Source: an uncultured Prevotellaceae bacterium
GTDB taxonomy: Bacteria > Bacteroidota > Bacteroidia > Bacteroidales > Bacteroidaceae
Direction: 5' to 3'
Length of the DNA stretch: 64,000 bases
NCBI GenBank assembly: GCA_900315105.1
Contig: OMXX01000012.1
Span: forward strand, 53,415 to 117,414
This document shows positions 1 to 64,000 of the stretch, piece after piece. The notes beneath the pieces are model-generated. The model made no database searches and had not been told where the DNA came from. It saw only the letters and a list, made by a program, of their open reading frames with translations. Every line of letters begins with the position of its first letter. The stretch's first letter is position 1. The translations under genes and the position numbers were made by a program.

Positions 1-1
1 A

Positions 2-124
2 ATGGTTCATACGACAAAGAGTCCGAAAACCAGCTATCATGAGATTCGCTGCCTTATGGCCTGGGACATAGACGGAACCATCAGATTGAATCCAGTACGT
101 GGCAATTCTGTCATAATCATCTAA
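2..124 (+). CDS. C-terminal end of an upstream conjugation-operon gene (partial)
   Basis: An open frame enters from the left edge and stops at TAA 122-124, six bases before the next ATG at 131. Forty codons are visible, ending in Asn-Ser-Val-Ile-Ile-Ile. The tight spacing and shared strand say it belongs to the same operon as the following transfer genes. In CTnDOT-type elements this position, just before the exported TraI-like proteins, is held by the VirB4 ATPase TraG or a small DUF3876-type protein. The visible tail is too short to choose between these. Confidence 0.6.
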   Translation: MVHTTKSPKTSYHEIRCLMAWDIDGTIRLNPVRGNSVIII

Positions 125-130
125 GCAACA

Positions 131-2689
131 ATGAATCGTTACCTGTATTTCTTGCATATTATACTCTGTACCTTGGCATTCCCTGTGAGTGTCAAGGCAC
201 AGTACTATAGCGTAAACTATGACACGCGCACTGTAGCCGAGATGGCATTAGCCTTCAACACGGAGGCTGCAACAGAAATGTACTACGCTCAGCAGGTAGC
301 GAAGATTCGTGAGCACTATCAGGCCGCAGAAGTAGCCGCAGCAGGAATATTTGCATCAAAGTACCTCGATCGCAAGGCACTCACCGACATGGGGCTGTGG
401 ACGAGTGCTACCGAGAACTACTATTACCGACGTATCTATAACATGGTCTCAGCCAAGATTATGCCGAAGATATGGACGGTTGCCGGAATGATGCTGAAAA
501 GTCCTCAGAATGCACTTTATTGGGGAAGCTATCTATATAAGGTATGTGATGAGACAAAGAATCTGTGCTATCAGTTCGAGTCTATCGTAACCAATAGCAG
601 TCTGTCATTCAAGGATATTGCGTTTCTGGAGATAAATCAGGAACTCGCCTCCATACTGAAACTCTCAGAGCTGGGTAATACCGACTGGAAGGCGTTGTTT
701 GACAACTTCACCAGTATCAGCAGTCATATAACCAAGGAAAACCTGAAGGCAGACATAGACAACCTGTATCATATGGGAGTTAACCTTGCATCGGCAGGTG
801 CTGGTAAACTGACGAGTTCCATTCTTGGCAACAGCAACTTCCACGGCTCCATTATGGATAAGACCAGCGGAGTAATCGAGATTGCAGAGAATATCTACAA
901 CATCTATGACAATATCACAACCAATACAGGACGCACATTATTGGGAATGATTGGAGGCGAGGATGGTATAGCCAACCTGTTTAACCTCTCCAATTACAAT
1001 ACCACCTCATGGCTGACCGACTATGCCCGTGAAGGCATGGGGCAGTATTACACACAACGCTGGTATATCTACAGAGTTGATGCAGGAAATGTCAGTGTAT
1101 GCGACTACTACCCTCCTACCGATGAACACTCGATCCTTCATGACAACCAATGGCATCGCATTGAGACAAAGGATCCTGACTTCTACCCTACTTCTGGACA
1201 ACGCGAAGCAGCCCTTCAGAACTCAGAGACTCATGCAGGATGGAGTCGAAGCCATGTTCAGCAGTTGAACAATTCAGAAGACGGCTGTATATATAGCATA
1301 AGCTATACGCTATTAACTAATATGCTAAGCAAGCCGAGGATGGGTCAGTATGCCAAGGCATATGCTTATGAGATTCATGTATCAAAGAGCTGGAACAGAA
1401 GGGAAGAAAAATTCGAAGATGTATTTGACTCCTATACCATGGACTTTAACACATTCAAGGCAAGTCTCGATGCCAGGCTCTCGGAAATTAACGATAACGA
1501 TGAAGGCTATACGTATTATCTGGGCTCAGACGACAAGCGTTACTACCAGACCACGAACGCCCAGAAGCTTGAAGGATGCGAGACTGCCACCATCAGCGTA
1601 ACATGTCATGACGGTGCGAAGCTCGGTGAGGGAAGCACACAGTATAAATGTTCAACCTGCGGTGGCTCTGTCAATCAGCATACCAAGGAGTGTGTCATGG
1701 CAACATCCGTTGTAGAAACACCAATCAACACCACGGATATGGACACTCAAATCAATGATATGCAGACCAGCATCGCATTGATCCAGAACCAAATCACTGA
1801 TCTGGAGAACGAAAACACGAAACTTCTCAGGGATATTACGTCATCCTCTGTAGAGGACGCAGCTCGTTACAGACAGCAATATAATAGTAATAAAGACGGA
1901 ATCAGTCAGTTGAAATCCGAACTGTCGACCAGCCAGTCACGGCTCAAAGAGCTTCAGCAAGCCAGACAGGAAGCCGATGAGGGTGAGTCTGCAAGTACAG
2001 ACGACTATTACCGCATACCAGCCATAATGCAGGACTGCAAGAATTCCTATAGCCTCACTTGGAATGATGGAGGCTCATGGAGTGGCAACACATATACCAG
2101 AACTGCAAGTATGCCAAACATCAATGGTGTCATAACCTTCAAGGCTACTGTTGACATAGCAAGGAAGCCCAAATACATCCTTGGCATTAAGGTACACAGA
2201 GCCATCGTGCAGATTTCATGGTCTCTGACAACAGAATACAGTAATTCACAAGTCGTTGCAGTCCTCAATCTCGACCCTGGCAAGAGTACTCAGGAGAAAG
2301 CTGACGAGGTAAATGCCAGACTCGCAGAGACGGCAAGGGCATATCCGGATTGCGAGACATCCGTCGAATACGCCCGAAGTGAACCGATAGAGGCAGATGA
2401 CACTGAAGACACCTATCATCTGCTATGGTCAAGTGACCGTCTGGAGATAGCCCGCGATATAGACACAAGGCTAACGAAGATATATTCCGACCTCGTATCA
2501 CTGGAGAAGATGATGCACTACAAGCATTCCATCATAGATATGCTTAGGGCTGCTTCTCCATATATCAATGAGGAACAGGGAAGAAGACGGACACTTATTG
2601 AACAAAGCAGAAGAAGATGGCTCCGATATGCAGCCAACAGCGCACATTCAGATGGCTATAACGGCAAATACGATGAGGAGGACGAATAA
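131..2689 (+). CDS. Exported coiled-coil protein of the conjugation operon, 852 aa
   Basis: The protein begins with a signal peptide (hydrophobic residues about 5-22, then Lys-Ala-Gln), so it should be exported to the periplasm. A cysteine cluster with Cys-x2-Cys spacing sits at roughly residues 490-522 and could bind zinc or form disulfides. A long coiled coil follows at about 535-635. The tail is very basic (around residues 815-835, including Arg-Arg-Arg-Trp). Its stop overlaps the next gene's ATG by one base, which suggests translational coupling. It sits in the TraI region of a Bacteroidales type IV secretion operon but is far longer than the usual TraI (about 200 aa). I do not recognise the family. 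A periplasmic channel or mating-pair role is inferred from position only. Confidence 0.75.
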   Translation: MNRYLYFLHIILCTLAFPVSVKAQYYSVNYDTRTVAEMALAFNTEAATEMYYAQQVAKIREHYQAAEVAAAGIFASKYLDRKALTDMGLWTSATENYYYRRIYNMVSAKIMPKIWTVAGMMLKSPQNALYWGSYLYKVCDETKNLCYQFESIVTNSSLSFKDIAFLEINQELASILKLSELGNTDWKALFDNFTSISSHITKENLKADIDNLYHMGVNLASAGAGKLTSSILGNSNFHGSIMDKTSGVIEIAENIYNIYDNITTNTGRTLLGMIGGEDGIANLFNLSNYNTTSWLTDYAREGMGQYYTQRWYIYRVDAGNVSVCDYYPPTDEHSILHDNQWHRIETKDPDFYPTSGQREAALQNSETHAGWSRSHVQQLNNSEDGCIYSISYTLLTNMLSKPRMGQYAKAYAYEIHVSKSWNRREEKFEDVFDSYTMDFNTFKASLDARLSEINDNDEGYTYYLGSDDKRYYQTTNAQKLEGCETATISVTCHDGAKLGEGSTQYKCSTCGGSVNQHTKECVMATSVVETPINTTDMDTQINDMQTSIALIQNQITDLENENTKLLRDITSSSVEDAARYRQQYNSNKDGISQLKSELSTSQSRLKELQQARQEADEGESASTDDYYRIPAIMQDCKNSYSLTWNDGGSWSGNTYTRTASMPNINGVITFKATVDIARKPKYILGIKVHRAIVQISWSLTTEYSNSQVVAVLNLDPGKSTQEKADEVNARLAETARAYPDCETSVEYARSEPIEADDTEDTYHLLWSSDRLEIARDIDTRLTKIYSDLVSLEKMMHYKHSIIDMLRAASPYINEEQGRRRTLIEQSRRRWLRYAANSAHSDGYNGKYDEEDE

Positions 2690-3417
2690 TGAAGTCAAGA
2701 ATAACGCTCATACTACTCTGTCTTATGACACTTTTCCCTTCTTTCTGCAAAGCGCAGTATGGATTTGACGTGGCATCGGTAGAGGCATACATCAATGACC
2801 ATAAGGAGCAGCGAAGCCTCCTGTTGGTTCGTTCTACTCTGGAGGCAAGCAATAAGCTCCTTCATGACTATAGCAGTAAGGCAAACATCGACTACAAGGA
2901 CATAAACAGGGAATTAGACCAATATACCAGGGCTTTTGATGTTATCGACGTGCTATACCAGTCTCTGAGAACCAGTATTAACATCTATAATACGTATGAG
3001 ACTATCAGTGACAGGGTCGGTGACTACAAAGAGATGCTTGATGACTTCAATCGGAAATGTCTGGAGCGAGGCGATATCGTCAGCACCGATACCCAGATTA
3101 TAGCTATCAATGTCAGAGCCATTGCAAAAATCGCTGATGAAGGAGATAACCTGTACAGGTCGGTCTGTGACCTTGTACTCTATGCCACAGGAGCGGCAGC
3201 CTGTTCTACCTCAGATCTGCTTCTCATTCTTACGAATATCAATAACTCCTTGGACAATATCAGGAAGCATTTGAATCAGGCCTACTTTGAAACGTGGAAG
3301 TATATTCAGGTTAGAATCGGCTATTGGAAACGACAAGTCTATAGAGCCAAGACTATGCAGGAAATCGTCAATGACGCTTTCGGCAGATGGAGAATATCAG
3401 GCTATCTTGGTTATTAA
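2689..3417 (+). CDS. Exported TraI-like (DUF4141-like) conjugation protein
   Basis: A clear signal peptide ends near Cys-Lys-Ala-Gln at residues 20-23. The remaining 220 residues are almost all helical with coiled-coil character. Size, secretion signal and place just upstream of traJ fit the TraI/DUF4141 position of CTnDOT-type transfer operons, thought to be a VirB5-like periplasmic or surface component. The C-terminus holds Gly-Arg-Trp-Arg, a signature shared with three other exported proteins in this window. The start ATG overlaps the preceding stop codon. Assignment to TraI is by position and architecture, not by strong sequence identity. Confidence 0.7.
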   Translation: MKSRITLILLCLMTLFPSFCKAQYGFDVASVEAYINDHKEQRSLLLVRSTLEASNKLLHDYSSKANIDYKDINRELDQYTRAFDVIDVLYQSLRTSINIYNTYETISDRVGDYKEMLDDFNRKCLERGDIVSTDTQIIAINVRAIAKIADEGDNLYRSVCDLVLYATGAAACSTSDLLLILTNINNSLDNIRKHLNQAYFETWKYIQVRIGYWKRQVYRAKTMQEIVNDAFGRWRISGYLGY

Positions 3418-3423
3418 ATAGAT

Positions 3424-4200
3424 TTGAATAAATACTTTAATATTATGCATATAACAAATTTATTGACAATAATTTGCTTTTTCTTGTTTGTCCCTTTCTT
3501 TAAGGCAAATGCGCAATCCTATGTGACCTACAATCACGACGATGCAAAGATGAATCAGATAACAGTACAGGAGATAGGATCAGGAGGGCTTACACCTGAA
3601 TACTACTATGATGTATTCCATAGCAGCTATCAGAAAACAGCATCTGCAAAGAACAAACTCAGTTTCAGGACACATGCAGGTGTTTCAGCTTATCAGCAGA
3701 TAGAATACGCAGATTCCATTGAAGCGTCACTGACAAAAAGAGCGGAGGTTGAAGCCCTGAACATAGCAGACCGACAGATAGACATAGCATGGCAAGTGGA
3801 GGGAAACAAGATAGAAAGCAAGCTCTCGGACTTCCAGAACAACATCAACAGAATTGCCAGTGTCGGTGGCTCCCCAAAGGACATGGAACGATGGAAGGAC
3901 TACTACAAGATATTCAGATATGCCATCAGACAGACACAGGAGGCATATATGCCGAATGCACAGCGCAAGAAGGAGTATCTTGCTATCCATGCCGACATCA
4001 CGAAGCAGAATGAGACGCTTATAGCATTCCTCGTTCAGCAGAGCAACCGCAAGAAGACGGAGAAACTGCTGTCAGCTACAAGCAACTGGACAAACCATAA
4101 GTCAGAGGACTTGACGGCTGCATATAGCAGATGGCGCAATTCTGCATTATGTAAGAGCAATAGTATGGGCTCTGAAGAAGGAAACGAGACCGAACAATAA
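3424..4200 (+). CDS. Exported helical conjugation protein, 258 aa
   Basis: The predicted start is TTG at 3424. An ATG at 3445 is the alternative, but the TTG start supplies the lysine expected before the hydrophobic core of the signal peptide (cleavage near Ala-Asn-Ala-Gln). The mature protein is helical and polar with no membrane segment. Near its end it carries Ser-Arg-Trp-Arg, matching the C-terminal signature of the gene before it and of 48837-49589 and 49602-50288. It lies 7 nt after that gene and 18 nt before traJ. It is probably a periplasmic part of the transfer machine; no named family recognised. Confidence 0.7.
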   Translation: MNKYFNIMHITNLLTIICFFLFVPFFKANAQSYVTYNHDDAKMNQITVQEIGSGGLTPEYYYDVFHSSYQKTASAKNKLSFRTHAGVSAYQQIEYADSIEASLTKRAEVEALNIADRQIDIAWQVEGNKIESKLSDFQNNINRIASVGGSPKDMERWKDYYKIFRYAIRQTQEAYMPNAQRKKEYLAIHADITKQNETLIAFLVQQSNRKKTEKLLSATSNWTNHKSEDLTAAYSRWRNSALCKSNSMGSEEGNETEQ

Positions 4201-4217
4201 TCAACAGGCATTTATCA

Positions 4218-5348
4218 ATGGCAGATACAAGCATACTTTCAGATTTTGGTATCAATATACTCGAAGAAGAGATTGATGATGTGATTTTCCAGACCAATGA
4301 GTTCCTTTGCGATGCTACATTCACTGGTTCACAAGGTCCGTTCTGGTGGATCTTACAGATGTGTATGGCACTTGCAGCACTATTCTCCATAATAGTGGCA
4401 TCGAGTATGGCCTACAAGATGATGGTGAAGCATGAACCGCTTGACATCATGAAGCTTTTCAAGCCTCTTGTGATAAGTGTCATCCTCTGTTGGTGGTACC
4501 CACCTGCAGATACTGGCATAACGAATAGCGGAAACAGCTGGTGTTTCCTGGACTTCCTCAGTTACATCCCAAACTGTATCGGTTCATATACGCATGACCT
4601 GTACGAGGCTGAATCCGCCCAGATAGAAGACAAGTTTGAGGAAGTACAGCAGCTTATCTATACCAGAGACACCATGTACACAGCACTACAGGCACAGGCA
4701 GACGTTGCGCATGAAGGCACTTCCGATCCCAATCTGATAGAGTCAACGATGGAACATGCTGGCGTAGAAGAAGTCACGAAGATGGAGACAGACGCATCTA
4801 GGCTCTGGTTTACCTCACTTACGGCAGGAGCGGTTGTCGGACTCGACAAGATCATCATGCTCATTGCCTTGATTGTGTTCCGTATAGGCTGGTGGGCAAC
4901 GATCTACTGTCAGCAGATACTCCTGGGTATGCTGACTATCTTCGGACCGATACAGTGGGCATTCAGTCTGTTGCCAAAATGGGAAGGAGCATGGGCTAAG
5001 TGGCTTACACGCTATCTCACGGTACATTTCTACGGAGCCATGCTATACTTCGTCGGGTTCTATGTACTCCTGCTCTTTGACATTGTCCTATGTATTCAGG
5101 TGGAAAACCTTGAAGCAATCACTCAGAGCGATCAGACGATGGCATCATACCTGCAGAACTCATTCTTCTCGGCAGGTTATCTGATGGCAGCAAGTATCGT
5201 AGCACTGAAATGCCTTAACCTTGTCCCAGACCTTGCAGCGTGGATGATTCCAGAAGGAGATACGGCATTCTCCACCCGAAACTTCGGTGAAGGCATAGCG
5301 CAACAGGCAAAGGTATCTGCACAGGGGATGATCAGCAGGATAATGTAA
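4218..5348 (+). CDS. traJ: TraJ, VirB6-like inner-membrane channel protein
   Basis: A polytopic membrane protein of 376 aa with hydrophobic segments around residues 45-65, 75-95, 200-285 and 310-335. The motif Glu-Pro-Leu-Asp followed by a Phe-Lys-Pro membrane segment (residues about 72-85) is typical of Bacteroidales TraJ. TraJ is the VirB6-like protein that spans the inner membrane and helps form the translocation channel. It follows the exported TraI-like proteins and precedes TraK, the canonical CTnDOT order. It has no signal peptide, in keeping with a multi-pass protein. Confidence 0.88.
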   Translation: MADTSILSDFGINILEEEIDDVIFQTNEFLCDATFTGSQGPFWWILQMCMALAALFSIIVASSMAYKMMVKHEPLDIMKLFKPLVISVILCWWYPPADTGITNSGNSWCFLDFLSYIPNCIGSYTHDLYEAESAQIEDKFEEVQQLIYTRDTMYTALQAQADVAHEGTSDPNLIESTMEHAGVEEVTKMETDASRLWFTSLTAGAVVGLDKIIMLIALIVFRIGWWATIYCQQILLGMLTIFGPIQWAFSLLPKWEGAWAKWLTRYLTVHFYGAMLYFVGFYVLLLFDIVLCIQVENLEAITQSDQTMASYLQNSFFSAGYLMAASIVALKCLNLVPDLAAWMIPEGDTAFSTRNFGEGIAQQAKVSAQGMISRIM

Positions 5349-5372
5349 ACATAAATGAACAAATAGCAAACA

Positions 5373-5987
5373 ATGGTTATAAAGAATCTAGAAAACAAGA
5401 TCAAGCTGGTGATGATTATCTGTTCACTCTTCCTGGTTGGCTGCATCATAATCAGCATCTCCAGTATATGGACAGCCAGGAACATGGTAACGGATGCCCA
5501 GCAGAAAGTCTATGTACTTGACGGCAATGTCCCTATCCTCGTAAAACGCAGTACGATGGAGGAGACGCTTGACGTGGAGGCAAAGTCACACATAGAGATG
5601 TTCCACCACTTTTTCTTTACCCTTGCACCTGACGACAAATACATCAAATACACAATGGACAAGGCCATGTACCTGGTTGACGAGACAGGCTTGGCTCAGT
5701 ATAATACATTGAAGGAGAAAGGCTTCTACTCGAATATCATGGGAACAAGTGCTGTTTTCAGCATCTTCTGCGACAGTATAAAGTTCGACAAGGACAATAT
5801 GGCATTTACCTATTATGGCCGTCAGCGTATTGAGCGCAGAACCAGCATCCTGACACGAGAACTGGTAACGGCAGGTCAGTTGAAGCGCGTACCTCGTACA
5901 GACAACAACCCGCACGGCTTGCTTATTACAAACTGGAGAACCCTTCTGAACAAGGATGTGGAGCAGAAGACCAAAAACAACTATTGA
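5373..5987 (+). CDS. traK: TraK, VirB8-like conjugation protein
   Basis: A single N-terminal membrane anchor (residues about 13-33) is followed by a periplasmic domain. The length of 204 aa is that expected for TraK. Conserved features include the His-x3-Phe-His-x-Phe-Phe-Phe block near residue 75, Asp-Ser-Ile near 127, and the Asn-Asn-Pro-His-Gly segment near 182, all typical of the family. TraK is regarded as a VirB8-like scaffold that links inner-membrane and outer components of the type IV secretion system. It starts 24 nt after traJ. Confidence 0.9.
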   Translation: MVIKNLENKIKLVMIICSLFLVGCIIISISSIWTARNMVTDAQQKVYVLDGNVPILVKRSTMEETLDVEAKSHIEMFHHFFFTLAPDDKYIKYTMDKAMYLVDETGLAQYNTLKEKGFYSNIMGTSAVFSIFCDSIKFDKDNMAFTYYGRQRIERRTSILTRELVTAGQLKRVPRTDNNPHGLLITNWRTLLNKDVEQKTKNNY

Positions 5988-5989
5988 CC

Positions 5990-6400
5990 ATGGGATGGAA
6001 GAAAATGCTAATCGGTGAGAAGATGCCCGACAAGGACGATCCCCAGTACAGGAAACGATACGAGGATGAAGTCAATGCAGGGCGGAAGTTTGCACAGAAG
6101 ACAAGGATTGACAAGGTGGCAGGTAAAGTCCAGCACTTTGCAATCGGTCATCAGAAGGCATTCCTGATTATCGTCTTTGGCTTCATTGCATTCAGCTTCA
6201 GCCTGAACATCTATAGGATGGGACAGGTTTGGAGTTTCCGCCAAACGGCTGTCAGTGCCATTGAGCGACAGGACGAGATGATAAGAAACCGTCACAAACG
6301 GGTAAGAGAAGCCGTCAGCAGTAATCATGTGAAAGCTGAAAAACAGGAGAACAATATAAAAACAAACAAGGACAACGATGGACATACTGAAGAAGATTAA
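5990..6400 (+). CDS. TraL-position small inner-membrane protein
   Basis: I chose ATG 5990 over the in-frame TTG at 5984, which overlaps the traK stop. The 136-aa product has a basic N-terminal half, one membrane segment (about residues 55-75) and a charged tail. It sits between traK and traM, where TraL is found in Bacteroidales conjugative transposons, and its size and single anchor fit. Its last 23 bases overlap the start of traM, so translation is likely coupled. Sequence resemblance to TraL is too weak for a gene symbol. Confidence 0.7.
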   Translation: MGWKKMLIGEKMPDKDDPQYRKRYEDEVNAGRKFAQKTRIDKVAGKVQHFAIGHQKAFLIIVFGFIAFSFSLNIYRMGQVWSFRQTAVSAIERQDEMIRNRHKRVREAVSSNHVKAEKQENNIKTNKDNDGHTEED

Positions 6401-7601
6401 CTGGAAGCAGCCCAAGTATATGATTCCTCTTATCATCTACTTTCCCCTGCTATTCGTCGGGTATTTTGTCATAGACCTGTTCCATACGGAAAAGGCAGAC
6501 ATCCCCGACAAGAGTCTTGCAACGACAGAATACCTCAATCCTGAATTGCCGGATGCTAAGATGAAGGGTGACGGTATAGGTAATAAGATGGAAAGCATGG
6601 CAAGGTCATACGGTCAGATCGATGATTTCTCTGCCATTGACAACATAGACAGGAACAATGAAGAAGAAAAGGAAGAGTACAACTCCAAGTACACCGATGC
6701 CGAGCGTAAGCAGCTCGAATCACAGGAAGCCGCGAAACTCGCTGAAATGCAGAGACAGCTACAGGAAAGTGCACAAAAGGGGCAGGAAGTCGCAAAAGAC
6801 GAAGGCCTGAATGAATCGGAGCGCATAGCAAGTAGCCGACAGCGTGAGCAGGAAGCTATGGAAGAACTCAACAAAGCCATTGCACAGGCTCGACTGCAAG
6901 GTCAGCAAGCAACAATGCCAGGCCTCCCATCTGTAAATACCCCAGCCGTCCAGACGGAAATACAGGGAAAGGCAGAAGGTAACGCTAGTGTAAATGACAA
7001 TGTCAGGAAGGAAGACAAAGACAAGGATGAAACTCAGGAAGTCGTCAAGAAGGTCAAGACGAAGTCTGACTATTTCAATACCCTATGTGAGAACGATCCA
7101 GAGCCTAGTCTCATCAAGGCGATAATCGACGAAAACGTAAAGGTTGTTGACGGAAGTCGGGTAAGACTGCGTCTGCTTGATGACATAGAAATCAATGAAG
7201 TAATGGTTTCAAAGGGAACGTATATCTATGCGATCATCAGCGGTTTAGGCAGTCAGCGTGTCAAGGGAACGATAAAGAGCATCATGATAGATGACGATAT
7301 TGTCAAGGTAAACCTCTCGCTCTATGATACGGATGGTCTTGAAGGCTTGTATGTACCAAACAGCAATTTCCGTGACACATCAAAGGATGTAGCCTCTGGA
7401 GCCATGAGTAACACCTCAACGCTGACAAGTAATAACGGAAATAATGGCGCTTCACTTACCCAATGGGGTACTCAGGCTATCACCAATGCCGTACAGAAGA
7501 CGAGCAACGCTATCGGCAAGGCTGTCAGGAAAAAGAGTGCAAAGCTCAAATACGGAACCCATGTCTATCTTATCAATGGCAGGGAAAAGAAGAACAAATG
7601 A
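6378..7601 (+). CDS. traM: TraM, VirB10-like conjugation protein
   Basis: The protein has an N-terminal membrane anchor (residues about 14-33), a long charged and Gln/Glu-rich linker (about 90-230), and a compact C-terminal domain (about 230-340) with Val-Arg-Leu-Arg-Leu-Leu-Asp-Asp and Leu-Tyr-Val-Pro motifs. This layout is that of TraM in CTnDOT-type elements, a VirB10-like bridge between inner and outer membranes. It overlaps the preceding gene by 23 nt. Its 3' end is overlaid in another frame by an apparent extension of the traN frame that is not the real traN start. Confidence 0.88.
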   Translation: MDILKKINWKQPKYMIPLIIYFPLLFVGYFVIDLFHTEKADIPDKSLATTEYLNPELPDAKMKGDGIGNKMESMARSYGQIDDFSAIDNIDRNNEEEKEEYNSKYTDAERKQLESQEAAKLAEMQRQLQESAQKGQEVAKDEGLNESERIASSRQREQEAMEELNKAIAQARLQGQQATMPGLPSVNTPAVQTEIQGKAEGNASVNDNVRKEDKDKDETQEVVKKVKTKSDYFNTLCENDPEPSLIKAIIDENVKVVDGSRVRLRLLDDIEINEVMVSKGTYIYAIISGLGSQRVKGTIKSIMIDDDIVKVNLSLYDTDGLEGLYVPNSNFRDTSKDVASGAMSNTSTLTSNNGNNGASLTQWGTQAITNAVQKTSNAIGKAVRKKSAKLKYGTHVYLINGREKKNK

Positions 7602-7620
7602 AAACAAACATAGAAATACA

Positions 7621-8478
7621 ATGTATATGAAGACATTCAAAAAGATCGGCGTACTACTCATGTGCGCTATGTCAGCAGTGCCTATGACGGCACAGAAGAC
7701 CTATGAGGAGATGGAGCAGCTGACAGTCAATGAGAACGTGACCACCGTTATCACAGCTTCAGAACCAGTCCGTTTCGTGGACATATCGACTGATGCTGTT
7801 GTCGGCGACCAGCCTATCAGCAACACTATCCGCTTAAAGCCAAAGGAGGGAGCAGACGTACATGCTGACGGCGATGTCCTTGCTATTGTCACCATAGTCA
7901 CAGAGAGATACCGCACCCAGTATGCCCTTATCTACACTACCCGACTCACCGAGGCAGTAACCGACAAGCAGATAATGCCGGAAGAAAGGACAGCCTACCA
8001 TAATCCGTCCGTTTCGATGAGTACCGAGGACATGCTAATGTATGCACGAAAGATATGGAACTCACCTGCCAAGATCCGCAATGTGTGTACCAAGCAGAAC
8101 AGAATGAAAATGCGGCTGAACAATATATACAGTGTCGGAGAATACTTCTTTCTGGATTTCAGCATTGAGAATCGTACAAATATCCGCTTTGACATTGACG
8201 AGATGCGCGTGAAGCTCTGCGACAAGAAACAGTCCAAGGCAACCAACGTGCAGATGGTCGAGCTTACACCAGCAATGATTCTTGATCCGTCAAGAGCATT
8301 CTGTAAAGGCTATCGTAACGTAATAGTGCTGAAGAAGATGACCTTCCCTAATGACAAGGTTCTCAGCATTGAGATTTCCGAGAAACAGATAAGCGGACGT
8401 ACCATCACCCTGAATATCGACTATGAGGATGTGTTGTATGCCGATTCATTCAATTCTATACTTTTGACGGAGGACTAG
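7621..8478 (+). CDS. traN: TraN, VirB9-like outer-complex protein
   Basis: The frame is open from 7444, but the real start is ATG 7621 or the nearby ATG 7627: only there does a signal peptide appear (Met-Lys-Thr-Phe-Lys-Lys, hydrophobic core, Ala-Gln cleavage). The 285-aa product matches the length and position of TraN, the VirB9-like periplasmic or outer-membrane component. Characteristic features are a beta-rich N-terminal half with Thr-Val-Ile-Thr-Ala-Ser-Glu-Pro-Val near residue 40, and a C-terminal domain with Asn-Ile-Tyr-Ser-Val and Phe-Ser-Ile-Glu-Asn-Arg. Confidence 0.85.
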   Translation: MYMKTFKKIGVLLMCAMSAVPMTAQKTYEEMEQLTVNENVTTVITASEPVRFVDISTDAVVGDQPISNTIRLKPKEGADVHADGDVLAIVTIVTERYRTQYALIYTTRLTEAVTDKQIMPEERTAYHNPSVSMSTEDMLMYARKIWNSPAKIRNVCTKQNRMKMRLNNIYSVGEYFFLDFSIENRTNIRFDIDEMRVKLCDKKQSKATNVQMVELTPAMILDPSRAFCKGYRNVIVLKKMTFPNDKVLSIEISEKQISGRTITLNIDYEDVLYADSFNSILLTED

Positions 8479-8481
8479 TAC

Positions 8482-8991
8482 ATGAAGAAAACACTAATGG
8501 CAATGATTACGGCTCTGTGCGTAAGTCTTCCCTCTTTGGCTCAAAGTAACTCAGACAAGGTAAGCATAGGAGTCGGTGCTCTCTATGAGCGAGGCCTCGA
8601 TGCCACCCTTTCATGGGAGCACGAGACGAAGTACCACAATGCCTGGGAGTTCTTTGCCAATGGCTATGTCAAATGGAAAGACTGTGAGTCATGCGGTCAT
8701 GTCTGTCCGGAATCCTTCTGGAACAACTATCGCACATGGGGAGTCGGTGCTGCCTACAAACCATGTGTGTGGCGCGGACGGAACAACTATGGCAGTCTGA
8801 GAATAGGAGCCAGTGTCGGCAGTGATACAGACAAGTTCATATGCGGCATACATGCAGGATATGAACATAACTACGCCTTGCGGAAGGGATGGACGCTCTA
8901 CTGGCAGGCAAAGTGTGACATGATACTTCCTGACCGTGAAGACCTGTTCAGAACAGGTGTCGTCATAGGCTTTAAGATTCCTACAATATAA
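8482..8991 (+). CDS. traO: TraO, conjugation outer-membrane-associated protein
   Basis: A 169-aa exported protein with a signal peptide ending near Ser-Leu-Ala-Gln-Ser. The rest is rich in aromatic beta-strand segments (for example Gly-Val-Gly-Ala-Ala-Tyr-Lys-Pro near residue 90 and Gly-Tyr-Glu-His-Asn-Tyr near 127), as in small outer-membrane barrels and in TraO of CTnDOT-type operons. It carries two Cys pairs in the first half. It begins 3 nt after the traN stop, which fixes it in the operon. Confidence 0.82.
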   Translation: MKKTLMAMITALCVSLPSLAQSNSDKVSIGVGALYERGLDATLSWEHETKYHNAWEFFANGYVKWKDCESCGHVCPESFWNNYRTWGVGAAYKPCVWRGRNNYGSLRIGASVGSDTDKFICGIHAGYEHNYALRKGWTLYWQAKCDMILPDREDLFRTGVVIGFKIPTI

Positions 8992-9001
8992 ACACAATCA
9001 G

Positions 9002-9649
9002 ATGAAGATACGATTAACGATATTTGCGTCTATGATGACGCTGGCATTTGTTTCATGCGATGAGCACCGTGATTTCCCTGATACGGCAATGAGGACATGC
9101 GACATCCTCTGCACCGACGGCAAGGTTGTTCGCTATGAGGATATGCAGTCACAAGGCAAGAAGCCTGTTGCTGTAGTTTTCTACGTCAACTATAATGAGG
9201 ATATCGAGGGTACAGGCTATGCCGTATATCTCTGGGATATACCATCAGGCGAGTTCTCAGACAGTGTAGGTGTCAAGCAATCCACCTCAGCAGACATAAC
9301 GGCTTACGATGGGAACGCCAACACCTTCGCGATGTATGGTTCTGGAGTGTCACCAGCAGCAAACAAGGTCTTTGATATATGGCATTACGGACAGAGTGCC
9401 TATATTCCTTCCGTTGCTCAGATGAGACTACTATATCTGGCAAGGACATCAGTCAACACCTACATCAAACAATGTGGCGGTGATGTCATTCCCGATAATC
9501 CGGATGAATGTTGGTACTGGACTTCAACAGAGGTCAAAGACCAGGAATCTGCAAAGGCGTGGCTCTATTCACTTTCGTCAGGAGCACTTCAAGAAACACC
9601 GAAAGGACAACCCCATAAGATACGTCCCATCATAACGTTATACAATTAG
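9002..9649 (+). CDS. Lipoprotein with DUF1566/Fibrobacter-type domain
   Basis: A lipobox (Phe-Val-Ser-Cys at residues 16-19) marks it as a lipoprotein. The C-terminal half contains the Tyr-Trp-Thr-Ser-Thr-Glu signature and the flanking pattern of DUF1566-like (C-type-lectin-fold-related) domains found on many Bacteroidota surface proteins. It lies between traO and the coupling-protein gene and is probably cotranscribed with them. A role in surface contact during mating is a guess from location and fold; a general surface lipoprotein is equally possible. Confidence 0.7.
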   Translation: MKIRLTIFASMMTLAFVSCDEHRDFPDTAMRTCDILCTDGKVVRYEDMQSQGKKPVAVVFYVNYNEDIEGTGYAVYLWDIPSGEFSDSVGVKQSTSADITAYDGNANTFAMYGSGVSPAANKVFDIWHYGQSAYIPSVAQMRLLYLARTSVNTYIKQCGGDVIPDNPDECWYWTSTEVKDQESAKAWLYSLSSGALQETPKGQPHKIRPIITLYN

Positions 9650-9674
9650 TCTTAAAGAAATACCTTAACAAGCT

Positions 9675-11867
9675 ATGGAAGAAACGAAGGAACTTCAAAC
9701 CCTGTATAAACTATTTCGCTATCTCATCTATATCTCAATACTCATTGAGTTTTTTGAGTATGCCATAGACCCAGGGATTCTGGACTTTTGGGGTGGAATC
9801 GTATGCGATCTGCATGACCGTTTAAAGAGGCTGTACATCTATCTAGACGGTAACTTGGTATGGAGCAAGGTAGCTACATTCGTACTCATCTGTATCACAT
9901 GTATAGGAACCCGCAACAAGAAACTCTTGGAGTTCGATCCTCGCAGACAGGTACTCTATCCTTTCATTGGTGGAGCTTTCCTTACCATCGTTTCATTATG
10001 GTTGTTCTCATATCGTATGGACACACTTTTCTATACGATACCCTTGAATATATGGCTTTACATGGCAGCTACGATATTGGGAACCGTCCTCATGCATATC
10101 GCCCTTGACAATATCGGCAAGTTCCTGAAGGAAGGACTCCTGAAAGACCGCTTCAACTTCGAGAACGAGTCTTTTGAGCAATGTCAGGAGCTACAGGAGA
10201 ACAAATACAGCGTGAATATCCCTATGAGGTATTACTACAAGGGCAGGTTTCGTAAGGGATGGGTAAACATCGTGAATCCTTTCCGTGGCACATGGGTTGT
10301 CGGTACACCTGGTTCTGGTAAGACCTTCTCTATTATCGAGCCGTTCATACGTCAGCATTCCGCCAAAGGCTTTGCTATGGTAGTATATGACTACAAGTTC
10401 CCTACCCTAGCCCAGAAGTTGTATTACCATTATAAGATAAACCAGAAGGCAGGAAAGCTGCCGAAGGGATGTAAGTTCAACATCATCAACTTCGTGGACG
10501 TAGAGTACAGTCGAAGGGTGAATCCTATCCAGCAGAAGTATATCGGCAACCTTGCTGCCGCAAGTGAGACGGCTGAGACCCTGCTTGAATCCCTACAGAA
10601 GGGAAAGAAAGAAGGGGGTGGCGGTTCAGACCAGTTCTTCCAGACTTCAGCCGTTAACTTCCTTGCAGCCTGTATCTATTTCTTTGTCAACTACAAGAAG
10701 ATACCATACGACAAGAACGGTAAGCAGTTAAGAGCAGAAATGATTGAAGAGCCAAAGACGCACAGGCCAAAGCCTACAGGACGAGTGTTCGACAATCAGG
10801 GCAATGAAATGAATCCAGACGATGTCCATTGGCTGGGAAAATACTCTGACATGCCACACATTCTTAGTTTCCTGAACCTTGACTACCAGACTATCTTCGA
10901 GGTCTTGGAAACGGATCCAGAGGTAGCACCGCTCCTTGGTCCGTTCCAGACTGCCATGAAGAACAAGGCTATGGAGCAGTTGGAAGGAATGATTGGCACT
11001 CTTCGTGTCTATACCTCACGTCTAGCGACCAAGGAATCATACTGGATATTCCACAAGGATGGTGATGACTTCGACCTGAAGGTAAGTGATCCGAACAATC
11101 CAAGCTATCTGCTTATCGCCAATGATCCGGAGATGGAGAGTATTATCGGAGCTTTGAATGCCCTTATACTAAACCGTCTTGTCACTCGTGTAAATACGGG
11201 ACAGGGCAAGAACATACCTGTCAGTATCATTGTTGATGAGCTGCCAACACTGTATTTCCACAAGATAGACCGTCTTATAGGAACTGCCCGAAGCAACAAG
11301 GTAAGCGTGGCATTAGGCTTTCAGGAACTACCACAGCTGGAGTCAGACTATGGAAAGGTCGGTATGCAGAAGGTAATAACTACCGTGGGAAATGTAGTAA
11401 GCGGCTCTGCTCGTGCCAAGGAAACCCTTGAATGGCTTTCAAATGACATCTTCGGTAAGGTTGTACAGTTGAAGAAAGGCGTTACCATTGACAGGGACAA
11501 GACCTCCATCAACCTCAATGAGAACATGGACAGCCTTGTTCCTGCATCAAAGATCTCTGATATGCCAACAGGCTGGATTGCAGGTCAGACTGCGCGTGAC
11601 TTCGTAAAGACAAAGACAGGTCGAGGCGGTACAATGAATATACAGGAATCGGAAGAGTTCCAGACCTCGAAGTTCTATTGCAAGACCGACTTCAACATGG
11701 ATGAGATAGCGAAGGAAGAGAAGGATTACGCCAACTATAGGATTCCCAAGTTCTATGATTTCAAGTCAAGGGATGCTAAGGAACGCAAGTTATACGAACT
11801 CTTCTGCCAGGTAAATCTTGACATCAAGAACATGGTAGATGAAATCAATAAATTCAAGATAAAATGA
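9675..11867 (+). CDS. VirD4/TraG-type type IV coupling protein (T4CP)
   Basis: A 730-aa inner-membrane ATPase that should bring the relaxase-DNA complex to the secretion channel. Hydrophobic segments lie at residues about 13-30, 65-80, 100-117 and 125-145. Walker A, Gly-Thr-Pro-Gly-Ser-Gly-Lys-Thr, is at about 209-217; Walker B, Ser-Ile-Ile-Val-Asp-Glu-Leu, is near 520. The C-terminal half has the Arg-Ser-Asn-Lys-Val / Gly-Phe-Gln-Glu block typical of the VirD4/TraD superfamily. In CTnDOT-type elements this protein is encoded by mobC or annotated TraG-family; placing it directly after traO is less usual. It overlaps the next gene by 4 nt. Confidence 0.88.
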   Translation: MEETKELQTLYKLFRYLIYISILIEFFEYAIDPGILDFWGGIVCDLHDRLKRLYIYLDGNLVWSKVATFVLICITCIGTRNKKLLEFDPRRQVLYPFIGGAFLTIVSLWLFSYRMDTLFYTIPLNIWLYMAATILGTVLMHIALDNIGKFLKEGLLKDRFNFENESFEQCQELQENKYSVNIPMRYYYKGRFRKGWVNIVNPFRGTWVVGTPGSGKTFSIIEPFIRQHSAKGFAMVVYDYKFPTLAQKLYYHYKINQKAGKLPKGCKFNIINFVDVEYSRRVNPIQQKYIGNLAAASETAETLLESLQKGKKEGGGGSDQFFQTSAVNFLAACIYFFVNYKKIPYDKNGKQLRAEMIEEPKTHRPKPTGRVFDNQGNEMNPDDVHWLGKYSDMPHILSFLNLDYQTIFEVLETDPEVAPLLGPFQTAMKNKAMEQLEGMIGTLRVYTSRLATKESYWIFHKDGDDFDLKVSDPNNPSYLLIANDPEMESIIGALNALILNRLVTRVNTGQGKNIPVSIIVDELPTLYFHKIDRLIGTARSNKVSVALGFQELPQLESDYGKVGMQKVITTVGNVVSGSARAKETLEWLSNDIFGKVVQLKKGVTIDRDKTSINLNENMDSLVPASKISDMPTGWIAGQTARDFVKTKTGRGGTMNIQESEEFQTSKFYCKTDFNMDEIAKEEKDYANYRIPKFYDFKSRDAKERKLYELFCQVNLDIKNMVDEINKFKIK

Positions 11868-12409
11868 CACTAAGGAACATAATTACAGCAATACTGATTA
11901 CGCTTAGCCTCAATGCCAATGCACAGGCACGTGAGCCGTCTGGGGACAGTATGAAAACAGACCAACACCAAACATACAGCATATATGCTTTGCCTCCTTT
12001 CGAGCGAGCTATATGCTGTATCAAGTTCTACGAGGGCATCCACAGAAAGAAAGATTACCCATACGTCGGCTATGGCCATAAGCTGAAGCCAGGCGAGAAC
12101 TATTCTTCCGACATGTCGCTTGCTGAAGCAGAAGTTCTCCTTCGAAAGGATCTGAAGGAACTATGTACAGTGTTCAGGAGTTATGGCAAGGACTCCCTCC
12201 TGCTAGCAGCTTTGGCATACAATATCGGAGAATATAAGATACTAGGATGTAAAGGGATATACCCAAAGAGTACCCTTCTGAAGAAGATAGAGGCTGGCAT
12301 TAGGGATTTCAAGCAAGAATATGTTAAGTTCTGCCATTGGAAAGGCAAGAGGGTTGAATCCATCGAACGCCGCAGGTATGCGGAACTACTACTATTATAC
12401 GAACATTAA
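11864..12409 (+). CDS. Exported lysozyme-like muramidase (GH24-like)
   Basis: A signal peptide (cleavage near Asn-Ala-Gln-Ala) precedes a phage-type lysozyme fold. The candidate catalytic Glu is in Phe-Tyr-Glu-Gly near residue 53, followed by Tyr-Val-Gly-Tyr-Gly-His-Lys at about 66, and a helical region with Ala-Leu-Ala-Tyr-Asn-Ile-Gly near 118. Such proteins open the peptidoglycan locally so the transfer channel can assemble; a lysozyme commonly lies at this end of Bacteroidales tra operons. It overlaps the T4CP gene by 4 nt and the next gene by 1 nt. Confidence 0.78.
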   Translation: MTLRNIITAILITLSLNANAQAREPSGDSMKTDQHQTYSIYALPPFERAICCIKFYEGIHRKKDYPYVGYGHKLKPGENYSSDMSLAEAEVLLRKDLKELCTVFRSYGKDSLLLAALAYNIGEYKILGCKGIYPKSTLLKKIEAGIRDFKQEYVKFCHWKGKRVESIERRRYAELLLLYEH

Positions 12410-12933
12410 TGGAAAACGAACCAATAAGAAAAGAAATAGACGGAGTTACGTTCCTGTCTGCCGGAAGATACTATGACGGTATAAACAAATGGGTCTCTCA
12501 TAAGCTGAAGGAAGATGATAATGAGGTTATCGACTATGCAGCTCGTTCAATCTCCAGACTTCTCCCGTCCAATGCTGTAATAATTCCCATGCCAGGTCAT
12601 AAGGGAGAACCAGATCACACAATGAAGCTGGCAAGAGCTATCGCATCATACACACGTTTACCAGTTCTCGATGCACTGAGAGGCAGAGAGCGCGAATCTC
12701 AGTATGAGGCAAAACATCATGGAAGACCACTAACAGAATCCCAAATGGGATTTCGTAGGATCACTTCCCTACCCTCCGATCGCGTACCATACATCTTGGA
12801 TAATGTCGTAGATACTGGAACCACCGCCAAGGCGGCGGTTAAAGCCCTTGGCGGTGGAAATGTAGTATCATATGCGATGAGCGATGTCTTACTTACAGAA
12901 GAACGGGAAATGAGACATTGCTTCCAGCGTTAG
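12409..12933 (+). CDS. Phosphoribosyltransferase-fold protein (ComF-like)
   Basis: The 174-aa protein has the PRPP-binding loop pattern Leu-Asp-Asn-Val-Val-Asp-Thr-Gly-Thr-Thr near residues 128-137, where most family members have two acidic residues in place of Asp-Asn. A Pro-Met-Pro-Gly-His segment near 62 resembles the pyrophosphate loop. There is no zinc-finger N-terminus as in ComFC. Such proteins recur in Bacteroidales ICEs with no proven function. It closes the + strand tra operon and converges on the next gene with a 4-nt overlap. Confidence 0.7.
   Translation: MENEPIRKEIDGVTFLSAGRYYDGINKWVSHKLKEDDNEVIDYAARSISRLLPSNAVIIPMPGHKGEPDHTMKLARAIASYTRLPVLDALRGRERESQYEAKHHGRPLTESQMGFRRITSLPSDRVPYILDNVVDTGTTAKAAVKALGGGNVVSYAMSDVLLTEEREMRHCFQR
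12821..12857. repeat. Perfect 12-bp inverted repeat inside a coding region
   Basis: Arms at 12821-12832 and 12846-12857 are exact reverse complements separated by 13 nt. They are GC-rich in an AT-rich setting and lie in the codons for Gly-Thr-Thr-Ala-Lys-Ala through Gly-Gly-Gly-Asn of the phosphoribosyltransferase-like gene. There is no T-run directly after it, so it is not a standard terminator. Confidence 0.75.
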
Positions 12934-14042
12934 TTTTTACGTTTGAATCCTCTACATGTCAGAGCCATTTGGGGAGGAGTCCTCTTTGAAACACCCATTG
13001 TCGAATAACACCCACAATTTGCATAGCCAGGATTTCTGTTGTTCATCCAACTGAGGTTGCACTCACACATGAAACATGTCTTTTCGTTGAGATCATAAGA
13101 AGGAGTAGTCAGTTCTTCCCGACGTTTTTCTTCTTGTTCTTCTTCATAAATTTTTCTATATTCTTCCCTTCTTTTAGCTTCTGCTTGCTCTAAGCTAACA
13201 TATTCAGGCTCCCATTTTTGCTCGTATTGTCTTAGACGCTCTTGTTCACGTTTGCGAATTTCCTCCTGTTCCTTTTGTCTTTGATGAAGGGCTTCAAGTT
13301 GTTGGGAGAATTGATCTGTCTTACATAGACGATAGCGTTTACCACTATTCTCTATAACGAGGAGGGCATAGGAATTTGATTGTCTTGCTCCAGTGCAAGA
13401 CAAACGTAGTTCACAAGTCTGACAGTCTTTCTCTTCCTTTAATTCTATGACCTTGTTGGCTGTTTTGTAACGATGTACAATATTATCAAAATAATCTTGA
13501 TTGTTTAGCCATTTCCTGTCGGAGGTGTCTTCGAGCAGAAATTTCTCTACGGATTCCAGAGTTTGGCCAGACAGATTAATTTCCAAACAGTTAAGATTCT
13601 TGTAGTCGATGGCTTTCTTGTGTTGTACCTTGTAGTCGAATGTAAATTCAATCAGGTATTGCTTTCCATCAGAAGTGTTGGCAATCACATCAGGTTGCTT
13701 GTCCTCCCTTTCATATCTGCTATCTATTTTCACGTCAACAAACTCTAAAACCTTTTGAGGAAAGATACCATAGTATGATGGAGCAAGAATCTTTTTATGG
13801 GTTTGAATAATCTGTTCTGCCAGCTTATACAAAATGACCATATAGCAAATCTTCAGATTCGCTCCACGATTGTCACTATGATGAGCAAAGCCATGTTCTC
13901 TTATGTCACCATGTCTAGCCATTAGTTTCTCGTGACAATTAGGACATGTACAATTACACTGAAGACCTCTTGGCACATCATCAACATGTACCATCTTGCC
14001 CACAGCATTCTCAGCCCATGAAAAGACGAAATCGCTATTCAT
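12930..14042 (-). CDS. CoiA-like protein with zinc ribbon and putative PD-(D/E)XK core
   Basis: The N-terminus has Cys-Asn-Cys-x-Cys-Pro-x2-Cys (residues about 29-36) and then His-Gly-x-Ile-Arg-x-His-x-Phe-Ala-His, a layout typical of the competence CoiA-like family. A candidate nuclease core follows, with Gln-Pro-Asp-Val-Ile near 120 and Ile-Glu-Phe near 134. A long charged coiled coil fills about 245-320, and a Cys-rich tail (Cys-x2-Cys near 333) suggests a second metal site. The gene is convergent with the phosphoribosyltransferase gene. It starts 14 nt after the stop of the upstream HTH gene on the same strand, so they are probably cotranscribed. DNA processing is inferred. Confidence 0.65.
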   Translation of the reverse strand: MNSDFVFSWAENAVGKMVHVDDVPRGLQCNCTCPNCHEKLMARHGDIREHGFAHHSDNRGANLKICYMVILYKLAEQIIQTHKKILAPSYYGIFPQKVLEFVDVKIDSRYEREDKQPDVIANTSDGKQYLIEFTFDYKVQHKKAIDYKNLNCLEINLSGQTLESVEKFLLEDTSDRKWLNNQDYFDNIVHRYKTANKVIELKEEKDCQTCELRLSCTGARQSNSYALLVIENSGKRYRLCKTDQFSQQLEALHQRQKEQEEIRKREQERLRQYEQKWEPEYVSLEQAEAKRREEYRKIYEEEQEEKRREELTTPSYDLNEKTCFMCECNLSWMNNRNPGYANCGCYSTMGVSKRTPPQMALTCRGFKRKN

Positions 14043-14056
14043 TCCCTAATGTTATT

Positions 14057-14704
14057 TTATTGCTTTATAATGTTATAATTACTGTAAAAGTGACTAAAAA
14101 CGTACCTTAGTGCGTACTCCCACTCCTCTTCTGTCTTATAGTCAAGCTTGAGATTCACTAGATTTGGTCCAGGAACAATAAATTCCCATAAATCCACCTG
14201 TAATCCAGAATCCTGATCTGTAAATCGTTTGACACTCGCAGCTTGGGAATAATTACAATTTGCTTTATCAAAAAGCAGTTCTCCAACAGAAAACGTCAGA
14301 TAGTAAGGATTGATTTGATACTCAGGTATGGGTATCTCTTCTGGTATATCCAGAGGACGACCGAAGGATATCAATGGTTCGATGCCAAGCTTAGCCAGAA
14401 CCTTTGGAATAACCTCGACAAATTGAGAAACAGCCATACGATCTGCAATTTCTTTTAAAGCACTTTCATCTTCAACTCCAGACAGTGAAGGATCTTTGAC
14501 TATATCAAGGAAGAAATCATGTTTTAACACCTTGGAAATCAATCCTAGTAGTGCAGTGTCTATATTGGTACGATTAAAAATCCTATAGACATTAGCACGT
14601 TCACAAGAAATCATTTCGCCAAATTTCTTTGCCGAAAGTCCTTGACGCTCAACCTCTTCTTTGATAAGAAGACCTATATTTTTATGTGTTTCTTTATTAT
14701 TCAT
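14057..14704 (-). CDS. XRE-type helix-turn-helix regulator
   Basis: The first 65 residues form a Cro/C1-type helix-turn-helix (Leu-Ser-Ala-Lys-Lys-Phe-Gly-Glu, then Arg-Ala-Asn-Val-Tyr-Arg-Ile-Phe as the recognition helix). The remaining 150 residues are an unknown domain, perhaps for ligand or protein binding. It precedes the CoiA-like gene in the same direction and may regulate it. The promoter box at 14709-14716 lies only 4 nt before the ATG, so the mRNA is predicted to be leaderless. Confidence 0.75.
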   Translation of the reverse strand: MNNKETHKNIGLLIKEEVERQGLSAKKFGEMISCERANVYRIFNRTNIDTALLGLISKVLKHDFFLDIVKDPSLSGVEDESALKEIADRMAVSQFVEVIPKVLAKLGIEPLISFGRPLDIPEEIPIPEYQINPYYLTFSVGELLFDKANCNYSQAASVKRFTDQDSGLQVDLWEFIVPGPNLVNLKLDYKTEEEWEYALRYVFSHFYSNYNIIKQ

Positions 14705-14708
14705 GGTG

Positions 14709-14716
14709 CAAAGATA
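14709..14716 (-). promoter_or_regulatory. -7 promoter box (TATCTTTG) directly before the ATG
   Basis: Read on the minus strand, TATCTTTG fits the Bacteroidota TAnnTTTG box exactly and is followed after 4 nt by the ATG of the HTH gene. Transcription would start at or next to the start codon. Confidence 0.6.
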
Positions 14717-15108
14717 CTTTATCTATGTGAAAAAAAAGAAGAAAAGTGTCTCCTTTGAGGATACAACCTTATATTATGGTTTCTTTCATTTAATTTTTAC
14801 AGTATTTTATAACAAATAATCGTATAAATTGAGGTGTATAGAAACAAAAAGGACAATGATTACGAATCCTCTTCATTAATATTTGTTCTATTCTAGCGAT
14901 ACTAAAATGCACTATCTTGTTTGGCATTGTCTATACTCGGGAACTTAAAACATTAGTGTCCACTAAAAATCCTGAACGAAGAAAAATATATTGAATTATT
15001 GAATAAAAGTTCGGAAGAAATCTGCTAATTATAAGCAAACTACTGATGTCCAATAATCTGAGCATTTTAAATCGTCGCAATCAATATCTAATTGTTAATC
15101 GTAGATAT
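14717..15108. other. Intergenic AT-rich stretch, nothing coding seen
   Basis: About 390 bases between the HTH gene's promoter and the 3' end of the Sel1/LRR gene. Both strands are broken by frequent stops. No tRNA-like structure, strong hairpin with T-run or repeated unit was seen. It probably holds the upstream part of the HTH promoter and the 3' end of the LRR mRNA. Confidence 0.5.
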
Positions 15109-16539
15109 TTAACGAGTCACATACAAAACACCATAATTCAAGTGGACGCTTATGAACTTAAAACAATAATGTGACCAGTCAAAATGAGGCTCACGATTTC
15201 TAACTTCATTCCAGAATCGAACGATTTCATCATCGAGAGAAATCCCTTCTTTGTTTGAATGAAGTTCAAAATCTGTTGGTTTAATGTCATAGTGGTCTAA
15301 ACGCATCTTTATCATCTTGTTGGGAACTCTCATTATCTTGAGATTTTCCATATTTGCAAATGCGCAAAAGTTAATTTGTTCAACAGAATCAGGAATCGTT
15401 AATTCCTCCAGTTTGGAATATGCAAATGCAGAATTGCATATAGCTACTACGTCTGATGGAATGACAAATTTCTTGGCAGGATGATTCGGCGGAAATGCAA
15501 CAAGTATGCGTCCTTGTGGTTTTTCCGTAAAATCAAACAACATCTCACATTCTTCCAATTCATCACAGTTGTCTATGTAAAGAACCCCATCTTCAACAGA
15601 GAACGGACTAGGTTGAATGACTGTAAATTTCTCCAGATAAGGAAGGTTGTGGAAATGCGAACTAGTATCATTGTCGTAATCGAAATATCTATCTATGACA
15701 AACTCCCTGATATTGTTCTTGTATGGAAAATTATCAAACAAGTCGAATTTAAGTACGTTATTATAAGGCATGACAAAAGAGGAACTACCTCTTTCGTATA
15801 TGTCGTTTGCTGTAAAATCAGGTATTTCTTCTCTGAAATTTACTATAGAAAAATTTATTAAAGGATATCTTTCTGAATACCAACTCACTATTTTATCTTC
15901 TAATTCATTTTTTGTTTTTGATATAATATCCTCTACAGAACATATTGTATGCTTCAGCTTCGTTTCATTGAAAAAAACACGAGTAGTTTGTGATATTTTT
16001 TCATCTGCAATATCACCTGAAAAATCCCCATTAGTATTTTGTTCTATTGCCTTATTAAGAGCAGCCAAAGCCGTTTCCCGATCTGTACAATCCAGGAAAC
16101 AAGCTATAGTATTTATCGTGGCTATTGGAAGTCCTAACCTAGAAGCCCGTGAATAGTAATCATATGCCTTTGTCTTGTCGTCTTTTTTATTATAATAATA
16201 GTCACCTAAATAGTTCAAGGCATAAGCATTGTTCTTTTCTGCTGCCAACAACATCCATTCAAATGACTTTGTTTCGTCGTTTGGTACGATTCTTTTGCGC
16301 ATTAACAAGGCAGCATTATACATGCCATCAGCATTTCCGAGTTCTGCAGCTTTACAAAAGTATTGAAAGGCCTTTTCCTTATTCTCCTCTACTCCTTGTC
16401 CGTTCATATAGCTAACTCCTAAATTAAGAAATTCCTCAGGAGAACCCATTTCTGCGGATTCAGAATAGTGTGTGAATGTTTTGCCAAAGTCTAGATCGGG
16501 TTCTGGTCCTTCCCAAAATGGTAGTTCTTGTGATGTCAT
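15109..16539 (-). CDS. Sel1-repeat plus BspA-type LRR protein, cytosolic
   Basis: There is no signal peptide. Residues about 20-160 contain three to four Sel1-like TPR units (for example Ala-Phe-Gln-Tyr-Phe-Cys-Lys-Ala-Ala-Glu-Leu-Gly). A linker follows, and residues about 265-420 carry BspA-type leucine-rich repeats (Leu-Glu-Glu-Leu-Thr-Ile-Pro-Asp-Ser-Val). Both modules are protein-binding solenoids, so an adaptor or sensor role is likely. Its own promoter box (TAACTTTG, minus strand, 16576-16583) lies about 40 nt upstream. The combination of Sel1 and LRR in one cytosolic protein is uncommon. Function unknown. Confidence 0.75.
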   Translation of the reverse strand: MTSQELPFWEGPEPDLDFGKTFTHYSESAEMGSPEEFLNLGVSYMNGQGVEENKEKAFQYFCKAAELGNADGMYNAALLMRKRIVPNDETKSFEWMLLAAEKNNAYALNYLGDYYYNKKDDKTKAYDYYSRASRLGLPIATINTIACFLDCTDRETALAALNKAIEQNTNGDFSGDIADEKISQTTRVFFNETKLKHTICSVEDIISKTKNELEDKIVSWYSERYPLINFSIVNFREEIPDFTANDIYERGSSSFVMPYNNVLKFDLFDNFPYKNNIREFVIDRYFDYDNDTSSHFHNLPYLEKFTVIQPSPFSVEDGVLYIDNCDELEECEMLFDFTEKPQGRILVAFPPNHPAKKFVIPSDVVAICNSAFAYSKLEELTIPDSVEQINFCAFANMENLKIMRVPNKMIKMRLDHYDIKPTDFELHSNKEGISLDDEIVRFWNEVRNREPHFDWSHYCFKFISVHLNYGVLYVTR

Positions 16540-16575
16540 TGCTATATCCTTTATAAATTAATGAATTACTGAGGG

Positions 16576-16583
16576 CAAAGTTA
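16576..16583 (-). promoter_or_regulatory. -7 box (TAACTTTG) for the Sel1/LRR gene
   Basis: Matches TAnnTTTG on the minus strand and lies 36 nt before the ATG at 16539. The -33 region is not a clear TTTG, so the promoter may be weak or activated. Confidence 0.45.
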
Positions 16584-16739
16584 CAGAAAAAATTCTGAAT
16601 TGTTGATAACTTTTATTGTTTTGGGAGTAGAATAAAAGTTCTTTATGTCAAAACATGAATGATTATATGTAAAATAAATATATTAAAATACAGATTAAGA
16701 GTGCACTTTAGTGAGATAAGATATTGAGATTTCAATATT

Positions 16740-17543
16740 CTACCACGTGCCAATGCATCGTTTGTCGAACTCTTCGTTCACATTTTGCATCCAATCTGGC
16801 AGATGTTTCAATACCTGATAGACTAAAGGCTCAGGCATTTCCTTATAGAATGCGTATGCCATGGGTCCTGCTATGGCTGCAAGGGTATCAGCATCACCTC
16901 CTAGGGATATTGCGAGTTTTACGCAGTCGATATAGTTCTCGGATGCAAGGAAACTGAGGATTGCAGGACCTACGGTTCCTGGACTTGTAGAATTAAATTG
17001 AAACCCATCATGAATATCTTTGTATGTCTTGTCAGCCCAATAAGGGTAGTATTTTTCCAATATTTCATTTTGAACGAAATCCTTGTCTTTGCCATTCTTC
17101 AGGTGAAAGATTGTCAATGCAGTGACAACAGCCCCCTTGATGCCCTCTTCGTGATTGTGAGTAGGAACTGCAGTCTTTGTTGCAAGTTCTATGCATTCAT
17201 CCTCTGAAGAGGCAAGCCATCCGGCAGAGGAACAGCGCATGGCAGAACCGTTCCCTATACTGTTGTATGGCAGGTGGTAATGGTCTTTCATCCATTCCTT
17301 GAAGCGATGCCCATAACCTGCGTGAGGATGTTGATTGGCGCACATCCATATATTATGCGACATGTCTATGTCATGCAAGAAGGCTTCTGCACATGCAAAA
17401 GTCAGAACCGTATCATCAGTGAAACGAGCACGTGACGAGAACATTTTTATTGCATTATAATCCTTGGTTCTATGACTCCTACCTTCGTAGGCACTGCCAG
17501 CATAATCACCAACAGCTGCACTCATCAATAGATTCTTCATCAT
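16740..17543 (-). CDS. ADP-ribosylglycohydrolase (DraG/ARH family)
   Basis: The signatures of the family are present: Ala-Ala-Val-Gly-Asp near residue 12, Phe-Thr-Asp-Asp-Thr-Val-Leu-Thr near 41 (the paired Asp residues bind Mg), and Gly-Gly-Asp-Ala-Asp-Thr-Leu-Ala near 219 (second metal site). The length of 267 aa is normal. These enzymes remove ADP-ribose from proteins, or related adducts. No ADP-ribosyltransferase partner is seen beside it. It has its own promoter with a long leader. The gene may be a stress, signalling or defence accessory; the substrate cannot be told from the sequence. Confidence 0.85.
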   Translation of the reverse strand: MMKNLLMSAAVGDYAGSAYEGRSHRTKDYNAIKMFSSRARFTDDTVLTFACAEAFLHDIDMSHNIWMCANQHPHAGYGHRFKEWMKDHYHLPYNSIGNGSAMRCSSAGWLASSEDECIELATKTAVPTHNHEEGIKGAVVTALTIFHLKNGKDKDFVQNEILEKYYPYWADKTYKDIHDGFQFNSTSPGTVGPAILSFLASENYIDCVKLAISLGGDADTLAAIAGPMAYAFYKEMPEPLVYQVLKHLPDWMQNVNEEFDKRCIGTW

Positions 17544-17718
17544 ACTTTGCGAAATGATTATTTATTATTGTTTATGTTATATATCGTATATGTTCCAATA
17601 AGCGGAGATTTAAATAGATTTACATAAATTACATGTAATCAAGAATAACTCTACTCATCTTGCAGGATTTCACTAGACTTAGGTCTATGAACACATAAAT
17701 TGAATATTAATTACGCGA

Positions 17719-17748
17719 CAAAGATACAAATAAAATCTGAAAATCAAA
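17719..17748 (-). promoter_or_regulatory. Promoter for the ADP-ribosylglycohydrolase gene
   Basis: On the minus strand TTTG (17745-17748) and TATCTTTG (17719-17726) are separated by 18 nt, close to the Bacteroidota consensus. The predicted leader to the ATG at 17543 is about 170 nt, long enough to hold regulatory structure. No recognisable riboswitch was seen. Confidence 0.55.
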
Positions 17749-17923
17749 TTATTTATGGGACTTATTATATATATTCGTAAAAAAAATGGTTTCTTCTCTT
17801 TAAGAACACCATTCAACGCCGTTTATAAAGCATTCGACACTAGAAAACGCACAAAAAACACATAGATATTGATGTAATCATCTTTTTTTTTCAAAATATT
17901 TATCTTTTTTGACGTATTCATCG
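17749..17923. other. Divergent AT-rich intergenic region
   Basis: Part of the roughly 440-base gap between two divergent transcription units. It contains long A and T tracts, with divergent promoters at each side (17719-17748 and 17924-17952). No coding frame or repeat was seen. Confidence 0.5.
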
Positions 17924-17952
17924 TTGTTTTTCAAAAAAAAATAGTAATTTTG
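17924..17952 (+). promoter_or_regulatory. Promoter upstream of the regulator relic and hsdMS
   Basis: TTG at 17924-17926, 18 nt, then TAATTTTG at 17945-17952, matching the Bacteroidota -33/-7 consensus. It drives the broken regulator and could still transcribe hsdM and hsdS. Confidence 0.6.
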
Positions 17953-17982
17953 CAGTATGTGCAACCTAAATCATGTATAATC

Positions 17983-18126
17983 ATGGACAATGCAAAACCC
18001 CTAAACCAGATAAAGGTAATGCTGGCAGAGCGTATGGTGTCTAACAAAGAACTTGCAGAAAAGTTAGGCAAGAATCCTGTTATTGTTTCGAATTGTGTGA
18101 CAAAAAAATCTCTCAGCCAAGCTTAG
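17983..18126 (+). pseudogene. Truncated XRE helix-turn-helix regulator (47 aa left)
   Basis: From ATG 17983 the frame encodes a standard HTH start (Asn-Lys-Glu-Leu-Ala-Glu-Lys-Leu-Gly-Lys-Asn-Pro) and then stops at 18124-18126, right after the recognition helix, which is itself altered. Intact small HTH proteins of this type often sit directly upstream of hsdM in Bacteroidota. Here the rest is missing, and the sequence runs into a WYL-domain fragment in another frame, so it is read as a deletion remnant. Confidence 0.65.
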
Positions 18127-18403
18127 AAATGTAACTCATGAACGCAAACATCCTGATGTGGAACATGTCGTACTGAAATTCGCAAAGGAGCGATTCCCTT
18201 ATGTCGTTTCGAAGCCAATTCATCATAGTCAACAGGTTGTGAATGCGGATGATGGCATACTATCCATTGATGTGCGAATTAACCGAGAGTTGGAACAAAA
18301 CATCTTCTCGTTTGGACAACAGGTTGAAGTGCTTTCTCCAGAGTGGTTTCGTAACCAAATTGTAGAAAAATATAAAGAAATTGTAAAAATCTACAGTCTG
18401 TGA
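18101..18403 (+). pseudogene. C-terminal fragment of a WYL-domain regulator
   Basis: The open frame begins after a stop at 18098-18100 and has no ATG; GTG 18158 is the only likely start. It encodes the last 100 residues typical of WYL regulators: Tyr-Val-Val-Ser-Lys-Pro-Ile-His-His-Ser-Gln, then Ile-Asn-Arg-Glu-Leu-Glu, and Val-Glu-Val-Leu-Ser-Pro-Glu-Trp. The N-terminal DNA-binding part is absent. It overlaps the 3' end of the HTH fragment in a different frame. Deletion of the DNA between a former XRE gene and a former WYL gene explains both. Confidence 0.65.
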
Positions 18404-18453
18404 AGATAGACTGCACAATATAAAAATTACTTTGCAAAAAAATATATAAAGAT

Positions 18454-19971
18454 ATGATAACAGGTGAGATAAAAAACAAGATTGACCAGATTTGGGACAC
18501 ATTCTTTGTGGCTGGTATTACTAATCCCATTACAGTTCTTGAACAGATGACGTACATCTTCTTCATGAAGATGCTTGATGATAAGCAGCTTCAAGAGGAA
18601 GAGAACGCTCGTGATTGGGGGGCAGAAGTTGAGAATCCAACTTTCCCTGCAGGTCAGCTATGGGTTAATCCAGAAGCTGTCAGTGATGAGGAAAAAGCTG
18701 GCGTTCCATACGAAAATCTGCGTTGGCATGTATTTAAGAACTTTGGTTCTGATAACATGTTCAAGATTGTACGTCAGAGTGTGTTTGAGTTCATCAAGCA
18801 CATCGGTACAGGTGAAGAGAGTGCATATAGCCGCTATATGAAGTCTGCTATCTTCCTGATTCCCAATGCTCGTACTCTTTCAAAAGTTGTTGATGGTGTA
18901 GATGCCCTTGACATGAACAATCGAGATGCGATGGGTGATGTCTATGAATATATCCTTGGTAAGATGGCCGCTTCTGGCACAAATGGACAGTTCCGTACAC
19001 CTCGCCACATCATCCGTATGATTGTAGAGATGATGGAGCCAACTCCACAGGACTACATCTGTGACCCTGCCATGGGTAGTGCTGGATTCCTTGTCGAAGC
19101 TGTTAAGTACATCAAGGCAAAGCACAAGATGGCCATGTACGATAGTGGCGGTGTCCAGCACATCAAAACAAGTTTGATAAATGGCTATGATACTGACCAA
19201 ACTATGCTACGTATTGGTGCTATGAACCTTTTGCTTCATGACATCAGCAGTCCAAACCTGGCTTGGCGTGATTCTCTGTCTGAGCAGAACGAAGACCAGA
19301 ACTGTTATTCGCTCATTATGGCTAATCCTCCTTTTGCTGGAAGCCTAGATAAAGGTAATGTTAACAAGAAGATCCTTGCATATGCTAATACAAGCAAGAC
19401 AGAACTACTATTCCTTGCCCAGTTTGTACGCTCATTGGAAATTGGCGGTCGCTGTGCCAGCATTGTTCCTGATGGTGTATTGTTTGGAACAAGTAAAGCG
19501 CATGTTGCCATACGCAAGGAGATTGTGGATAACCAACAACTCAGAGCTGTCATTTCAATGCCAAGTGGCGTATTCAAGCCCTATGCAGGAGTAAGTACTG
19601 CTGTTCTTATCTTCACCAAAACCAATAGTGGCGGAACAGACAAGGTTTGGTTCTACGATATGAAAGCCGATGGCTTCTCTCTTGACGATAAGCGTAGTGT
19701 TGTCTCAGAAAACGACATTCCTGATATTGTGTCACGTTTCCATAATCTCAAAGCAGAGGAATCTCGTACTCGCAAAGAACAAAGTTTCTTTGTTAATGTT
19801 GATGATATTCGTCAGAACGATTATGATCTTTCCATAAATAAATACAAAGAGGTTGAACGTGAAAAGGTTGAATACGAACCCGTCAAAGACATCCTCCATC
19901 GTCTCGAAGACACTGAAGGATTATATTTGAAGGGATATAGTGAATTGTGTAAAATGCTTGAAGAAGGATGA
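18454..19971 (+). CDS. hsdM: Type I restriction-modification methyltransferase subunit HsdM
   Basis: The 505-aa protein has the HsdM N-terminal helical domain (residues about 5-130), SAM-binding motif I Asp-Pro-Ala-Met-Gly-Ser-Ala-Gly at about 204-211, and the N6-adenine catalytic motif Asn-Pro-Pro-Phe at 291-294. All key residues are intact. Together with HsdS it should methylate adenine in a bipartite site. It overlaps hsdS by 4 nt. The length is normal for the family. Methylation should still work although the restriction subunit is damaged. Confidence 0.93.
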   Translation: MITGEIKNKIDQIWDTFFVAGITNPITVLEQMTYIFFMKMLDDKQLQEEENARDWGAEVENPTFPAGQLWVNPEAVSDEEKAGVPYENLRWHVFKNFGSDNMFKIVRQSVFEFIKHIGTGEESAYSRYMKSAIFLIPNARTLSKVVDGVDALDMNNRDAMGDVYEYILGKMAASGTNGQFRTPRHIIRMIVEMMEPTPQDYICDPAMGSAGFLVEAVKYIKAKHKMAMYDSGGVQHIKTSLINGYDTDQTMLRIGAMNLLLHDISSPNLAWRDSLSEQNEDQNCYSLIMANPPFAGSLDKGNVNKKILAYANTSKTELLFLAQFVRSLEIGGRCASIVPDGVLFGTSKAHVAIRKEIVDNQQLRAVISMPSGVFKPYAGVSTAVLIFTKTNSGGTDKVWFYDMKADGFSLDDKRSVVSENDIPDIVSRFHNLKAEESRTRKEQSFFVNVDDIRQNDYDLSINKYKEVEREKVEYEPVKDILHRLEDTEGLYLKGYSELCKMLEEG

Positions 19972-21164
19972 AACAAGGTTGGACATATAAGAAATTAGGA
20001 GAGGTTACTACAACCATAAACGGTTTGTGGACAGGCAAGAAACCTCCGTTTATAAATGTAGCAGTAATTAGAAATACTAACTTTACGAAGGACTGTAAGT
20101 TGGATATGACTAATGTTGCTTATCTTGACGTTGAACAAAAGCAATATAATTCAAGGAAATTGCTCCCTGGAGATATTATTATTGAGAAGTCTGGGGGAAG
20201 TGACAAACAGCCTGTGGGACGACCTGTCCTTTTTGATATTTCAGAAGGAGAGTACTCGTTTAGCAATTTTACATCAACACTGAGAATTAACAATGCAGAT
20301 GAAATTATACCACAATTTCTTCATTGTGCATTGTATAGTGCCTATTTAAGGGGAGAAACCTTCAAATTACAATCTAAAACTACAGGTATTCATAATTTGG
20401 ATTTTAAAGGATATAATAGGCTTCCTATTCCTATCCCTTCTCTTTCTGAGCAGCAATCTATTGTTGCAGAGTTGGATAAAATTAATGAGCTGATAAGCCT
20501 GAAGAAGGCTCAGTTGAGTGATCTCGATCGTCTTACACAAAGCATATTTTATAATATGTTTGGTAATCCAGTGGAAAACGAAAAAGGATGGATAGTGAAG
20601 AGTATCGAAGAAATATGCAGTTCCATTGTTCGAGGTCCATTTGGTAGTGCTTTGAAAAAGGATTTTTTTGTAAAGCCAGATACTACGACATACAAAATAT
20701 ACGAACAAAAACATGCTATACAAAAAGATGCAACTATAGGCTCATATTATGTTACAGAAGATAAATTCAAAGAATTATCACGCTTTGAAGTTAAACCCAA
20801 TGATATAATTATGAGTTGTTCAGGTACTATCGGTGAATTATATAGAATACCAAGTACAGCTGAAAAAGGTCTCATGAATCAAGCTCTTTTAAAATTCACA
20901 CTAAGTGAAGATATACATTATCAGTACTTCCTGTATTTAATGGAGTACATAAAAAAAGACTTTACTGTTAGAGGTACAGGATTGCAAAATATAGGTTCTG
21001 TGAAGATAATTAAAAAAATGTCTTTCGGTCTTCCTCCTCTTTCACTTCAGCAGGAATTTGCGAACAGAATTGAGGCTATAGAGAAACAAAAAAATCATTT
21101 GAATACCACTCTTAAAGATCTCGAAACCTTGTTAGCATCCAGAATGCAACATTGGTTTGAATAA
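19968..21164 (+). CDS. hsdS: Type I restriction-modification specificity subunit HsdS
   Basis: Two target-recognition domains (residues about 1-150 and 205-365) are each followed by a helical conserved region (about 155-200 and 370-398), the classic HsdS layout. Motifs such as Pro-Ile-Pro-Ile-Pro-Ser-Leu-Ser-Glu-Gln-Gln near 150 and Leu-Pro-Pro-Leu-Ser-Leu-Gln-Gln near 357 mark the ends of each recognition domain. The 398-aa length is normal. No second hsdS or inverted hsdS cassette is seen in the window, so there is no sign of shuffling. Confidence 0.9.
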   Translation: MKQGWTYKKLGEVTTTINGLWTGKKPPFINVAVIRNTNFTKDCKLDMTNVAYLDVEQKQYNSRKLLPGDIIIEKSGGSDKQPVGRPVLFDISEGEYSFSNFTSTLRINNADEIIPQFLHCALYSAYLRGETFKLQSKTTGIHNLDFKGYNRLPIPIPSLSEQQSIVAELDKINELISLKKAQLSDLDRLTQSIFYNMFGNPVENEKGWIVKSIEEICSSIVRGPFGSALKKDFFVKPDTTTYKIYEQKHAIQKDATIGSYYVTEDKFKELSRFEVKPNDIIMSCSGTIGELYRIPSTAEKGLMNQALLKFTLSEDIHYQYFLYLMEYIKKDFTVRGTGLQNIGSVKIIKKMSFGLPPLSLQQEFANRIEAIEKQKNHLNTTLKDLETLLASRMQHWFE

Positions 21165-21186
21165 AGAACGATAATAATTAACGCAT

Positions 21187-24100
21187 ATGAAGAATTTCGA
21201 CTTTATCCAGCTTTTGGCTCAGCATATACCGAGCTTCAGCCAATTGCACGCATACTGCGATAAGGCAGAAATATTTCAAAGTTCCTTCCCAGAGGAATCG
21301 GCCACCAATGCTCGCAAGGCATTGGAATGGTTGGTTAAGAACCATCTGGCAATGGCATCAGTTACGCTCGAAAAGCATGAGACGCTTAACGACATGCTGA
21401 AACGTCCAGAGATAGATGCGTTCATTGACTATGACTGGGAATTTGAAAGAGACATACGCACGGTCAAGAAGATTGGTAACTATGCCTCTCATACTGGCGC
21501 ACAAGAGATAAAGAAGAATGATGCTTTCATCTGTCTTCGTTCTCTGTATTACGTCGTTAGTGGCTTCCTTTATCGCTGGAAAGCACTTAAAAACATTACA
21601 GCTTTTGATGCGACTCTTGTGCCACAGGTGTTCCCAGGAGTACATGTTGTATCAACTGGCGAACCACAGGTTGCTATTGATGTTGTGAACAGCGTACCAC
21701 AAGCTGCTATTCAGAATCCGACCAAACCAGGTGAGAAACCAAAGGAGTCACTTGCAAGTGAGGCCATCACCAGAAAGTGCCTCATTGACTATATGCTCAA
21801 TGAAGCCAAATGGGACATTCTTACAGTCAAAGGTGACATCCAAGGAGGAAAGGCTGGTATTGAAATCAAGGTTGAAGGAATGCCAACACCAAGTGGTATA
21901 GGTTATTGTGACTATGTGCTATTCAGTAAAGGAGGAAAGCCTTTGGCTGTTATCGAGGCAAAGAGTACCATCCAGAATGCCGGAAAAGGAAGAAAACAAG
22001 CAATTATGTATGCGGATTGCTTGGAAGCCAAGTACGGTGTTCGCCCTGTCATCTATTATACTAACGGCTATGTAACTAAGGTCATCGACGGTATGGGTTA
22101 TCCAGACCGTGACGTTATTTCATTCCACAGTCACGACGATTTAGAATACTTGATTCAGAAGCGTGGACGTGCTAACATCACAGATCTGACTATTGATGAA
22201 GCCATTACTAACCGTCCATATCAAAAGACTGCTATCAAGAGTCTCGTGGAATGGCTAAACTTGAAGCACCGACGTGGTTTGCTTGTACTTGCAACAGGTA
22301 CAGGAAAAACCCGTGTCAGCATTTCTCTCTGTAAGTTGCTTGCCAACAACAACTGGATAAAGAATGTGTTATTCCTGGCAGACCGTACCGAACTGGTAGG
22401 TCAGGCACGTAGCAATTACGAGAATCTGCTTCCTAGCGAGTCTATGACTTCGTTATCGGATGATGACGAACCAGATTTGGAGGCTCGCTTCGTCTTTTCT
22501 ACTTACCAGACGATGATAAACTATATCAATGATATTGATGCAAAGTTTAGTGCACCGTTCAGTGTTCGGTAAGTATGGAGCCATATTCCAGTATTTCGAT
22601 TCACTGTTGATAGGTTTGACTGCCACACCACGAGATGAGATAGACAAGAATACGTTCAAACTTCTGGAATTGGAAGATGAACCGAACTTTGAATACACCT
22701 TTGATGAAGCTGTTAAAGATGGTTATCTTGTTCCTTATAAGGCAAAACGTCATAACTCAAAGATGATAAACAACGGCATCAAGTATGACGAGTTGACAAA
22801 GGAACAGCGTGACGAACTTGAAAAAGTATGGGATTATGAGAAGATGCTGAAGGGTATCGATCCAAACAAAGAATACCACCGTGATATAGAAGGTAACGAG
22901 ATTTTCCGTTATCTTATCAATGATGATACTATCGATAACGTTTTATCGGAGTTGATGGAAAGTGGTTTGAAGATTAAGAGTGGCGAAGATATAGGAAAAA
23001 CGATTATCTTTGCCTATAACCACAAACATGCTGAGAGAATTGTGGAGCGTTTCCATGCCTTATATCCAAATCGAGGTGCCGATTACTGTCAGCTGATTGA
23101 CAACCAAGTAAAGCACCATGATAAGATCATCCGTGAGTTCAAGACTCCAGAGAAGCTGCCTCAGATTGCTGTCAGCGTTGACATGCTTGATACCGGCATC
23201 GATGTGCCAGAAGTTCTGAATCTGGTCTTCTTTAAGATTGTGAAGTCCAAGATTAAGTTCGAGCAAATGATTGGTCGTGGCACCCGTCTCTGTCCAAACA
23301 TCTTTGGAGATGGTAAAGACAAAGAATTGTTCTACATCTTTGACTGGTGTGGAAACTTCGACTATTTCTCGAAGAATCCTGATGGTATTGACCCATCTAA
23401 TAGCAAGTCACTCACTGAAAGGCTATTCTCTTTGAGACTTGATATTGCCAAGGAGTTGCAAAGTGCCGAACATCAGGAAAAAGAATTCGACAAGAAATTG
23501 CACGATGACCTGAAGGTGCTCTTACATCAACAGGTAAATGGTATAGTAAAAGAACGTAAAGATGCCCGTCCTTACTGGAATATCATCGAGCCATTCCGTG
23601 ATAAGGAGAAATGGACTTATCTCTCTGATGTAGATGTTTTGCGTCTAAAAGAGATAGGTAAGCTCATTCCCCAGGATGACGATGATGAATCAGCGAAGAA
23701 GTTTGATGTCATCATGCTTCATCTACAATTGGCTCACATAGATTCAACAGTACGAGTAGGTCAATTCCGACAAGTTGTAGTGAAGATAGCGGCTCACTTG
23801 GAAAAGAAAGGAACAGTTCCTGCTGTAATGGCGCGTATTGATACTATTCGTAAAGTTCAAAAAACTCAGTTCTGGGAGAATGAATCTCTGGATAGTTTGG
23901 AAAGTGTACGTACTGAATTACGAGACCTTATCAAGCTCCTTGAAGAGACACGTAAGACCAAAAAGTTTATTATAGACATTGAAGATCCATATGAAACTGT
24001 AGAAGGTGGTGAGGACATTATTATTCAAACCACATACAAGCAGCGCGTTATAGATTATCTTGCTCAACACACGGACAATCCAACTCTTCGTAAGATTCAA

Positions 24101-24493
24101 GACTTCGAACAACTTACATCTGGTGATTTTGCCGAACTGGAGCGTGTGTTCTTTGAAGAACTTGGCACCCGTGAGGAATATAACGAACTGGCAGAAGGTC
24201 ATCCGTATAAGAATAATGTAGCTGCTTTCATTCGTGTTATTAATGGTATTGACCGCAAGAAGGCACTACAGATATACCAGAACTTCATTGAAGATAACAA
24301 TCTGACCTCGGAGCAGGAACTCTATCTGAAGAACATCCTGGATTATGTAAGTGTCAATGGTGACATTGAGAACAAAAATTTCATGGAGTACCCACTGAAG
24401 GCTTTGAATTGGCGTCCGATATTCGGTAAGAACTTTGTGAAATTGAAAGATTTTGTCAACCAAATACATAAGGTTATATCGATGACCGCATAA
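21187..24493 (+). pseudogene. hsdR: Type I restriction endonuclease HsdR, frameshifted by an internal deletion
   Basis: The first frame (21187-22572) carries a DUF4145-like domain (residues about 1-120), the HSDR_N nuclease core (Cys-Asp-Tyr-Val then Ile-Glu-Ala-Lys near 242-260) and helicase Walker A (Gly-Thr-Gly-Lys-Thr near 370). It stops after Phe-Ser-Val-Arg. The rest continues in the second frame (open 22529-24493) from Arg-Ser-Val-Phe-Gly-Lys-Tyr with helicase motif III (Leu-Thr-Ala-Thr-Pro) and the C-terminal domains. The segment expected between them, with the Asp-Glu-Ala-His box, is missing. No intact HsdR can be made, so restriction should be off while HsdM/HsdS methylation remains. 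Confidence 0.88.
22553..22572 (+). other. hsdR deletion junction
   Basis: At the junction the bases read as the end of Ala-Pro-Phe-Ser-Val-Arg in one frame and as His-Arg-Ser-Val-Phe-Gly in the other. Both phrases are expected in HsdR, separated by about 14 residues that include the DEAH box. One stretch can serve both because the same dozen or so bases probably occurred twice in the ancestor. Recombination between them would remove about 41 bp and shift the frame. Confidence 0.65.
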
Positions 24494-24525
24494 ATTGAAT
24501 AATTGAAAATATTATATCAAAAGTT

Positions 24526-24729
24526 ATGAGTGATTGTTTCGAAAAAATACATATAGAAGATGGTACAGTGTTTTGCCAAAACACTGATGGTACATATGTG
24601 CTTAATAGCATGTCCTGTTATAACACGGACAAAAATATTACTGTACTTTCGAAAGGAGACTCATACTTTTTACAATGTTATTCTAACGGTTATATCAATA
24701 AGGTTTCTTTATCTGATATATTACAGTAA
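24526..24729 (+). CDS. Small hypothetical protein after hsdR
   Basis: A 67-aa ORF starting 32 nt after hsdR on the same strand. It is soluble, with several Cys residues, and rich in predicted beta strands; no motif recognised. The ATG is well placed and the frame is clean, but no homologue comes to mind. It could be a small protein carried with the restriction locus, or a chance ORF. Confidence 0.45.
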   Translation: MSDCFEKIHIEDGTVFCQNTDGTYVLNSMSCYNTDKNITVLSKGDSYFLQCYSNGYINKVSLSDILQ

Positions 24730-24868
24730 AAAAAAATAAGCTGATTGGGTCATTACCCGGTCAATACAATGCAATATCCGTATTTAATATTTCTAAGTTA
24801 AACAATTAGAATAAATATATAGAATCAATAGATAATTATATCGGTCGTAGTCATTGATATTCAAAGAA

Positions 24869-26281
24869 ATGAGCAATGTAGATAATACAAATACACCTGC
24901 TCCAGCCAATCTCTTCAGACCATCAGAGATTATCGGCATTCTCCGTAATCATTTGGCTACAGGCCAGGTGAACCATAGAGTCGTGTGCCTACGAGGTATA
25001 TATTTCAAAGGTAGCTACGTCAATCAGTATTTCCATACCGCAACAGATAGACTTGTTGATGAAAGTACAAGTGATGAGCTGTCGCTTTCTATGCCTTTGA
25101 ATCTTCGTAATGACATTGAAAATGGCAATGTCATTACTGTTCATGGCATTCTTGACCGTTCTATAACAAACAAGGGGCTGATTCAGATAGTTCTGAAAGT
25201 AAGCGGAGTCGAGAAAATAAAAGAATTGGCAGTTTCAGAGGATGAAATCAAACGTACGGAACTTAGACGTATCAAGTCTGAGAAAGGCTTCAAGAATGTT
25301 GATAGCCTACTCGAATCCCTTCTATATCAAGATAAACGCCCTCAGATTGCTTTGGTCTATGCAGAAACCAGCATTACCAATGATGACTTTGAGAAAGGTG
25401 TTCAGGCAGCACGGACACATATTGACTTCAAGGAATATAGGGTGTCTTTTGCGAAGACAAAATCATTTTGTCTGACGTTAAAGCAACTGGACACTATGAA
25501 TTATGATGTCATAGCTATTATCCGTGGTGGCGGAGCCGGACTTGAAGCCTTGGATGAGGTGGAATTGCTTGAAACCTTGGTGAATATGAATACGGCTTGG
25601 ATGTATGGTGCAGGTCATGAGGGTGAGAAGTTGTTCATTTTGAACATAGCCGACAAGGCCATTGCAATCCCTCATGCTTTGGGAACATATTTCCGCGACA
25701 TAACCGATGGTGTTATCCAAAAACGCAATAACTCTCGTGCTGCTTTGGTTAAGGAAGTAGAGGGACAGTTCAAGAAACAGATTGAGGATTCTAATAAAAA
25801 AAATCAAGAACTCACCAAGCAACTGGAATCATTACAGAAGCAGAACAAAGAACAGACCGAAGCCTCCAACAAAAAAATCGAGGAATTGACCAAGGCGCAA
25901 AAGGAGCATGAAAAGGTCATTAAGGAAATGACAGAACAGCACAAGAAAGCTACAGAGGAAGCTAATAAACTCCATAAGACTCAGAATGAAACTTTACAGA
26001 AGGCAAATACTCTATTGCAGGAACAATTAAAAAAACAAGGTAAAACCTTGACTGACCTTCAAGAACAGCAGAAGAAGCAACAAGAAGAGTTCAATAAGAG
26101 TCTTGGACAGATGCAGGAAGCCAATAAAACCTTACAGGCTTCAATCACCCAAACTACCAATGAACTGATGGCGTCAAAACAACGAATAACAGAACTCGAA
26201 AGCCATAAGCCAAACAACACAGGCTATATTATAGCAATAATTATTCTGGCAATTCTAGCACTTATAGGTCTATTCACTTAA
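24869..26281 (+). CDS. Exonuclease VII large-subunit-like protein with C-terminal membrane anchor
   Basis: I chose ATG 24869 over the in-frame TTG at 24854. Residues about 15-120 look like an OB-fold domain. Residues about 130-290 resemble the XseA catalytic domain, with Ile-Ile-Arg-Gly-Gly-Gly-Ala-Gly near 213 and Asp-Lys-Ala-Ile-Ala-Ile-Pro-His-Ala near 262. A long Gln/Lys/Glu coiled coil (about 295-445) follows, then a single hydrophobic segment at the extreme C-terminus (about 452-469). No XseB partner is next to it. Housekeeping XseA is soluble, so this looks like a membrane-tethered variant, perhaps for defence. It directly follows the type I restriction locus. Confidence 0.72.
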   Translation: MSNVDNTNTPAPANLFRPSEIIGILRNHLATGQVNHRVVCLRGIYFKGSYVNQYFHTATDRLVDESTSDELSLSMPLNLRNDIENGNVITVHGILDRSITNKGLIQIVLKVSGVEKIKELAVSEDEIKRTELRRIKSEKGFKNVDSLLESLLYQDKRPQIALVYAETSITNDDFEKGVQAARTHIDFKEYRVSFAKTKSFCLTLKQLDTMNYDVIAIIRGGGAGLEALDEVELLETLVNMNTAWMYGAGHEGEKLFILNIADKAIAIPHALGTYFRDITDGVIQKRNNSRAALVKEVEGQFKKQIEDSNKKNQELTKQLESLQKQNKEQTEASNKKIEELTKAQKEHEKVIKEMTEQHKKATEEANKLHKTQNETLQKANTLLQEQLKKQGKTLTDLQEQQKKQQEEFNKSLGQMQEANKTLQASITQTTNELMASKQRITELESHKPNNTGYIIAIIILAILALIGLFT

Positions 26282-26347
26282 ATACTTTTTGTCTAAATTG
26301 CCATCAACTGGTGAAAGTACTTTGCAAGTCTTGCAAATTGATTTTTC

Positions 26348-26378
26348 TTTGTGAAGTGATGGATGTTGACTATCTTTG
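26348..26378 (+). promoter_or_regulatory. Consensus Bacteroidota promoter for the vWA gene
   Basis: TTTG at 26348-26351, 19 nt, then TATCTTTG at 26371-26378. This is an essentially perfect match, giving a leader of about 40 nt before ATG 26423. Confidence 0.75.
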
Positions 26379-26422
26379 CATCACAATTAACAAAATGTGA
26401 AATCAATTAAAATCTTGCAATT

Positions 26423-27148
26423 ATGAACACTCAGAAAATTTACAACCTCGTTATCCTTGACGCATCAGGTTCAATGGAAACTATCTACACTCAGGCTCTC
26501 ACTGGTGTGAACGAAACACTTGCCACCATCCGTATGGCACAGGAGGAACATCCAGAACTCCAACAGTATGTCACACTGGCATCGTTCAGTGCTGGAGCTC
26601 ATTTCCTCAACCGCATCTATTCAGCGAAGCCAATAGCTGAAGCCCAAAACATTACACGAGAAGACTATCCCCTACTCGGATGTACAGCCCTCTACGATGC
26701 AATGGGTACATGTATCAGTGAACTCCAGCAGAAAGTTACTCATGGTGACCGTGTACTTGTCACTATCATCACCGATGGCTACGAGAATGCATCACGCACT
26801 TGGAGCGGCCATCAGATAAAGTCACTTGTTCAAGAACTCCGTCAGATGGGATGGACATTCACTTATATTGGTGCTGACCAAGATGTGGAGAAAGTAGCTG
26901 GAGAGATAGGCGTACAGAACTCACTCCGCTTCTCTGCAAATGCGGAAGAGACAGATGCCATGTTTGAGAAGGAACGTCGTAGCCGTAGCAAGTTCTACAG
27001 CAAGGTGTGTTGCGAGATAGCATCCCCATTTGCGTCTATGGTCGAAACTAACGACTATTTTGCAGATGATGATGAGCTTATTTCAAGACAGCACGAACCA
27101 GAAGCAAAGAAATGTGGAGTCCTGACCAAACTGTTTGGAAAGAAATAG
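26423..27148 (+). CDS. von Willebrand factor A domain protein, cytosolic
   Basis: The MIDAS metal site is intact: Asp-Ala-Ser-Gly-Ser near residues 11-15 and Thr-Asp-Gly-Tyr-Glu near 117. There is no signal peptide, so the protein is cytosolic. The vWA fold covers about residues 5-185; a basic tail with Lys-Lys ends the protein. vWA proteins bind partners through the metal site and often work with AAA+ or TerY-type systems; none is adjacent. It has its own strong promoter and is followed after 57 nt by the 421-aa gene, with a hairpin between them. Confidence 0.82.
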   Translation: MNTQKIYNLVILDASGSMETIYTQALTGVNETLATIRMAQEEHPELQQYVTLASFSAGAHFLNRIYSAKPIAEAQNITREDYPLLGCTALYDAMGTCISELQQKVTHGDRVLVTIITDGYENASRTWSGHQIKSLVQELRQMGWTFTYIGADQDVEKVAGEIGVQNSLRFSANAEETDAMFEKERRSRSKFYSKVCCEIASPFASMVETNDYFADDDELISRQHEPEAKKCGVLTKLFGKK

Positions 27149-27161
27149 CATAATAAACAAT

Positions 27162-27191
27162 TACGCTGGTAGGGACCGTCTTGCCAGCGTA
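27162..27191 (+). other. Hairpin between the vWA gene and the 421-aa gene
   Basis: Arms 27162-27169 and 27184-27191 are exact 8-bp reverse complements around a 14-nt loop. There is no T-run, so it is unlikely to end transcription fully. It may be an RNA processing or stability element in a two-gene transcript. Confidence 0.5.
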
Positions 27192-27205
27192 CAAACAATA
27201 AAGTT

Positions 27206-28471
27206 ATGGCAGTAAACGAAATACTATTCAAGGAATTACCATTCCGACCGGATCACAATCAGGTGTTCTACATTGAGAATGGCTATGATTCGGATGCGAA
27301 TAACATCATCCGCAGTAACTATTATGAATTGAAATCCATGTTTGCCGATATAGGCATGGATTTCTATTACATGCCATACTTGCTAAGGGAGCATGATATT
27401 GAGGCGAAGGTCAGGTACTATGCTCCTTACCTTTCTTCCAATCTTCTTGTTACGGAAGTTCGGAGTGATGCATTAGTTCCATATATCACAGATGATGACA
27501 CACGGAAGAACCTGAAACCATCGTTTGTTTTTGGGGGAATGCAAAGACATGGTGGTGATATCCGTTTTTTGCAAGTGCTGCTGTCAGAAATAGATTTTAC
27601 GCAACCTAAGTCTCTTGAAGACCTGAAGCGTTTGGTCATAAAAAGGCGTGAAGCCTACTACCAAGAATTGGTATTTAGTCATGCAGAACGCTTAGAATCG
27701 ATAAGTTCTTCTTTTAGAATGGAAGAAGAGGCTATACGCTGTGAAAAGAAAATGTCTCCTTCATCTGAGAACCCTTGTATTCGTTATGAACGGTCAGAAG
27801 AAGAGGAAACAATTGGTAGTAAGCCGAAGGCATCCAGTAATAAATCTGGAATGTTCGGGAGGATCCTAAAGTACCTCAGTGTGTATGAAGAACCAAGCGA
27901 AGACGCGAGTGATAGCGATATTGTCCCTGAGAAGACAGAAGAAGAATTAGCTGAAGAGAAGAGCCTTATCGAGACAGCAAATGTTCTTCGTGAGCTTCGT
28001 ATGACAGTTCAGAAACTCAGGCTTGAAGGTGTTTCGTTGATGGCGATTCATGAGTTCATCGACAAGCAGGAACCATTATCGCGCATGATAATCACTCCAG
28101 ACTATCGTATATATCTTCCCGACTACAATGACATGGAAATCGAGATGGGAGCCTTGCCTAAAGCCGTATATTTCCTGTACTTGCGCTATCCAGAAGGTAT
28201 TATCTACAAGCACATGCAAGACTATTACAGCGAGTTGCTTAATATCTACAAACAGTTACGTCCCAATACAGATGAAGCCAGACTCAATCTTACAATAACG
28301 AAAGTAGTCAATCCTTTAGGAAATGCGCTCAATGAGAATATTGCACGTATTAGGAAGGCATTCGTAGAGAAATTCGATGAGCACCTTGCAAACAACTATA
28401 TCATAACAGGTGAGCGAGGATTACAGTATTCCATACCTCTTGATAGGAATCTGATTACATGGGAGGAATAG
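27206..28471 (+). CDS. Conserved-looking 421-aa protein of unknown function
   Basis: A soluble protein with two ordered parts: residues about 1-170, and about 255-421, joined by an acidic, serine-rich linker. The C-terminal part contains Tyr-Phe-Leu-Tyr-Leu-Arg-Tyr-Pro-Glu-Gly and ends with Ile-Thr-Gly-Glu-Arg-Gly. I have an impression of similar C-terminal domains in other Bacteroidota accessory proteins, but cannot name a family. The last 43 codons and the downstream DNA are duplicated at 43226. The gene once converged on the M23 peptidase gene now at 43410. Confidence 0.7.
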   Translation: MAVNEILFKELPFRPDHNQVFYIENGYDSDANNIIRSNYYELKSMFADIGMDFYYMPYLLREHDIEAKVRYYAPYLSSNLLVTEVRSDALVPYITDDDTRKNLKPSFVFGGMQRHGGDIRFLQVLLSEIDFTQPKSLEDLKRLVIKRREAYYQELVFSHAERLESISSSFRMEEEAIRCEKKMSPSSENPCIRYERSEEEETIGSKPKASSNKSGMFGRILKYLSVYEEPSEDASDSDIVPEKTEEELAEEKSLIETANVLRELRMTVQKLRLEGVSLMAIHEFIDKQEPLSRMIITPDYRIYLPDYNDMEIEMGALPKAVYFLYLRYPEGIIYKHMQDYYSELLNIYKQLRPNTDEARLNLTITKVVNPLGNALNENIARIRKAFVEKFDEHLANNYIITGERGLQYSIPLDRNLITWEE

Positions 28472-28577
28472 CCTTTAAGGTAAAAGTCTAAAGGCAATCA
28501 CTATGCCTGGTAGATTCCATCAGACTACATTTCATATTTCTTGATATACTCTAGAAGAATGACGTCATTGAATACCT
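28341..28577. repeat. Direct repeat, left copy (237 bp)
   Basis: This segment aligns without gaps to 43226-43462 with about 15 mismatches by hand count (about 94% identity). It spans the last codons of the 421-aa gene, the intergenic hairpin (28471-28477 with 28489-28495), and a relic of the M23 peptidase 3' end. The two copies bracket the eight-gene island. Confidence 0.9.
28529..28577 (-). pseudogene. Relic of the 3' end of the M23 peptidase gene
   Basis: On the minus strand this encodes Val-Phe-Asn-Asp-Val-Ile-Leu-Leu-Glu-Tyr-Ile-Lys-Lys-Tyr-Glu and a stop. It matches the C-terminus of the intact M23 gene at 43410-44018. Upstream of 28577 similarity ends abruptly, marking the left junction of the inserted DNA. 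Confidence 0.75.
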
Positions 28578-28911
28578 GTAAAAATGAATCATTTTTTGTA
28601 GTCATTTTGTCTTTTTTTAAAAATATAAAATAATGAAGGAAATATTTAAAAAAAGCTGTAGTGTTACACGATTTGGATTGATCACGTATTCGTAAAATGC
28701 TGATTATCAGTGGTCGCTTTTTTTATGAAGAGCAATTCAAGAGAATTACGAATTCAAATCGGCTTATATTAAAAATTATTACAACGTCTTAATATTTAAA
28801 GCTTTACAACCATTGTTCTGCTTTTTAACGAGACACTAGTGATATTACATATATTTGTAGTTTTTTTAGTGGCGACTAAATAGCAAGACAGGCACTTTAT
28901 TTGTTTTTAGG
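28578..28911. other. Non-coding stretch at the left end of the insertion
   Basis: AT-rich with no long ORF. It contains an 11-bp palindrome with a one-base centre at 28700-28710 and a lone TATATTTG box at 28850-28857 (+ strand) that leads to no gene. No transposase inverted repeat or integrase core site could be identified. Confidence 0.45.
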
Positions 28912-29442
28912 CTATTCAACAAAGCCATAAATACAATGAGCTACTATAATCATAACTCCTACAGCAACTGCAAGAAGAAGATTCACCACAGCAAAGAAAT
29001 GCAATCCGTACACATTCCCTATATATGGGAATGAGTATATGTCGATGTTGGTGGTTGCAGGAAGAAAGCCTAATAGCATTAGACCCACAAGCATGTTAGC
29101 CAGCACACCTGCAAAGTCAAGTAACATATCCTTTCCGTCAGACAGGTTTTCCTTAAGATTCTCGGACTTGTCCTGTTCATCCAAAGGCTCTGTAAACCTC
29201 ACATCAGCAGTAACAGGCAACCATCCTATTCTGAATTCAATTCTATCTCTCATCTTCGGAAAGAGGCAGACAAACCATCTGTCATGACTGCTGAAGACAT
29301 GGAAGCCCCAACTGGCAAACACATCGATTCTCTTCATCCTTACTCCAAAGACACTGCCTATCAGATAATATCCGAAAGCATGGACCAACAGAGCGAGAAA
29401 TATAAAGGATATACCTTCTGTATAGAGTAAAACGCTATTCAT
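28912..29442 (-). CDS. Site-2-protease (M50)-like membrane protein, catalytic motif lost
   Basis: The 176-aa protein has membrane segments at residues about 10-32, 108-128 and 145-172. Its first segment resembles the M50 zinc motif region, but His-Glu-x2-His reads His21-Ala22-Phe23-Gly24-Tyr25, so the catalytic Glu and second His are gone. The following Gly-Val-Arg and the later Phe-Ala-Gly-Val-Leu-Ala-Asn segment also fit the M50 pattern. It would be a pseudoprotease that binds rather than cuts. It is the last gene of the leftward set, 25 nt after the AddA-like gene. The M50 assignment is from motif reading and should be tested by structure. Confidence 0.55.
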   Translation of the reverse strand: MNSVLLYTEGISFIFLALLVHAFGYYLIGSVFGVRMKRIDVFASWGFHVFSSHDRWFVCLFPKMRDRIEFRIGWLPVTADVRFTEPLDEQDKSENLKENLSDGKDMLLDFAGVLANMLVGLMLLGFLPATTNIDIYSFPYIGNVYGLHFFAVVNLLLAVAVGVMIIVAHCIYGFVE

Positions 29443-29466
29443 TAAAACATATGTAATTTTTAATTA

Positions 29467-32400
29467 TCAATCAACTTTAACCAGCACTCCCGTAACGGGA
29501 TAATATATTAACTTTGCAATTACATTTTTGCCATTAGCCTTGAGGGCATCAGCGTAATAGTTGAGTTGCTTCTTATATCTACCGGCATATACGGAAGGAT
29601 GCTCCTTGTCCAATACATACTCAGGCTTACCTTGGAAAGTCTTGTAATCCACAATGACTGCTCCGTCCTTAGTATACCATACAAGGTCAATTGAGCCATT
29701 AATAATATGCACATCAACAAACTGCTTGAACTGCAGTTCTCTTTCCTTCTTTATTGCTTCTCCGAAATTCTCAGTCAAGAGAACTTCCAGATGTCTGTAT
29801 GAATCAATCAAGGCATCAGGATCAAGAAGCTGAGTGGTAAGCATTCGCTGAAGTATAATGTCGCGTGCCATTTCAGAAGGATTCTCACAATCTATGTCAC
29901 AATAAATCTGGTGAATGCAGTTACCGACTTCAGCCTCATTTCCTTCTTCTACCTTACCAGCGATTCTATTAATCTTAGAACTGCCTGTCAGCTCCGTAAC
30001 ATCACCTAAGTCGCTATGATCAGCACTCGGCTGAATATTGCGAGGAGAATAATCTTTTTCCAGACATTCAAATTTAGCCATATGTTGTTCCTGTTCTTTT
30101 ACAAGTACATCGTATTCTGGCTTTGCAATATCAGTCTTAGAAAAGACATCACCAGTTCCAAGGCAATTTGGCGAATCAGAATCTGTATTTACACCAAGCT
30201 GCTCAAACCATTTGAGTTTTGCATTTTTCCCTTGACCTACCAACACCATCATATCCCTTGCCCTCGTCATTCCTACATACATCAGCCTCGTATTCTCTTG
30301 TATGGTTGCTGACATCCTGTCTCTGAATAACTGACTGTTAAGAACTATATTTGTGTAATTTGTAGGAAGAGATTCTTTTGTTCCCATAATCCAAGGCTTC
30401 ACGGTAATGAAACAATCTGGGAAGAAGTTATCTTTTGTAGGTGTTTGTTGATATTGAACCTGAACACCATATATCTGCTTCGAGATGATATCATTATCAG
30501 AAGCGAACGACTTATTAAGTGAAGTCAGAATGACAACTTTCCATTGTAATCCTTTGGAACTATGATATGTCTTGATATTCACACCTTTTGGATCACCATC
30601 CGCTTTCAAATCACCGAGCTGTATATAATCCATAAACCCATCGATTGTAGCAGCCTGTGCCATTGTCACGCAATGATCCTCATACATCTGGGCATATCTG
30701 CTCAGGGCATAGAGATTGGCTATGCGTTGTTCCGGCATATTCATTCTCTTCACTACATCTGCCAGCCTCAACTGTATGATTACACTTTCCACAATCGAAG
30801 CCACGGACATTCTCTTAATTGAAGCATCAAGGGCTAGTGTCTGCTTCACAAGCTCTACATTATCAAGAGCAGAGACACAAGTTTCTCTTCCTTCCTCTCC
30901 TGCCAGTCTAACTCTTTCGTTATAGTCGAGTCTGTCATCAATAATATGATTCAATGTCCACCCAGGCTCTGTAAGATACGCAATCTTGATCTTTGACAGC
31001 GTGTCCTTCTTGTTCTGTAGAATGCTGAGTACAGCAAATAGCAGTTCTGTTTCATCATATTCTTTAATATTACCACTACCTCTATTAACTGGTATTCCCA
31101 GTGACTTGATGGCATTGGCAATACTGTTAAGTTCCTCCTTGCTATATCCAAGAATAGCCACATCTGCATAGTTTTCTATCTCGCCATTAATCTTCATTTC
31201 ATGAATCTTGCCCCCAATAGCCATGTAGAAATCATCGCCCTTACTTCCCGGATAAGTCCAATATCTTAATGTATCAGGACCAAATACGGTTTTACGCCAT
31301 GGCTTCAGTTCTATATCCTCCTTGGTCATTCCATATCTACAGAATAATGGAATAAACACATGGTTCACTACCTGCACAATCTCAGGTGTTGAGCGGCGTG
31401 AGGTATCAAGCGGAAGTTCTTTCTTACAATTATTTATCCCACTTGCAATATAGTCGGTTACGGCTTTTATCAGCGCTGGATTGCCACCTCTGAAAGAATA
31501 AATAGCCTGTTTCTCATCACCTACGAAATAGGTTTTCTCCATCACGTCTGAGAGAATTGAGAAAATCTTAACCTGTGAAAGAGATGAATCCTGAAACTCA
31601 TCAACAAACAGGTACCGATAGCTATGGCCAATCTCCGCAAGTACGTCCTCGTGTTCTGTCAGTAAGCGGATAAGATACATCTCCATATCGTTGAAATCAA
31701 TCAACTGGTGTGCTTTCTTATATTCCACATATACACCTTGCCATTTCTCTGCCAAACGGAAGATGATGTCAATATACTGAGCCTGACGATCGAATATTTC
31801 TTTCGAACCAAATATTTTTGCAACCTCATCGCAAGCATTCATACATAAAGGGCATGCTTTCTTATGCTTCTCTGCTATTCCTATGAAAAGAAAATAAAAA
31901 TCAACAAGCCAGTTGAATGTACGACTTTTTGCATTTCTGAGCAAAGACTCTATTTTGGGCTTATCTGTATTCGAAAAACCATTATATGAACGCATTTCCT
32001 TAATCACATCATCCCAATCTGCGTCTGTCATATTTACTTTGCTGCCAGACACAACGAATTGACTAAGCCATTTCTTACTCTCATCACGACTCAAATCATA
32101 ATCTGTGATGTCATAAGAACGACTCTTCTCAATAATACTCTTCAATTCATCCTTCCAAAAATTATAATTCTTCTCGTTTCCACGCCCTCCTTCTTTTTTC
32201 TTACTGATATTGAAGTAATCGACAAATTCGTTAAAGAATTTGATATCGTCGTCTGTAGGAAGCTTAGCCAATGACTGACTGATAAAGAACTCGGTATCGT
32301 CTTCTGAAATAACGTTCAACTCTGAACTGATACCAAGCAGATACCAGTACTTCTGTACAAACTGTTGCGCCATAGAGTGGATCGTACCAATAATAGCCTG

Positions 32401-32613
32401 ATCAAGTCGCATGGCTTTCTCGTATTTAGCATTTTCCACAAGCACGGCTTTTGCCCTTTCACGCAATTCAGCAGCAGCATCATTGGTGAAGGTCGTCAGA
32501 ATAATCTGCTCTGGTTCCACGCCGTCCTTGATTATAAGGTCAGCCAACAGATGGGTCAGTTTGTAGGTCTTTCCACTTCCTGCCCCAGCACTTGTATATG
32601 ATATATTTTTCAT
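29467..32613 (-). CDS. UvrD/RecB-type helicase-nuclease (AddA-like)
   Basis: A 1048-aa superfamily 1 helicase. Walker A (Ala-Gly-Ser-Gly-Lys-Thr) is at about residues 9-16, motif II Val-Asp-Glu-Phe-Gln-Asp near 337, motif III/IV Gly-Asp-Glu-Lys-Gln-Ala-Ile-Tyr near 366, and Tyr-Val-Gly-Met-Thr-Arg-Ala near 786. The C-terminus has a PD-(D/E)XK nuclease core (Ser-Ile-Asp-Leu-Val then Val-Asp-Tyr-Lys-Thr near 975-990). This matches AddA of the AddAB double-strand-break resection complex in size and layout. Its start overlaps the AddB-like gene by 4 nt, so the two are a coupled pair. Confidence 0.85.
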   Translation of the reverse strand: MKNISYTSAGAGSGKTYKLTHLLADLIIKDGVEPEQIILTTFTNDAAAELRERAKAVLVENAKYEKAMRLDQAIIGTIHSMAQQFVQKYWYLLGISSELNVISEDDTEFFISQSLAKLPTDDDIKFFNEFVDYFNISKKKEGGRGNEKNYNFWKDELKSIIEKSRSYDITDYDLSRDESKKWLSQFVVSGSKVNMTDADWDDVIKEMRSYNGFSNTDKPKIESLLRNAKSRTFNWLVDFYFLFIGIAEKHKKACPLCMNACDEVAKIFGSKEIFDRQAQYIDIIFRLAEKWQGVYVEYKKAHQLIDFNDMEMYLIRLLTEHEDVLAEIGHSYRYLFVDEFQDSSLSQVKIFSILSDVMEKTYFVGDEKQAIYSFRGGNPALIKAVTDYIASGINNCKKELPLDTSRRSTPEIVQVVNHVFIPLFCRYGMTKEDIELKPWRKTVFGPDTLRYWTYPGSKGDDFYMAIGGKIHEMKINGEIENYADVAILGYSKEELNSIANAIKSLGIPVNRGSGNIKEYDETELLFAVLSILQNKKDTLSKIKIAYLTEPGWTLNHIIDDRLDYNERVRLAGEEGRETCVSALDNVELVKQTLALDASIKRMSVASIVESVIIQLRLADVVKRMNMPEQRIANLYALSRYAQMYEDHCVTMAQAATIDGFMDYIQLGDLKADGDPKGVNIKTYHSSKGLQWKVVILTSLNKSFASDNDIISKQIYGVQVQYQQTPTKDNFFPDCFITVKPWIMGTKESLPTNYTNIVLNSQLFRDRMSATIQENTRLMYVGMTRARDMMVLVGQGKNAKLKWFEQLGVNTDSDSPNCLGTGDVFSKTDIAKPEYDVLVKEQEQHMAKFECLEKDYSPRNIQPSADHSDLGDVTELTGSSKINRIAGKVEEGNEAEVGNCIHQIYCDIDCENPSEMARDIILQRMLTTQLLDPDALIDSYRHLEVLLTENFGEAIKKERELQFKQFVDVHIINGSIDLVWYTKDGAVIVDYKTFQGKPEYVLDKEHPSVYAGRYKKQLNYYADALKANGKNVIAKLIYYPVTGVLVKVD

Positions 32614-35312
32614 TTTGCGTTCTTTGTTAAAGTCTTGATTTGGGAAAATCTGTTGTCGCTTTTCTTGCCGTCATAGATACTCAGAGGCAGAAGTTTCCTG
32701 CTCTCCTTGTCTTTAAGATATTGAATATCATCTTCTGGCATATTATCAGCAAGCTCTACACGACCTTGTCCTATCTGCTCTCTGCGATATCTATACGAGT
32801 TTATGATCTCGTTTATCACACTTCGAGCTTTATTCTCGTCTGTCAGGTCGATTTGCACCACGCCTTTCCCATTCAGTTTGTCATGGGTGTAGAGCTTGCC
32901 TTCTGGCATCTGGAAATATCCCGTATAGTGTACGTCTTTCCCTCCATCTACTGAAACCATATATTTGTACAAAGCCAACTGAAGAGATCGGTTTTCTTCA
33001 ATATACTTCTTGTACATACCACTCGTTGACCACTTGAAGTCGATAACAGACGGATTGTCATGCTTATCCACCACTATCATATCAACAAATCCATGTGCAT
33101 TAACTTTTTCTACGTCAAGAAAACTGGTAGTGATTTCTTTTTCACATGCCTTTACACGGAAACTGTTAGCTTCCAGAATATCAGCCAACTGCCCAACAAT
33201 CTTAAAAAGCTGATTCCTGAACAGTTTCATTTCAGTTTCATTCTCCAGAAGCTGAAGTATTGCACCATATCCTTCTATGCTCTTGTTGAATACTACGTCG
33301 TAGTTTGAACTGATATTCGTACGTATATCTGCTATATTCATTACCTCATCGTCAGACTTCGGAGCAAACAAAAGCTCTATCACCTTATGTGCCACCTCAC
33401 CCTTGGTGCGTTCCACATTCTCAAAATCCTGCTTACCTCCGTCGTTTATTTCAAGGAGATGACTGAATGTATAATCCATTGGATGCTCAATCAGGCTCTG
33501 TAACGAAGAATAGCTTTCCTTGTCTTTCCAAAAGAGTTTGTCGGTGTTATTGAACCTTACCACATCAGCAGTCTTGCACTTACTGTTGTCCACCTTCGAT
33601 ACCATCTCAGTCAGGCAATTTGGAGTAGTACATTTTAGATTGGCTATTCTCTTTTCAAGAATGATAAGGAGAGGATGTTTCTCCGCAGGCTTGCCATCCT
33701 CGATTTCTACGTATGATAATACGAGCCTGTTACTGGTCTTCTGGAAAGGCATAAGCATAACCTCCATATTGTATCTGCGCTCCTTTGCTGCATCCCAGAA
33801 AGAACAACCTTGCCTACGCAACTCATCCAACTCCTGCTCATGCAGAAACTCTGTTGACAAATGCGTCTTCTCATTCTGAATGAAGTTAGTCCAAAGTGTC
33901 TTGGATGGAGAATCAATGATACAAGCAGGTGAACTGATTGTTGTTCGGCAACCAGCCATAGCCTTATATTGATGATATGTGGCTGGTTCATAGATATCCT
34001 TTATCCACGACTCCACCACATTGTAGTTCACATATTCAGATTTCTCTGTCTGTAGAATATCCAAAAGCATCACACCCTGTTCATACAGATTTTCCATCTG
34101 CTGAAGCGAGAGTTCGTCCATGGCATATTTCTCATCTGTCAAAGCACCGATGCACGACTTGTTTGCCCATTGGGTAATATGGCTCACGAATTCACGGAAC
34201 GTCTTAATGTTGACACCCTTGGATTCTGATTTTGGCAGCATCTGCTTGATAATCTCCTGCTCCTTGTCTTTTTGCTTCTTGTCAACTATGCTCGCAAGAT
34301 ATTCATCAATCACTTTTTGGCACTCATCGTTGTAATATCCACCTGATTTTCTTATCTTTCTGGCAAGACTGCTACGAAGCTCAAAGCTTAACGGATGCTT
34401 CGGTGCTGAAAGCCATTGCAGCATAGTGCGAATATTGAGCGGATATTCAAACAATCCAATACCGAGGGTAAGCAACTGCGCAATCTGCGGATTGGAGTCA
34501 GCCATCACCGACCCAACGGTAGGCTTGCCTTCCATCTTAAGCCATGAATCCATCACCCTGGCATCAGCGTTAATGCAAAGATCAAACACATCAGTCTCAA
34601 GCGATGTGATATACTCCATCTCCTCCTGCTCGGTTCTGAACTTCCATATCTCGAAACTATCATCACATTCAGCAAGAGAGAATGTCTCATTGCCTTCTGA
34701 AGTCAGGGCCTTGCGTATCAAGCCAAGATTATTGTTCTTGGCATCCACATTTTTCTGTATATTAACAGATAAGTATTTTTCCAGTTCTTGAATCAGCCTC
34801 AGAATCAATGGAGGCATTATATCCAATTCAAAGGGAATTGTTATGCTTCCATCCTTTAACCAATCCTTGATTTGTGGCAACCTACTGATTACCGCATTTA
34901 TTCTATCCGAAAGAGTGACGAGAACCTTACGGTCAGCTTCGTTGATGCTTTTCTCCATTTCTGCAAGGAAGGCTATTCTCTTGCTTGTAACAGCCATATC
35001 AGCATTCCATCCCGAATCAATGAGCATGTCTCTCCACATCAGGCAAGTCTTCGCCGTTGACAATTCAGAAACTTTGAATGAACCCTCCAACAGACACCCC
35101 GGATTACGTGAGATATAATCCTTCATGATCCTTCGATAGACGGTCAGTCTGTTGGCAGAAGAACCGTTATAGACCAATCCGCATCTGGATTCAAGAAGCC
35201 TTACCAAGGATTCAAGGTTTACTACATACGAATCCATCATGATGCCTTTACGTAATCGGGGATTGATATATGGCTCCCCTGAAAATTCGGGGGTAAAATA
35301 GATATTGATCAT
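32610..35312 (-). CDS. AddB-like PD-(D/E)XK nuclease partner
   Basis: A 900-aa protein coupled to the AddA-like gene. The C-terminal third contains a PD-(D/E)XK core: Gly-Phe-Val-Asp-Met-Ile-Val near residue 743, Val-Ile-Asp-Phe-Lys-Trp near 757, and a Gln-Leu-Ala-Leu-Tyr helix near 781. The N-terminal part looks like a helicase-derived scaffold but has no Walker A lysine, and there is no four-Cys iron-sulfur pattern of classical AddB. It is therefore AddB-like in architecture but divergent. It has its own promoter at 35356-35387. Confidence 0.72.
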   Translation of the reverse strand: MINIYFTPEFSGEPYINPRLRKGIMMDSYVVNLESLVRLLESRCGLVYNGSSANRLTVYRRIMKDYISRNPGCLLEGSFKVSELSTAKTCLMWRDMLIDSGWNADMAVTSKRIAFLAEMEKSINEADRKVLVTLSDRINAVISRLPQIKDWLKDGSITIPFELDIMPPLILRLIQELEKYLSVNIQKNVDAKNNNLGLIRKALTSEGNETFSLAECDDSFEIWKFRTEQEEMEYITSLETDVFDLCINADARVMDSWLKMEGKPTVGSVMADSNPQIAQLLTLGIGLFEYPLNIRTMLQWLSAPKHPLSFELRSSLARKIRKSGGYYNDECQKVIDEYLASIVDKKQKDKEQEIIKQMLPKSESKGVNIKTFREFVSHITQWANKSCIGALTDEKYAMDELSLQQMENLYEQGVMLLDILQTEKSEYVNYNVVESWIKDIYEPATYHQYKAMAGCRTTISSPACIIDSPSKTLWTNFIQNEKTHLSTEFLHEQELDELRRQGCSFWDAAKERRYNMEVMLMPFQKTSNRLVLSYVEIEDGKPAEKHPLLIILEKRIANLKCTTPNCLTEMVSKVDNSKCKTADVVRFNNTDKLFWKDKESYSSLQSLIEHPMDYTFSHLLEINDGGKQDFENVERTKGEVAHKVIELLFAPKSDDEVMNIADIRTNISSNYDVVFNKSIEGYGAILQLLENETEMKLFRNQLFKIVGQLADILEANSFRVKACEKEITTSFLDVEKVNAHGFVDMIVVDKHDNPSVIDFKWSTSGMYKKYIEENRSLQLALYKYMVSVDGGKDVHYTGYFQMPEGKLYTHDKLNGKGVVQIDLTDENKARSVINEIINSYRYRREQIGQGRVELADNMPEDDIQYLKDKESRKLLPLSIYDGKKSDNRFSQIKTLTKNAK

Positions 35313-35355
35313 AATTGGTTAATAAATTTATGTTTCTGTTTTAGTTATTTGCTTG

Positions 35356-35387
35356 CAAAAATACAAATTGTTTTTTGAACCAGCAAA
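35356..35387 (-). promoter_or_regulatory. Internal promoter for the AddB/AddA-like genes
   Basis: On the minus strand TTTG (35384-35387), 20 nt, TATTTTTG (35356-35363). This fits the Bacteroidota consensus and gives a leader of about 40 nt before the ATG at 35312, splitting the island into two transcription units. Confidence 0.6.
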
Positions 35388-35404
35388 TAAATGCAGTAAA
35401 ATAT

Positions 35405-36007
35405 TCACGGAAGTTTTATACATGAAAGCCCCATTACCAATCCGATGGCAAAATCAATGGCTACCGCACCCCAGCATATCATAGCCAATAACTTGAAGAA
35501 CGGTTGTAGCAAGGGACGGATGAAATAAAAACCTAATATCAACACAATAGCTGCTATCACCCATTGTAATGCGTTCGTCAGATTGAAGGCATTTACGATG
35601 TAATACATCAGGAAACAGAATACTATTGCGAATCCAACCCATGCCACATATTTGTTGCCACGCTCCTTACTACCATTGGGTATGATAGGACCGTCAGAAT
35701 AATCAGTCCATGAATACCATCTGCTTTTGTCATGACTCCAGATATAATGATATTTGCCTACAACATCATTAGTTCTGCCAAACATATAGGCAAAGGCTGA
35801 CAAAAAAGCATAAATCCATACAAGAAACACAGCACCACCATATGGTGATTCTAATGCTGATATAATCGTGTAATGCCAGGCCCTGTCTACATCACGAGTA
35901 CTGGAAGGCAGTTCCATTCCCATTGATGCCGCACAGCTGCATCCTGACAATATCTGAGCCAAGACTATTGTCAACGTAATAACAGATATGTTTCTATATT
36001 TTCCCAT
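35405..36007 (-). CDS. Lipoprotein-type membrane protein, 200 aa
   Basis: The frame is open from 36058, but ATG 36007 is preferred: it lies one base after the stop of the 51-aa gene and gives a lipoprotein signal with lipobox Leu-Ser-Gly-Cys near residues 20-23. Further hydrophobic segments lie at about 55-75, 120-140 and 145-190. A lipoprotein signal followed by several membrane segments is unusual. No family recognised. It sits between the AAA+ gene and the AddB-like gene and may anchor the system at the membrane. Confidence 0.65.
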   Translation of the reverse strand: MGKYRNISVITLTIVLAQILSGCSCAASMGMELPSSTRDVDRAWHYTIISALESPYGGAVFLVWIYAFLSAFAYMFGRTNDVVGKYHYIWSHDKSRWYSWTDYSDGPIIPNGSKERGNKYVAWVGFAIVFCFLMYYIVNAFNLTNALQWVIAAIVLILGFYFIRPLLQPFFKLLAMICWGAVAIDFAIGLVMGLSCIKLP

Positions 36008-36008
36008 T

Positions 36009-36164
36009 CTATTGTTTTTCTTGTTCTTCCTGCAAGTCACACTCATAGCCAAACACAACTTTTACCAACTCTACAGGGAACATGATTGTCCAAGCGTAAA
36101 TTGTGTAAACTACTACATATACTGCAAGTGCGATACTTCCGATAAAATTGAAAAACTTTAACAT
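36009..36164 (-). CDS. 51-aa single-span membrane microprotein
   Basis: This short ORF begins Met-Leu-Lys-Phe-Phe-Asn, has one strong membrane segment (about residues 8-33), and ends with a charged Gln-Glu-Glu-Gln-Glu-Lys-Gln tail. It starts 14 nt after the AAA+ gene and its stop is one base before the ATG of the lipoprotein gene, so translation is likely coupled. The membrane character and tight packing support it as a real gene. Confidence 0.6.
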   Translation of the reverse strand: MLKFFNFIGSIALAVYVVVYTIYAWTIMFPVELVKVVFGYECDLQEEQEKQ

Positions 36165-36178
36165 AGTTCTTGATGTTT

Positions 36179-37918
36179 TTAAAATCCAACAACTTTGCGT
36201 GATGACACTATGGTCTCATCATCGCACATTTCCCTGATCATGTCAAAGCCGACATAATTTCCCGTGATGATCTCCGTCACGCTCTTCTTGCGCGTTATAT
36301 TCTCAATCATACCGCCAGACATGTCATATCTTCGTGCAAGTACAGCTGCTTCCTCATCAGTCAAGTCAGGCAACATTGATTTCCAGATCTTTGCCTTGAC
36401 ATCCGTTTCAGGCTTCTTGAACTGCACTTTGTATATAAACCTGCGTTCAAATGCCTTGTCCAGATTCTCGGTGAGGTTGGTTGTGGCTATCATAATGCCC
36501 TCCAGTCTCTCCATTTCCTGAAGTATGATGTTCTGCAATGAGTTCTCCATCTTGTCAACGCCAGCCTCTGCACCTTCCTTACGCTTACCAAGGATAGCAT
36601 CCGCCTCATTGAACAGCAGTATAGGAGCAACCGGTTGACTCTTGCAGAGTTCATAGTATTGTCGGAACATATGTCGGATGTTGCTTTCTGTTTCGCCAAC
36701 CCATTTGGACTTTATCTCTTCGACATTGACCTCAAAGATGTCACGACCTGTCATTCGTGCCAACTGATATACGCTCTCCGTCTTACCTGTTCCCGGATCA
36801 CCGTATAGCAGACATGCAAAGCCCTTTCGCAGCCCTTTCTCGTTAAGCCTCTTCTGTACACTTCTGAAGTTTTCGTTATCCAGAAGCGATGCAAGCTGAC
36901 TGATCAGCTTGCCTTCATGCTCATTGTAGAACAATTCCTTCTTCTTTATATTTGAGCATGACATCAGCTTTGATTCTAATCGCATGGCCACGGCATTCCG
37001 AATGTTATAGTCACACAGAAGCATTTTCTTTGCCTCATCTGTCAGGCTTATACTTGATCCGTCGGCAATACCATTGTTGCATGCAGATTCAATCAATCCA
37101 CATTGTATCAGTCCGTTATCACCACTTACGAGACTCTTTTTAACAGCATTCACCATCCTACGGCTACTATGGAATAACTTCTCTATGACCGTTATACTAT
37201 AACAAGCACGTCCAAAGTTAACAAGAGCAACGCACAGGAAGCAAAGCAGAAGTTGCTCATCATCATCCAGCGTATGATCCTTGCTATATGTAACCACCCC
37301 ATTGGCAAATGAGAGGTGACGATTGGCAGACATCAGTTCCATAATATCGGAAGCAGCCTCTTCCCAACTAAGCTCATCTTCCTGAATGCCATCAAACACT
37401 TCATCCAATTCTTCTATTAAAATCTGAGCTGTTAAATTGGTCTTAGGCGTATATTCATACTTAAGTCCCTTTTCGAACGCATCAACTACCTCTTTACGTA
37501 CGGAATACGCTTTCCTCTCTAGCCTGTCAACACCTTCTTTTAGCAGATGCTTATCCTTCAGGTCATCGAGTTCTTTGGCATACATCATCATCTTGATGTT
37601 TGAGCAGGAAAGATAGTTGCCAATTTCCTTGATCGTAACGCTATCATCCCTCTCAAGGCACACGGCAAAAAGAATGGCCTGAATCGGCGTCACATTCAGT
37701 CTTTGTGCCAGTTCATTCACCAATACCTTGTTCCACTCAAAGAACATCTGGTGAAGTTCACTGTCCTCTGCCCTATTGGCTATCTCTTCAATCAATTCAA
37801 GATAGCACATCGCCCTTGCCTTTTCTGTATCAATGGCCTCAAAAGACATTATCAACTCCTTTAATTCACTGTCACGCTTCGTTCTCGGAGCCAATCTGTT
37901 TGCTATTCTTGTTCTCAT
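36179..37918 (-). CDS. AAA+ ATPase, 579 aa
   Basis: The N-terminal 340 residues are helical, with repeated winged-helix-like stretches. The AAA+ core follows: Walker A Gly-Asp-Pro-Gly-Thr-Gly-Lys-Thr at about 372-379, Walker B Ile-Leu-Leu-Phe-Asn-Glu-Ala-Asp near 435 (Asn replaces the usual first Asp), Ala-Thr-Thr-Asn sensor 1 near 478, and paired arginines of the Arg finger near 491. This looks like the FtsH/Cdc48-related clade with an unfoldase or remodelling role. It starts 11 nt after the methylase-like gene and probably acts with it. Confidence 0.85.
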   Translation of the reverse strand: MRTRIANRLAPRTKRDSELKELIMSFEAIDTEKARAMCYLELIEEIANRAEDSELHQMFFEWNKVLVNELAQRLNVTPIQAILFAVCLERDDSVTIKEIGNYLSCSNIKMMMYAKELDDLKDKHLLKEGVDRLERKAYSVRKEVVDAFEKGLKYEYTPKTNLTAQILIEELDEVFDGIQEDELSWEEAASDIMELMSANRHLSFANGVVTYSKDHTLDDDEQLLLCFLCVALVNFGRACYSITVIEKLFHSSRRMVNAVKKSLVSGDNGLIQCGLIESACNNGIADGSSISLTDEAKKMLLCDYNIRNAVAMRLESKLMSCSNIKKKELFYNEHEGKLISQLASLLDNENFRSVQKRLNEKGLRKGFACLLYGDPGTGKTESVYQLARMTGRDIFEVNVEEIKSKWVGETESNIRHMFRQYYELCKSQPVAPILLFNEADAILGKRKEGAEAGVDKMENSLQNIILQEMERLEGIMIATTNLTENLDKAFERRFIYKVQFKKPETDVKAKIWKSMLPDLTDEEAAVLARRYDMSGGMIENITRKKSVTEIITGNYVGFDMIREMCDDETIVSSRKVVGF

Positions 37919-37929
37919 AACTTATATCA

Positions 37930-40365
37930 TTAAAATAATGAAATATGACGTTTTACATCGTCAGGTAGTTCCCTGCCACTTTTCTTCGCTTTGTCGGTTT
38001 CACGTATCCAGCGTTCCAGCTCTTCGACCTGTGGATAATAGGAGTTTGGATGGCTTGGAGTAGAAAACAGATCATCCCAGCGCTTATTGCCAGATTCACA
38101 AATCAATTTGGCAGGAATCTCTATGTTGCGTTTTTTCCCATTACCCTTAGGAATCATATAAGTCTTGTATTGCGTAGTGAGTGGCTTCAGAACCTTTTCT
38201 ATTGTCCTATTAAAACCGGAACGCTTTGAACGAAAGTCCTCGCTGAGCAAGAATTCCTTTATTTCCTTATATTCCTCCCCACGAATAACATCAGTATATC
38301 TATTTAACTTTTGCGAAATCGCATGATATATCCTCGTTATTTCGTAAGAATAATCGTGGATATCCTTGTCTCTTATCTCAAGTCCACCCTCTACCTTTTT
38401 AAGAAGAAAAAGATATACGGATGTGAACATACTCCTTATAGGTATTCTGCATTCATATTCTGGGAAGGTGATAATACCTTCATCAGTGAGGAAAATGGAA
38501 CTTACCACAGATGATCTGTTATCATTATTATGTTTCTCTAAATTAATTCTAAAATCCTCATATCTGGCTATATGCTGTTTACGAGCCTCTTCATATAACT
38601 GCTTCTGTATTTCTATGGAGCCTTTAGGTACAGGAATCAGAAGGTCTAACACCATACCTGTTGTTTGGTCATAGAGTGCAGAATCACAAGAGAAACTTTC
38701 CTTAGATGCAATCTGAAGGAACAGTTCTTTGCGATATAACTGCCAAACGAGATATTCGGGATTTATGAGTTGAGTATTCACGTCCCAAAGAATCGCATTG
38801 GTTGAATCCAAATCCTCATCGGCATCAGTCCAATATATGTACCTGTGTTTCTCACTTACAGAATCCATATAGTCTACTAATACATTTGCAGAGACAACAG
38901 GAGCCATTTCACAAGCTTCATCCCAATAAAAAGATCCAGATGTTATCTCAAAAGCATTCTTGGGTGCTGTCGAGAATTGGTACCTTCTATAAGGAACATC
39001 AACTGCAATCTTGTCAATGTCTTTTCTTGTGATTAACTCGCTTAGTTTTACATATTCATATTGTCCTTCAATAGTAGGTTTCGGACATATATAATACTTA
39101 GGATTCAGCACATAGTCATCAGGTATGTCATCCCTGCATAAAGGTTTGTACATTTCGGTCTCATTAAGCCCATTCATGACCTCACGAAAGAATTTTGCAG
39201 TTTCAACCACTGCGCGTTCCTCTGGCAATTCCGTGTCTGCATTCAAGTTATGGAAAGAGAACGCATCAATCATTATAGGAGCGTCATACTTCTCCTCTGT
39301 CTTGAAGCAGAGTAAGGCCCTTTGTGTACCTTTGAGTTCAGGTAGTGACATAACCCATGCCAATCTGCCTGATTCCAATAGAAATCTTCGGTATTGACTA
39401 TATTTATAATCACCCAACACATGAGGTTGAACGAACAAATATCCTTCCTTATAATCAAGTTCGAACATCTTATCGAAGATTTTTTTTGTCATATATTCAT
39501 TATCTGGTACATCGCAGATAATATATTCATAATAGGATTGAGAAAAAAACTCATTACAGCTACCCACAAACATACTTGGAGGCCCCATACTCTCCCACGG
39601 AGTAAGTCTGTAATATCTCGGATGAAGAATATCCATAATGTATTCACGCATAGATGTGAAATCCTTTGTATACGAAACAAATTCATGATTTTCACAACAT
39701 GACAAAAGAATACTGTTGGCATATGGAATATAGACATCACTACAATCTGGAATATCCACAAGAATCCCGAAGAAACCTGAAAAATCCGCAGTCTGCTGAT
39801 TATTCCTACATAACCTCTCATAGGCATTGGTATATATCCAAGGGAAATTCGTAACAAAATCTCCACTTTTATACCTTTCACCAAAGAATGTATAATCAAA
39901 TTTCCTATTATCAAAGATTCCAAAATCAAACAGCGTAAGTGTTCTACAGATTGACATGCCAGTATCCGTATCTACATCATCGTAAACCTTTCTCATGTAT
40001 ATTAATGCATCCACGAGATATGGATTTACATTTAGTGTTAGACAGAATCCAACTCTTGTGTATTTTGAGTTATCTTCAGGTTTCTCCCATGGAAATGGGA
40101 AGAATGGGTATGGGTGCTCATCAAGATACTTCACCGCTTCTTCGCCCTCATAACTATAAAGCAATAATTCAGGATACTCGATTTCTTTGTGTAATGCAGT
40201 TTCCTTAAAGAACTTTATGTCGCCGTCCCATGCAAAAAGAAGTATCGCCAATATTATTGGAGAGTTAGGAGCTTCCATATTAAACATGTCTATCAGATCT
40301 ACGGTAACTTCGTTCTCTGTCAGTGGAGGGTTTATATCTTCTTTTAGTATCATAAGCGACAACAA
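37930..40365 (-). CDS. Degenerate HsdM/HsdS-like protein (methylase fold without NPPY), 811 aa
   Basis: I infer kinship to type I N6-adenine methylases from residues about 275-380: a Tyr-Glu-Tyr-Ile-Ile-Cys-Asp-Val-Pro segment stands where Asn-Pro-Pro-Tyr is expected, followed by a Phe-Val-Gln-Pro strand and Leu-Leu-Glu-Ser-Gly-Arg-Leu-Ala-Trp-Val-Met-Ser-Leu-Pro. Residues about 440-640 resemble an HsdS recognition domain, with Leu-Asn-Pro-Lys-Tyr-Tyr and a Leu-Ile-Pro-Val-Pro-Lys-Gly end. No SAM-binding Gly-rich motif was found, so it is probably a DNA-binding or sensing protein and not a methylase. It is coupled to the AAA+ gene. Confidence 0.55.
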   Translation of the reverse strand: MLSLMILKEDINPPLTENEVTVDLIDMFNMEAPNSPIILAILLFAWDGDIKFFKETALHKEIEYPELLLYSYEGEEAVKYLDEHPYPFFPFPWEKPEDNSKYTRVGFCLTLNVNPYLVDALIYMRKVYDDVDTDTGMSICRTLTLFDFGIFDNRKFDYTFFGERYKSGDFVTNFPWIYTNAYERLCRNNQQTADFSGFFGILVDIPDCSDVYIPYANSILLSCCENHEFVSYTKDFTSMREYIMDILHPRYYRLTPWESMGPPSMFVGSCNEFFSQSYYEYIICDVPDNEYMTKKIFDKMFELDYKEGYLFVQPHVLGDYKYSQYRRFLLESGRLAWVMSLPELKGTQRALLCFKTEEKYDAPIMIDAFSFHNLNADTELPEERAVVETAKFFREVMNGLNETEMYKPLCRDDIPDDYVLNPKYYICPKPTIEGQYEYVKLSELITRKDIDKIAVDVPYRRYQFSTAPKNAFEITSGSFYWDEACEMAPVVSANVLVDYMDSVSEKHRYIYWTDADEDLDSTNAILWDVNTQLINPEYLVWQLYRKELFLQIASKESFSCDSALYDQTTGMVLDLLIPVPKGSIEIQKQLYEEARKQHIARYEDFRINLEKHNNDNRSSVVSSIFLTDEGIITFPEYECRIPIRSMFTSVYLFLLKKVEGGLEIRDKDIHDYSYEITRIYHAISQKLNRYTDVIRGEEYKEIKEFLLSEDFRSKRSGFNRTIEKVLKPLTTQYKTYMIPKGNGKKRNIEIPAKLICESGNKRWDDLFSTPSHPNSYYPQVEELERWIRETDKAKKSGRELPDDVKRHISLF

Positions 40366-40418
40366 TTATTTAATTCGTATTGATATTTAACAATAACATA
40401 CAATATCTGAACATATTT

Positions 40419-41054
40419 TTATATGTCAGCATTGTATTCCTTGATCTTCTTGGCAACTTCTTCAATTTCTTTAAAGATTACAATGAAAGGATTAGGATTC
40501 TCGCACAGATCACCATATGATACATTTACTATATGGTCCATTATATTACATCCTATCTCCGGGAACTTGTATATCAACTTGTTCATTGTGAAATTAGGAT
40601 CTGAGATAAATGCAGCAAGGATAAGGACATACTCCTCGTCAGTAAGAGGAACATCGACATTGCAAGGTGAAGAGAAGGTACCATCTTTCTCATAAAACTC
40701 ACGAATAGTGCATTTCGTGAATTTCTGGGGATCATTCAGGTCACATGAATCAAGATGGTTTAGGGTATAGACCGAGTCATTAGCCAAAAGCCTATCACGG
40801 AGTTCTACGTTTTTTTCAGCAAGGAATTCATCAAGATCAGCTCCATAGAGCTCATCATTCTCTGTCATCGTCTGCCAAGCCATTATCAGAGCTTTCTCAT
40901 CATCTGACAACTTGTGACAATATATACCATGGCTATCATCGTCTATGGAGCCAAGTGTGACAGGGTAACTCTCCTCACGAGGATTATTGTTGACATATTC
41001 TTGAGCTAATCTCATTTTATCTGCCATTAGTTCTTTAAATGTTGTAATATCCAT
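40419..41054 (-). CDS. 211-aa hypothetical, first gene of the island operon
   Basis: A soluble acidic protein with no motif recognised. It follows a good promoter (41092-41122) with a leader of about 35 nt and lies 53 nt before the methylase-like gene. Its first 40 codons and promoter are duplicated 1020 bp upstream, where the copy is truncated to 43 aa. A regulatory or partner role for the downstream genes is possible. Confidence 0.65.
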   Translation of the reverse strand: MDITTFKELMADKMRLAQEYVNNNPREESYPVTLGSIDDDSHGIYCHKLSDDEKALIMAWQTMTENDELYGADLDEFLAEKNVELRDRLLANDSVYTLNHLDSCDLNDPQKFTKCTIREFYEKDGTFSSPCNVDVPLTDEEYVLILAAFISDPNFTMNKLIYKFPEIGCNIMDHIVNVSYGDLCENPNPFIVIFKEIEEVAKKIKEYNADI

Positions 41055-41091
41055 AACTGTTATATTTTTGTTAAACTTTATATTTCTGCTG

Positions 41092-41122
41092 CAAAATTAA
41101 GGATTTTTGTATTCATTGCCAA
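41092..41122 (-). promoter_or_regulatory. Island operon promoter
   Basis: On the minus strand TTGG (41119-41122), 19 nt, TAATTTTG (41092-41099). It drives the 211-aa gene and probably the methylase-like, AAA+, 51-aa and lipoprotein genes. Confidence 0.65.
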
Positions 41123-41134
41123 GAAAATTCACAA

Positions 41135-41148
41135 AAGCAACGTTGCTT
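41135..41148. promoter_or_regulatory. 14-bp perfect palindrome upstream of the island promoter
   Basis: AAGCAACGTTGCTT is its own reverse complement and lies about 13 bp upstream of the -33 element. The core CAACGTTG is kept at 42160-42167 in the duplicated promoter at about the same place, which suggests a protein-binding site. Confidence 0.5.
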
Positions 41149-41255
41149 ATGTAATGATTTCTTTTATGGATCTCAAATACTTACAAATAAAATACGCATT
41201 CCTCATTAATTATATGAATCTCTCATTGGTATATACAAGGATATAACCAATGGCC

Positions 41256-41756
41256 TTATCTGCATACAGAACGGCCATTATGTTCTTGTTCATCCAGTTG
41301 ACAGATGACATCATGTAGCGTTAACGGAGATTCTCGATAGGGAAATTGGCATTCTTCGTAACATACGGCAATTCTATGCACTAGCCCCCCAAAACCGGTA
41401 TAACGGAATCTTTCTACACGTATGGTATCATTCGAATTGACAATAGCCTTCAGACCTGTAGTTGTACCACTCATAGGGTTTCCCGCAAAAGCAGCAATAT
41501 ACTCTACTGTATTATTCATTTTATTGATAGTACGGAAAGGCTCACCTTTATCGAACGCTTTTAGGATGGCACCGATACAAACCTGATGTTTTTCCAAATG
41601 CCAAACGGTAAATGGTAACCTTGCATAAAAATATTCTGCATTGGAATATATATCATCACGATGTTCATACAGAAATGGCAGGCGGAATATATATTCTTTA
41701 AATTTCTCATCAACAAATTGAGAACTGGGTACGATAATATTATTTTTCATATTCAA
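41256..41756 (-). CDS. 166-aa hypothetical protein
   Basis: A soluble protein with an Asn-Pro-Met-Ser-Gly segment near residue 93 and a Gly-Phe-Gly-Gly turn near 122. No family recognised. It lies between the two copies of the duplicated promoter, on the same strand as the island operon, and has a clean frame with a plausible ATG. It may be cotranscribed from the 42115-42145 promoter. Confidence 0.6.
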   Translation of the reverse strand: MNMKNNIIVPSSQFVDEKFKEYIFRLPFLYEHRDDIYSNAEYFYARLPFTVWHLEKHQVCIGAILKAFDKGEPFRTINKMNNTVEYIAAFAGNPMSGTTTGLKAIVNSNDTIRVERFRYTGFGGLVHRIAVCYEECQFPYRESPLTLHDVICQLDEQEHNGRSVCR

Positions 41757-41942
41757 AAGATTTTAGTGATATACAGATAGTATGATTTTGTGACAGTTCG
41801 CTATCATATATCTGTCATATCATAGAGTTAAACAAACAAATACATCTGCAAAGATACATATTTTTTGCGCAATCTTTCTGCACAGAAAATTTATCTCATA
41901 CATTTTAACTTTTTTTACATGAGAACACCTGCTCTTTTCAAC

Positions 41943-42074
41943 CTAAGCACTGCTAACATCGTCGATGTGGCCAAGTGCCTGTGTAACTCTCTCCTCATGA
42001 GGATTATTATAGAGATATTTCTGGGCTAAACTTATTTTGTTTGCCATTACTTCTTTAAATGTTGTAATATCCAT
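41943..42074 (-). pseudogene. Truncated 43-aa copy of the 211-aa gene
   Basis: It begins Met-Asp-Ile-Thr-Thr-Phe-Lys-Glu like the full gene and stays alignable to about residue 39 (Gly-His-Ile-Asp-Asp), then stops. It has the better of the two promoter copies. It is either a dead 5' fragment or a small derived protein. Confidence 0.6.
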
Positions 42075-42180
42075 AACTATATTAAATTTCAAGTTAGACT
42101 TTTTGTTTCTGCTGCAAAATTAAGCATTTATGTATTCATTGCAAAGAAAAAACAAAAAACAACGTTGCTTGTATAATTTT
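41958..42180. repeat. Promoter/5'-gene duplication, truncated copy
   Basis: Partner of 40938-41160, offset by 1020 bp. Promoter, leader and the first codons are kept. Confidence 0.75.
42115..42145 (-). promoter_or_regulatory. Second island promoter (perfect consensus)
   Basis: On the minus strand TTTG (42142-42145), 19 nt, TAATTTTG (42115-42122). It drives the 43-aa fragment and could read into the 166-aa gene. Confidence 0.65.
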
Positions 42181-42396
42181 TCTTTCCTATATTCCAAATC
42201 CTCGGTTGCGCCGAAAAAAATATTAAATACCAAAGATTTCAAATAAATCTTTTATTATAGCATCGTAAATGCGTAGTTACTCAAGAGTTAACGAACTATT
42301 GTCTTTTTATTACAAAAAATGGAAGAACGACAGTTCTATTACATCGTTCCCTATTGAACAATACTAGGTAATGTCAGAACAAGGCATCCCTTTTTT
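42181..42396. other. AT-rich gap between divergent small genes
   Basis: No ORF or RNA structure seen. It ends in long homopolymer T tracts that merge with the promoter of the next + strand ORF. Confidence 0.4.
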
Positions 42397-42399
42397 TTG

Positions 42400-42450
42400 A
42401 AAAAAATGCATTTTTTTTTTTGCATATTCCAATTTGTATATGTAAATTTG
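42400..42450 (+). promoter_or_regulatory. Palindrome and promoter before a 62-aa ORF
   Basis: An 18-bp perfect palindrome (A7-TGCA-T7, 42400-42417) leads into TTTG (42419-42422), 20 nt, TAAATTTG (42443-42450). The ATG of the small ORF is at 42463, so the leader is very short. Confidence 0.5.
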
Positions 42451-42462
42451 CATAAGAAATTG

Positions 42463-42651
42463 ATGGAGTATCCGAGAAGATATCAAATACTTCGAAGAAG
42501 TATGCGTATTACAAGATTGCGAGTGAGAGACTTACATAACAAGCAAAACAAGAATGCCCATGACGATGATATAATGTTGAGTTCATTTGAAATAGCTAAA
42601 ACAATAACGGACTTCATTACTTTATACGTTAATATCATTGCTCTATTATGA
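42463..42651 (+). CDS. 62-aa basic small protein (possible)
   Basis: The frame is open from 42397, but ATG 42463 lies just downstream of a consensus promoter and is the better start. The product is Arg-rich at the N-terminus (Arg-Arg-Tyr, Arg-Arg-Ser, Arg-Leu-Arg-Val-Arg) with a hydrophobic C-terminal third. No family recognised. Promoter placement is the main support. Confidence 0.4.
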   Translation: MEYPRRYQILRRSMRITRLRVRDLHNKQNKNAHDDDIMLSSFEIAKTITDFITLYVNIIALL

Positions 42652-42726
42652 CATATAAAAAAATGGGCAATCAAGTGGTTAAAATGCCCTATTATACCAT
42701 AATACAATTAAATTAAACAAAATCGT

Positions 42727-43050
42727 ATGGAAGAAAAGAATATACATCAAGCGAAATTCTACGTGGACTATGCGCTGGAAGCAGGAGGAGAAAGTGTCAT
42801 TCATCGCTACTGGTTTACGATAGACCTCTCAGACGAGGAGTTTGAAGAGTTATATCAGCTGTGGTATAAGAATGATTGCTCTCTTCAGAGTTGGACAGCT
42901 GATGATAAAGGTCATGAGGCCTTATGTGACAAAATTGACGGGATTGCCTATCACTCTCTTAATGACCTTCTAAAGAAGAACGAAACTCAGTTCGTGAATC
43001 CTGTCGAATGTTTTTGGGAAATATCAAAAGAGACTGCTGATGCATTTTAG
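42727..43050 (+). CDS. 107-aa acidic hypothetical protein
   Basis: A soluble protein with many Asp and Glu residues and a central Leu-Ser-Asp-Glu-Glu-Phe-Glu-Glu-Leu motif. The frame is clean and the ATG plausible. It lies at the right end of the insertion, on the + strand, opposite to the island operon. No family recognised. Confidence 0.55.
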   Translation: MEEKNIHQAKFYVDYALEAGGESVIHRYWFTIDLSDEEFEELYQLWYKNDCSLQSWTADDKGHEALCDKIDGIAYHSLNDLLKKNETQFVNPVECFWEISKETADAF

Positions 43051-43225
43051 AACGGAGAAACGCAAGGGTATAACAGATAATACATGTGGAACTTAAAATA
43101 TACTATCCCTTAGCCATGATTATTCCTGTTATAAATTATAGACTATTTAAGAATTGGTCTAAATTCGCGATCAAATTTCAACATACAAAAATCACGCCAA
43201 TTATTATGTCTTTACTTTTTCTGTC

Positions 43226-43356
43226 TTGCACGTATACGAAAGGCATTTGTGGAGAAATTCGATGAGCACCTTGCAAACAACTATATCATAACAGGTGAGC
43301 GAGGATTACAGTATTCCATACCTCTTGACAGGGATCTGATTACATGGGAGGAATAG
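43226..43356 (+). pseudogene. Relic of the 3' end of the 421-aa gene
   Basis: Encodes the last 43 residues (Ala-Phe-Val-Glu-Lys-Phe-Asp-Glu-His-Leu and so on to Thr-Trp-Glu-Glu-stop) of the protein at 27206-28471, with no start of its own. The remaining mismatches are mostly silent or conservative. Confidence 0.8.
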
Positions 43357-43462
43357 CCTTTAAGGTAAAAGTCTAAAGGCAATCACTATGCCTGCTAGAT
43401 TCCCTCAGACTACATTTCAGATTTCTTGATATACTCCAGAAGGATGGCGGCATTGAATGCCT
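43226..43462. repeat. Direct repeat, right copy (237 bp)
   Basis: Pairs with 28341-28577. Left of 43226 the similarity to the 421-aa gene stops abruptly, marking the right junction. The repeat then runs into the intact M23 gene. Confidence 0.9.
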
Positions 43463-44018
43463 TGCCATCCTTTTTCGCTGTTATATGGAGATGCGGACCT
43501 GTTGACGCTCCTGTATTACCAGAAATGGCTATGACTGTACCAGCATCGACATAGTCATTCTCGCCAACAAGATGTAATGAAAGGTGGCAGTAACTGATTG
43601 TATATCCACCAGTCCTAATGACTAGGAACTTTCCAGACCTATTATCCTCCCCTACCCTTACAACAGTACCAGGAAACATAGAATACACCTTCTCGTATCT
43701 TGCCAGAAGGTCAATACCATTATGCAATACGTACTTGTGGGAAATCGGATGTCTCCTCATTCCAAAGCCTGAAGATATATGTACCGACTTCAGGGGATAT
43801 GCAACATATTTATTATACTCCAGAATACCATGAGTCTTATTTGAATCAAGAGGCTTACGCTTATTGGCAAGAATACTGTCACAACGCATTTCATCTAGAG
43901 TATTGCTTGACACATCCTTCCTTATTACAGGACTTCCAATCGTATTGAACTGAGCGGATGACGGTATAGCATACAAGCCAACCAAGAGACTATTTATTAG
44001 TATGTTTTTTAGTTTCAT
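43410..44018 (-). CDS. Exported M23 (LytM-type) peptidoglycan endopeptidase
   Basis: A signal peptide (cleavage near Ser-Ser-Ala-Gln) precedes an M23 domain at residues about 78-190. Zinc ligands are visible: His-Asn-Gly-Ile-Asp near 101-105 and Gly-Pro-His-Leu-His-Ile near 175. The 202-aa size fits a single-domain enzyme. It cleaves peptide cross-links, helping the transfer channel pass the wall. The promoter box TAGTTTTG (minus, 44023-44030) is 4 nt before the ATG, so the mRNA is predicted to be leaderless. Confidence 0.87.
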   Translation of the reverse strand: MKLKNILINSLLVGLYAIPSSAQFNTIGSPVIRKDVSSNTLDEMRCDSILANKRKPLDSNKTHGILEYNKYVAYPLKSVHISSGFGMRRHPISHKYVLHNGIDLLARYEKVYSMFPGTVVRVGEDNRSGKFLVIRTGGYTISYCHLSLHLVGENDYVDAGTVIAISGNTGASTGPHLHITAKKDGKAFNAAILLEYIKKSEM

Positions 44019-44022
44019 GATG

Positions 44023-44030
44023 CAAAACTA
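44023..44030 (-). promoter_or_regulatory. -7 box (TAGTTTTG) next to the M23 start codon
   Basis: TAnnTTTG match on the minus strand, 4 nt before ATG 44018; same arrangement as at 14709-14716. Confidence 0.55.
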
Positions 44031-44197
44031 CGATTAATTAACCATACTGACAGAAAAACCGCTTCACAACACTCCAATTCCTAACTTTATTTATAGTTAT
44101 AGTATGATAATTTGCAAAATAACATACTATTATGCTAATTATACTAAAACACAGCCTCGCTTACATGCCTTTTTATGCATATAAGAAAAGTATGATG

Positions 44198-44205
44198 TAA
44201 TTTTG
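44198..44205 (+). promoter_or_regulatory. -7 box (TAATTTTG) of the second ICE operon
   Basis: TAATTTTG overlaps a TTG that opens the longest reading frame, so that TTG cannot be the start. It places transcription start near 44210 and supports ATG 44245. Most downstream genes up to 60863 are closely packed and may be read from here. Confidence 0.6.
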
Positions 44206-44244
44206 CCTTCGATTTTATTCAGGATAACAAATTTCTATACTCTA

Positions 44245-44997
44245 ATGAATTATAATTTTGCAGAAAGCGAGATGCCTTACAGCACGCTCGAACGCTTCGG
44301 ACTCACACAGGCAATGATTGACGACCTCCCGACCGATGTTCTCCATAACATATACAATGGACATCGTTCCCCGACATTGCCTGTCAGTATCATCTCTGAA
44401 GGCGATGAAGAGGTAAAGGCGAGAACGCAGTTCGGACTTATACGTACCCAGGAAGGAGGTGTTGACGTTCTCTTCTACCCACAATTAGAAGAGTATGACC
44501 TTCAACTCTTCAACGACCAGCAGAAACAGAATCTAATCACAGGGAAAGCAATCATCGGCCACATGGAGAGCAACGAGGAAGGCAATGAGCGAGGAGCCAA
44601 GTGCTTCTTCCAACTCGATCCCTGTACACGGCAGGTCTTCAGCGTCCCTACTCCTGTCATCGGTCGTAACATCCAGTATGTGGCAGACCGCTACCACCTC
44701 ACAGGTGCAGAGATGCAGAAGATACAGAACGGTGACGTTCTCACTATCATTGATGACGACGATGAGGTATCAATAGGCATCGACCTCAACTCACATACAG
44801 GCATCCGCTTTGCTGCAGGCAATGAAGCCGTATGGAAAAGAGAGTCAAAGCGTGAGTGGGATAAGTACAACTTCGGTGTGTTCGGCTGTTGGATTATGGA
44901 TGACGACGGCAATCTTGACTATGTACCAGAGGAGAACTACACCGATGAGATGTGGAACGAGCAGAAGAAGCTCGGCGCACGCATGTATCAGCGTTAA
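44245..44997 (+). CDS. DUF4099/DUF3945-like ICE protein, 250 aa
   Basis: The start ATG 44245 gives Met-Asn-Tyr-Asn-Phe-Ala, then Met-Pro-Tyr-Ser-Thr-Leu-Glu-Arg-Phe-Gly-Leu, the hallmark of DUF4099 proteins carried by Bacteroidales ICEs. The following region (Gly-His-Arg-Ser-Pro-Thr-Leu-Pro) also fits. A DUF3945-like segment may cover the rest. Function is unknown; such genes often lie near DNA-processing genes. It opens the second + strand operon. Confidence 0.65.
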   Translation: MNYNFAESEMPYSTLERFGLTQAMIDDLPTDVLHNIYNGHRSPTLPVSIISEGDEEVKARTQFGLIRTQEGGVDVLFYPQLEEYDLQLFNDQQKQNLITGKAIIGHMESNEEGNERGAKCFFQLDPCTRQVFSVPTPVIGRNIQYVADRYHLTGAEMQKIQNGDVLTIIDDDDEVSIGIDLNSHTGIRFAAGNEAVWKRESKREWDKYNFGVFGCWIMDDDGNLDYVPEENYTDEMWNEQKKLGARMYQR

Positions 44998-45023
44998 CAC
45001 TTAACAAACAACAAAAAAAGGAA

Positions 45024-45233
45024 ATGGCAACATCAAAGTATTATCCAGAAGATGAGCTTGTGGAAAAGTTCCAGAGCGGAGAATATGGTTGGCTAGACTA
45101 TGTGAACCACCATTCACCTGAGTGGCAGGAGGAATACACAGAATTCTGCAAGGAACGCGGTCTCACCGTCAACGAGGAGAGTGCAGAGCAGTTCGTTGAA
45201 TGGAAAGGTGATCAGATGGAGTCTGGCGAGTAG
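45024..45233 (+). CDS. 69-aa ICE hypothetical protein
   Basis: The frame is open from 44952, but ATG 45024 sits after an AAAAAAAGGAA stretch and gives Met-Ala-Thr-Ser-Lys-Tyr-Tyr. It is acidic and aromatic-rich. It lies 27 nt after the DUF4099-like gene and 25 nt before the next gene, so it is an operon member. No function known. Confidence 0.6.
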   Translation: MATSKYYPEDELVEKFQSGEYGWLDYVNHHSPEWQEEYTEFCKERGLTVNEESAEQFVEWKGDQMESGE

Positions 45234-45258
45234 GAAACACCAATCAATAAAACACACA

Positions 45259-46893
45259 ATGTCAATCAGATCAAACTCATTACCACAGAGAGGTGACCTG
45301 GCTCCAGAATTACAGGGCATCCTCCGACGCAATGGTATGCAGGCGCACATCATTCGTCAGGGGGATGGTCTCCTGCTGGCAGTACAAGGGCACGACTCGC
45401 CTCTTCTCACCTACCCTGTCTCGCCACATCAGGTAAAAGCCCTGACGGACTGGGGTACCAACCATGCCAACAAGACGGCATATAACACCTTTGCTGCTCT
45501 TGTCGGCAAGGATTTCTACATGCCAAGGGACTTTGTACATGCACGAAATGCCAACGGACGTGTAGCTATGGGACTTCACGGTTATCGTATAGGCGTTGGT
45601 GAGTATGGCAGAATGCCATGGGACAGACGAGGCATCCATCCTGTTATAGACCCCTATCACGGTCGTTTCCTTGGCTGGACACCGCGTCAGCAGGAGGGAT
45701 TCCACATGCGACGAGTGGGCGGTGCAATGTTCATGCAGGGAGCACCAATCGTTCCAGAGCGTCCTGACAGACGCATGAAGCCAGGTGAACTGCAGAATGG
45801 CGGTTATGGCTTCTACTATAAGGGACGGCAGGATGTAGCACAGCCACAGCAGGATGTCCTACAGGACCTCAAAGCAGTCATCACACCAGTAGAAACACGT
45901 CCACGGCCACAGGAACCAGCAAAGCCATACAAAGAACTCATCACATCCAATGTCTATTTCAGCAACGAGAAATGGCAGGAATGCCTGTCAAGCCACGGCA
46001 TCGTCATTGATACAGATAAGAAGACGCTGACCATCCAGTCATCTGCAGCAAGCCAGGACTTCGTCTATGACCTGACAGATGAAGAGGTCAGAAAACTCAC
46101 AAACAACTCCATCAAGGACGTTCCGGTACAGTCACGTCTGGATATTATCAACAATGTCATAAAGAATGACTTTGCGGACAGGATTACCATGGAAATGCTC
46201 AATACGAGGGAACAGATAGGTATCAAGCTCCATCCATCCGTCGATCAGGAGATGAACCAGCGTCAGCAAGCCATGGAACAGGCTTCTGTTCCTATCGTAT
46301 CAGACAGTCAGCAGGTCACCAAGGAAGGCGAAGACCGCAGTGTCGCACATGTTGACGGACAGTCACTCTATGAGATAAACGAGAACAAGGGATGGTTCCG
46401 TGAAGGGAGACACGGCCGTGAAGTCAGTGTTGACGACATCAGGGTAGAGCCAGTCAGGAACGAAAAGGGAGAACTGCAGAAGGATGCCAAGGGCAATAGC
46501 CTCTATCGGATGACAGCCGTCATCAACGGTGAAAGCATCAGCCACGAGATAACCCAGAAGCAGTATGACAAGTTCATGGCTATCGATGACTACCATCGCA
46601 TGAAGCTATTCTCCCATATCTTCCATGAGGTAGATATGAAGAACATACCAGGCGCACCTAATATAGGAGCCAAGATAGGAGGAGCATTACTTGCTGGATT
46701 AGCAGTCATGGGTGAGCTGGGACGAGGCCATAGCGGTCCTTCCGTCTTCGTTGAACATCACCATGGTCACGAGCCACGCCCTCATGTCTATTTCAAGGAC
46801 GGTGTCGACTCCCCGCAGGAACTTGCAGCACGTGCCTTCGATGCTGGTCTCAACGCAGGAGAACACGGTGTAGGTCTTGGACATAGCAGATAA
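45259..46893 (+). CDS. 544-aa ICE backbone protein of unknown function
   Basis: The start ATG 45259 is chosen over the upstream GTG 45181, which lies inside the previous gene. The N-terminal 170 residues are basic and aromatic-rich (Gly-Trp-Thr-Pro-Arg-Gln). A linker follows, then a central domain around 215-330, and a C-terminal part with a Gly-rich hydrophobic stretch near 475-495 and a His-rich segment. Related proteins seem to be common in Bacteroidales ICEs beside primase genes. No catalytic motif found. Confidence 0.65.
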   Translation: MSIRSNSLPQRGDLAPELQGILRRNGMQAHIIRQGDGLLLAVQGHDSPLLTYPVSPHQVKALTDWGTNHANKTAYNTFAALVGKDFYMPRDFVHARNANGRVAMGLHGYRIGVGEYGRMPWDRRGIHPVIDPYHGRFLGWTPRQQEGFHMRRVGGAMFMQGAPIVPERPDRRMKPGELQNGGYGFYYKGRQDVAQPQQDVLQDLKAVITPVETRPRPQEPAKPYKELITSNVYFSNEKWQECLSSHGIVIDTDKKTLTIQSSAASQDFVYDLTDEEVRKLTNNSIKDVPVQSRLDIINNVIKNDFADRITMEMLNTREQIGIKLHPSVDQEMNQRQQAMEQASVPIVSDSQQVTKEGEDRSVAHVDGQSLYEINENKGWFREGRHGREVSVDDIRVEPVRNEKGELQKDAKGNSLYRMTAVINGESISHEITQKQYDKFMAIDDYHRMKLFSHIFHEVDMKNIPGAPNIGAKIGGALLAGLAVMGELGRGHSGPSVFVEHHHGHEPRPHVYFKDGVDSPQELAARAFDAGLNAGEHGVGLGHSR

Positions 46894-46920
46894 ACACCAA
46901 TACAGAGTTACCACAGACTT

Positions 46921-48360
46921 ATGAGCGACCTATCCTACGACGACTTCAAGAACCGACTCAGCATACAGGAGGTCTTGATAGATGCAGGCTATACGCATTA
47001 CAGGCGTGACGGCTTGCGCTATCCCTCGTATGTACGACTGGACAGCAACGGTCATAAAATTCCGGGGGACAAGTTCCTTGTTACGGCTAATGGGCTCTGT
47101 TGCTTCAAGCCTCCAGTTATCAGGAATTACAATGTCATCAGCTTTATCAAGGAGCATCCTGACCTGTTTTCCGACTACACTCCTGGGATGGACAAAGACA
47201 GACTTGTCAACCTTGTCTGCAACCGTCTCCTCAACGAGCCTGTTGATGTAAGGGAATCCAAGATCATAAATATGAAGCAGGACAAACAGACGTTTGACAT
47301 AGGTGATTACACGCTGACGCAGTTCAGGGGAGGAACTGACGGCAATTTCCGCATGTTCTATCCCTACTTTGCCCAACGGGGCATTGACCTTCCGACCCAG
47401 ACAGCCTTCAGGAATGGTTTTGTCATAGCCTCCATTCATGGAAACAATGGGAAGACCTATTCCAACCTCTCCTTCCCTATGCGAATACCCGATAAGGAAG
47501 GAATCGTCGGACTGGAACAGAGAGGCTTGAAGATGAATGACGGCACATCATACAAAGGCATGGCACGAGGCAGTAATGCCAGTGAAGGCATGTGGATATC
47601 AAGTCCCAATAACACCAGGCTCAGTGATACCAAACATGTCTTTGTATTCGAGAGCGGCTATGATGCCATGGCATTTTTCCAGTTACATACAGGCAAGGAC
47701 AGCCAGCACGATAATACCGTCAAGGAGGATCTTAAGTCGGCTGTCTATGTCTCTACAGGAGGCAGTCCCTCCTATGGTCAGATGAGCGGACTCATCAAGA
47801 GCGCACCAAACGCCACTTTCCATCTGGGATTTGACAATGACATAGCAGGAAGGCAGTTTGTAATGAATTTCAGGGACATAGCCTATAAGTCCAGTCCCGT
47901 TCATCCCGATAACGTTTCGGCGGAGATGAGACCGTTCATTGAGACATTCAAGGGAATCATCGAATCCACAGACATGCTCTGTCAGATCAACGATGAGCGT
48001 TATGATGCACTTCCAAAAGACCTCAAAACCCTGTATGTCAGGTATGACACAGCAAGAGAAGAAGCCTTGGAAGCCAAGCGATCCCCATTTCTTTGTAAAG
48101 AAGACAAGGAAGAAGCATTGGATAAGATGCACGATGCCTTTGTGAACTTCAGGACGGCCCTCTTGGATAAGCTGAATGTCAGGGAAGGACAATATCTGGG
48201 AGGAGTCAGGATTGTCAGAGAGGAACCGTCAGAAGGATATAAAGACTTCAATGATGAACTGCTTGGCAGGAATGGTCATCCCCTTGTAGGTCAGACCGTC
48301 AGGAAGACACACGAGGTTGAGGAAAACGAGAACGAGACACATCACGGATTCAGGAGATAA
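46921..48360 (+). CDS. Toprim-domain primase-like protein
   Basis: A toprim fold lies in residues about 230-340: the catalytic Glu in Val-Phe-Val-Phe-Glu-Ser-Gly-Tyr-Asp near 244 and the Asp-x-Asp of Gly-Phe-Asp-Asn-Asp-Ile-Ala-Gly near 305. The N-terminus (about 1-110) looks like the DUF3991-type primase-associated part. It fits TraP-like primases of ICEs, which prime the complementary strand after DNA entry. No zinc-ribbon of DnaG type is visible. It starts 27 nt after the previous gene. Confidence 0.78.
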   Translation: MSDLSYDDFKNRLSIQEVLIDAGYTHYRRDGLRYPSYVRLDSNGHKIPGDKFLVTANGLCCFKPPVIRNYNVISFIKEHPDLFSDYTPGMDKDRLVNLVCNRLLNEPVDVRESKIINMKQDKQTFDIGDYTLTQFRGGTDGNFRMFYPYFAQRGIDLPTQTAFRNGFVIASIHGNNGKTYSNLSFPMRIPDKEGIVGLEQRGLKMNDGTSYKGMARGSNASEGMWISSPNNTRLSDTKHVFVFESGYDAMAFFQLHTGKDSQHDNTVKEDLKSAVYVSTGGSPSYGQMSGLIKSAPNATFHLGFDNDIAGRQFVMNFRDIAYKSSPVHPDNVSAEMRPFIETFKGIIESTDMLCQINDERYDALPKDLKTLYVRYDTAREEALEAKRSPFLCKEDKEEALDKMHDAFVNFRTALLDKLNVREGQYLGGVRIVREEPSEGYKDFNDELLGRNGHPLVGQTVRKTHEVEENENETHHGFRR

Positions 48361-48364
48361 CGCT

Positions 48365-48856
48365 ATGCAACCACAAATCAGACGTTTCAATACCATTACT
48401 CTGCGTCCGCACTGGGGACAGTATGTAATATCACAAGGCTTCATGATCCTTGCCACCCTTATACTGTTGATTGTAGCAGGTCATGACACAATAACGTACA
48501 AGGCACCTTTCCTGATACTCGGCGGTTTCACAGGCTCACTTGTCCTGTACAGGTGTCTGTATCTGAGTATGCTAAGATTCATCATTACAGGCGAGCAACT
48601 TATAGTCCAGCATGGTGTACTCAACAGGACAAGCGACTATATAGAACTGTACCGTATCGTCGATTTCTGTGAAAGCAGGAACATCCTCGAACAGATGTTT
48701 GGAATCAAGACCGTCAGCATCTATAGTGGTGACAGGACTAATCCGAGGCTGGACATCTATGGTATCAGGGAACGTACAGATGTGGTTTCCATGATCCGTG
48801 AACGTGTAGAATACAACAAACGAAGCAAAGGAGTCTATGAAATCACCAACCGCTAA
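48365..48856 (+). CDS. Membrane protein with bacterial PH (bPH2) domain
   Basis: ATG 48365 is preferred over 48317, which lies in the primase gene. Two membrane segments (residues about 23-40 and 45-65) are followed by a PH-like domain with Val-Gln-His-Gly-Val-Leu and Ile-Glu-Leu-Tyr-Arg-Ile-Val-Asp, typical of YdbS/YdbT-type proteins. It overlaps the next gene by 20 nt. A membrane-scaffold role in transfer is likely but unproven. Confidence 0.75.
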   Translation: MQPQIRRFNTITLRPHWGQYVISQGFMILATLILLIVAGHDTITYKAPFLILGGFTGSLVLYRCLYLSMLRFIITGEQLIVQHGVLNRTSDYIELYRIVDFCESRNILEQMFGIKTVSIYSGDRTNPRLDIYGIRERTDVVSMIRERVEYNKRSKGVYEITNR

Positions 48857-49589
48857 CAGTCAGGTACAATACTTCAACGGCTTGGGATGCCAAGGTAGCC
48901 GTTGGACGAAGATCATTGCCACAACCCTTTCCCTTTTCCTCTTTGCAGGAAACGTGAAAGCACAGATAGCGTCAAGCAATCCCCTGGAGTATGTGGCACT
49001 GGCAGAAGGCAACGAGCTTATCAACGGACAGATCACGAGCCAGATAGAAGACCAGCAGAAGACGGCACTTTTCCAGAACACCATCGCGGCAGAGTTCACC
49101 AAGATACACGAGTGGGAGCGCAAGTACAACTCCTATCTGAAGACGGCAGAAGGCTATGCTTCAACGCTGAAGGCAAGTACCTCCCTCTATGACGATGGTG
49201 TAAGGATCTTCCTCAGCCTCTGCAATCTCAGGAAAGCCATTGAAAAGAACCCGCAAGGCATAGTCGCGACAGCCAGTCTGAACAACCTGTATATCGAGAC
49301 AGCCACAGAACTCCTCACCGTCTATACGACGTTAAGGGATGCCATAGCCAAGGGCGGAAGTGAGAATATGCTCACAGGGGCAGAACGGAGCAAGACCCTC
49401 TGGGCACTCAATGACAGGTTGGAATCGTTCAACAAGAAGCTCACCAGGCTCAGCCTCAGTATCAGATACTATACAATGTCCGATATGTGGCATAATGTCA
49501 CCGCAGGAATGCTTGACCGCAGTAATGGCGAGATAGCGCATCAGGCTATGGGCAGATGGCGGCGATGTGCAAGTGCTGTAGCCCCATAA
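48837..49589 (+). CDS. Exported helical protein with C-terminal RWR motif
   Basis: An N-terminal signal with a long n-region (hydrophobic core about 24-40, cleavage near Val-Lys-Ala-Gln) is followed by 200 helical residues. The C-terminus has Met-Gly-Arg-Trp-Arg-Arg. The region before it (Tyr-Thr-Met-Ser-Asp-Met-Trp) matches the next gene's Tyr-Thr-Ser-Leu-Ala-Asp-Val-Trp, so these two are paralogues. It resembles the TraI-like exported proteins at 2689 and 3424. Probably a periplasmic or surface part of the transfer machine. Confidence 0.7.
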   Translation: MKSPTANSQVQYFNGLGCQGSRWTKIIATTLSLFLFAGNVKAQIASSNPLEYVALAEGNELINGQITSQIEDQQKTALFQNTIAAEFTKIHEWERKYNSYLKTAEGYASTLKASTSLYDDGVRIFLSLCNLRKAIEKNPQGIVATASLNNLYIETATELLTVYTTLRDAIAKGGSENMLTGAERSKTLWALNDRLESFNKKLTRLSLSIRYYTMSDMWHNVTAGMLDRSNGEIAHQAMGRWRRCASAVAP

Positions 49590-49601
49590 ACCAGAAATAA
49601 C

Positions 49602-50288
49602 ATGAAGCATATTCTCCTCACATTAACCCTTTTTCTCTTATTTCCCTTCTGTAAACAAGGATTCCTTCATGCCCAGGGGCAGGATCCTGTGCTTGCAGGA
49701 ATGATAATGGCGTACACAGACAAGGCAAAGAAGGAACTGAAGCAGCAGGAAGCCATGATGCTTATGGAAACCACAGGTCATATATGGATCAAGGATGAGG
49801 TAGAGGGTACTACCAGCCTTCAGAAGGAGTTCAATAGCTATCTGGACCAGTTCCATAGCATCATAGCCTATGCTGCACAGGTTTATGGCTTCTATCATGA
49901 GATAGACAAGATGACAGACAACCTTGGTTCGTTCTCAGATCAGCTTAGTGCCCATCCAGGCAATGCCTTGGCAGTGGCACTCTCCTCCAACAGGAACAAG
50001 ATATACCGGGATATCATCATGAACAGTCTGGACATTGTCAATGATGTCAGGCAAGTGTGCCTCTCCGACAGCAAGATGACGGAGAAGGAACGCATCGAGG
50101 TCATCCTTGGCATCAGGCCGAAGCTCAGGCTGATGAACCAGGAACTCAGGCGATTGACCATAGCCGTCAAATACACCTCACTTGCAGACGTATGGGCAGA
50201 GATAGACTACAATGCACGTGAAGGAGCAGACAAAATGTCCGTAACACGTAAATGCATGGAACGATGGAAACGTAACGGCAGGAGATAA
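49602..50288 (+). CDS. Exported helical protein, paralogue of the previous gene
   Basis: The signal peptide has a Lys-His n-region and cleavage near His-Ala-Gln-Gly. The rest is helical and ends in Met-Glu-Arg-Trp-Lys-Arg. The Tyr-Thr-Ser-Leu-Ala-Asp-Val-Trp block near residue 192 is shared with the previous protein. It begins 12 nt after it. Likely the same kind of VirB5-like or TraI-like component. Confidence 0.7.
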   Translation: MKHILLTLTLFLLFPFCKQGFLHAQGQDPVLAGMIMAYTDKAKKELKQQEAMMLMETTGHIWIKDEVEGTTSLQKEFNSYLDQFHSIIAYAAQVYGFYHEIDKMTDNLGSFSDQLSAHPGNALAVALSSNRNKIYRDIIMNSLDIVNDVRQVCLSDSKMTEKERIEVILGIRPKLRLMNQELRRLTIAVKYTSLADVWAEIDYNAREGADKMSVTRKCMERWKRNGRR

Positions 50289-50327
50289 CGAATAGCAAAC
50301 AGAATATCAACACTAAAAGTCAAAGGA

Positions 50328-50996
50328 ATGGGTTGGGCTTCATTTTTGAAATCATCACTAAGGCTGGGTGGCAGTGCCACACAGGCTACCATAGGTTCGG
50401 CAGGTAAGGCAATCATACATCCAGCAACCACAATACGCAACCTCGGTACAGCGACAAAGGCTGCTGTCGTAGGAGGTGGTGCAGCATACGTAGGATGGCA
50501 GAAACTCACTACGGATCAGAGCGTCGTAGGCATCGTCAGCGACGCAGTCATTGGCGAGAAGGCGACGGAGAAGGTCAGTGAAACCATTGGGGGAGTTGCC
50601 GACGGAGTCAATGATCTGAAGGATTCAGTAGGACACCTCTCAGACAATGTAAGCAATGCCTTCAGCAATGCAGACAGCAAATGGAGCGGTATGGGTAATT
50701 TCCTCAAAGGGATCTTCTCAGGCAACGGTGGGGATATGTTCGGCAACTTCTTCAGCAACCTTGGACATGGCAATGTCTCAGGACTCAGCCTTGTCGGACT
50801 TGTCGTCAGTGCCCTACTCGTCTTCGGACGCTTCGGCTGGCTCGGCAAGATAGCCGGAGCAGTACTCGGAATGATGATGATAGGCAACAATGCCAACATG
50901 AACCAAGTACAGGGAAGCAGAAAGGACACACAGTCACAACTGGCACAGGCAGCACCAGAACAGGGTCAAAGCAACGGTGGAGGTATGCGACGATAA
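50328..50996 (+). CDS. Gly/Ala-rich hydrophobic ICE protein, 222 aa
   Basis: The sequence is low in complexity, with Gly-Gly-Gly-Ala-Ala near residue 48, an amphipathic middle, and a hydrophobic segment at about 155-190 that could span the membrane. There is no signal peptide. The tail is Gln/Gly-rich and ends Gly-Gly-Gly-Met-Arg-Arg. It may be membrane-associated. Family unknown; place in the operon is the only functional clue. Confidence 0.6.
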   Translation: MGWASFLKSSLRLGGSATQATIGSAGKAIIHPATTIRNLGTATKAAVVGGGAAYVGWQKLTTDQSVVGIVSDAVIGEKATEKVSETIGGVADGVNDLKDSVGHLSDNVSNAFSNADSKWSGMGNFLKGIFSGNGGDMFGNFFSNLGHGNVSGLSLVGLVVSALLVFGRFGWLGKIAGAVLGMMMIGNNANMNQVQGSRKDTQSQLAQAAPEQGQSNGGGMRR

Positions 50997-51023
50997 AATA
51001 TTAAACATCAATCATATAGTAAT

Positions 51024-52156
51024 ATGCAGTTCACGCAAGAGATGATGCTTCATTCAGACAGCGGCTACTGTATGCCGTTCGAGGAGCGAGACAAAGACGT
51101 TGAGATGACCTTGGGCTATGGAAAGCAGAGGCATCCAAAGACAAATGAGACTTTTTTCCATCACGGAACAGACTTCAAGGCACCGCACTATATGCTTTCA
51201 GCCATATCTACGGGAAAGGTCACTGGCATGGGAAACGATTCCGTTCATGGTATCTACCAGATTATCCGATATGGAGATTACGAGGTGAACTACGGACACC
51301 TCAGTAATGTCTTCGTAAATTACGGACAGTCGGTAAAGGCTGGCCAGATAGTAGCTGTAACCGCCAACCTTCTTCATATTGAAGTCAGATACAAGGGACA
51401 GGAACTTAATCCTCTGGAGTTCCTTACGATGCTATATGGTAATCTCAAAGCAGTAGAGAAGCAGGGAAAGGTCGGTATGCCTGAGTTCGTAACCATTGAC
51501 ATGGACGTACATACCATCTATGACAAAGACCAGGATGAAATAGAAGACCTTATGATGCGGTTCCTTCCAACATACCTCTCAGATATGCAGGAAGGTCTGT
51601 ACCTTGTTCCAGAGCATACGGAACAGGCATTGAGGAATATCTTCACTATGTCAGCCATGAAGAATTACTTCTACGAGACATTGCCAAGCATGGCAAATCC
51701 CCTGGGTATGACATCCAGAAGCCTACCATTGGCTGAGAAGGTACAGAACCTCCTCATTGGTGACTTCCTCAACTATCTGGCTTTACGTCATCAGATATTC
51801 CTTTCATCCATGAGTGCCATCGAAAAAAAAAAGCACATGACAGGGCTATAGCCAGTAGCGGACTCATAGATCCTCTTGCGGAACTGGACTTCGACATTCA
51901 AAGCTTCGACATATCGAGGATAGTCAGCGTCTATCCAGACCGTTCCGGCATCAGATGGTGGACGAAGGCATGGTTCAATAATTCAGAGAAAGGAGAAGCG
52001 GCAATAGAGATAGACAGGCAACTGGCCATCAAATTCATCAACGATAACATAGAAAAGGATGACTGGCTTGAAGAATACTTTCCCAAGCAGATGGAAGTCT
52101 ATCATAATGCAATAGAACAGACAAGAGAACAGATTCTAAGCCAGCTTAACATCTAG
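51024..52156 (+). CDS. Degenerate M23-domain protein, possible programmed -1 frameshift
   Basis: The zero frame (51024-51851, 275 aa) has an M23-like domain in residues about 20-135: His-His-Gly-Thr-Asp near 47-51 is kept, but the final His-x-His reads Leu-Leu-His, so one zinc ligand is lost. At A AAA AAG (51827-51833) a -1 shift leads into a frame open to the stop at 52154-52156, giving 377 aa with a soluble acidic C-terminal domain (Ala-His-Asp-Arg-Ala-Ile-Ala onward). Without the shift the protein ends after eight more codons... or a one-base indel in the A10 run has broken the gene. Confidence 0.65.
51827..51833 (+). promoter_or_regulatory. dnaX-type slippery heptamer A AAA AAG
   Basis: The heptamer is in the correct phase for tandem -1 slippage (codons AAA then AAG) at the end of a ten-A tract (51823-51832). 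The -1 frame stays open for 107 codons. A short palindrome GGCTATAGCC follows about 10 nt downstream, but no strong stimulatory hairpin was found. Confidence 0.5.
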
Positions 52157-52215
52157 TCAAGTTGATAAATCTATCTCTAAAACATTATTTACAAATATAA
52201 ATTACTACTTAAAGC

Positions 52216-53595
52216 ATGAGTGTAACCGACAGAGATAAGATATTCAATGATAAGGTGATACCAATTATGGACAAAGTTCGGGATGACCTGAATAACAAGA
52301 GAGCTGATGAACTCAGGAAACACAGCACCTCTTTTCCTGGTTTACTTATAGGTTCTGCTGGTCCTGATGGTGGAATGGCTGCTATGGATTCCTATCAAGA
52401 CAGCCTCAAGATTACAGGAAAATGGAACTCCAAGACCACGGAAGACTATATCGCCATGGTGAAGGACGAACTCAGGAAACAGCATATCACTGTTGACGCC
52501 TCCATGGAGAAAAAGATGATCGACAAGATGGTTAAGGATGTTGTCCCGAAATCATCAGCCGAATACATCATCAGGAAAGCAGCCCAAAGCAGTATCTTCT
52601 ATATCTCAAAGGAAGTAGGCAACTCTCCTGTTGACAAACACATAAATGCAGAAGCAGAGAAACTGTACAAGCCTTCTGCCTTTGAAAAGAATGCTGGCAT
52701 TGTCCTTGGTTCAACAGCAGACCTGCTCTCTATGGGAGGCATTGGCGGAGGATTCAAGACCGCAGCAACATGGGTCGGAGGAGACTTGCTAGCCAGCAAG
52801 GTCATTGACAGAACTGGTATTCCGTCTGTCATAGCCCCAGGGTATGAGGATGAGTACCGCAAGCTACAGGCACAAAACAAGTCAGACTGTCAAAAGGAAA
52901 AAGCAGGGAAAAAGCAAGAGACAAAGGATTACGGACGTGTTCAGGAAACGAAGGACTCCCCTACTCCACATTCAGAAGCCCCTCAACAGCAGAATCCAGA
53001 AAAGACAAATTCTAATGGATGGACTGGATTGCTAACGTCATTTGGCCTTAACGGACTTGGAGACATCACACATAACCTTGGCTATGTACTGGCAATGCTA
53101 CCTGACATGCTCGTAGGGGTGTTCACAGGCAAGACAAAGAACCTGAAAATAGAGGACAACATGCTTCCCCTGGCGAGTATCGTTGCAGGAATGTTCGTAA
53201 AGAATCCGATATTGAAGATGGTTCTCATGGGCACAGGCGGCTTGAATCTCTTGAACAAGGCAGGTCATGAGGCAATAGACATCCAGAGGGATAAGAACAT
53301 GACCTATGCCCATGTAGGAAAAAGCAATTACCGCATCTATCCTGACGAACCGCTCAATGAAAGGATCAGCAATCCCCAGATCAAGGGCAACTGCCTCGTT
53401 GCAAACATAGACAGGGTTCTATGTACGATAGCATTGCCGGACACCGTCGTTGAAGCCTACAATCAGGGTGCATTACCAATGAACACACTGGCTAATGCCG
53501 TTCTGGCAAAGAATGACCAGATGAGACAGATCGCGCAGCAGAACTATGAGCAGAACAGGCAGCAGTCAGTCTATGCGCCACATGCCCAGCGATAA
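52216..53595 (+). CDS. 459-aa ICE hypothetical protein with hydrophobic core segments
   Basis: Residues about 1-150 are charged and helical. A Gly-rich hydrophobic segment (about 170-200: Gly-Gly-Ile-Gly-Gly-Gly) and another (about 285-350) may associate with membrane. A polar low-complexity linker separates them. The C-terminal domain has Ala-Asn-Ile-Asp-Arg-Val-Leu and ends in a Gln-rich helix. No family recognised. It follows the M23-like gene by 59 nt. Confidence 0.6.
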   Translation: MSVTDRDKIFNDKVIPIMDKVRDDLNNKRADELRKHSTSFPGLLIGSAGPDGGMAAMDSYQDSLKITGKWNSKTTEDYIAMVKDELRKQHITVDASMEKKMIDKMVKDVVPKSSAEYIIRKAAQSSIFYISKEVGNSPVDKHINAEAEKLYKPSAFEKNAGIVLGSTADLLSMGGIGGGFKTAATWVGGDLLASKVIDRTGIPSVIAPGYEDEYRKLQAQNKSDCQKEKAGKKQETKDYGRVQETKDSPTPHSEAPQQQNPEKTNSNGWTGLLTSFGLNGLGDITHNLGYVLAMLPDMLVGVFTGKTKNLKIEDNMLPLASIVAGMFVKNPILKMVLMGTGGLNLLNKAGHEAIDIQRDKNMTYAHVGKSNYRIYPDEPLNERISNPQIKGNCLVANIDRVLCTIALPDTVVEAYNQGALPMNTLANAVLAKNDQMRQIAQQNYEQNRQQSVYAPHAQR

Positions 53596-53635
53596 TCACT
53601 TACATATTCATGATAATGTATAAATCATCAACATC

Positions 53636-54076
53636 ATGAAAAGATACTGGTACAAGTTCCGTGTCAAGTACGGAAAGGAACTAGGCACAGGAAATAAGAA
53701 AAAGGTCAGCGAGGAATACCTTGTCGATGCAGAAAGCTTCACGGAAACGGAGAAACGGGCAAACAAGGCTGCAACAGAACTTATCGGGACGCGGGATTTT
53801 GACATAACGGCCATATCCCGTGAACCCATCACGGAAATTCTCCGGGATGATGAGGACGAAGACAATCAGTGGTACAAAGCCGTCGTTGCCCTCTTCAGTA
53901 TGGATGAAGAGTCTGGAACCAGGAAATCATCGCCACAGACAATGTATGTCAATGCCTCAGACATCAATAATGCAGCCAATATACTGACAGACCGTATGGC
54001 AGACAGCAATACTGACTGGGAGATCAAGTCGATAGCAGAGACAAAAGTCCTCGCAGTCCTAAACTACAAGGCATAA
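53636..54076 (+). CDS. DUF4494-family protein
   Basis: The 146-aa protein fits DUF4494: an aromatic start (Tyr-Trp-Tyr-Lys-Phe-Arg-Val-Lys-Tyr), then [16 protein letters not shown] near residue 25-40, and a beta-rich C-terminus. The family is common in Bacteroidota mobile elements and has no known function. Nothing catalytic is visible. Confidence 0.72.
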
Positions 54077-54096
54077 ACCACAAATTCAGAATAGCA

Positions 54097-56556
54097 ATGA
54101 CAGAAAAGACACCACAGGAGAAGGCTGCAATAGACAGGCTGACAAGTCTGTTTGAACAGGCATTCGAGAGAGCTAGCAGGAACGGAGGCATCTGGCTTAA
54201 CCAAGAAGGAAAGAAATCCCCGGCCTTCTATCAGAAGGGAGTACAGATTTCCCCTTTCAATGCCGTCATCCTAGGCTTGCATAGCGACCAGAACAACTAC
54301 AAGACCAATCTCTACACCCTTTTCTCTGAAGCCAAGAAGAGAGGTGAGTCCGTTCAGACAAAGGAGAAGGGAATACCATTCTTCTGGTATAACTGGAGTG
54401 AGTACCAGAACAGGCATAACCCCGAAGACAAGATCAGTCGTAACGACTATCAGTCATTGCCGGCTGATAAGCAGAATGACTATAAGGGCATCCGTACACG
54501 TGAAGTACGTTTCCTTTTCAATATCGACCAGACTACCCTTCCGATGGCAGACAAGGCATCGTATGAGAACGCTGTACACGAATATGGCGGTCTGAGTAAC
54601 AGAGATGTCGATGAGTCAGACAAGAATCTTCGAACGTCTGTCGACGAACTCATTAATAAAGTCAGCGAAAACATGGTTGAGATCCGAAAGGATGACAGTT
54701 TCGGCATGGCTTTCTACGATTCAAGGAATGACATTGTCAGGTTACCTGGCATAGGTGACTATGCGGATTATCACGACTATGTCCGTGATGTCGTAGCCAA
54801 CATCGTAGAAGCAACAGGTCATCCGCAGCGTCTTGCACGTGATGGAATGCTAATGGAAAATGCAAGAAAGCCGTCAGAAGATGCCCAGAAACAGAATCGT
54901 CTTGTAGTAGAGATTGCATCAGCGATCAAAGCACAGGAACTTGGTATTCCTGCCAAGCTGTCTTCCTCTTCAATGGAAATGACAGACTACTGGATAAGGG
55001 AGATGAAGGAGAATCCATGCCTCTTTGACGCTGTAGAACGTGATGTAAACCAGGCTCTTGCCATGATCAAGAATGCTGAGAATGGCGAGAAGGTTGAACT
55101 CAAATCCGTTCAGTCAGGAAAGGAAGGCTCCAATATCCTCCCCAAGCACTATTATGTGGCAGACGAGATAAAGGGACTTCCCAACAAGGACACCAAGGAG
55201 TTTGTCGTTGTACGTGATCCAGTGTCATTGATGGCAGACGTTGTCCTGCCAGCAGGTGCATCCCACTCTGTAGACAATGAGATTCCTGGTATGAACAAGA
55301 ATCGAATAGAGCACGCCCTCCAGAAAGAAGGCTATGAGACTGTTACTTTCTATAATGTCAATGGCTCATTCGGCTATCGTCCAGACGATCATTTCTTTGA
55401 CGGAAAGGAAGTTTCCGTAGCACGAATGAACAAGTGGAATCTTGAAGACCTCACCAAGCTTGATGTAACAGATGCCGTCCGTCGTTCAAATGCCATAGAC
55501 TTTGACAGGATTCTTATGCTGAAGGATGACGAAGGGAAATGGGCGTTATACCTGAAGCCTGAGAATGAAAAGGCATTCAGCGTCTATCCGGACAAGGCAG
55601 ACGTGAATCATTTCTTCACTACCCTGAAGCAAGGCAACGAGGAACAGTCAGACCAGATCCGTGGCGAGCTGGCACAGAAGTACTATGCTCTGGCAGCTGA
55701 CAAACCAGAAATAAAGGTTGACCTCTTCAAGAGCAATGCATCAGCAGGGGAAATTGCCAGAATAGAACGTGTCAACATCTTCAAGACCAAGGCAACGGAA
55801 AAGAATCCAAGCGTCATCCTGTGCCTTCCCACCATAAATGGAGTGAAGCAGAAGCCACGTGAGGTAAGCCCTCAGCAGTGGTTTCGTCTATGGCTTGCCG
55901 ATGACATGAAAGACTACAAGACTCATCTTGCAGCAAGTCTCTTTGCGGATGTCCTGCGCAAGGATCAGAGCAATTCCGTTGCTGTAGGTACGTCAATGTC
56001 TGAACAGGAGGCACAGACAGAGACCAAGGAAACGCAACACACGGATCTCCATGAAGACAATGAGAAGCATGAACGGAATGAAGAACAGGCTAGTGACGAT
56101 AACCGTCAGCATGAAGAGAAAAGCAGAGCAGATGCTACCAGGCAAGAAACGGAACCAGCATCCAATGCTGTTGATAGTCCCCTTCTCAGGCAGTTCTATG
56201 ACCTGAAGTCGAAACATCCTGATGCACTTCTTCTTTTCCGTACAGGCGATTTCTATGAGACATACGGTCAAGATGCGGAAAAGTCATCGAGGATTCTTGG
56301 CATAACTCTCACCAAGAGTACAAAGACAAAGGACAAAGAAGGCAAGCCTCTGACAATGGCCGGATTCCCTTATCATGCCCTTGACAGCTATCTGCCAAAA
56401 CTCATCAGGGCTGGGGAGCGTGTAGCCATCTGTGACCAGATAGAAGCACCCAGGCGATCAGGCAACCAGAATGAGAATGCCAATGACGGGGCAAGGACGG
56501 AACAGCAACAAAAACAGATAAAGCAGGACTCCCAACAAATGGGATTCCACCGATAA
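54097..56556 (+). CDS. Inactive ArdC-like protein fused to a MutS domain I
   Basis: Residues about 1-150 resemble the ArdC N-terminal ssDNA-binding domain (Trp-Leu-Asn near 23, Pro-Phe-Asn-Ala-Val near 48). A zincin-like region near 225-250 has [11 protein letters not shown] where His-Glu-x2-His is expected, so the metallopeptidase should be dead. After a long acidic linker (about 630-695), residues about 705-790 match MutS domain I (mismatch-recognition): Thr-Gly-Asp-Phe-Tyr-Glu-Thr-Tyr, then Ala-Gly-Phe-Pro-Tyr-His-Ala-Leu. The active ArdC relative lies at 59343. A role in protecting or handling incoming ssDNA is inferred. Confidence 0.75.
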
Positions 56557-56566
56557 TCATACAAAC

Positions 56567-57076
56567 ATGTTCAAGTTAATACCAATTATTATTATGATTA
56601 CAGGATATACAAATAATGCAGAGAAATCTGCAAACACATCTCTGGAACCTTCATCACCAAGCGCGGCAGAGATTTCACGTTCAAACAATGAGATGTTCAG
56701 ACAGGTGGCAGATCTTGCACTTGGCCATCAGAAGTTCAATGGAGACAAGGACTACAATGCCATTGACAAAGGTATCAAGGACAGGGTCATAGACCTTTCT
56801 TCATACGTAAGAGGCATGACAACTACCAAGCTCAACATGATGGAAAACGGAAAGCTTGTCCTTTCGATGACACAGGACGGCAATCTGGTACATCATGCCA
56901 TGACTCCGAAGGAACGTAACATAATGTCAGAAGTTCTCAATAACCAGAATCTCACTGATGACCAGAAACTGGACAAGCTGACATCCATGGTAAGCAATAT
57001 AGCCCTGACTACCCAACTTCAGATGAACTTCGAGAAAGGCATGTCACAGGGTGAGTCTCATTCTATGCACAGATAA
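56567..57076 (+). CDS. 169-aa ICE hypothetical protein
   Basis: A short hydrophobic N-terminus (about residues 4-13) could be a weak signal or an artefact if translation begins at a later Met. The body is soluble and helical with many Asn, Met and Lys residues. Its stop overlaps the ATG of the peptidoglycan hydrolase gene by one base, so they are coupled. No family recognised. Confidence 0.6.
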   Translation: MFKLIPIIIMITGYTNNAEKSANTSLEPSSPSAAEISRSNNEMFRQVADLALGHQKFNGDKDYNAIDKGIKDRVIDLSSYVRGMTTTKLNMMENGKLVLSMTQDGNLVHHAMTPKERNIMSEVLNNQNLTDDQKLDKLTSMVSNIALTTQLQMNFEKGMSQGESHSMHR

Positions 57077-58677
57077 TGAGTTCTTCAAGACAGGAATACA
57101 TCGAGGCCTATTCAGAGCTGGCAAAGGTACAGATGCGACGATATGGAATACCAGCATCCGTTACCCTTGCCCAGGCAATCATTGAATCTGCCAACGGCAA
57201 AAGCACTCTCTCCAATGTTGCCAACAATCATTTCGGAATCAAAGGTGATTTCCATGGCAACTATGTCCTTGCCGACGATGACAAGCCCAATGAACATTTC
57301 AAGAAATACGACAATGTAGGACAGAGTTACGAGGATCATTCCAAGGTACTTATGAATGATCGTTACCGTAAGCTGACAAAGAACCTAGCTCCAGATGACT
57401 ATAGAGGATGGGCGGCAGCCATCAAGAAAGGTGGATATGCCACCGACGGTAATTATGTCAAGACCATTGTCGGTGTCATTGAAGGTGCCAATCTCCAGAA
57501 GTATGACCAGATGGTTATGCAGGAGATGAAGTCTCAGGGAAAGAGTTTCGGTATTGAAAGCAATCCCTTGGAGATATCGACAAGCCTAAAGAATTCCAAT
57601 GGGAAACGTACAGAACCTGACATGGATTCAGAAGGCAGGAAATTCAGTTTTCCATTGAATAGAAGTGAGTTCATGCTCGTTACATCCCCTTTTGGTATTC
57701 GCCGTGACCCTATGGATCACAGCAAGCAGCAGATGCATAAAGGCATTGACATACAGACCAGACATGAAGCTGTCCTTGCAACAGAGGATAACGGACGTGT
57801 CATCAAGGCAAGCCAGAACATCAATACAGGAGGTGGAAGAACCGTAACCATTGAGTACAATCGTAACGACGGAAGCAAGTATCAGTGTACGTACATGCAT
57901 CTTGACAGTATTGCAGTAAAGGTCGGCGACACCGTCAGTGCAGGTCAGAAACTGGGTATCAGCGGAAATACAGGAACCCGAACCACGGGAGAGCACCTTC
58001 ATTTTGGAGTTAAAGTATTTTCCGGGGATGGCACATCGAGGGATTTGGATCCTGCTGCCTATCTTGCAGACATAGCTCAGAGAGGAAACATAGAGCTTCA
58101 GGCACTACACAATGGCAAGGACATCATCGCACAGTACAAGGTCGAAGGGATTTCCAATGGGAAGAAAGATGATAACGGCATTAATTCAAATCTGTCACCA
58201 GATGACTGGATGAAGAAGATCCTGAGTTCTGAAGACAGTGGCGCCAGCATCCATTGCGGTGATCCAGTCATAGAAATGGCTATTACTATGTTCACCAGCC
58301 TTATGGCTCTGGCAGTGAGCATTGACGGCAAGAATGAGGAGGAGAAGATGCAAGCTGCTACAGATGCCGCTATTAGCAAAAGTATAAGCCTGACATCACT
58401 ACTCCCTTCTCTCAAGGAATGCAGCATTGTCCTGCAAGGAGGAAAGCCATGCCTACAGGTGAATAACGGCAATGTCAGTTTTTCCCATGAACTAAGTAAT
58501 GCAGAACTGTCAAAGCTACAGCAGACACTTGGCAATACAGCCATGTGTGACGATGAGAAGCGAAGAAGCATAGGTTCCTTAGTGAACGGTATCATCGCTT
58601 CCCAACAGGCTTCACAGAACTACCGTCAGGGAATCGATTCTTCCCTGAGAAATCAGGAATCAATTCAACTGAAATAA
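57076..58677 (+). CDS. Two-domain peptidoglycan hydrolase: GH73 glucosaminidase plus M23 endopeptidase
   Basis: Residues about 5-150 form a flagellar-type (GH73) glucosaminidase domain with catalytic Glu in Ala-Ile-Ile-Glu-Ser-Ala-Asn-Gly near 37 and Asn-His-Phe-Gly-Ile-Lys near 52. Residues about 205-335 form an M23 domain with His-Lys-Gly-Ile-Asp near 222, Tyr-Met-His-Leu near 275 and Glu-His-Leu-His-Phe near 311. The C-terminal 150 residues are unknown. No signal peptide, so it may travel through the type IV channel or need another route. It would cut both glycan and peptide bonds, like VirB1-type proteins. Confidence 0.85.
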   Translation: MSSSRQEYIEAYSELAKVQMRRYGIPASVTLAQAIIESANGKSTLSNVANNHFGIKGDFHGNYVLADDDKPNEHFKKYDNVGQSYEDHSKVLMNDRYRKLTKNLAPDDYRGWAAAIKKGGYATDGNYVKTIVGVIEGANLQKYDQMVMQEMKSQGKSFGIESNPLEISTSLKNSNGKRTEPDMDSEGRKFSFPLNRSEFMLVTSPFGIRRDPMDHSKQQMHKGIDIQTRHEAVLATEDNGRVIKASQNINTGGGRTVTIEYNRNDGSKYQCTYMHLDSIAVKVGDTVSAGQKLGISGNTGTRTTGEHLHFGVKVFSGDGTSRDLDPAAYLADIAQRGNIELQALHNGKDIIAQYKVEGISNGKKDDNGINSNLSPDDWMKKILSSEDSGASIHCGDPVIEMAITMFTSLMALAVSIDGKNEEEKMQAATDAAISKSISLTSLLPSLKECSIVLQGGKPCLQVNNGNVSFSHELSNAELSKLQQTLGNTAMCDDEKRRSIGSLVNGIIASQQASQNYRQGIDSSLRNQESIQLK

Positions 58678-58711
58678 TTACCCAATCTGTAAAATAATCA
58701 ATTATTAATCT

Positions 58712-59332
58712 ATGATCAAATGTAATGTAACAATTTGTGGTACTGTATCTCGTGCAGCACAGATGCGTACCAACAAGGAAGGCAAGCCCTTTATGACGCT
58801 CGGAGTCAGTATCGTCATACCTGCCAAGTCAGGAATCAACAAAACTGTCGAAGTCAGCGTAGCAAAGGATGGCGGCTCTGAAAGTGAACTCTCACAGTAT
58901 ACCGTAGGTAGTCGTATAGAGATTGTCGGTGTCCTGACATTCCACAAGAAGGGTGATGCACTTTTCTTCAACATGTCGGCTACAGGAATCAATAACTTTG
59001 ACGTATCTGGTGAAGACAGCGTAAAGGGAGATATGGAATTCCGTGGATCTCTTGGTAACAAGATTGAGTGCAGGGACGATAAGAAAGGCAACCCATTCCT
59101 GACATTCTCTGCGTTCAGCACAGAGAAGAACGGGGAGGAGTTTGACTTTACGTGGGTTCACTTCGTGTTTTTCGGAGAGAGACAGAAAGCCTGGATGATT
59201 CCCAAGGCAGGTATCGAGGCAAAAGGAGAACTTCAGCTAGGAGTCTTCAATGATCATATAGACATCACCTGCCGTGTCAGTGAGATAAAGGAATATGAGA
59301 AGAAGCCTTATACTCCAAATGTAGAACACTAA
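58712..59332 (+). CDS. Single-stranded DNA-binding protein-like (two OB folds)
   Basis: Two OB-fold-like modules (residues about 1-90 and 105-200) each begin with a short beta motif and a Phe/aromatic-rich strand (Asn-Pro-Phe-Leu-Thr-Phe, Val-His-Phe-Val-Phe-Phe-Gly-Glu-Arg). The layout recalls SSB-like proteins of Bacteroidales ICEs that coat incoming ssDNA. The acidic SSB tail is missing, so partner recruitment differs from chromosomal SSB. It is placed directly before ardC. Confidence 0.72.
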   Translation: MIKCNVTICGTVSRAAQMRTNKEGKPFMTLGVSIVIPAKSGINKTVEVSVAKDGGSESELSQYTVGSRIEIVGVLTFHKKGDALFFNMSATGINNFDVSGEDSVKGDMEFRGSLGNKIECRDDKKGNPFLTFSAFSTEKNGEEFDFTWVHFVFFGERQKAWMIPKAGIEAKGELQLGVFNDHIDITCRVSEIKEYEKKPYTPNVEH

Positions 59333-59342
59333 GAAATCCTAT

Positions 59343-60863
59343 ATGGCAGATACAAAAAAATACAATTCAGACGGTCGAAGTGCAGAGGACAAAGCCTTGG
59401 ATAAGTTTGCCGAGATGATGATTGAGCGAATCTCATCTATTCAGCAGGACTGGAAAAAGCCTTGGTTTACAGAAGGGGGATTGTCATGGCCGAAGAATCT
59501 CTCTGGTCGAGAGTATAACGGCATGAACGCCCTAATGCTCATGATGCACTGTGAGAAGCAAGGCTATAAGCTTCCTGTCTTCTGTACTTTTGACCGTGTC
59601 ACGGGATTGAATTACTCCAAGGACAAGCAAGGTGCCCGGCAACAGGTCAAGGATGGCAACGGTGAACCCTTACCTCATGTAGGAGTCAACAAGGGCGAGA
59701 AGAGCTTCCCTGTGTTTATAACAACATTTTCTGTTGTAGACAAGGAGACAAAGGAGAAAATCAAGTACGATGACTACAAGCAAATGCCAGAGGAAGAGCG
59801 AGCAAAGTACAACGTCTATCCCAAGCTTCAGGTGTATAATGTCTTCAATGTAGCTCAGACAAACCTTCAGGAGGCACGTCCTGACCTATACAAGAAACTC
59901 GAAACTGCCAACTCCCAGTCACGCACAAAGCAGCAGGATGGCAATGACTTTACATTTCCAGCCATTGACAAGATGATCAAGGATAACGAGTGGATATGTC
60001 CTATCAAGCCAACCTACGGTGATGAAGCATATTACTCAATATCCAAGGCTGAGATTGTAATCCCTGAGAAACGACAGTTCAAGGATGGAGAGTCGTTTTA
60101 CAGCAATCTTGCCCATGAAATGGCACATAGCACAGGAGCAGATAACCATCTTGGCAGACTGAAGCCAACGTCATTCGGAAGCAAGGAATATGCGCGTGAG
60201 GAACTTGTGGCAGAACTAAGCGCAGCTCTTGTCTCTCAGCGTTACGGTATGTCCAAGAATATCAAAGAGGATTCTGCTGCCTATATCAGATGCTGGCTTG
60301 AATCCCTGAGAGAAGAACCACAGTTCATCAAGACAGTTCTCACGGATGTCAAGAAAGCATCCCACATGATCAATCAGCATATCGACGCTGTTCAGATCAA
60401 GATCGACAATGACAAGGAGATAGGAAATAGTGTGGAGAATGCAGGGATGGAGCGATCGGTTACTTTTGAGATTCCTGAATGGTCATTGCCATATATATTA
60501 AATGGTGATGCCGGAGGTCTTACTGACAATGAGAAGGAAATCGTTGACAAATTCCTTGATGAGAATTTCCCTGACGGCTTCATTCCCGAAGTTAAGGAAG
60601 GGACGGAAAAGGAATTCAACACCTATCCAGCCTTTGGGGAGAGAAATGAGAATGCACTTACCAACAGAGGCGAATCACCATATCTTGCAACCAAGACCAT
60701 AGAAGTCCAGTTCTCACAAGCTGGATATTTCGAGGTGCGCTCCGAGGAAGATAAAGACTATGCGACACATGTTGTAGTTGACAATACCAAGACTGTGGAT
60801 GCAGCCAAGCTACCTCCCAAATCAGATATTCAGGAAGAAACTCATTATCATTTCGGACGATAA
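59343..60863 (+). CDS. ardC: ArdC-type antirestriction/zincin metallopeptidase
   Basis: Residues about 1-190 form the ArdC N-terminal ssDNA-binding domain (Asn-Gly-Met-Asn-Ala-Leu near 60-65). The zincin motif His-Glu-Met-Ala-His is intact near residues 258-262, with the distal Glu in Glu-Glu-Leu-Val-Ala-Glu-Leu near 285. ArdC proteins bind incoming ssDNA and protect it from restriction. The extra C-terminal 130 residues are poorly ordered. A strong terminator follows. Confidence 0.85.
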   Translation: MADTKKYNSDGRSAEDKALDKFAEMMIERISSIQQDWKKPWFTEGGLSWPKNLSGREYNGMNALMLMMHCEKQGYKLPVFCTFDRVTGLNYSKDKQGARQQVKDGNGEPLPHVGVNKGEKSFPVFITTFSVVDKETKEKIKYDDYKQMPEEERAKYNVYPKLQVYNVFNVAQTNLQEARPDLYKKLETANSQSRTKQQDGNDFTFPAIDKMIKDNEWICPIKPTYGDEAYYSISKAEIVIPEKRQFKDGESFYSNLAHEMAHSTGADNHLGRLKPTSFGSKEYAREELVAELSAALVSQRYGMSKNIKEDSAAYIRCWLESLREEPQFIKTVLTDVKKASHMINQHIDAVQIKIDNDKEIGNSVENAGMERSVTFEIPEWSLPYILNGDAGGLTDNEKEIVDKFLDENFPDGFIPEVKEGTEKEFNTYPAFGERNENALTNRGESPYLATKTIEVQFSQAGYFEVRSEEDKDYATHVVVDNTKTVDAAKLPPKSDIQEETHYHFGR

Positions 60864-60884
60864 CCATGATATGATTCTATATAG

Positions 60885-60923
60885 AAAAAGGGCAGACTAC
60901 TTCAAAGGTAATCTGCCCTTTTT
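60885..60923 (+). terminator. Rho-independent terminator after ardC
   Basis: Perfect 12-bp stem (60885-60896 with 60912-60923) around a 15-nt loop, with A-run before and T-run after, so it could work in both directions. It closes the second ICE operon. Confidence 0.9.
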
Positions 60924-61000
60924 ATATAACTTGTCAATATCTAAAAACTAAGAACTAAAGGCAAAAGTCAAAGGGTAATGGTTGTACCCCCTAACCTAAT

Positions 61001-61978
61001 CTACTTTAATACCACTTTCTTGCTTCCGTTAATATAAATTCCTGGCAGTGAAGGCTTGCCGTTAAGACGAGTGCCGTCGAGAGAGAACCAGTCATTCTGC
61101 ACGGCGTTATCGTCTGGAGACACAGACTTTATGCCTGTTGTCCCGATGGCATAGATAATAGAAAGGCTCTGAGCCTTAGCCTCGTTCTCGATGTAGAGTG
61201 GAATGAATGCCTTGCCTGCCGGAACAAACTCGCCAGTGTATCTGTGGAAACCGAAGCCTGCCGATGTATTGCCCATTGTATAAATCTCGTTAGCGCTGAA
61301 ATTGGATATAACACTTGTGCGCAAATCCCTGTCACTTATACCGCGCAGGTCGTTGCCGTTAGTATCGCTGCTGCCTGTTTTTGTGAGAGTCAAAACTGGA
61401 TTGCCTGATGATTTCAGTATTACCGCTGTGCCTCTATTTACAATCTTGTCTTCCACTTCCGTCAGCATGAGCGATGATTCATTCACCGTTCCTTTATACA
61501 CCGTTGTATTCTCATCTGCTTGGAAGTTATAGCCGTTGTTATAGAAGGTAGTCCAATAATCTCCGTCTATTGGGTTTGCCGTCAGGTTCATTGTCACAGT
61601 AGCTGGGGTTTCCCAAAAGGCGTCAGTTCCAATCTTCGGATTGCCATTGATAGTGACAGATTGAAGACTCCTACATCCCCAAAAGGCTTCGTACCCTATG
61701 TTCGTCACGCTGTTAGGGATAGTGACAGTTTGAAGGCTGGAACACTCTGCAAAGGCTCCAATTCCAATACTCGTCACGCTTTCAGGGATTGTGACAGATT
61801 GAAGGTTTCTACACCTACAAAAGGCTTCATCATCAATGTTCGTCACGCTTTCAGGGATTGTGATAGATTTAAGTTTTTCACAACTATGAAAGGTTTTATA
61901 CCCAATTTTTGTAACGCTGTTAGGGATAGTGACAGTTTGAAGGCTGGAGCAACCAGAGTTTTTGCAACTCGCTGGGTT
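61001..61978 (-). pseudogene. N-terminally truncated BspA-like leucine-rich repeat gene
   Basis: The frame is open from after an in-frame stop at 61979-61981 and has no ATG near its start; the first usable start is GTG 61846. It encodes BspA-type LRRs (Leu-Gln-Ser-Val-Thr-Ile-Pro-Glu-Ser-Val) and then a C-terminal region ending Gly-Ile-Tyr-Ile-Asn-Gly-Ser-Lys-Lys-Val-Val-Leu-Lys, typical of Prevotella surface proteins. The signal peptide and first repeats are missing. It may be a chromosomal gene cut by recombination. Confidence 0.75.
61640..61960. repeat. Five 69-bp LRR repeats
   Basis: The shared GTGACAG/GTGATAG core occurs at 61653, 61722, 61791, 61860 and 61929, exactly 69 bp apart (23 residues). 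Two units share a longer identical block, which could allow recombination between repeats. Confidence 0.85.
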
Positions 61979-61981
61979 TCA

Positions 61982-62314
61982 GGTAATTTTGTTTTAAATG
62001 ATAGAAAAGTGATGACGATGATTCTCTATGTGTACAAAAAGACTGAGATTTAACGTTTTTAACTTTTGAAAACCACAAAAAGTAATCGAATGGGCTATGA
62101 TTTCGTATAATTTGATTATCATCATGGATAAACATGATAACGTTTCACAATATGGAAACATCAAGCAAGATTTCATGAGAATACCATCCAAATGCCAAGA
62201 AATTACATTTTTTGCCAAGAAAAACAAATTTCATCTGAAAAAATATTGTAATATGAAAGAAAAACAGTACTTTTATAGCCGAAATCTCTAACCTCTGCCT
62301 TTGCAGAAAAAACA
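61982..62314. other. Non-coding region between the LRR relic and the nuclease-like gene
   Basis: AT-rich, no supported ORF. No match to the Bacteroidota promoter is obvious in front of the next gene. It may contain the breakpoint that removed the 5' part of the LRR gene. Confidence 0.45.
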
Positions 62315-62980
62315 ATGATTATGGCTACAAACGCTGCAAATAGAACAAACATCTTTTCTTTCATTCCGAAGTCTATTTCTTCGGAAGCGTTTCTTGTATG
62401 GCTCATTAATTATCTTGATTCTGACAGCAAGTACAGTCTGTATAAACAGTCCCTTTTCGACAATCTCTTGTTAAAAAGAGAAGACAAGGGGAAGTCGGTA
62501 TCTCAGATATCAATCAACCGCCAAGGTAATAACACAGAAGCTGTACTTTCATTCTATTTCAATGGAACTGATGAGAGGCATGATATTCTTCTTCTGTTCG
62601 TCGACAAAGAATCGAATATGGTTCGTCCTGAACAACTTGACCGATATAAATGGTTCTATCCGAACTGCTACCGCTATATATATTATAAAACGGGCTATGT
62701 AACCACAATAGAAGAACAGGCTGTTAGCCAGAATCAATATGATTTGGTTACTGATTGCATGATGGAATCTGTTTTAGAGTCGATATTAGAGTTACATCCA
62801 TTGATTAAGAATTATACAGATTACTTGAACAGTGAGGGTGAAGCCCTCAATTACTATCATGAGCGTCTCTTCTTGAATCATGATAAAGAGATTCTGCATG
62901 ACTCCGCTGCTCAGAAGTATCTTCTTGATACACTTCTGGAGAATATAGCAGAAGACAATTGGATCATTAAAATTGAGTAA
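62315..62980 (+). CDS. PD-(D/E)XK superfamily-like protein (PF14281-type)
   Basis: The N-terminus Asn-Ile-Phe-Ser-Phe-Ile-Pro-Lys-Ser-Ile-Ser-Ser-Glu-Ala-Phe-Leu-Val-Trp-Leu-Ile is the signature of a PD-(D/E)XK-like family in which an Asn-Ile-Phe start and a Phe-x2-Trp-Leu helix recur. The expected core (Asp near His-Asp-Ile-Leu-Leu-Leu-Phe-Val-Asp-Lys-Glu at about 90) is only partly conserved, so activity is uncertain. The start could also be ATG 62321. It lies 3 nt before the WYL gene. Confidence 0.6.
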   Translation: MIMATNAANRTNIFSFIPKSISSEAFLVWLINYLDSDSKYSLYKQSLFDNLLLKREDKGKSVSQISINRQGNNTEAVLSFYFNGTDERHDILLLFVDKESNMVRPEQLDRYKWFYPNCYRYIYYKTGYVTTIEEQAVSQNQYDLVTDCMMESVLESILELHPLIKNYTDYLNSEGEALNYYHERLFLNHDKEILHDSAAQKYLLDTLLENIAEDNWIIKIE

Positions 62981-62983
62981 TAT

Positions 62984-63934
62984 ATGGCCAACAACGACAG
63001 AGGACAAAGCCTCATAACGAAATACGTCTGGGTGATAGAAACCATATATCGCAGACAAAAGATATCATTCAAAGAATTGAATGAGAAATGGCTCCGTGAT
63101 GACATCAGTAGAGGCGTGGAGATACCAAAGCGCACGTTCGACAACTGGCGCTATGCAATCTGGGATATGTTCGGTATCAATATCGTCAATGAGAATCGTG
63201 GCGAGTACCGCTACTATATTGCGAATGAAAAGGACATAAGCCAGAACGGACTCCGCTCATGGCTTTACAACACTATCTGTGTGAGCAATGCCTTGGCGAA
63301 TAGCCAAAGCATCAAAGACCGTATCATTCTTGAATACGTTCCTTCCGGCCAGAACTATCTCCAACCCATCATCGAGGCAATGAAGGAGAACCGTGTGCTC
63401 AACATCACCTATCACAGCTATTGGAAGAACGAGGAGAACAACTTCGATGTGCAGCCTTTCTGCGTAAAACTATTCCGTCAACGTTGGTATCTGGTAGCCC
63501 GGAGCACGTATTCCTATTATTATGAGAAAGGACCGCGCATCTATGCCCTCGACCGAATACACGCCCTTCATACCACCAATGAGACCTTCGAGATGCCGAA
63601 GGACTGGAGCGCAAAGGAGTATTTCGACGGATGCTTTGGTATCATAGCCGACCATCGAACGGATGTTCAGATCATCAAACTGAAGGTCAACGCTGGTCAG
63701 GCAAACTATATTCGTGACCTGAGGCTCCATGATTCGCAAGACGAGATAGAACGCAACGAGGAATACAGCATCTTTGCCTATCAGTTACGACCATCCTACG
63801 ACTTCATTCAGGAGTTGCTATGGCATGCAGCCGATATGGAAGTACTTGAACCGCAGTCACTTCGTGAAGATATAGCAAACATCATAGAACATTTACATAA
63901 TAAATACAACAAATGCGAGACTTTGCAGCAATAG
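62984..63934 (+). CDS. WYL-domain transcriptional regulator
   Basis: The N-terminal 75 residues look like a winged helix. A WYL domain follows (residues about 120-215), with Arg-Gln-Arg-Trp-Tyr-Leu-Val-Ala-Arg near 165-173 and Tyr-Ala-Leu-Asp-Arg-Ile near 187. The C-terminal WCX-type part covers about 225-310. WYL proteins sense nucleic-acid-like ligands and often control defence genes. It overlaps the next gene by 22 nt. Confidence 0.88.
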   Translation: MANNDRGQSLITKYVWVIETIYRRQKISFKELNEKWLRDDISRGVEIPKRTFDNWRYAIWDMFGINIVNENRGEYRYYIANEKDISQNGLRSWLYNTICVSNALANSQSIKDRIILEYVPSGQNYLQPIIEAMKENRVLNITYHSYWKNEENNFDVQPFCVKLFRQRWYLVARSTYSYYYEKGPRIYALDRIHALHTTNETFEMPKDWSAKEYFDGCFGIIADHRTDVQIIKLKVNAGQANYIRDLRLHDSQDEIERNEEYSIFAYQLRPSYDFIQELLWHAADMEVLEPQSLREDIANIIEHLHNKYNKCETLQQ

Positions 63935-64000
63935 ATTTTGAGACAGCCAACAACGAGCGATCCTCAGTATGCTCAGTAGGCGTAGTTATAGTAAGGAATG
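63913..64000 (+). CDS. DEDDh 3'-5' exonuclease (DnaQ-like), partial
   Basis: Begins inside the 3' end of the WYL gene and runs off the right edge. The first 29 residues contain Ile-Asp-Phe-Glu-Thr-Ala-Asn, the ExoI motif of DEDD exonucleases (Asp and Glu metal ligands), then Cys-Ser-Val-Gly-Val-Val. Such short exonucleases resemble the epsilon proofreading subunit. Confidence 0.8.
   Translation, partial: MRDFAAIDFETANNERSSVCSVGVVIVRN

What the first reader, a model, noticed from the sequence alone, without database searches (positions are those of the whole stretch)
28341..43462. Eight-gene island inserted between a 237-bp direct repeat: candidate new defence or DNA-processing system
Directly seen: two co-linear 237-bp copies (about 94% identical by hand count) bracket about 14.6 kb. 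Inside, eight genes run in one direction: 211-aa unknown, methylase-like protein without NPPY, AAA+ ATPase, 51-aa membrane protein, lipoprotein/membrane protein, AddB-like, AddA-like, inactive M50-like protein. Known families: AddAB pairs are normally housekeeping recombination genes; AAA+ and methylase-fold proteins pair in several defence systems. Inference: a modular cargo with a sensing/remodelling unit and a DNA-degrading unit. I know of no named system with this gene set.
Basis: partly seen in the sequence, partly recalled or inferred. Interest (0 to 1): 0.85.

Follow-up and report, generated by a model that had tools for sequence, protein, structure and literature searches.

The report
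Mobile AddAB nuclease cassette, likely defence
A mobile element of a gut-type bacterium carries a spare copy of a DNA-chewing repair machine (AddAB) packed with an ATP-driven motor and unfamiliar proteins; relatives of the machine sit near anti-virus genes in other bacteria, so it is probably an undescribed defence module.

Summary
The repeat and the island are real: two 237-bp copies (222 of 237 identical) flank 14.6 kb in the cargo slot of a Bacteroidales conjugative element, beside type I restriction genes. One co-directional gene (166 aa) was missed. The AddA/AddB pair is AddAB-type: catalytic residues are intact and the AddB model matches Bacillus subtilis AddB best. It is an accessory lineage: strong AddB relatives occur in 12 of 399 genomes sampled from one family, and the one genome checked (G001) keeps a distinct chromosomal AddAB. 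In at least 6 of 16 such genomes a neighbour scores as a restriction or defence gene. Locus L001 repeats the order unknown, unknown, AAA+, membrane, AddB, AddA without the methylase-like gene; there AAA+/membrane are 96-97% identical but AddAB only about 30%, so modules have been exchanged. The methylase-like protein is nearly unique; two distant relatives carry a kinase or ATPase domain instead of its tail, suggesting a dead-methylase sensor family. Best reading: a modular defence cassette with a mobile AddAB as effector and AAA+ as facultative partner. Defence is inferred from context only. A fixed eight-gene system is not supported.

The parts
28341..28577 (+). left copy of the 237-bp direct repeat: 3' end of the 421-aa gene, intergenic stretch, 3' tip of M23 gene
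43226..43462 (+). right copy of the repeat: orphan tail of the 421-aa gene plus 3' end of the intact M23 gene
41256..41756 (-).
40419..41054 (-). 211-aa protein of unknown function; 76.8% identical in L001; distant relatives also near AddB in L150 and L154
37930..40365 (-). 811-aa (807 from the ATG) methylase-like protein: no NPPY-type motif, no Pfam hit; middle part weakly aligns with HsdM; C-terminal part shared with the 421-aa family
36179..37918 (-). AAA+ ATPase, 579 aa, IetA-like AAA domain, Walker B reads FNEAD; N-terminal part specific to this family
36009..36164 (-). 51-aa small protein, membrane type by eye
35405..36010 (-). 201-aa membrane protein (217 aa from the TTG) with a lipobox-like LSGC near its start, by eye; 97.2% identical in L001
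32610..35312 (-). AddB-like protein: helicase-like fold without P-loop, intact PD-(D/E)XK nuclease residues; model matches B. subtilis AddB
29467..32613 (-). AddA-like protein: UvrD-type helicase plus PD-(D/E)XK nuclease, motifs intact
28912..29442 (-). M50-like membrane protein (below cut-off), HAFGY where HExxH would be; no relative in the loci fetched
35313..35410 (-). leader of AddB with a TTTG-N20-TATTTTTG promoter-like pair (Bacteroides-type motif, recalled); the near-identity with L001 ends here
41989..42159 (-). 83-87% duplicate of the 5' end and upstream region of the 211-aa gene (remnant)
18454..24493 (+). type I restriction genes in the same cargo slot (HsdM, HsdS, HsdR C-terminal part by family search)

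Best explanation
The island is a mobile, modular defence cassette in the cargo slot of a Bacteroidales conjugative element. Its effector is an accessory AddAB-type helicase-nuclease that loads on the linear DNA ends of invaders and degrades them. AAA+ (with the small membrane proteins) acts as a switch or remodeller that licenses the nuclease, and the 811-aa protein, a degenerate methylase-like sensor, supplies DNA recognition in this variant. Shown: AddAB identity and intact catalytic motifs, accessory status, recurrence, restriction or defence genes near several copies, mosaic exchange of modules. Inferred: antiviral or anti-plasmid activity, licensing by AAA+, DNA recognition by the 811-aa protein. 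The island probably entered by homologous recombination through a shared 237-bp junction, since no recombinase was recognised among the eight island ORFs scanned (inference).
Against: No function was tested. PADLOC has no model for this AddB. AAA+ relatives usually lack AddB nearby, and at 5 or 8 kb the excess over control genes is not significant without G001 (P 0.10 and 0.12). Only chosen neighbours were scanned; in G955 and G1080 I recognised no defence gene by eye, and in G955 the AddA ORF is only 527 aa. Accessory genes cluster anyway, so proximity is partly co-residence. The 'near AddB' label is scattered over the AAA+ tree (358 of 500 shuffles as low). The AddA score is far below NCBI's cut-off for the Gram-positive AddA equivalog (213.8 against 707.65 bits).
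Confidence: 0.55

Rival explanations
1. Repair backup: the second AddAB serves recombination or repair of the mobile element itself, or stands in when phages inhibit the host's AddAB, without being a dedicated immune system.
For: All catalytic parts of a repair AddAB are present; many phages are reported to interfere with RecBCD (PMC12904381, passages read).
Against: In other genomes the pair lies in stretches of up to 20 kb without a match to the window's TraG-like gene (not searched beyond), several times near restriction or abortive-infection genes; AddAB is exchanged against near-identical partner genes, as in fast-changing arms-race genes.
Confidence: 0.22
2. Restriction-linked clean-up: the accessory AddAB degrades DNA cut by neighbouring restriction enzymes and has no system of its own; AAA+ and the unknown genes are unrelated passengers.
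For: Restriction or methylase genes lie near AddB in G082, G439, G907, G1111 and the second locus of G851; a type I system lies in the window's slot.
Against: The order of the two unknown genes, AAA+, membrane, AddB and AddA is kept in L001 despite AddAB divergence; AddB-AddA-AAA+ run on one strand in G941 and G1137.
Confidence: 0.15
3. Chance cargo: genes gathered in a mobile-element slot with no joint function.
For: The methylase-like and M50-like genes are absent from L001; pairing with AAA+ is facultative.
Against: Same gene order in two separate contexts; an AddA ORF follows AddB in all 16 genomes kept, though it is short in G955 and cut by the contig end in G851 and G999.
Confidence: 0.08

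Closest known systems
AddAB (chromosomal, Bacillus subtilis / Bacteroides)
   Same: AddA helicase-nuclease plus AddB with helicase-like fold and intact nuclease residues; adjacent, co-directional
   Different: separate accessory lineage; AddB lacks a P-loop and a conserved four-cysteine set; AddA far below the Gram-positive AddA cut-off; mobile context with partner genes
Gabija (GajA-GajB)
   Same: UvrD-type helicase working with a nuclease; AddA scores against GajB models (8.8e-43)
   Different: no GajA among the island proteins scanned; AddA scores better as AddA-type (4e-63; 5e-63) and has its own nuclease domain; AddB present
IetAS
   Same: AAA domain of the island ATPase is closest to IetA models
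   Different: 97.3 against a cut-off of 510 bits; no IetS hit; different N-terminal part
Type I / IIG restriction methylases (HsdM, PglX)
   Same: the family of the 811-aa protein aligns weakly with HsdM around motif IV (E 0.0003, probability 39.8); two distant relatives touch N6_Mtase below cut-off
   Different: no NPPY-type motif, no Pfam match of its own, low-confidence model
Cas4-like PD-(D/E)XK nucleases
   Same: nuclease domain family PF12705 / similar fold
   Different: whole AddB architecture, no conserved cysteine cluster

Membership tests
AddAB-type helicase-nuclease | AddA with UvrD/Rep helicase and C-terminal PD-(D/E)XK nuclease | tested here: met
   motifs
AddAB-type helicase-nuclease | AddB with AddB/RecC-like overall fold and C-terminal nuclease | tested here: met
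   (model pLDDT 74.9; rmsd 14-15, domains placed differently)
AddAB-type helicase-nuclease | catalytic residues intact in both subunits | tested here: met
   AddA K15, D338, E339, H901, D976, D989, K991 (4 rows); AddB H642, D744, D758, K760, Q778 (16 rows) invariant
AddAB-type helicase-nuclease | Chi recognition and recombination activity | not testable with these tools
   needs biochemistry
B. subtilis-type AddB (narrow sense) | four-cysteine iron-sulphur cluster in the nuclease part (recalled) | tested here: not met
   only C90 and C723 reach 70% in 16 rows; not tested for chromosomal Bacteroides AddB, so the claim is AddAB-type only
Gram-positive AddA equivalog (TIGR02785) | score above curated cut-off | tested here: not met
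   213.8 against 707.65 bits
Gabija | GajA OLD-type nuclease next to GajB | tested here: not met
   no GajA hit among the eight island proteins scanned
IetAS | IetA above curated cut-off | tested here: not met
   97.3 against 510 bits
IetAS | IetS serine protease neighbour | tested here: not met
   no IetS hit among the eight island proteins scanned
N6-adenine methylase (HsdM/PglX) | (D/N/S)PP(Y/F/W) catalytic motif | tested here: not met
   absent in 4 of 4 sequences
N6-adenine methylase (HsdM/PglX) | methylase fold | tested here: inconclusive
   weak profile alignment, sub-threshold Pfam in two distant relatives, failed model, no PDB match by sequence
anti-phage defence system | protection shown against phage or plasmid | not testable with these tools
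   context only

The most novel reading that the evidence does not exclude
A defence system in which a catalytically dead methylase-like sensor recognises incoming DNA and an AAA+ ATPase hands it to a dedicated, Chi-blind AddAB that destroys it, with the AddAB effector exchangeable as a cassette. The sensor belongs to a wider Bacteroidota family of dead methylases with interchangeable outputs (a Ser/Thr kinase in L193, a histidine-kinase-type ATPase in L194, here a domain shared with the neighbouring 421-aa protein).
Probability: 0.25. Interest if true: 0.85.

Novelty: new variant of a known kind. Interest (0 to 1): 0.63.

Why it matters
AddAB and RecBCD are known as housekeeping end-processing machines that phages attack and other defences watch over. 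A separate, mobile AddAB lineage that recurs near defence genes would mean that bacteria have turned the housekeeping machine into a portable weapon or a spare. That makes directly testable whether such copies ignore Chi, resist phage inhibitors, or need an AAA+ licence. A family of dead methylases used as sensors with swapped signalling outputs would be a second new theme.

Tried and rejected
Eight-gene unit: rejected as a fixed set, because L001 lacks two of the genes. AddAB as the host's only copy: rejected for G001; untestable for the window's own genome, which is not held.

Methylase-like protein: scans of genome contigs, viral contigs, plasmids and phages found no relative; the protein database gave 3, one of them 99% identical. 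In 399 family genomes 16 had a match at E 0.001 or better: in 14 it lies beyond model position 570, in ORFs of about 200-435 aa; the other two (G1091, positions 484-591; G831, 300-436) lie in ORFs of about 840-870 aa, which I fetched and found to be distant relatives with other C-terminal domains. Pfam, PHROGs and PDB by sequence were empty for the window protein. A weak retron-RT match at residues 720-753 (E 0.00037; 0.013) was set aside: it covers 34 residues only. Its structure model failed (pLDDT 35.6). BLASTP of the L194 relative against the window's HsdM gave nothing.

AddB in viral contigs: none; 211-aa protein: none. AddB in plasmids: 25 records, all below 60% identity (20-28% in the 20 rows listed), 20 of 25 in Rhizobiales-type genera (grouping recalled), not followed. 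Neighbours of the wide AAA+ family: no constant partner; the commonest neighbour cluster stood beside 17 of 87.

Rows left out of counts: G531 and G741 (AddB relatives with no ORF matching AddA in the DNA fetched) were not among the 16 genomes used for co-location; weak AddB matches (12 of the 15 genomes) were not counted as accessory. In the AAA+ tree only loci L002-L045 with ORFs over 500 aa were added to the near/far copies. Distance limits of 5, 8, 12 and 15 kb were all tried.

Literature: searches listed no paper that I could recognise, from titles, abstracts or passages, as describing an accessory AddAB defence cassette; the library lacks most subscription papers.
Full report
Observation. 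Each copy holds the junction between the 421-aa gene on the left and the M23-peptidase gene on the right. The island therefore lies between two former neighbours. Six per cent divergence, and no recombinase recognised by Pfam among the eight island ORFs scanned, suggest entry by homologous recombination through a related junction rather than a fresh target-site duplication; this is inference.

Setting. The window carries a TraG/VirD4-type coupling protein (PF02534 4e-15), a lysozyme-type gene and the M23 gene. A relative, L173 (G881), matches the first two on one side of a slot and, on the other, the M23 gene plus nine following genes. In L173 the slot holds a type II methyltransferase and restriction enzyme (PADLOC 6.5e-115 and 5.6e-89). 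In the window the same slot (about 12.9-43.4 kb) holds type I restriction genes (HsdM 1.6e-174; HsdS and the C-terminal part of HsdR) and the island. So the slot holds restriction genes in both elements where I could read it.

The 811-aa protein. It has no Pfam match, three relatives in 5.8 billion proteins, no NPPY-type motif and a failed model. Two distant relatives were found in G1091 and G831 (E 2.6e-5 and 7.1e-5 per genome, 399 genomes searched). They carry a Ser/Thr kinase (L193, PF00069 1e-35) or a histidine-kinase-type ATPase (L194, PF02518 1.2e-5, 26.1 bits against a cut-off of 26.4) at the C-terminus and touch N6_Mtase weakly (E 0.042 and 0.081, below cut-off) in the matching region. 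With them in the profile the alignment to HsdM rises from E 0.0046 (probability 7.6) to E 0.0003 (probability 39.8), placing VPDN opposite HsdM's NPPF. P0003 and L194 match by BLASTP at E 2e-5; L194 alone does not match the window's HsdM. The kinase-tailed relative lies upstream of Wadjet genes JetA, JetB and JetC. The C-terminal part of the 811-aa protein (about 600-790) is homologous to the C-terminus of the 421-aa protein next to the island and to 15 ORFs in the loci, plus a weak one in L109 (the model was built from both window sequences). Reading the part after the methylase-like stretch as target-recognition-like is my inspection only. A dead-methylase sensor family with exchangeable outputs is therefore a moderate inference.

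Recurrence. L001 (Prevotellaceae MAG contig CAMJKP010000013.1) has, in the same order, homologues of the 166-aa (62.7%), 211-aa (76.8%), AAA+ (95.5%), membrane (97.2%), AddB (28.0%) and AddA (33.2%) proteins, and no 811-aa or M50-like gene. At the DNA level 95.5% identity runs over window 35328-37954 and stops about 15 bases before the AddB start. On the other side it reaches about 24 bases into the 3' end of the 811-aa gene, beyond a small gap, hinting that L001's module came from a locus with that gene (suggestive only). In the AddB tree the window groups with P0011-P0015 and L001 with G941 and G849, both with full support. AddAB has thus been exchanged against near-constant partners.

Distribution. 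AddB relatives: 3 strong of 393 order genomes (15 of 393 at E 0.001, twelve of them weak), 5 of 395 class genomes at E 1e-10 (two without an adjacent AddA in the DNA fetched), 12 of 399 family genomes at E 1e-10; G001 is in all three. G001's chromosomal AddAB (L106) is not matched by the island AddA at E 1e-6 by BLASTP. An AddA ORF follows AddB in all 16 genomes kept; it is short in G955 (527 aa) and cut by the contig end in G851 and G999. Neighbours, scanned by choice and not exhaustively: an MmeI-type IIG enzyme 278 nt before AddB in G082; HsdM, AbiEi, AbiEii in G439; type II MTase and an Orf5/HEC-06-like protein in G907; a REase_II-like ORF in G1111; an NsnB/AriA-like ATPase in G660 with two 5mC methylases; a type II MTase in G851's second locus; a Schlafen-AlbA_2 protein after AddA in G1003, WYL/WCX proteins directly before AddB in G1129 and G1111. 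Scanned without a PADLOC hit: L119 4681-6948, L153 92-1441. In G955 and G1080 I recognised no such neighbour, and contigs of G197, G851 and G999 are short.

AAA+ association. In 16 AddB genomes there are 19 AAA+ copies (E 1e-40; 13 of 16 genomes have one), 8 of them within 12 kb of AddB in 7 genomes; uniform expectation is 0.17. Because accessory genes cluster, I compared WYL (4 of 36), HsdM (1 of 20) and 5mC methylases (3 of 19). G001 was found through its AAA+; without it the figures are 7 of 18 against 8 of 70, P 0.011 (0.018 at 15 kb), but at 5 or 8 kb P is 0.10 and 0.12. 'Near' copies are spread over the AAA+ tree (at least 4 changes forced by well-supported branches; 358 of 500 shuffles as low), so the pairing arose repeatedly or is mere co-residence.

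Mechanism. Most likely, AddAB degrades linear or cut foreign DNA, with AAA+ and membrane proteins as regulators and the 811-aa protein as an optional recogniser. Only the enzyme identity and the genomic association are shown. The review PMC12904381 (passages read) describes RecBCD as a repair complex that phages interfere with and that Gabija and OLD monitor; an extra AddAB could be a spare or a Chi-blind weapon. PMC5729914 (passages) links Bacteroides ICEs with defence islands and mentions AddAB only as a DNA-processing enzyme; PMC12948488 and PMC5704561 were read in passages and mention AddAB or AddB only as repair enzymes. No paper listed was recognised as describing an accessory AddAB defence cassette.

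Verdict. Real, recurrent, mobile, not covered by a PADLOC model for AddB; a new variant of a known enzyme kind, probably defensive. The claim of a new eight-gene system is too strong.

Noticed in passing
L193 2861-5389 and L194 2629-5208: Distant relatives of the 811-aa protein carry a Ser/Thr kinase or a histidine-kinase-type ATPase as C-terminal domain; the first lies upstream of Wadjet jetA, jetB, jetC genes, the second next to an AriA/PDC-M29A-like ATPase.
   Followed up: partly
window 27206-28471 and 37930-40365: The C-terminal part of the 811-aa island protein shares a domain with the 421-aa gene next to the island; the 421-aa gene lies beside a VWA gene (26423-27148) in L174 and L175 too, and both genes occur in L177.
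   Followed up: partly
window 40969-41136 and 41989-42159: The 5' end and upstream region of the 211-aa gene are repeated (83-87%) about 1 kb away, across the 166-aa gene.
   Followed up: no
L173 2716-5102: The same cargo slot of a related conjugative element holds a type II restriction-modification pair.
   Followed up: yes
window 21187-22572 and 22529-24493: HsdR of the type I system appears as two overlapping ORFs in different frames, so it may be frameshifted.
   Followed up: no
L108 10416-13232: An MmeI-type IIG restriction-methylase lies 278 nt before accessory AddB-AddA in G082.
   Followed up: yes
L155 1034-9935: AddB, AddA, a 138-aa protein, an HAD-like protein (by eye) and AAA+ run on one strand with short gaps; a second AAA+ begins at 18359.
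   Followed up: partly
L153 2883-7307: This AddA has about 400 extra C-terminal residues without a Pfam match.
   Followed up: no
window 36179-37918: Walker B of the AAA+ reads FNEAD (Asn for Asp) in all five rows of A3; the catalytic Glu is kept.
   Followed up: no
L001 3-7873 and 18521-21736: By eye, contractile-injection-type baseplate genes and another AAA ATPase lie upstream of the L001 cassette, and an HsdR-like gene downstream.
   Followed up: no
window 24854-26281: 475-aa protein matching the exonuclease VII large subunit (PF02601, 44.9 against 35.9 bits) with a coiled coil and, by eye, a C-terminal membrane helix; no PADLOC match.
   Followed up: partly
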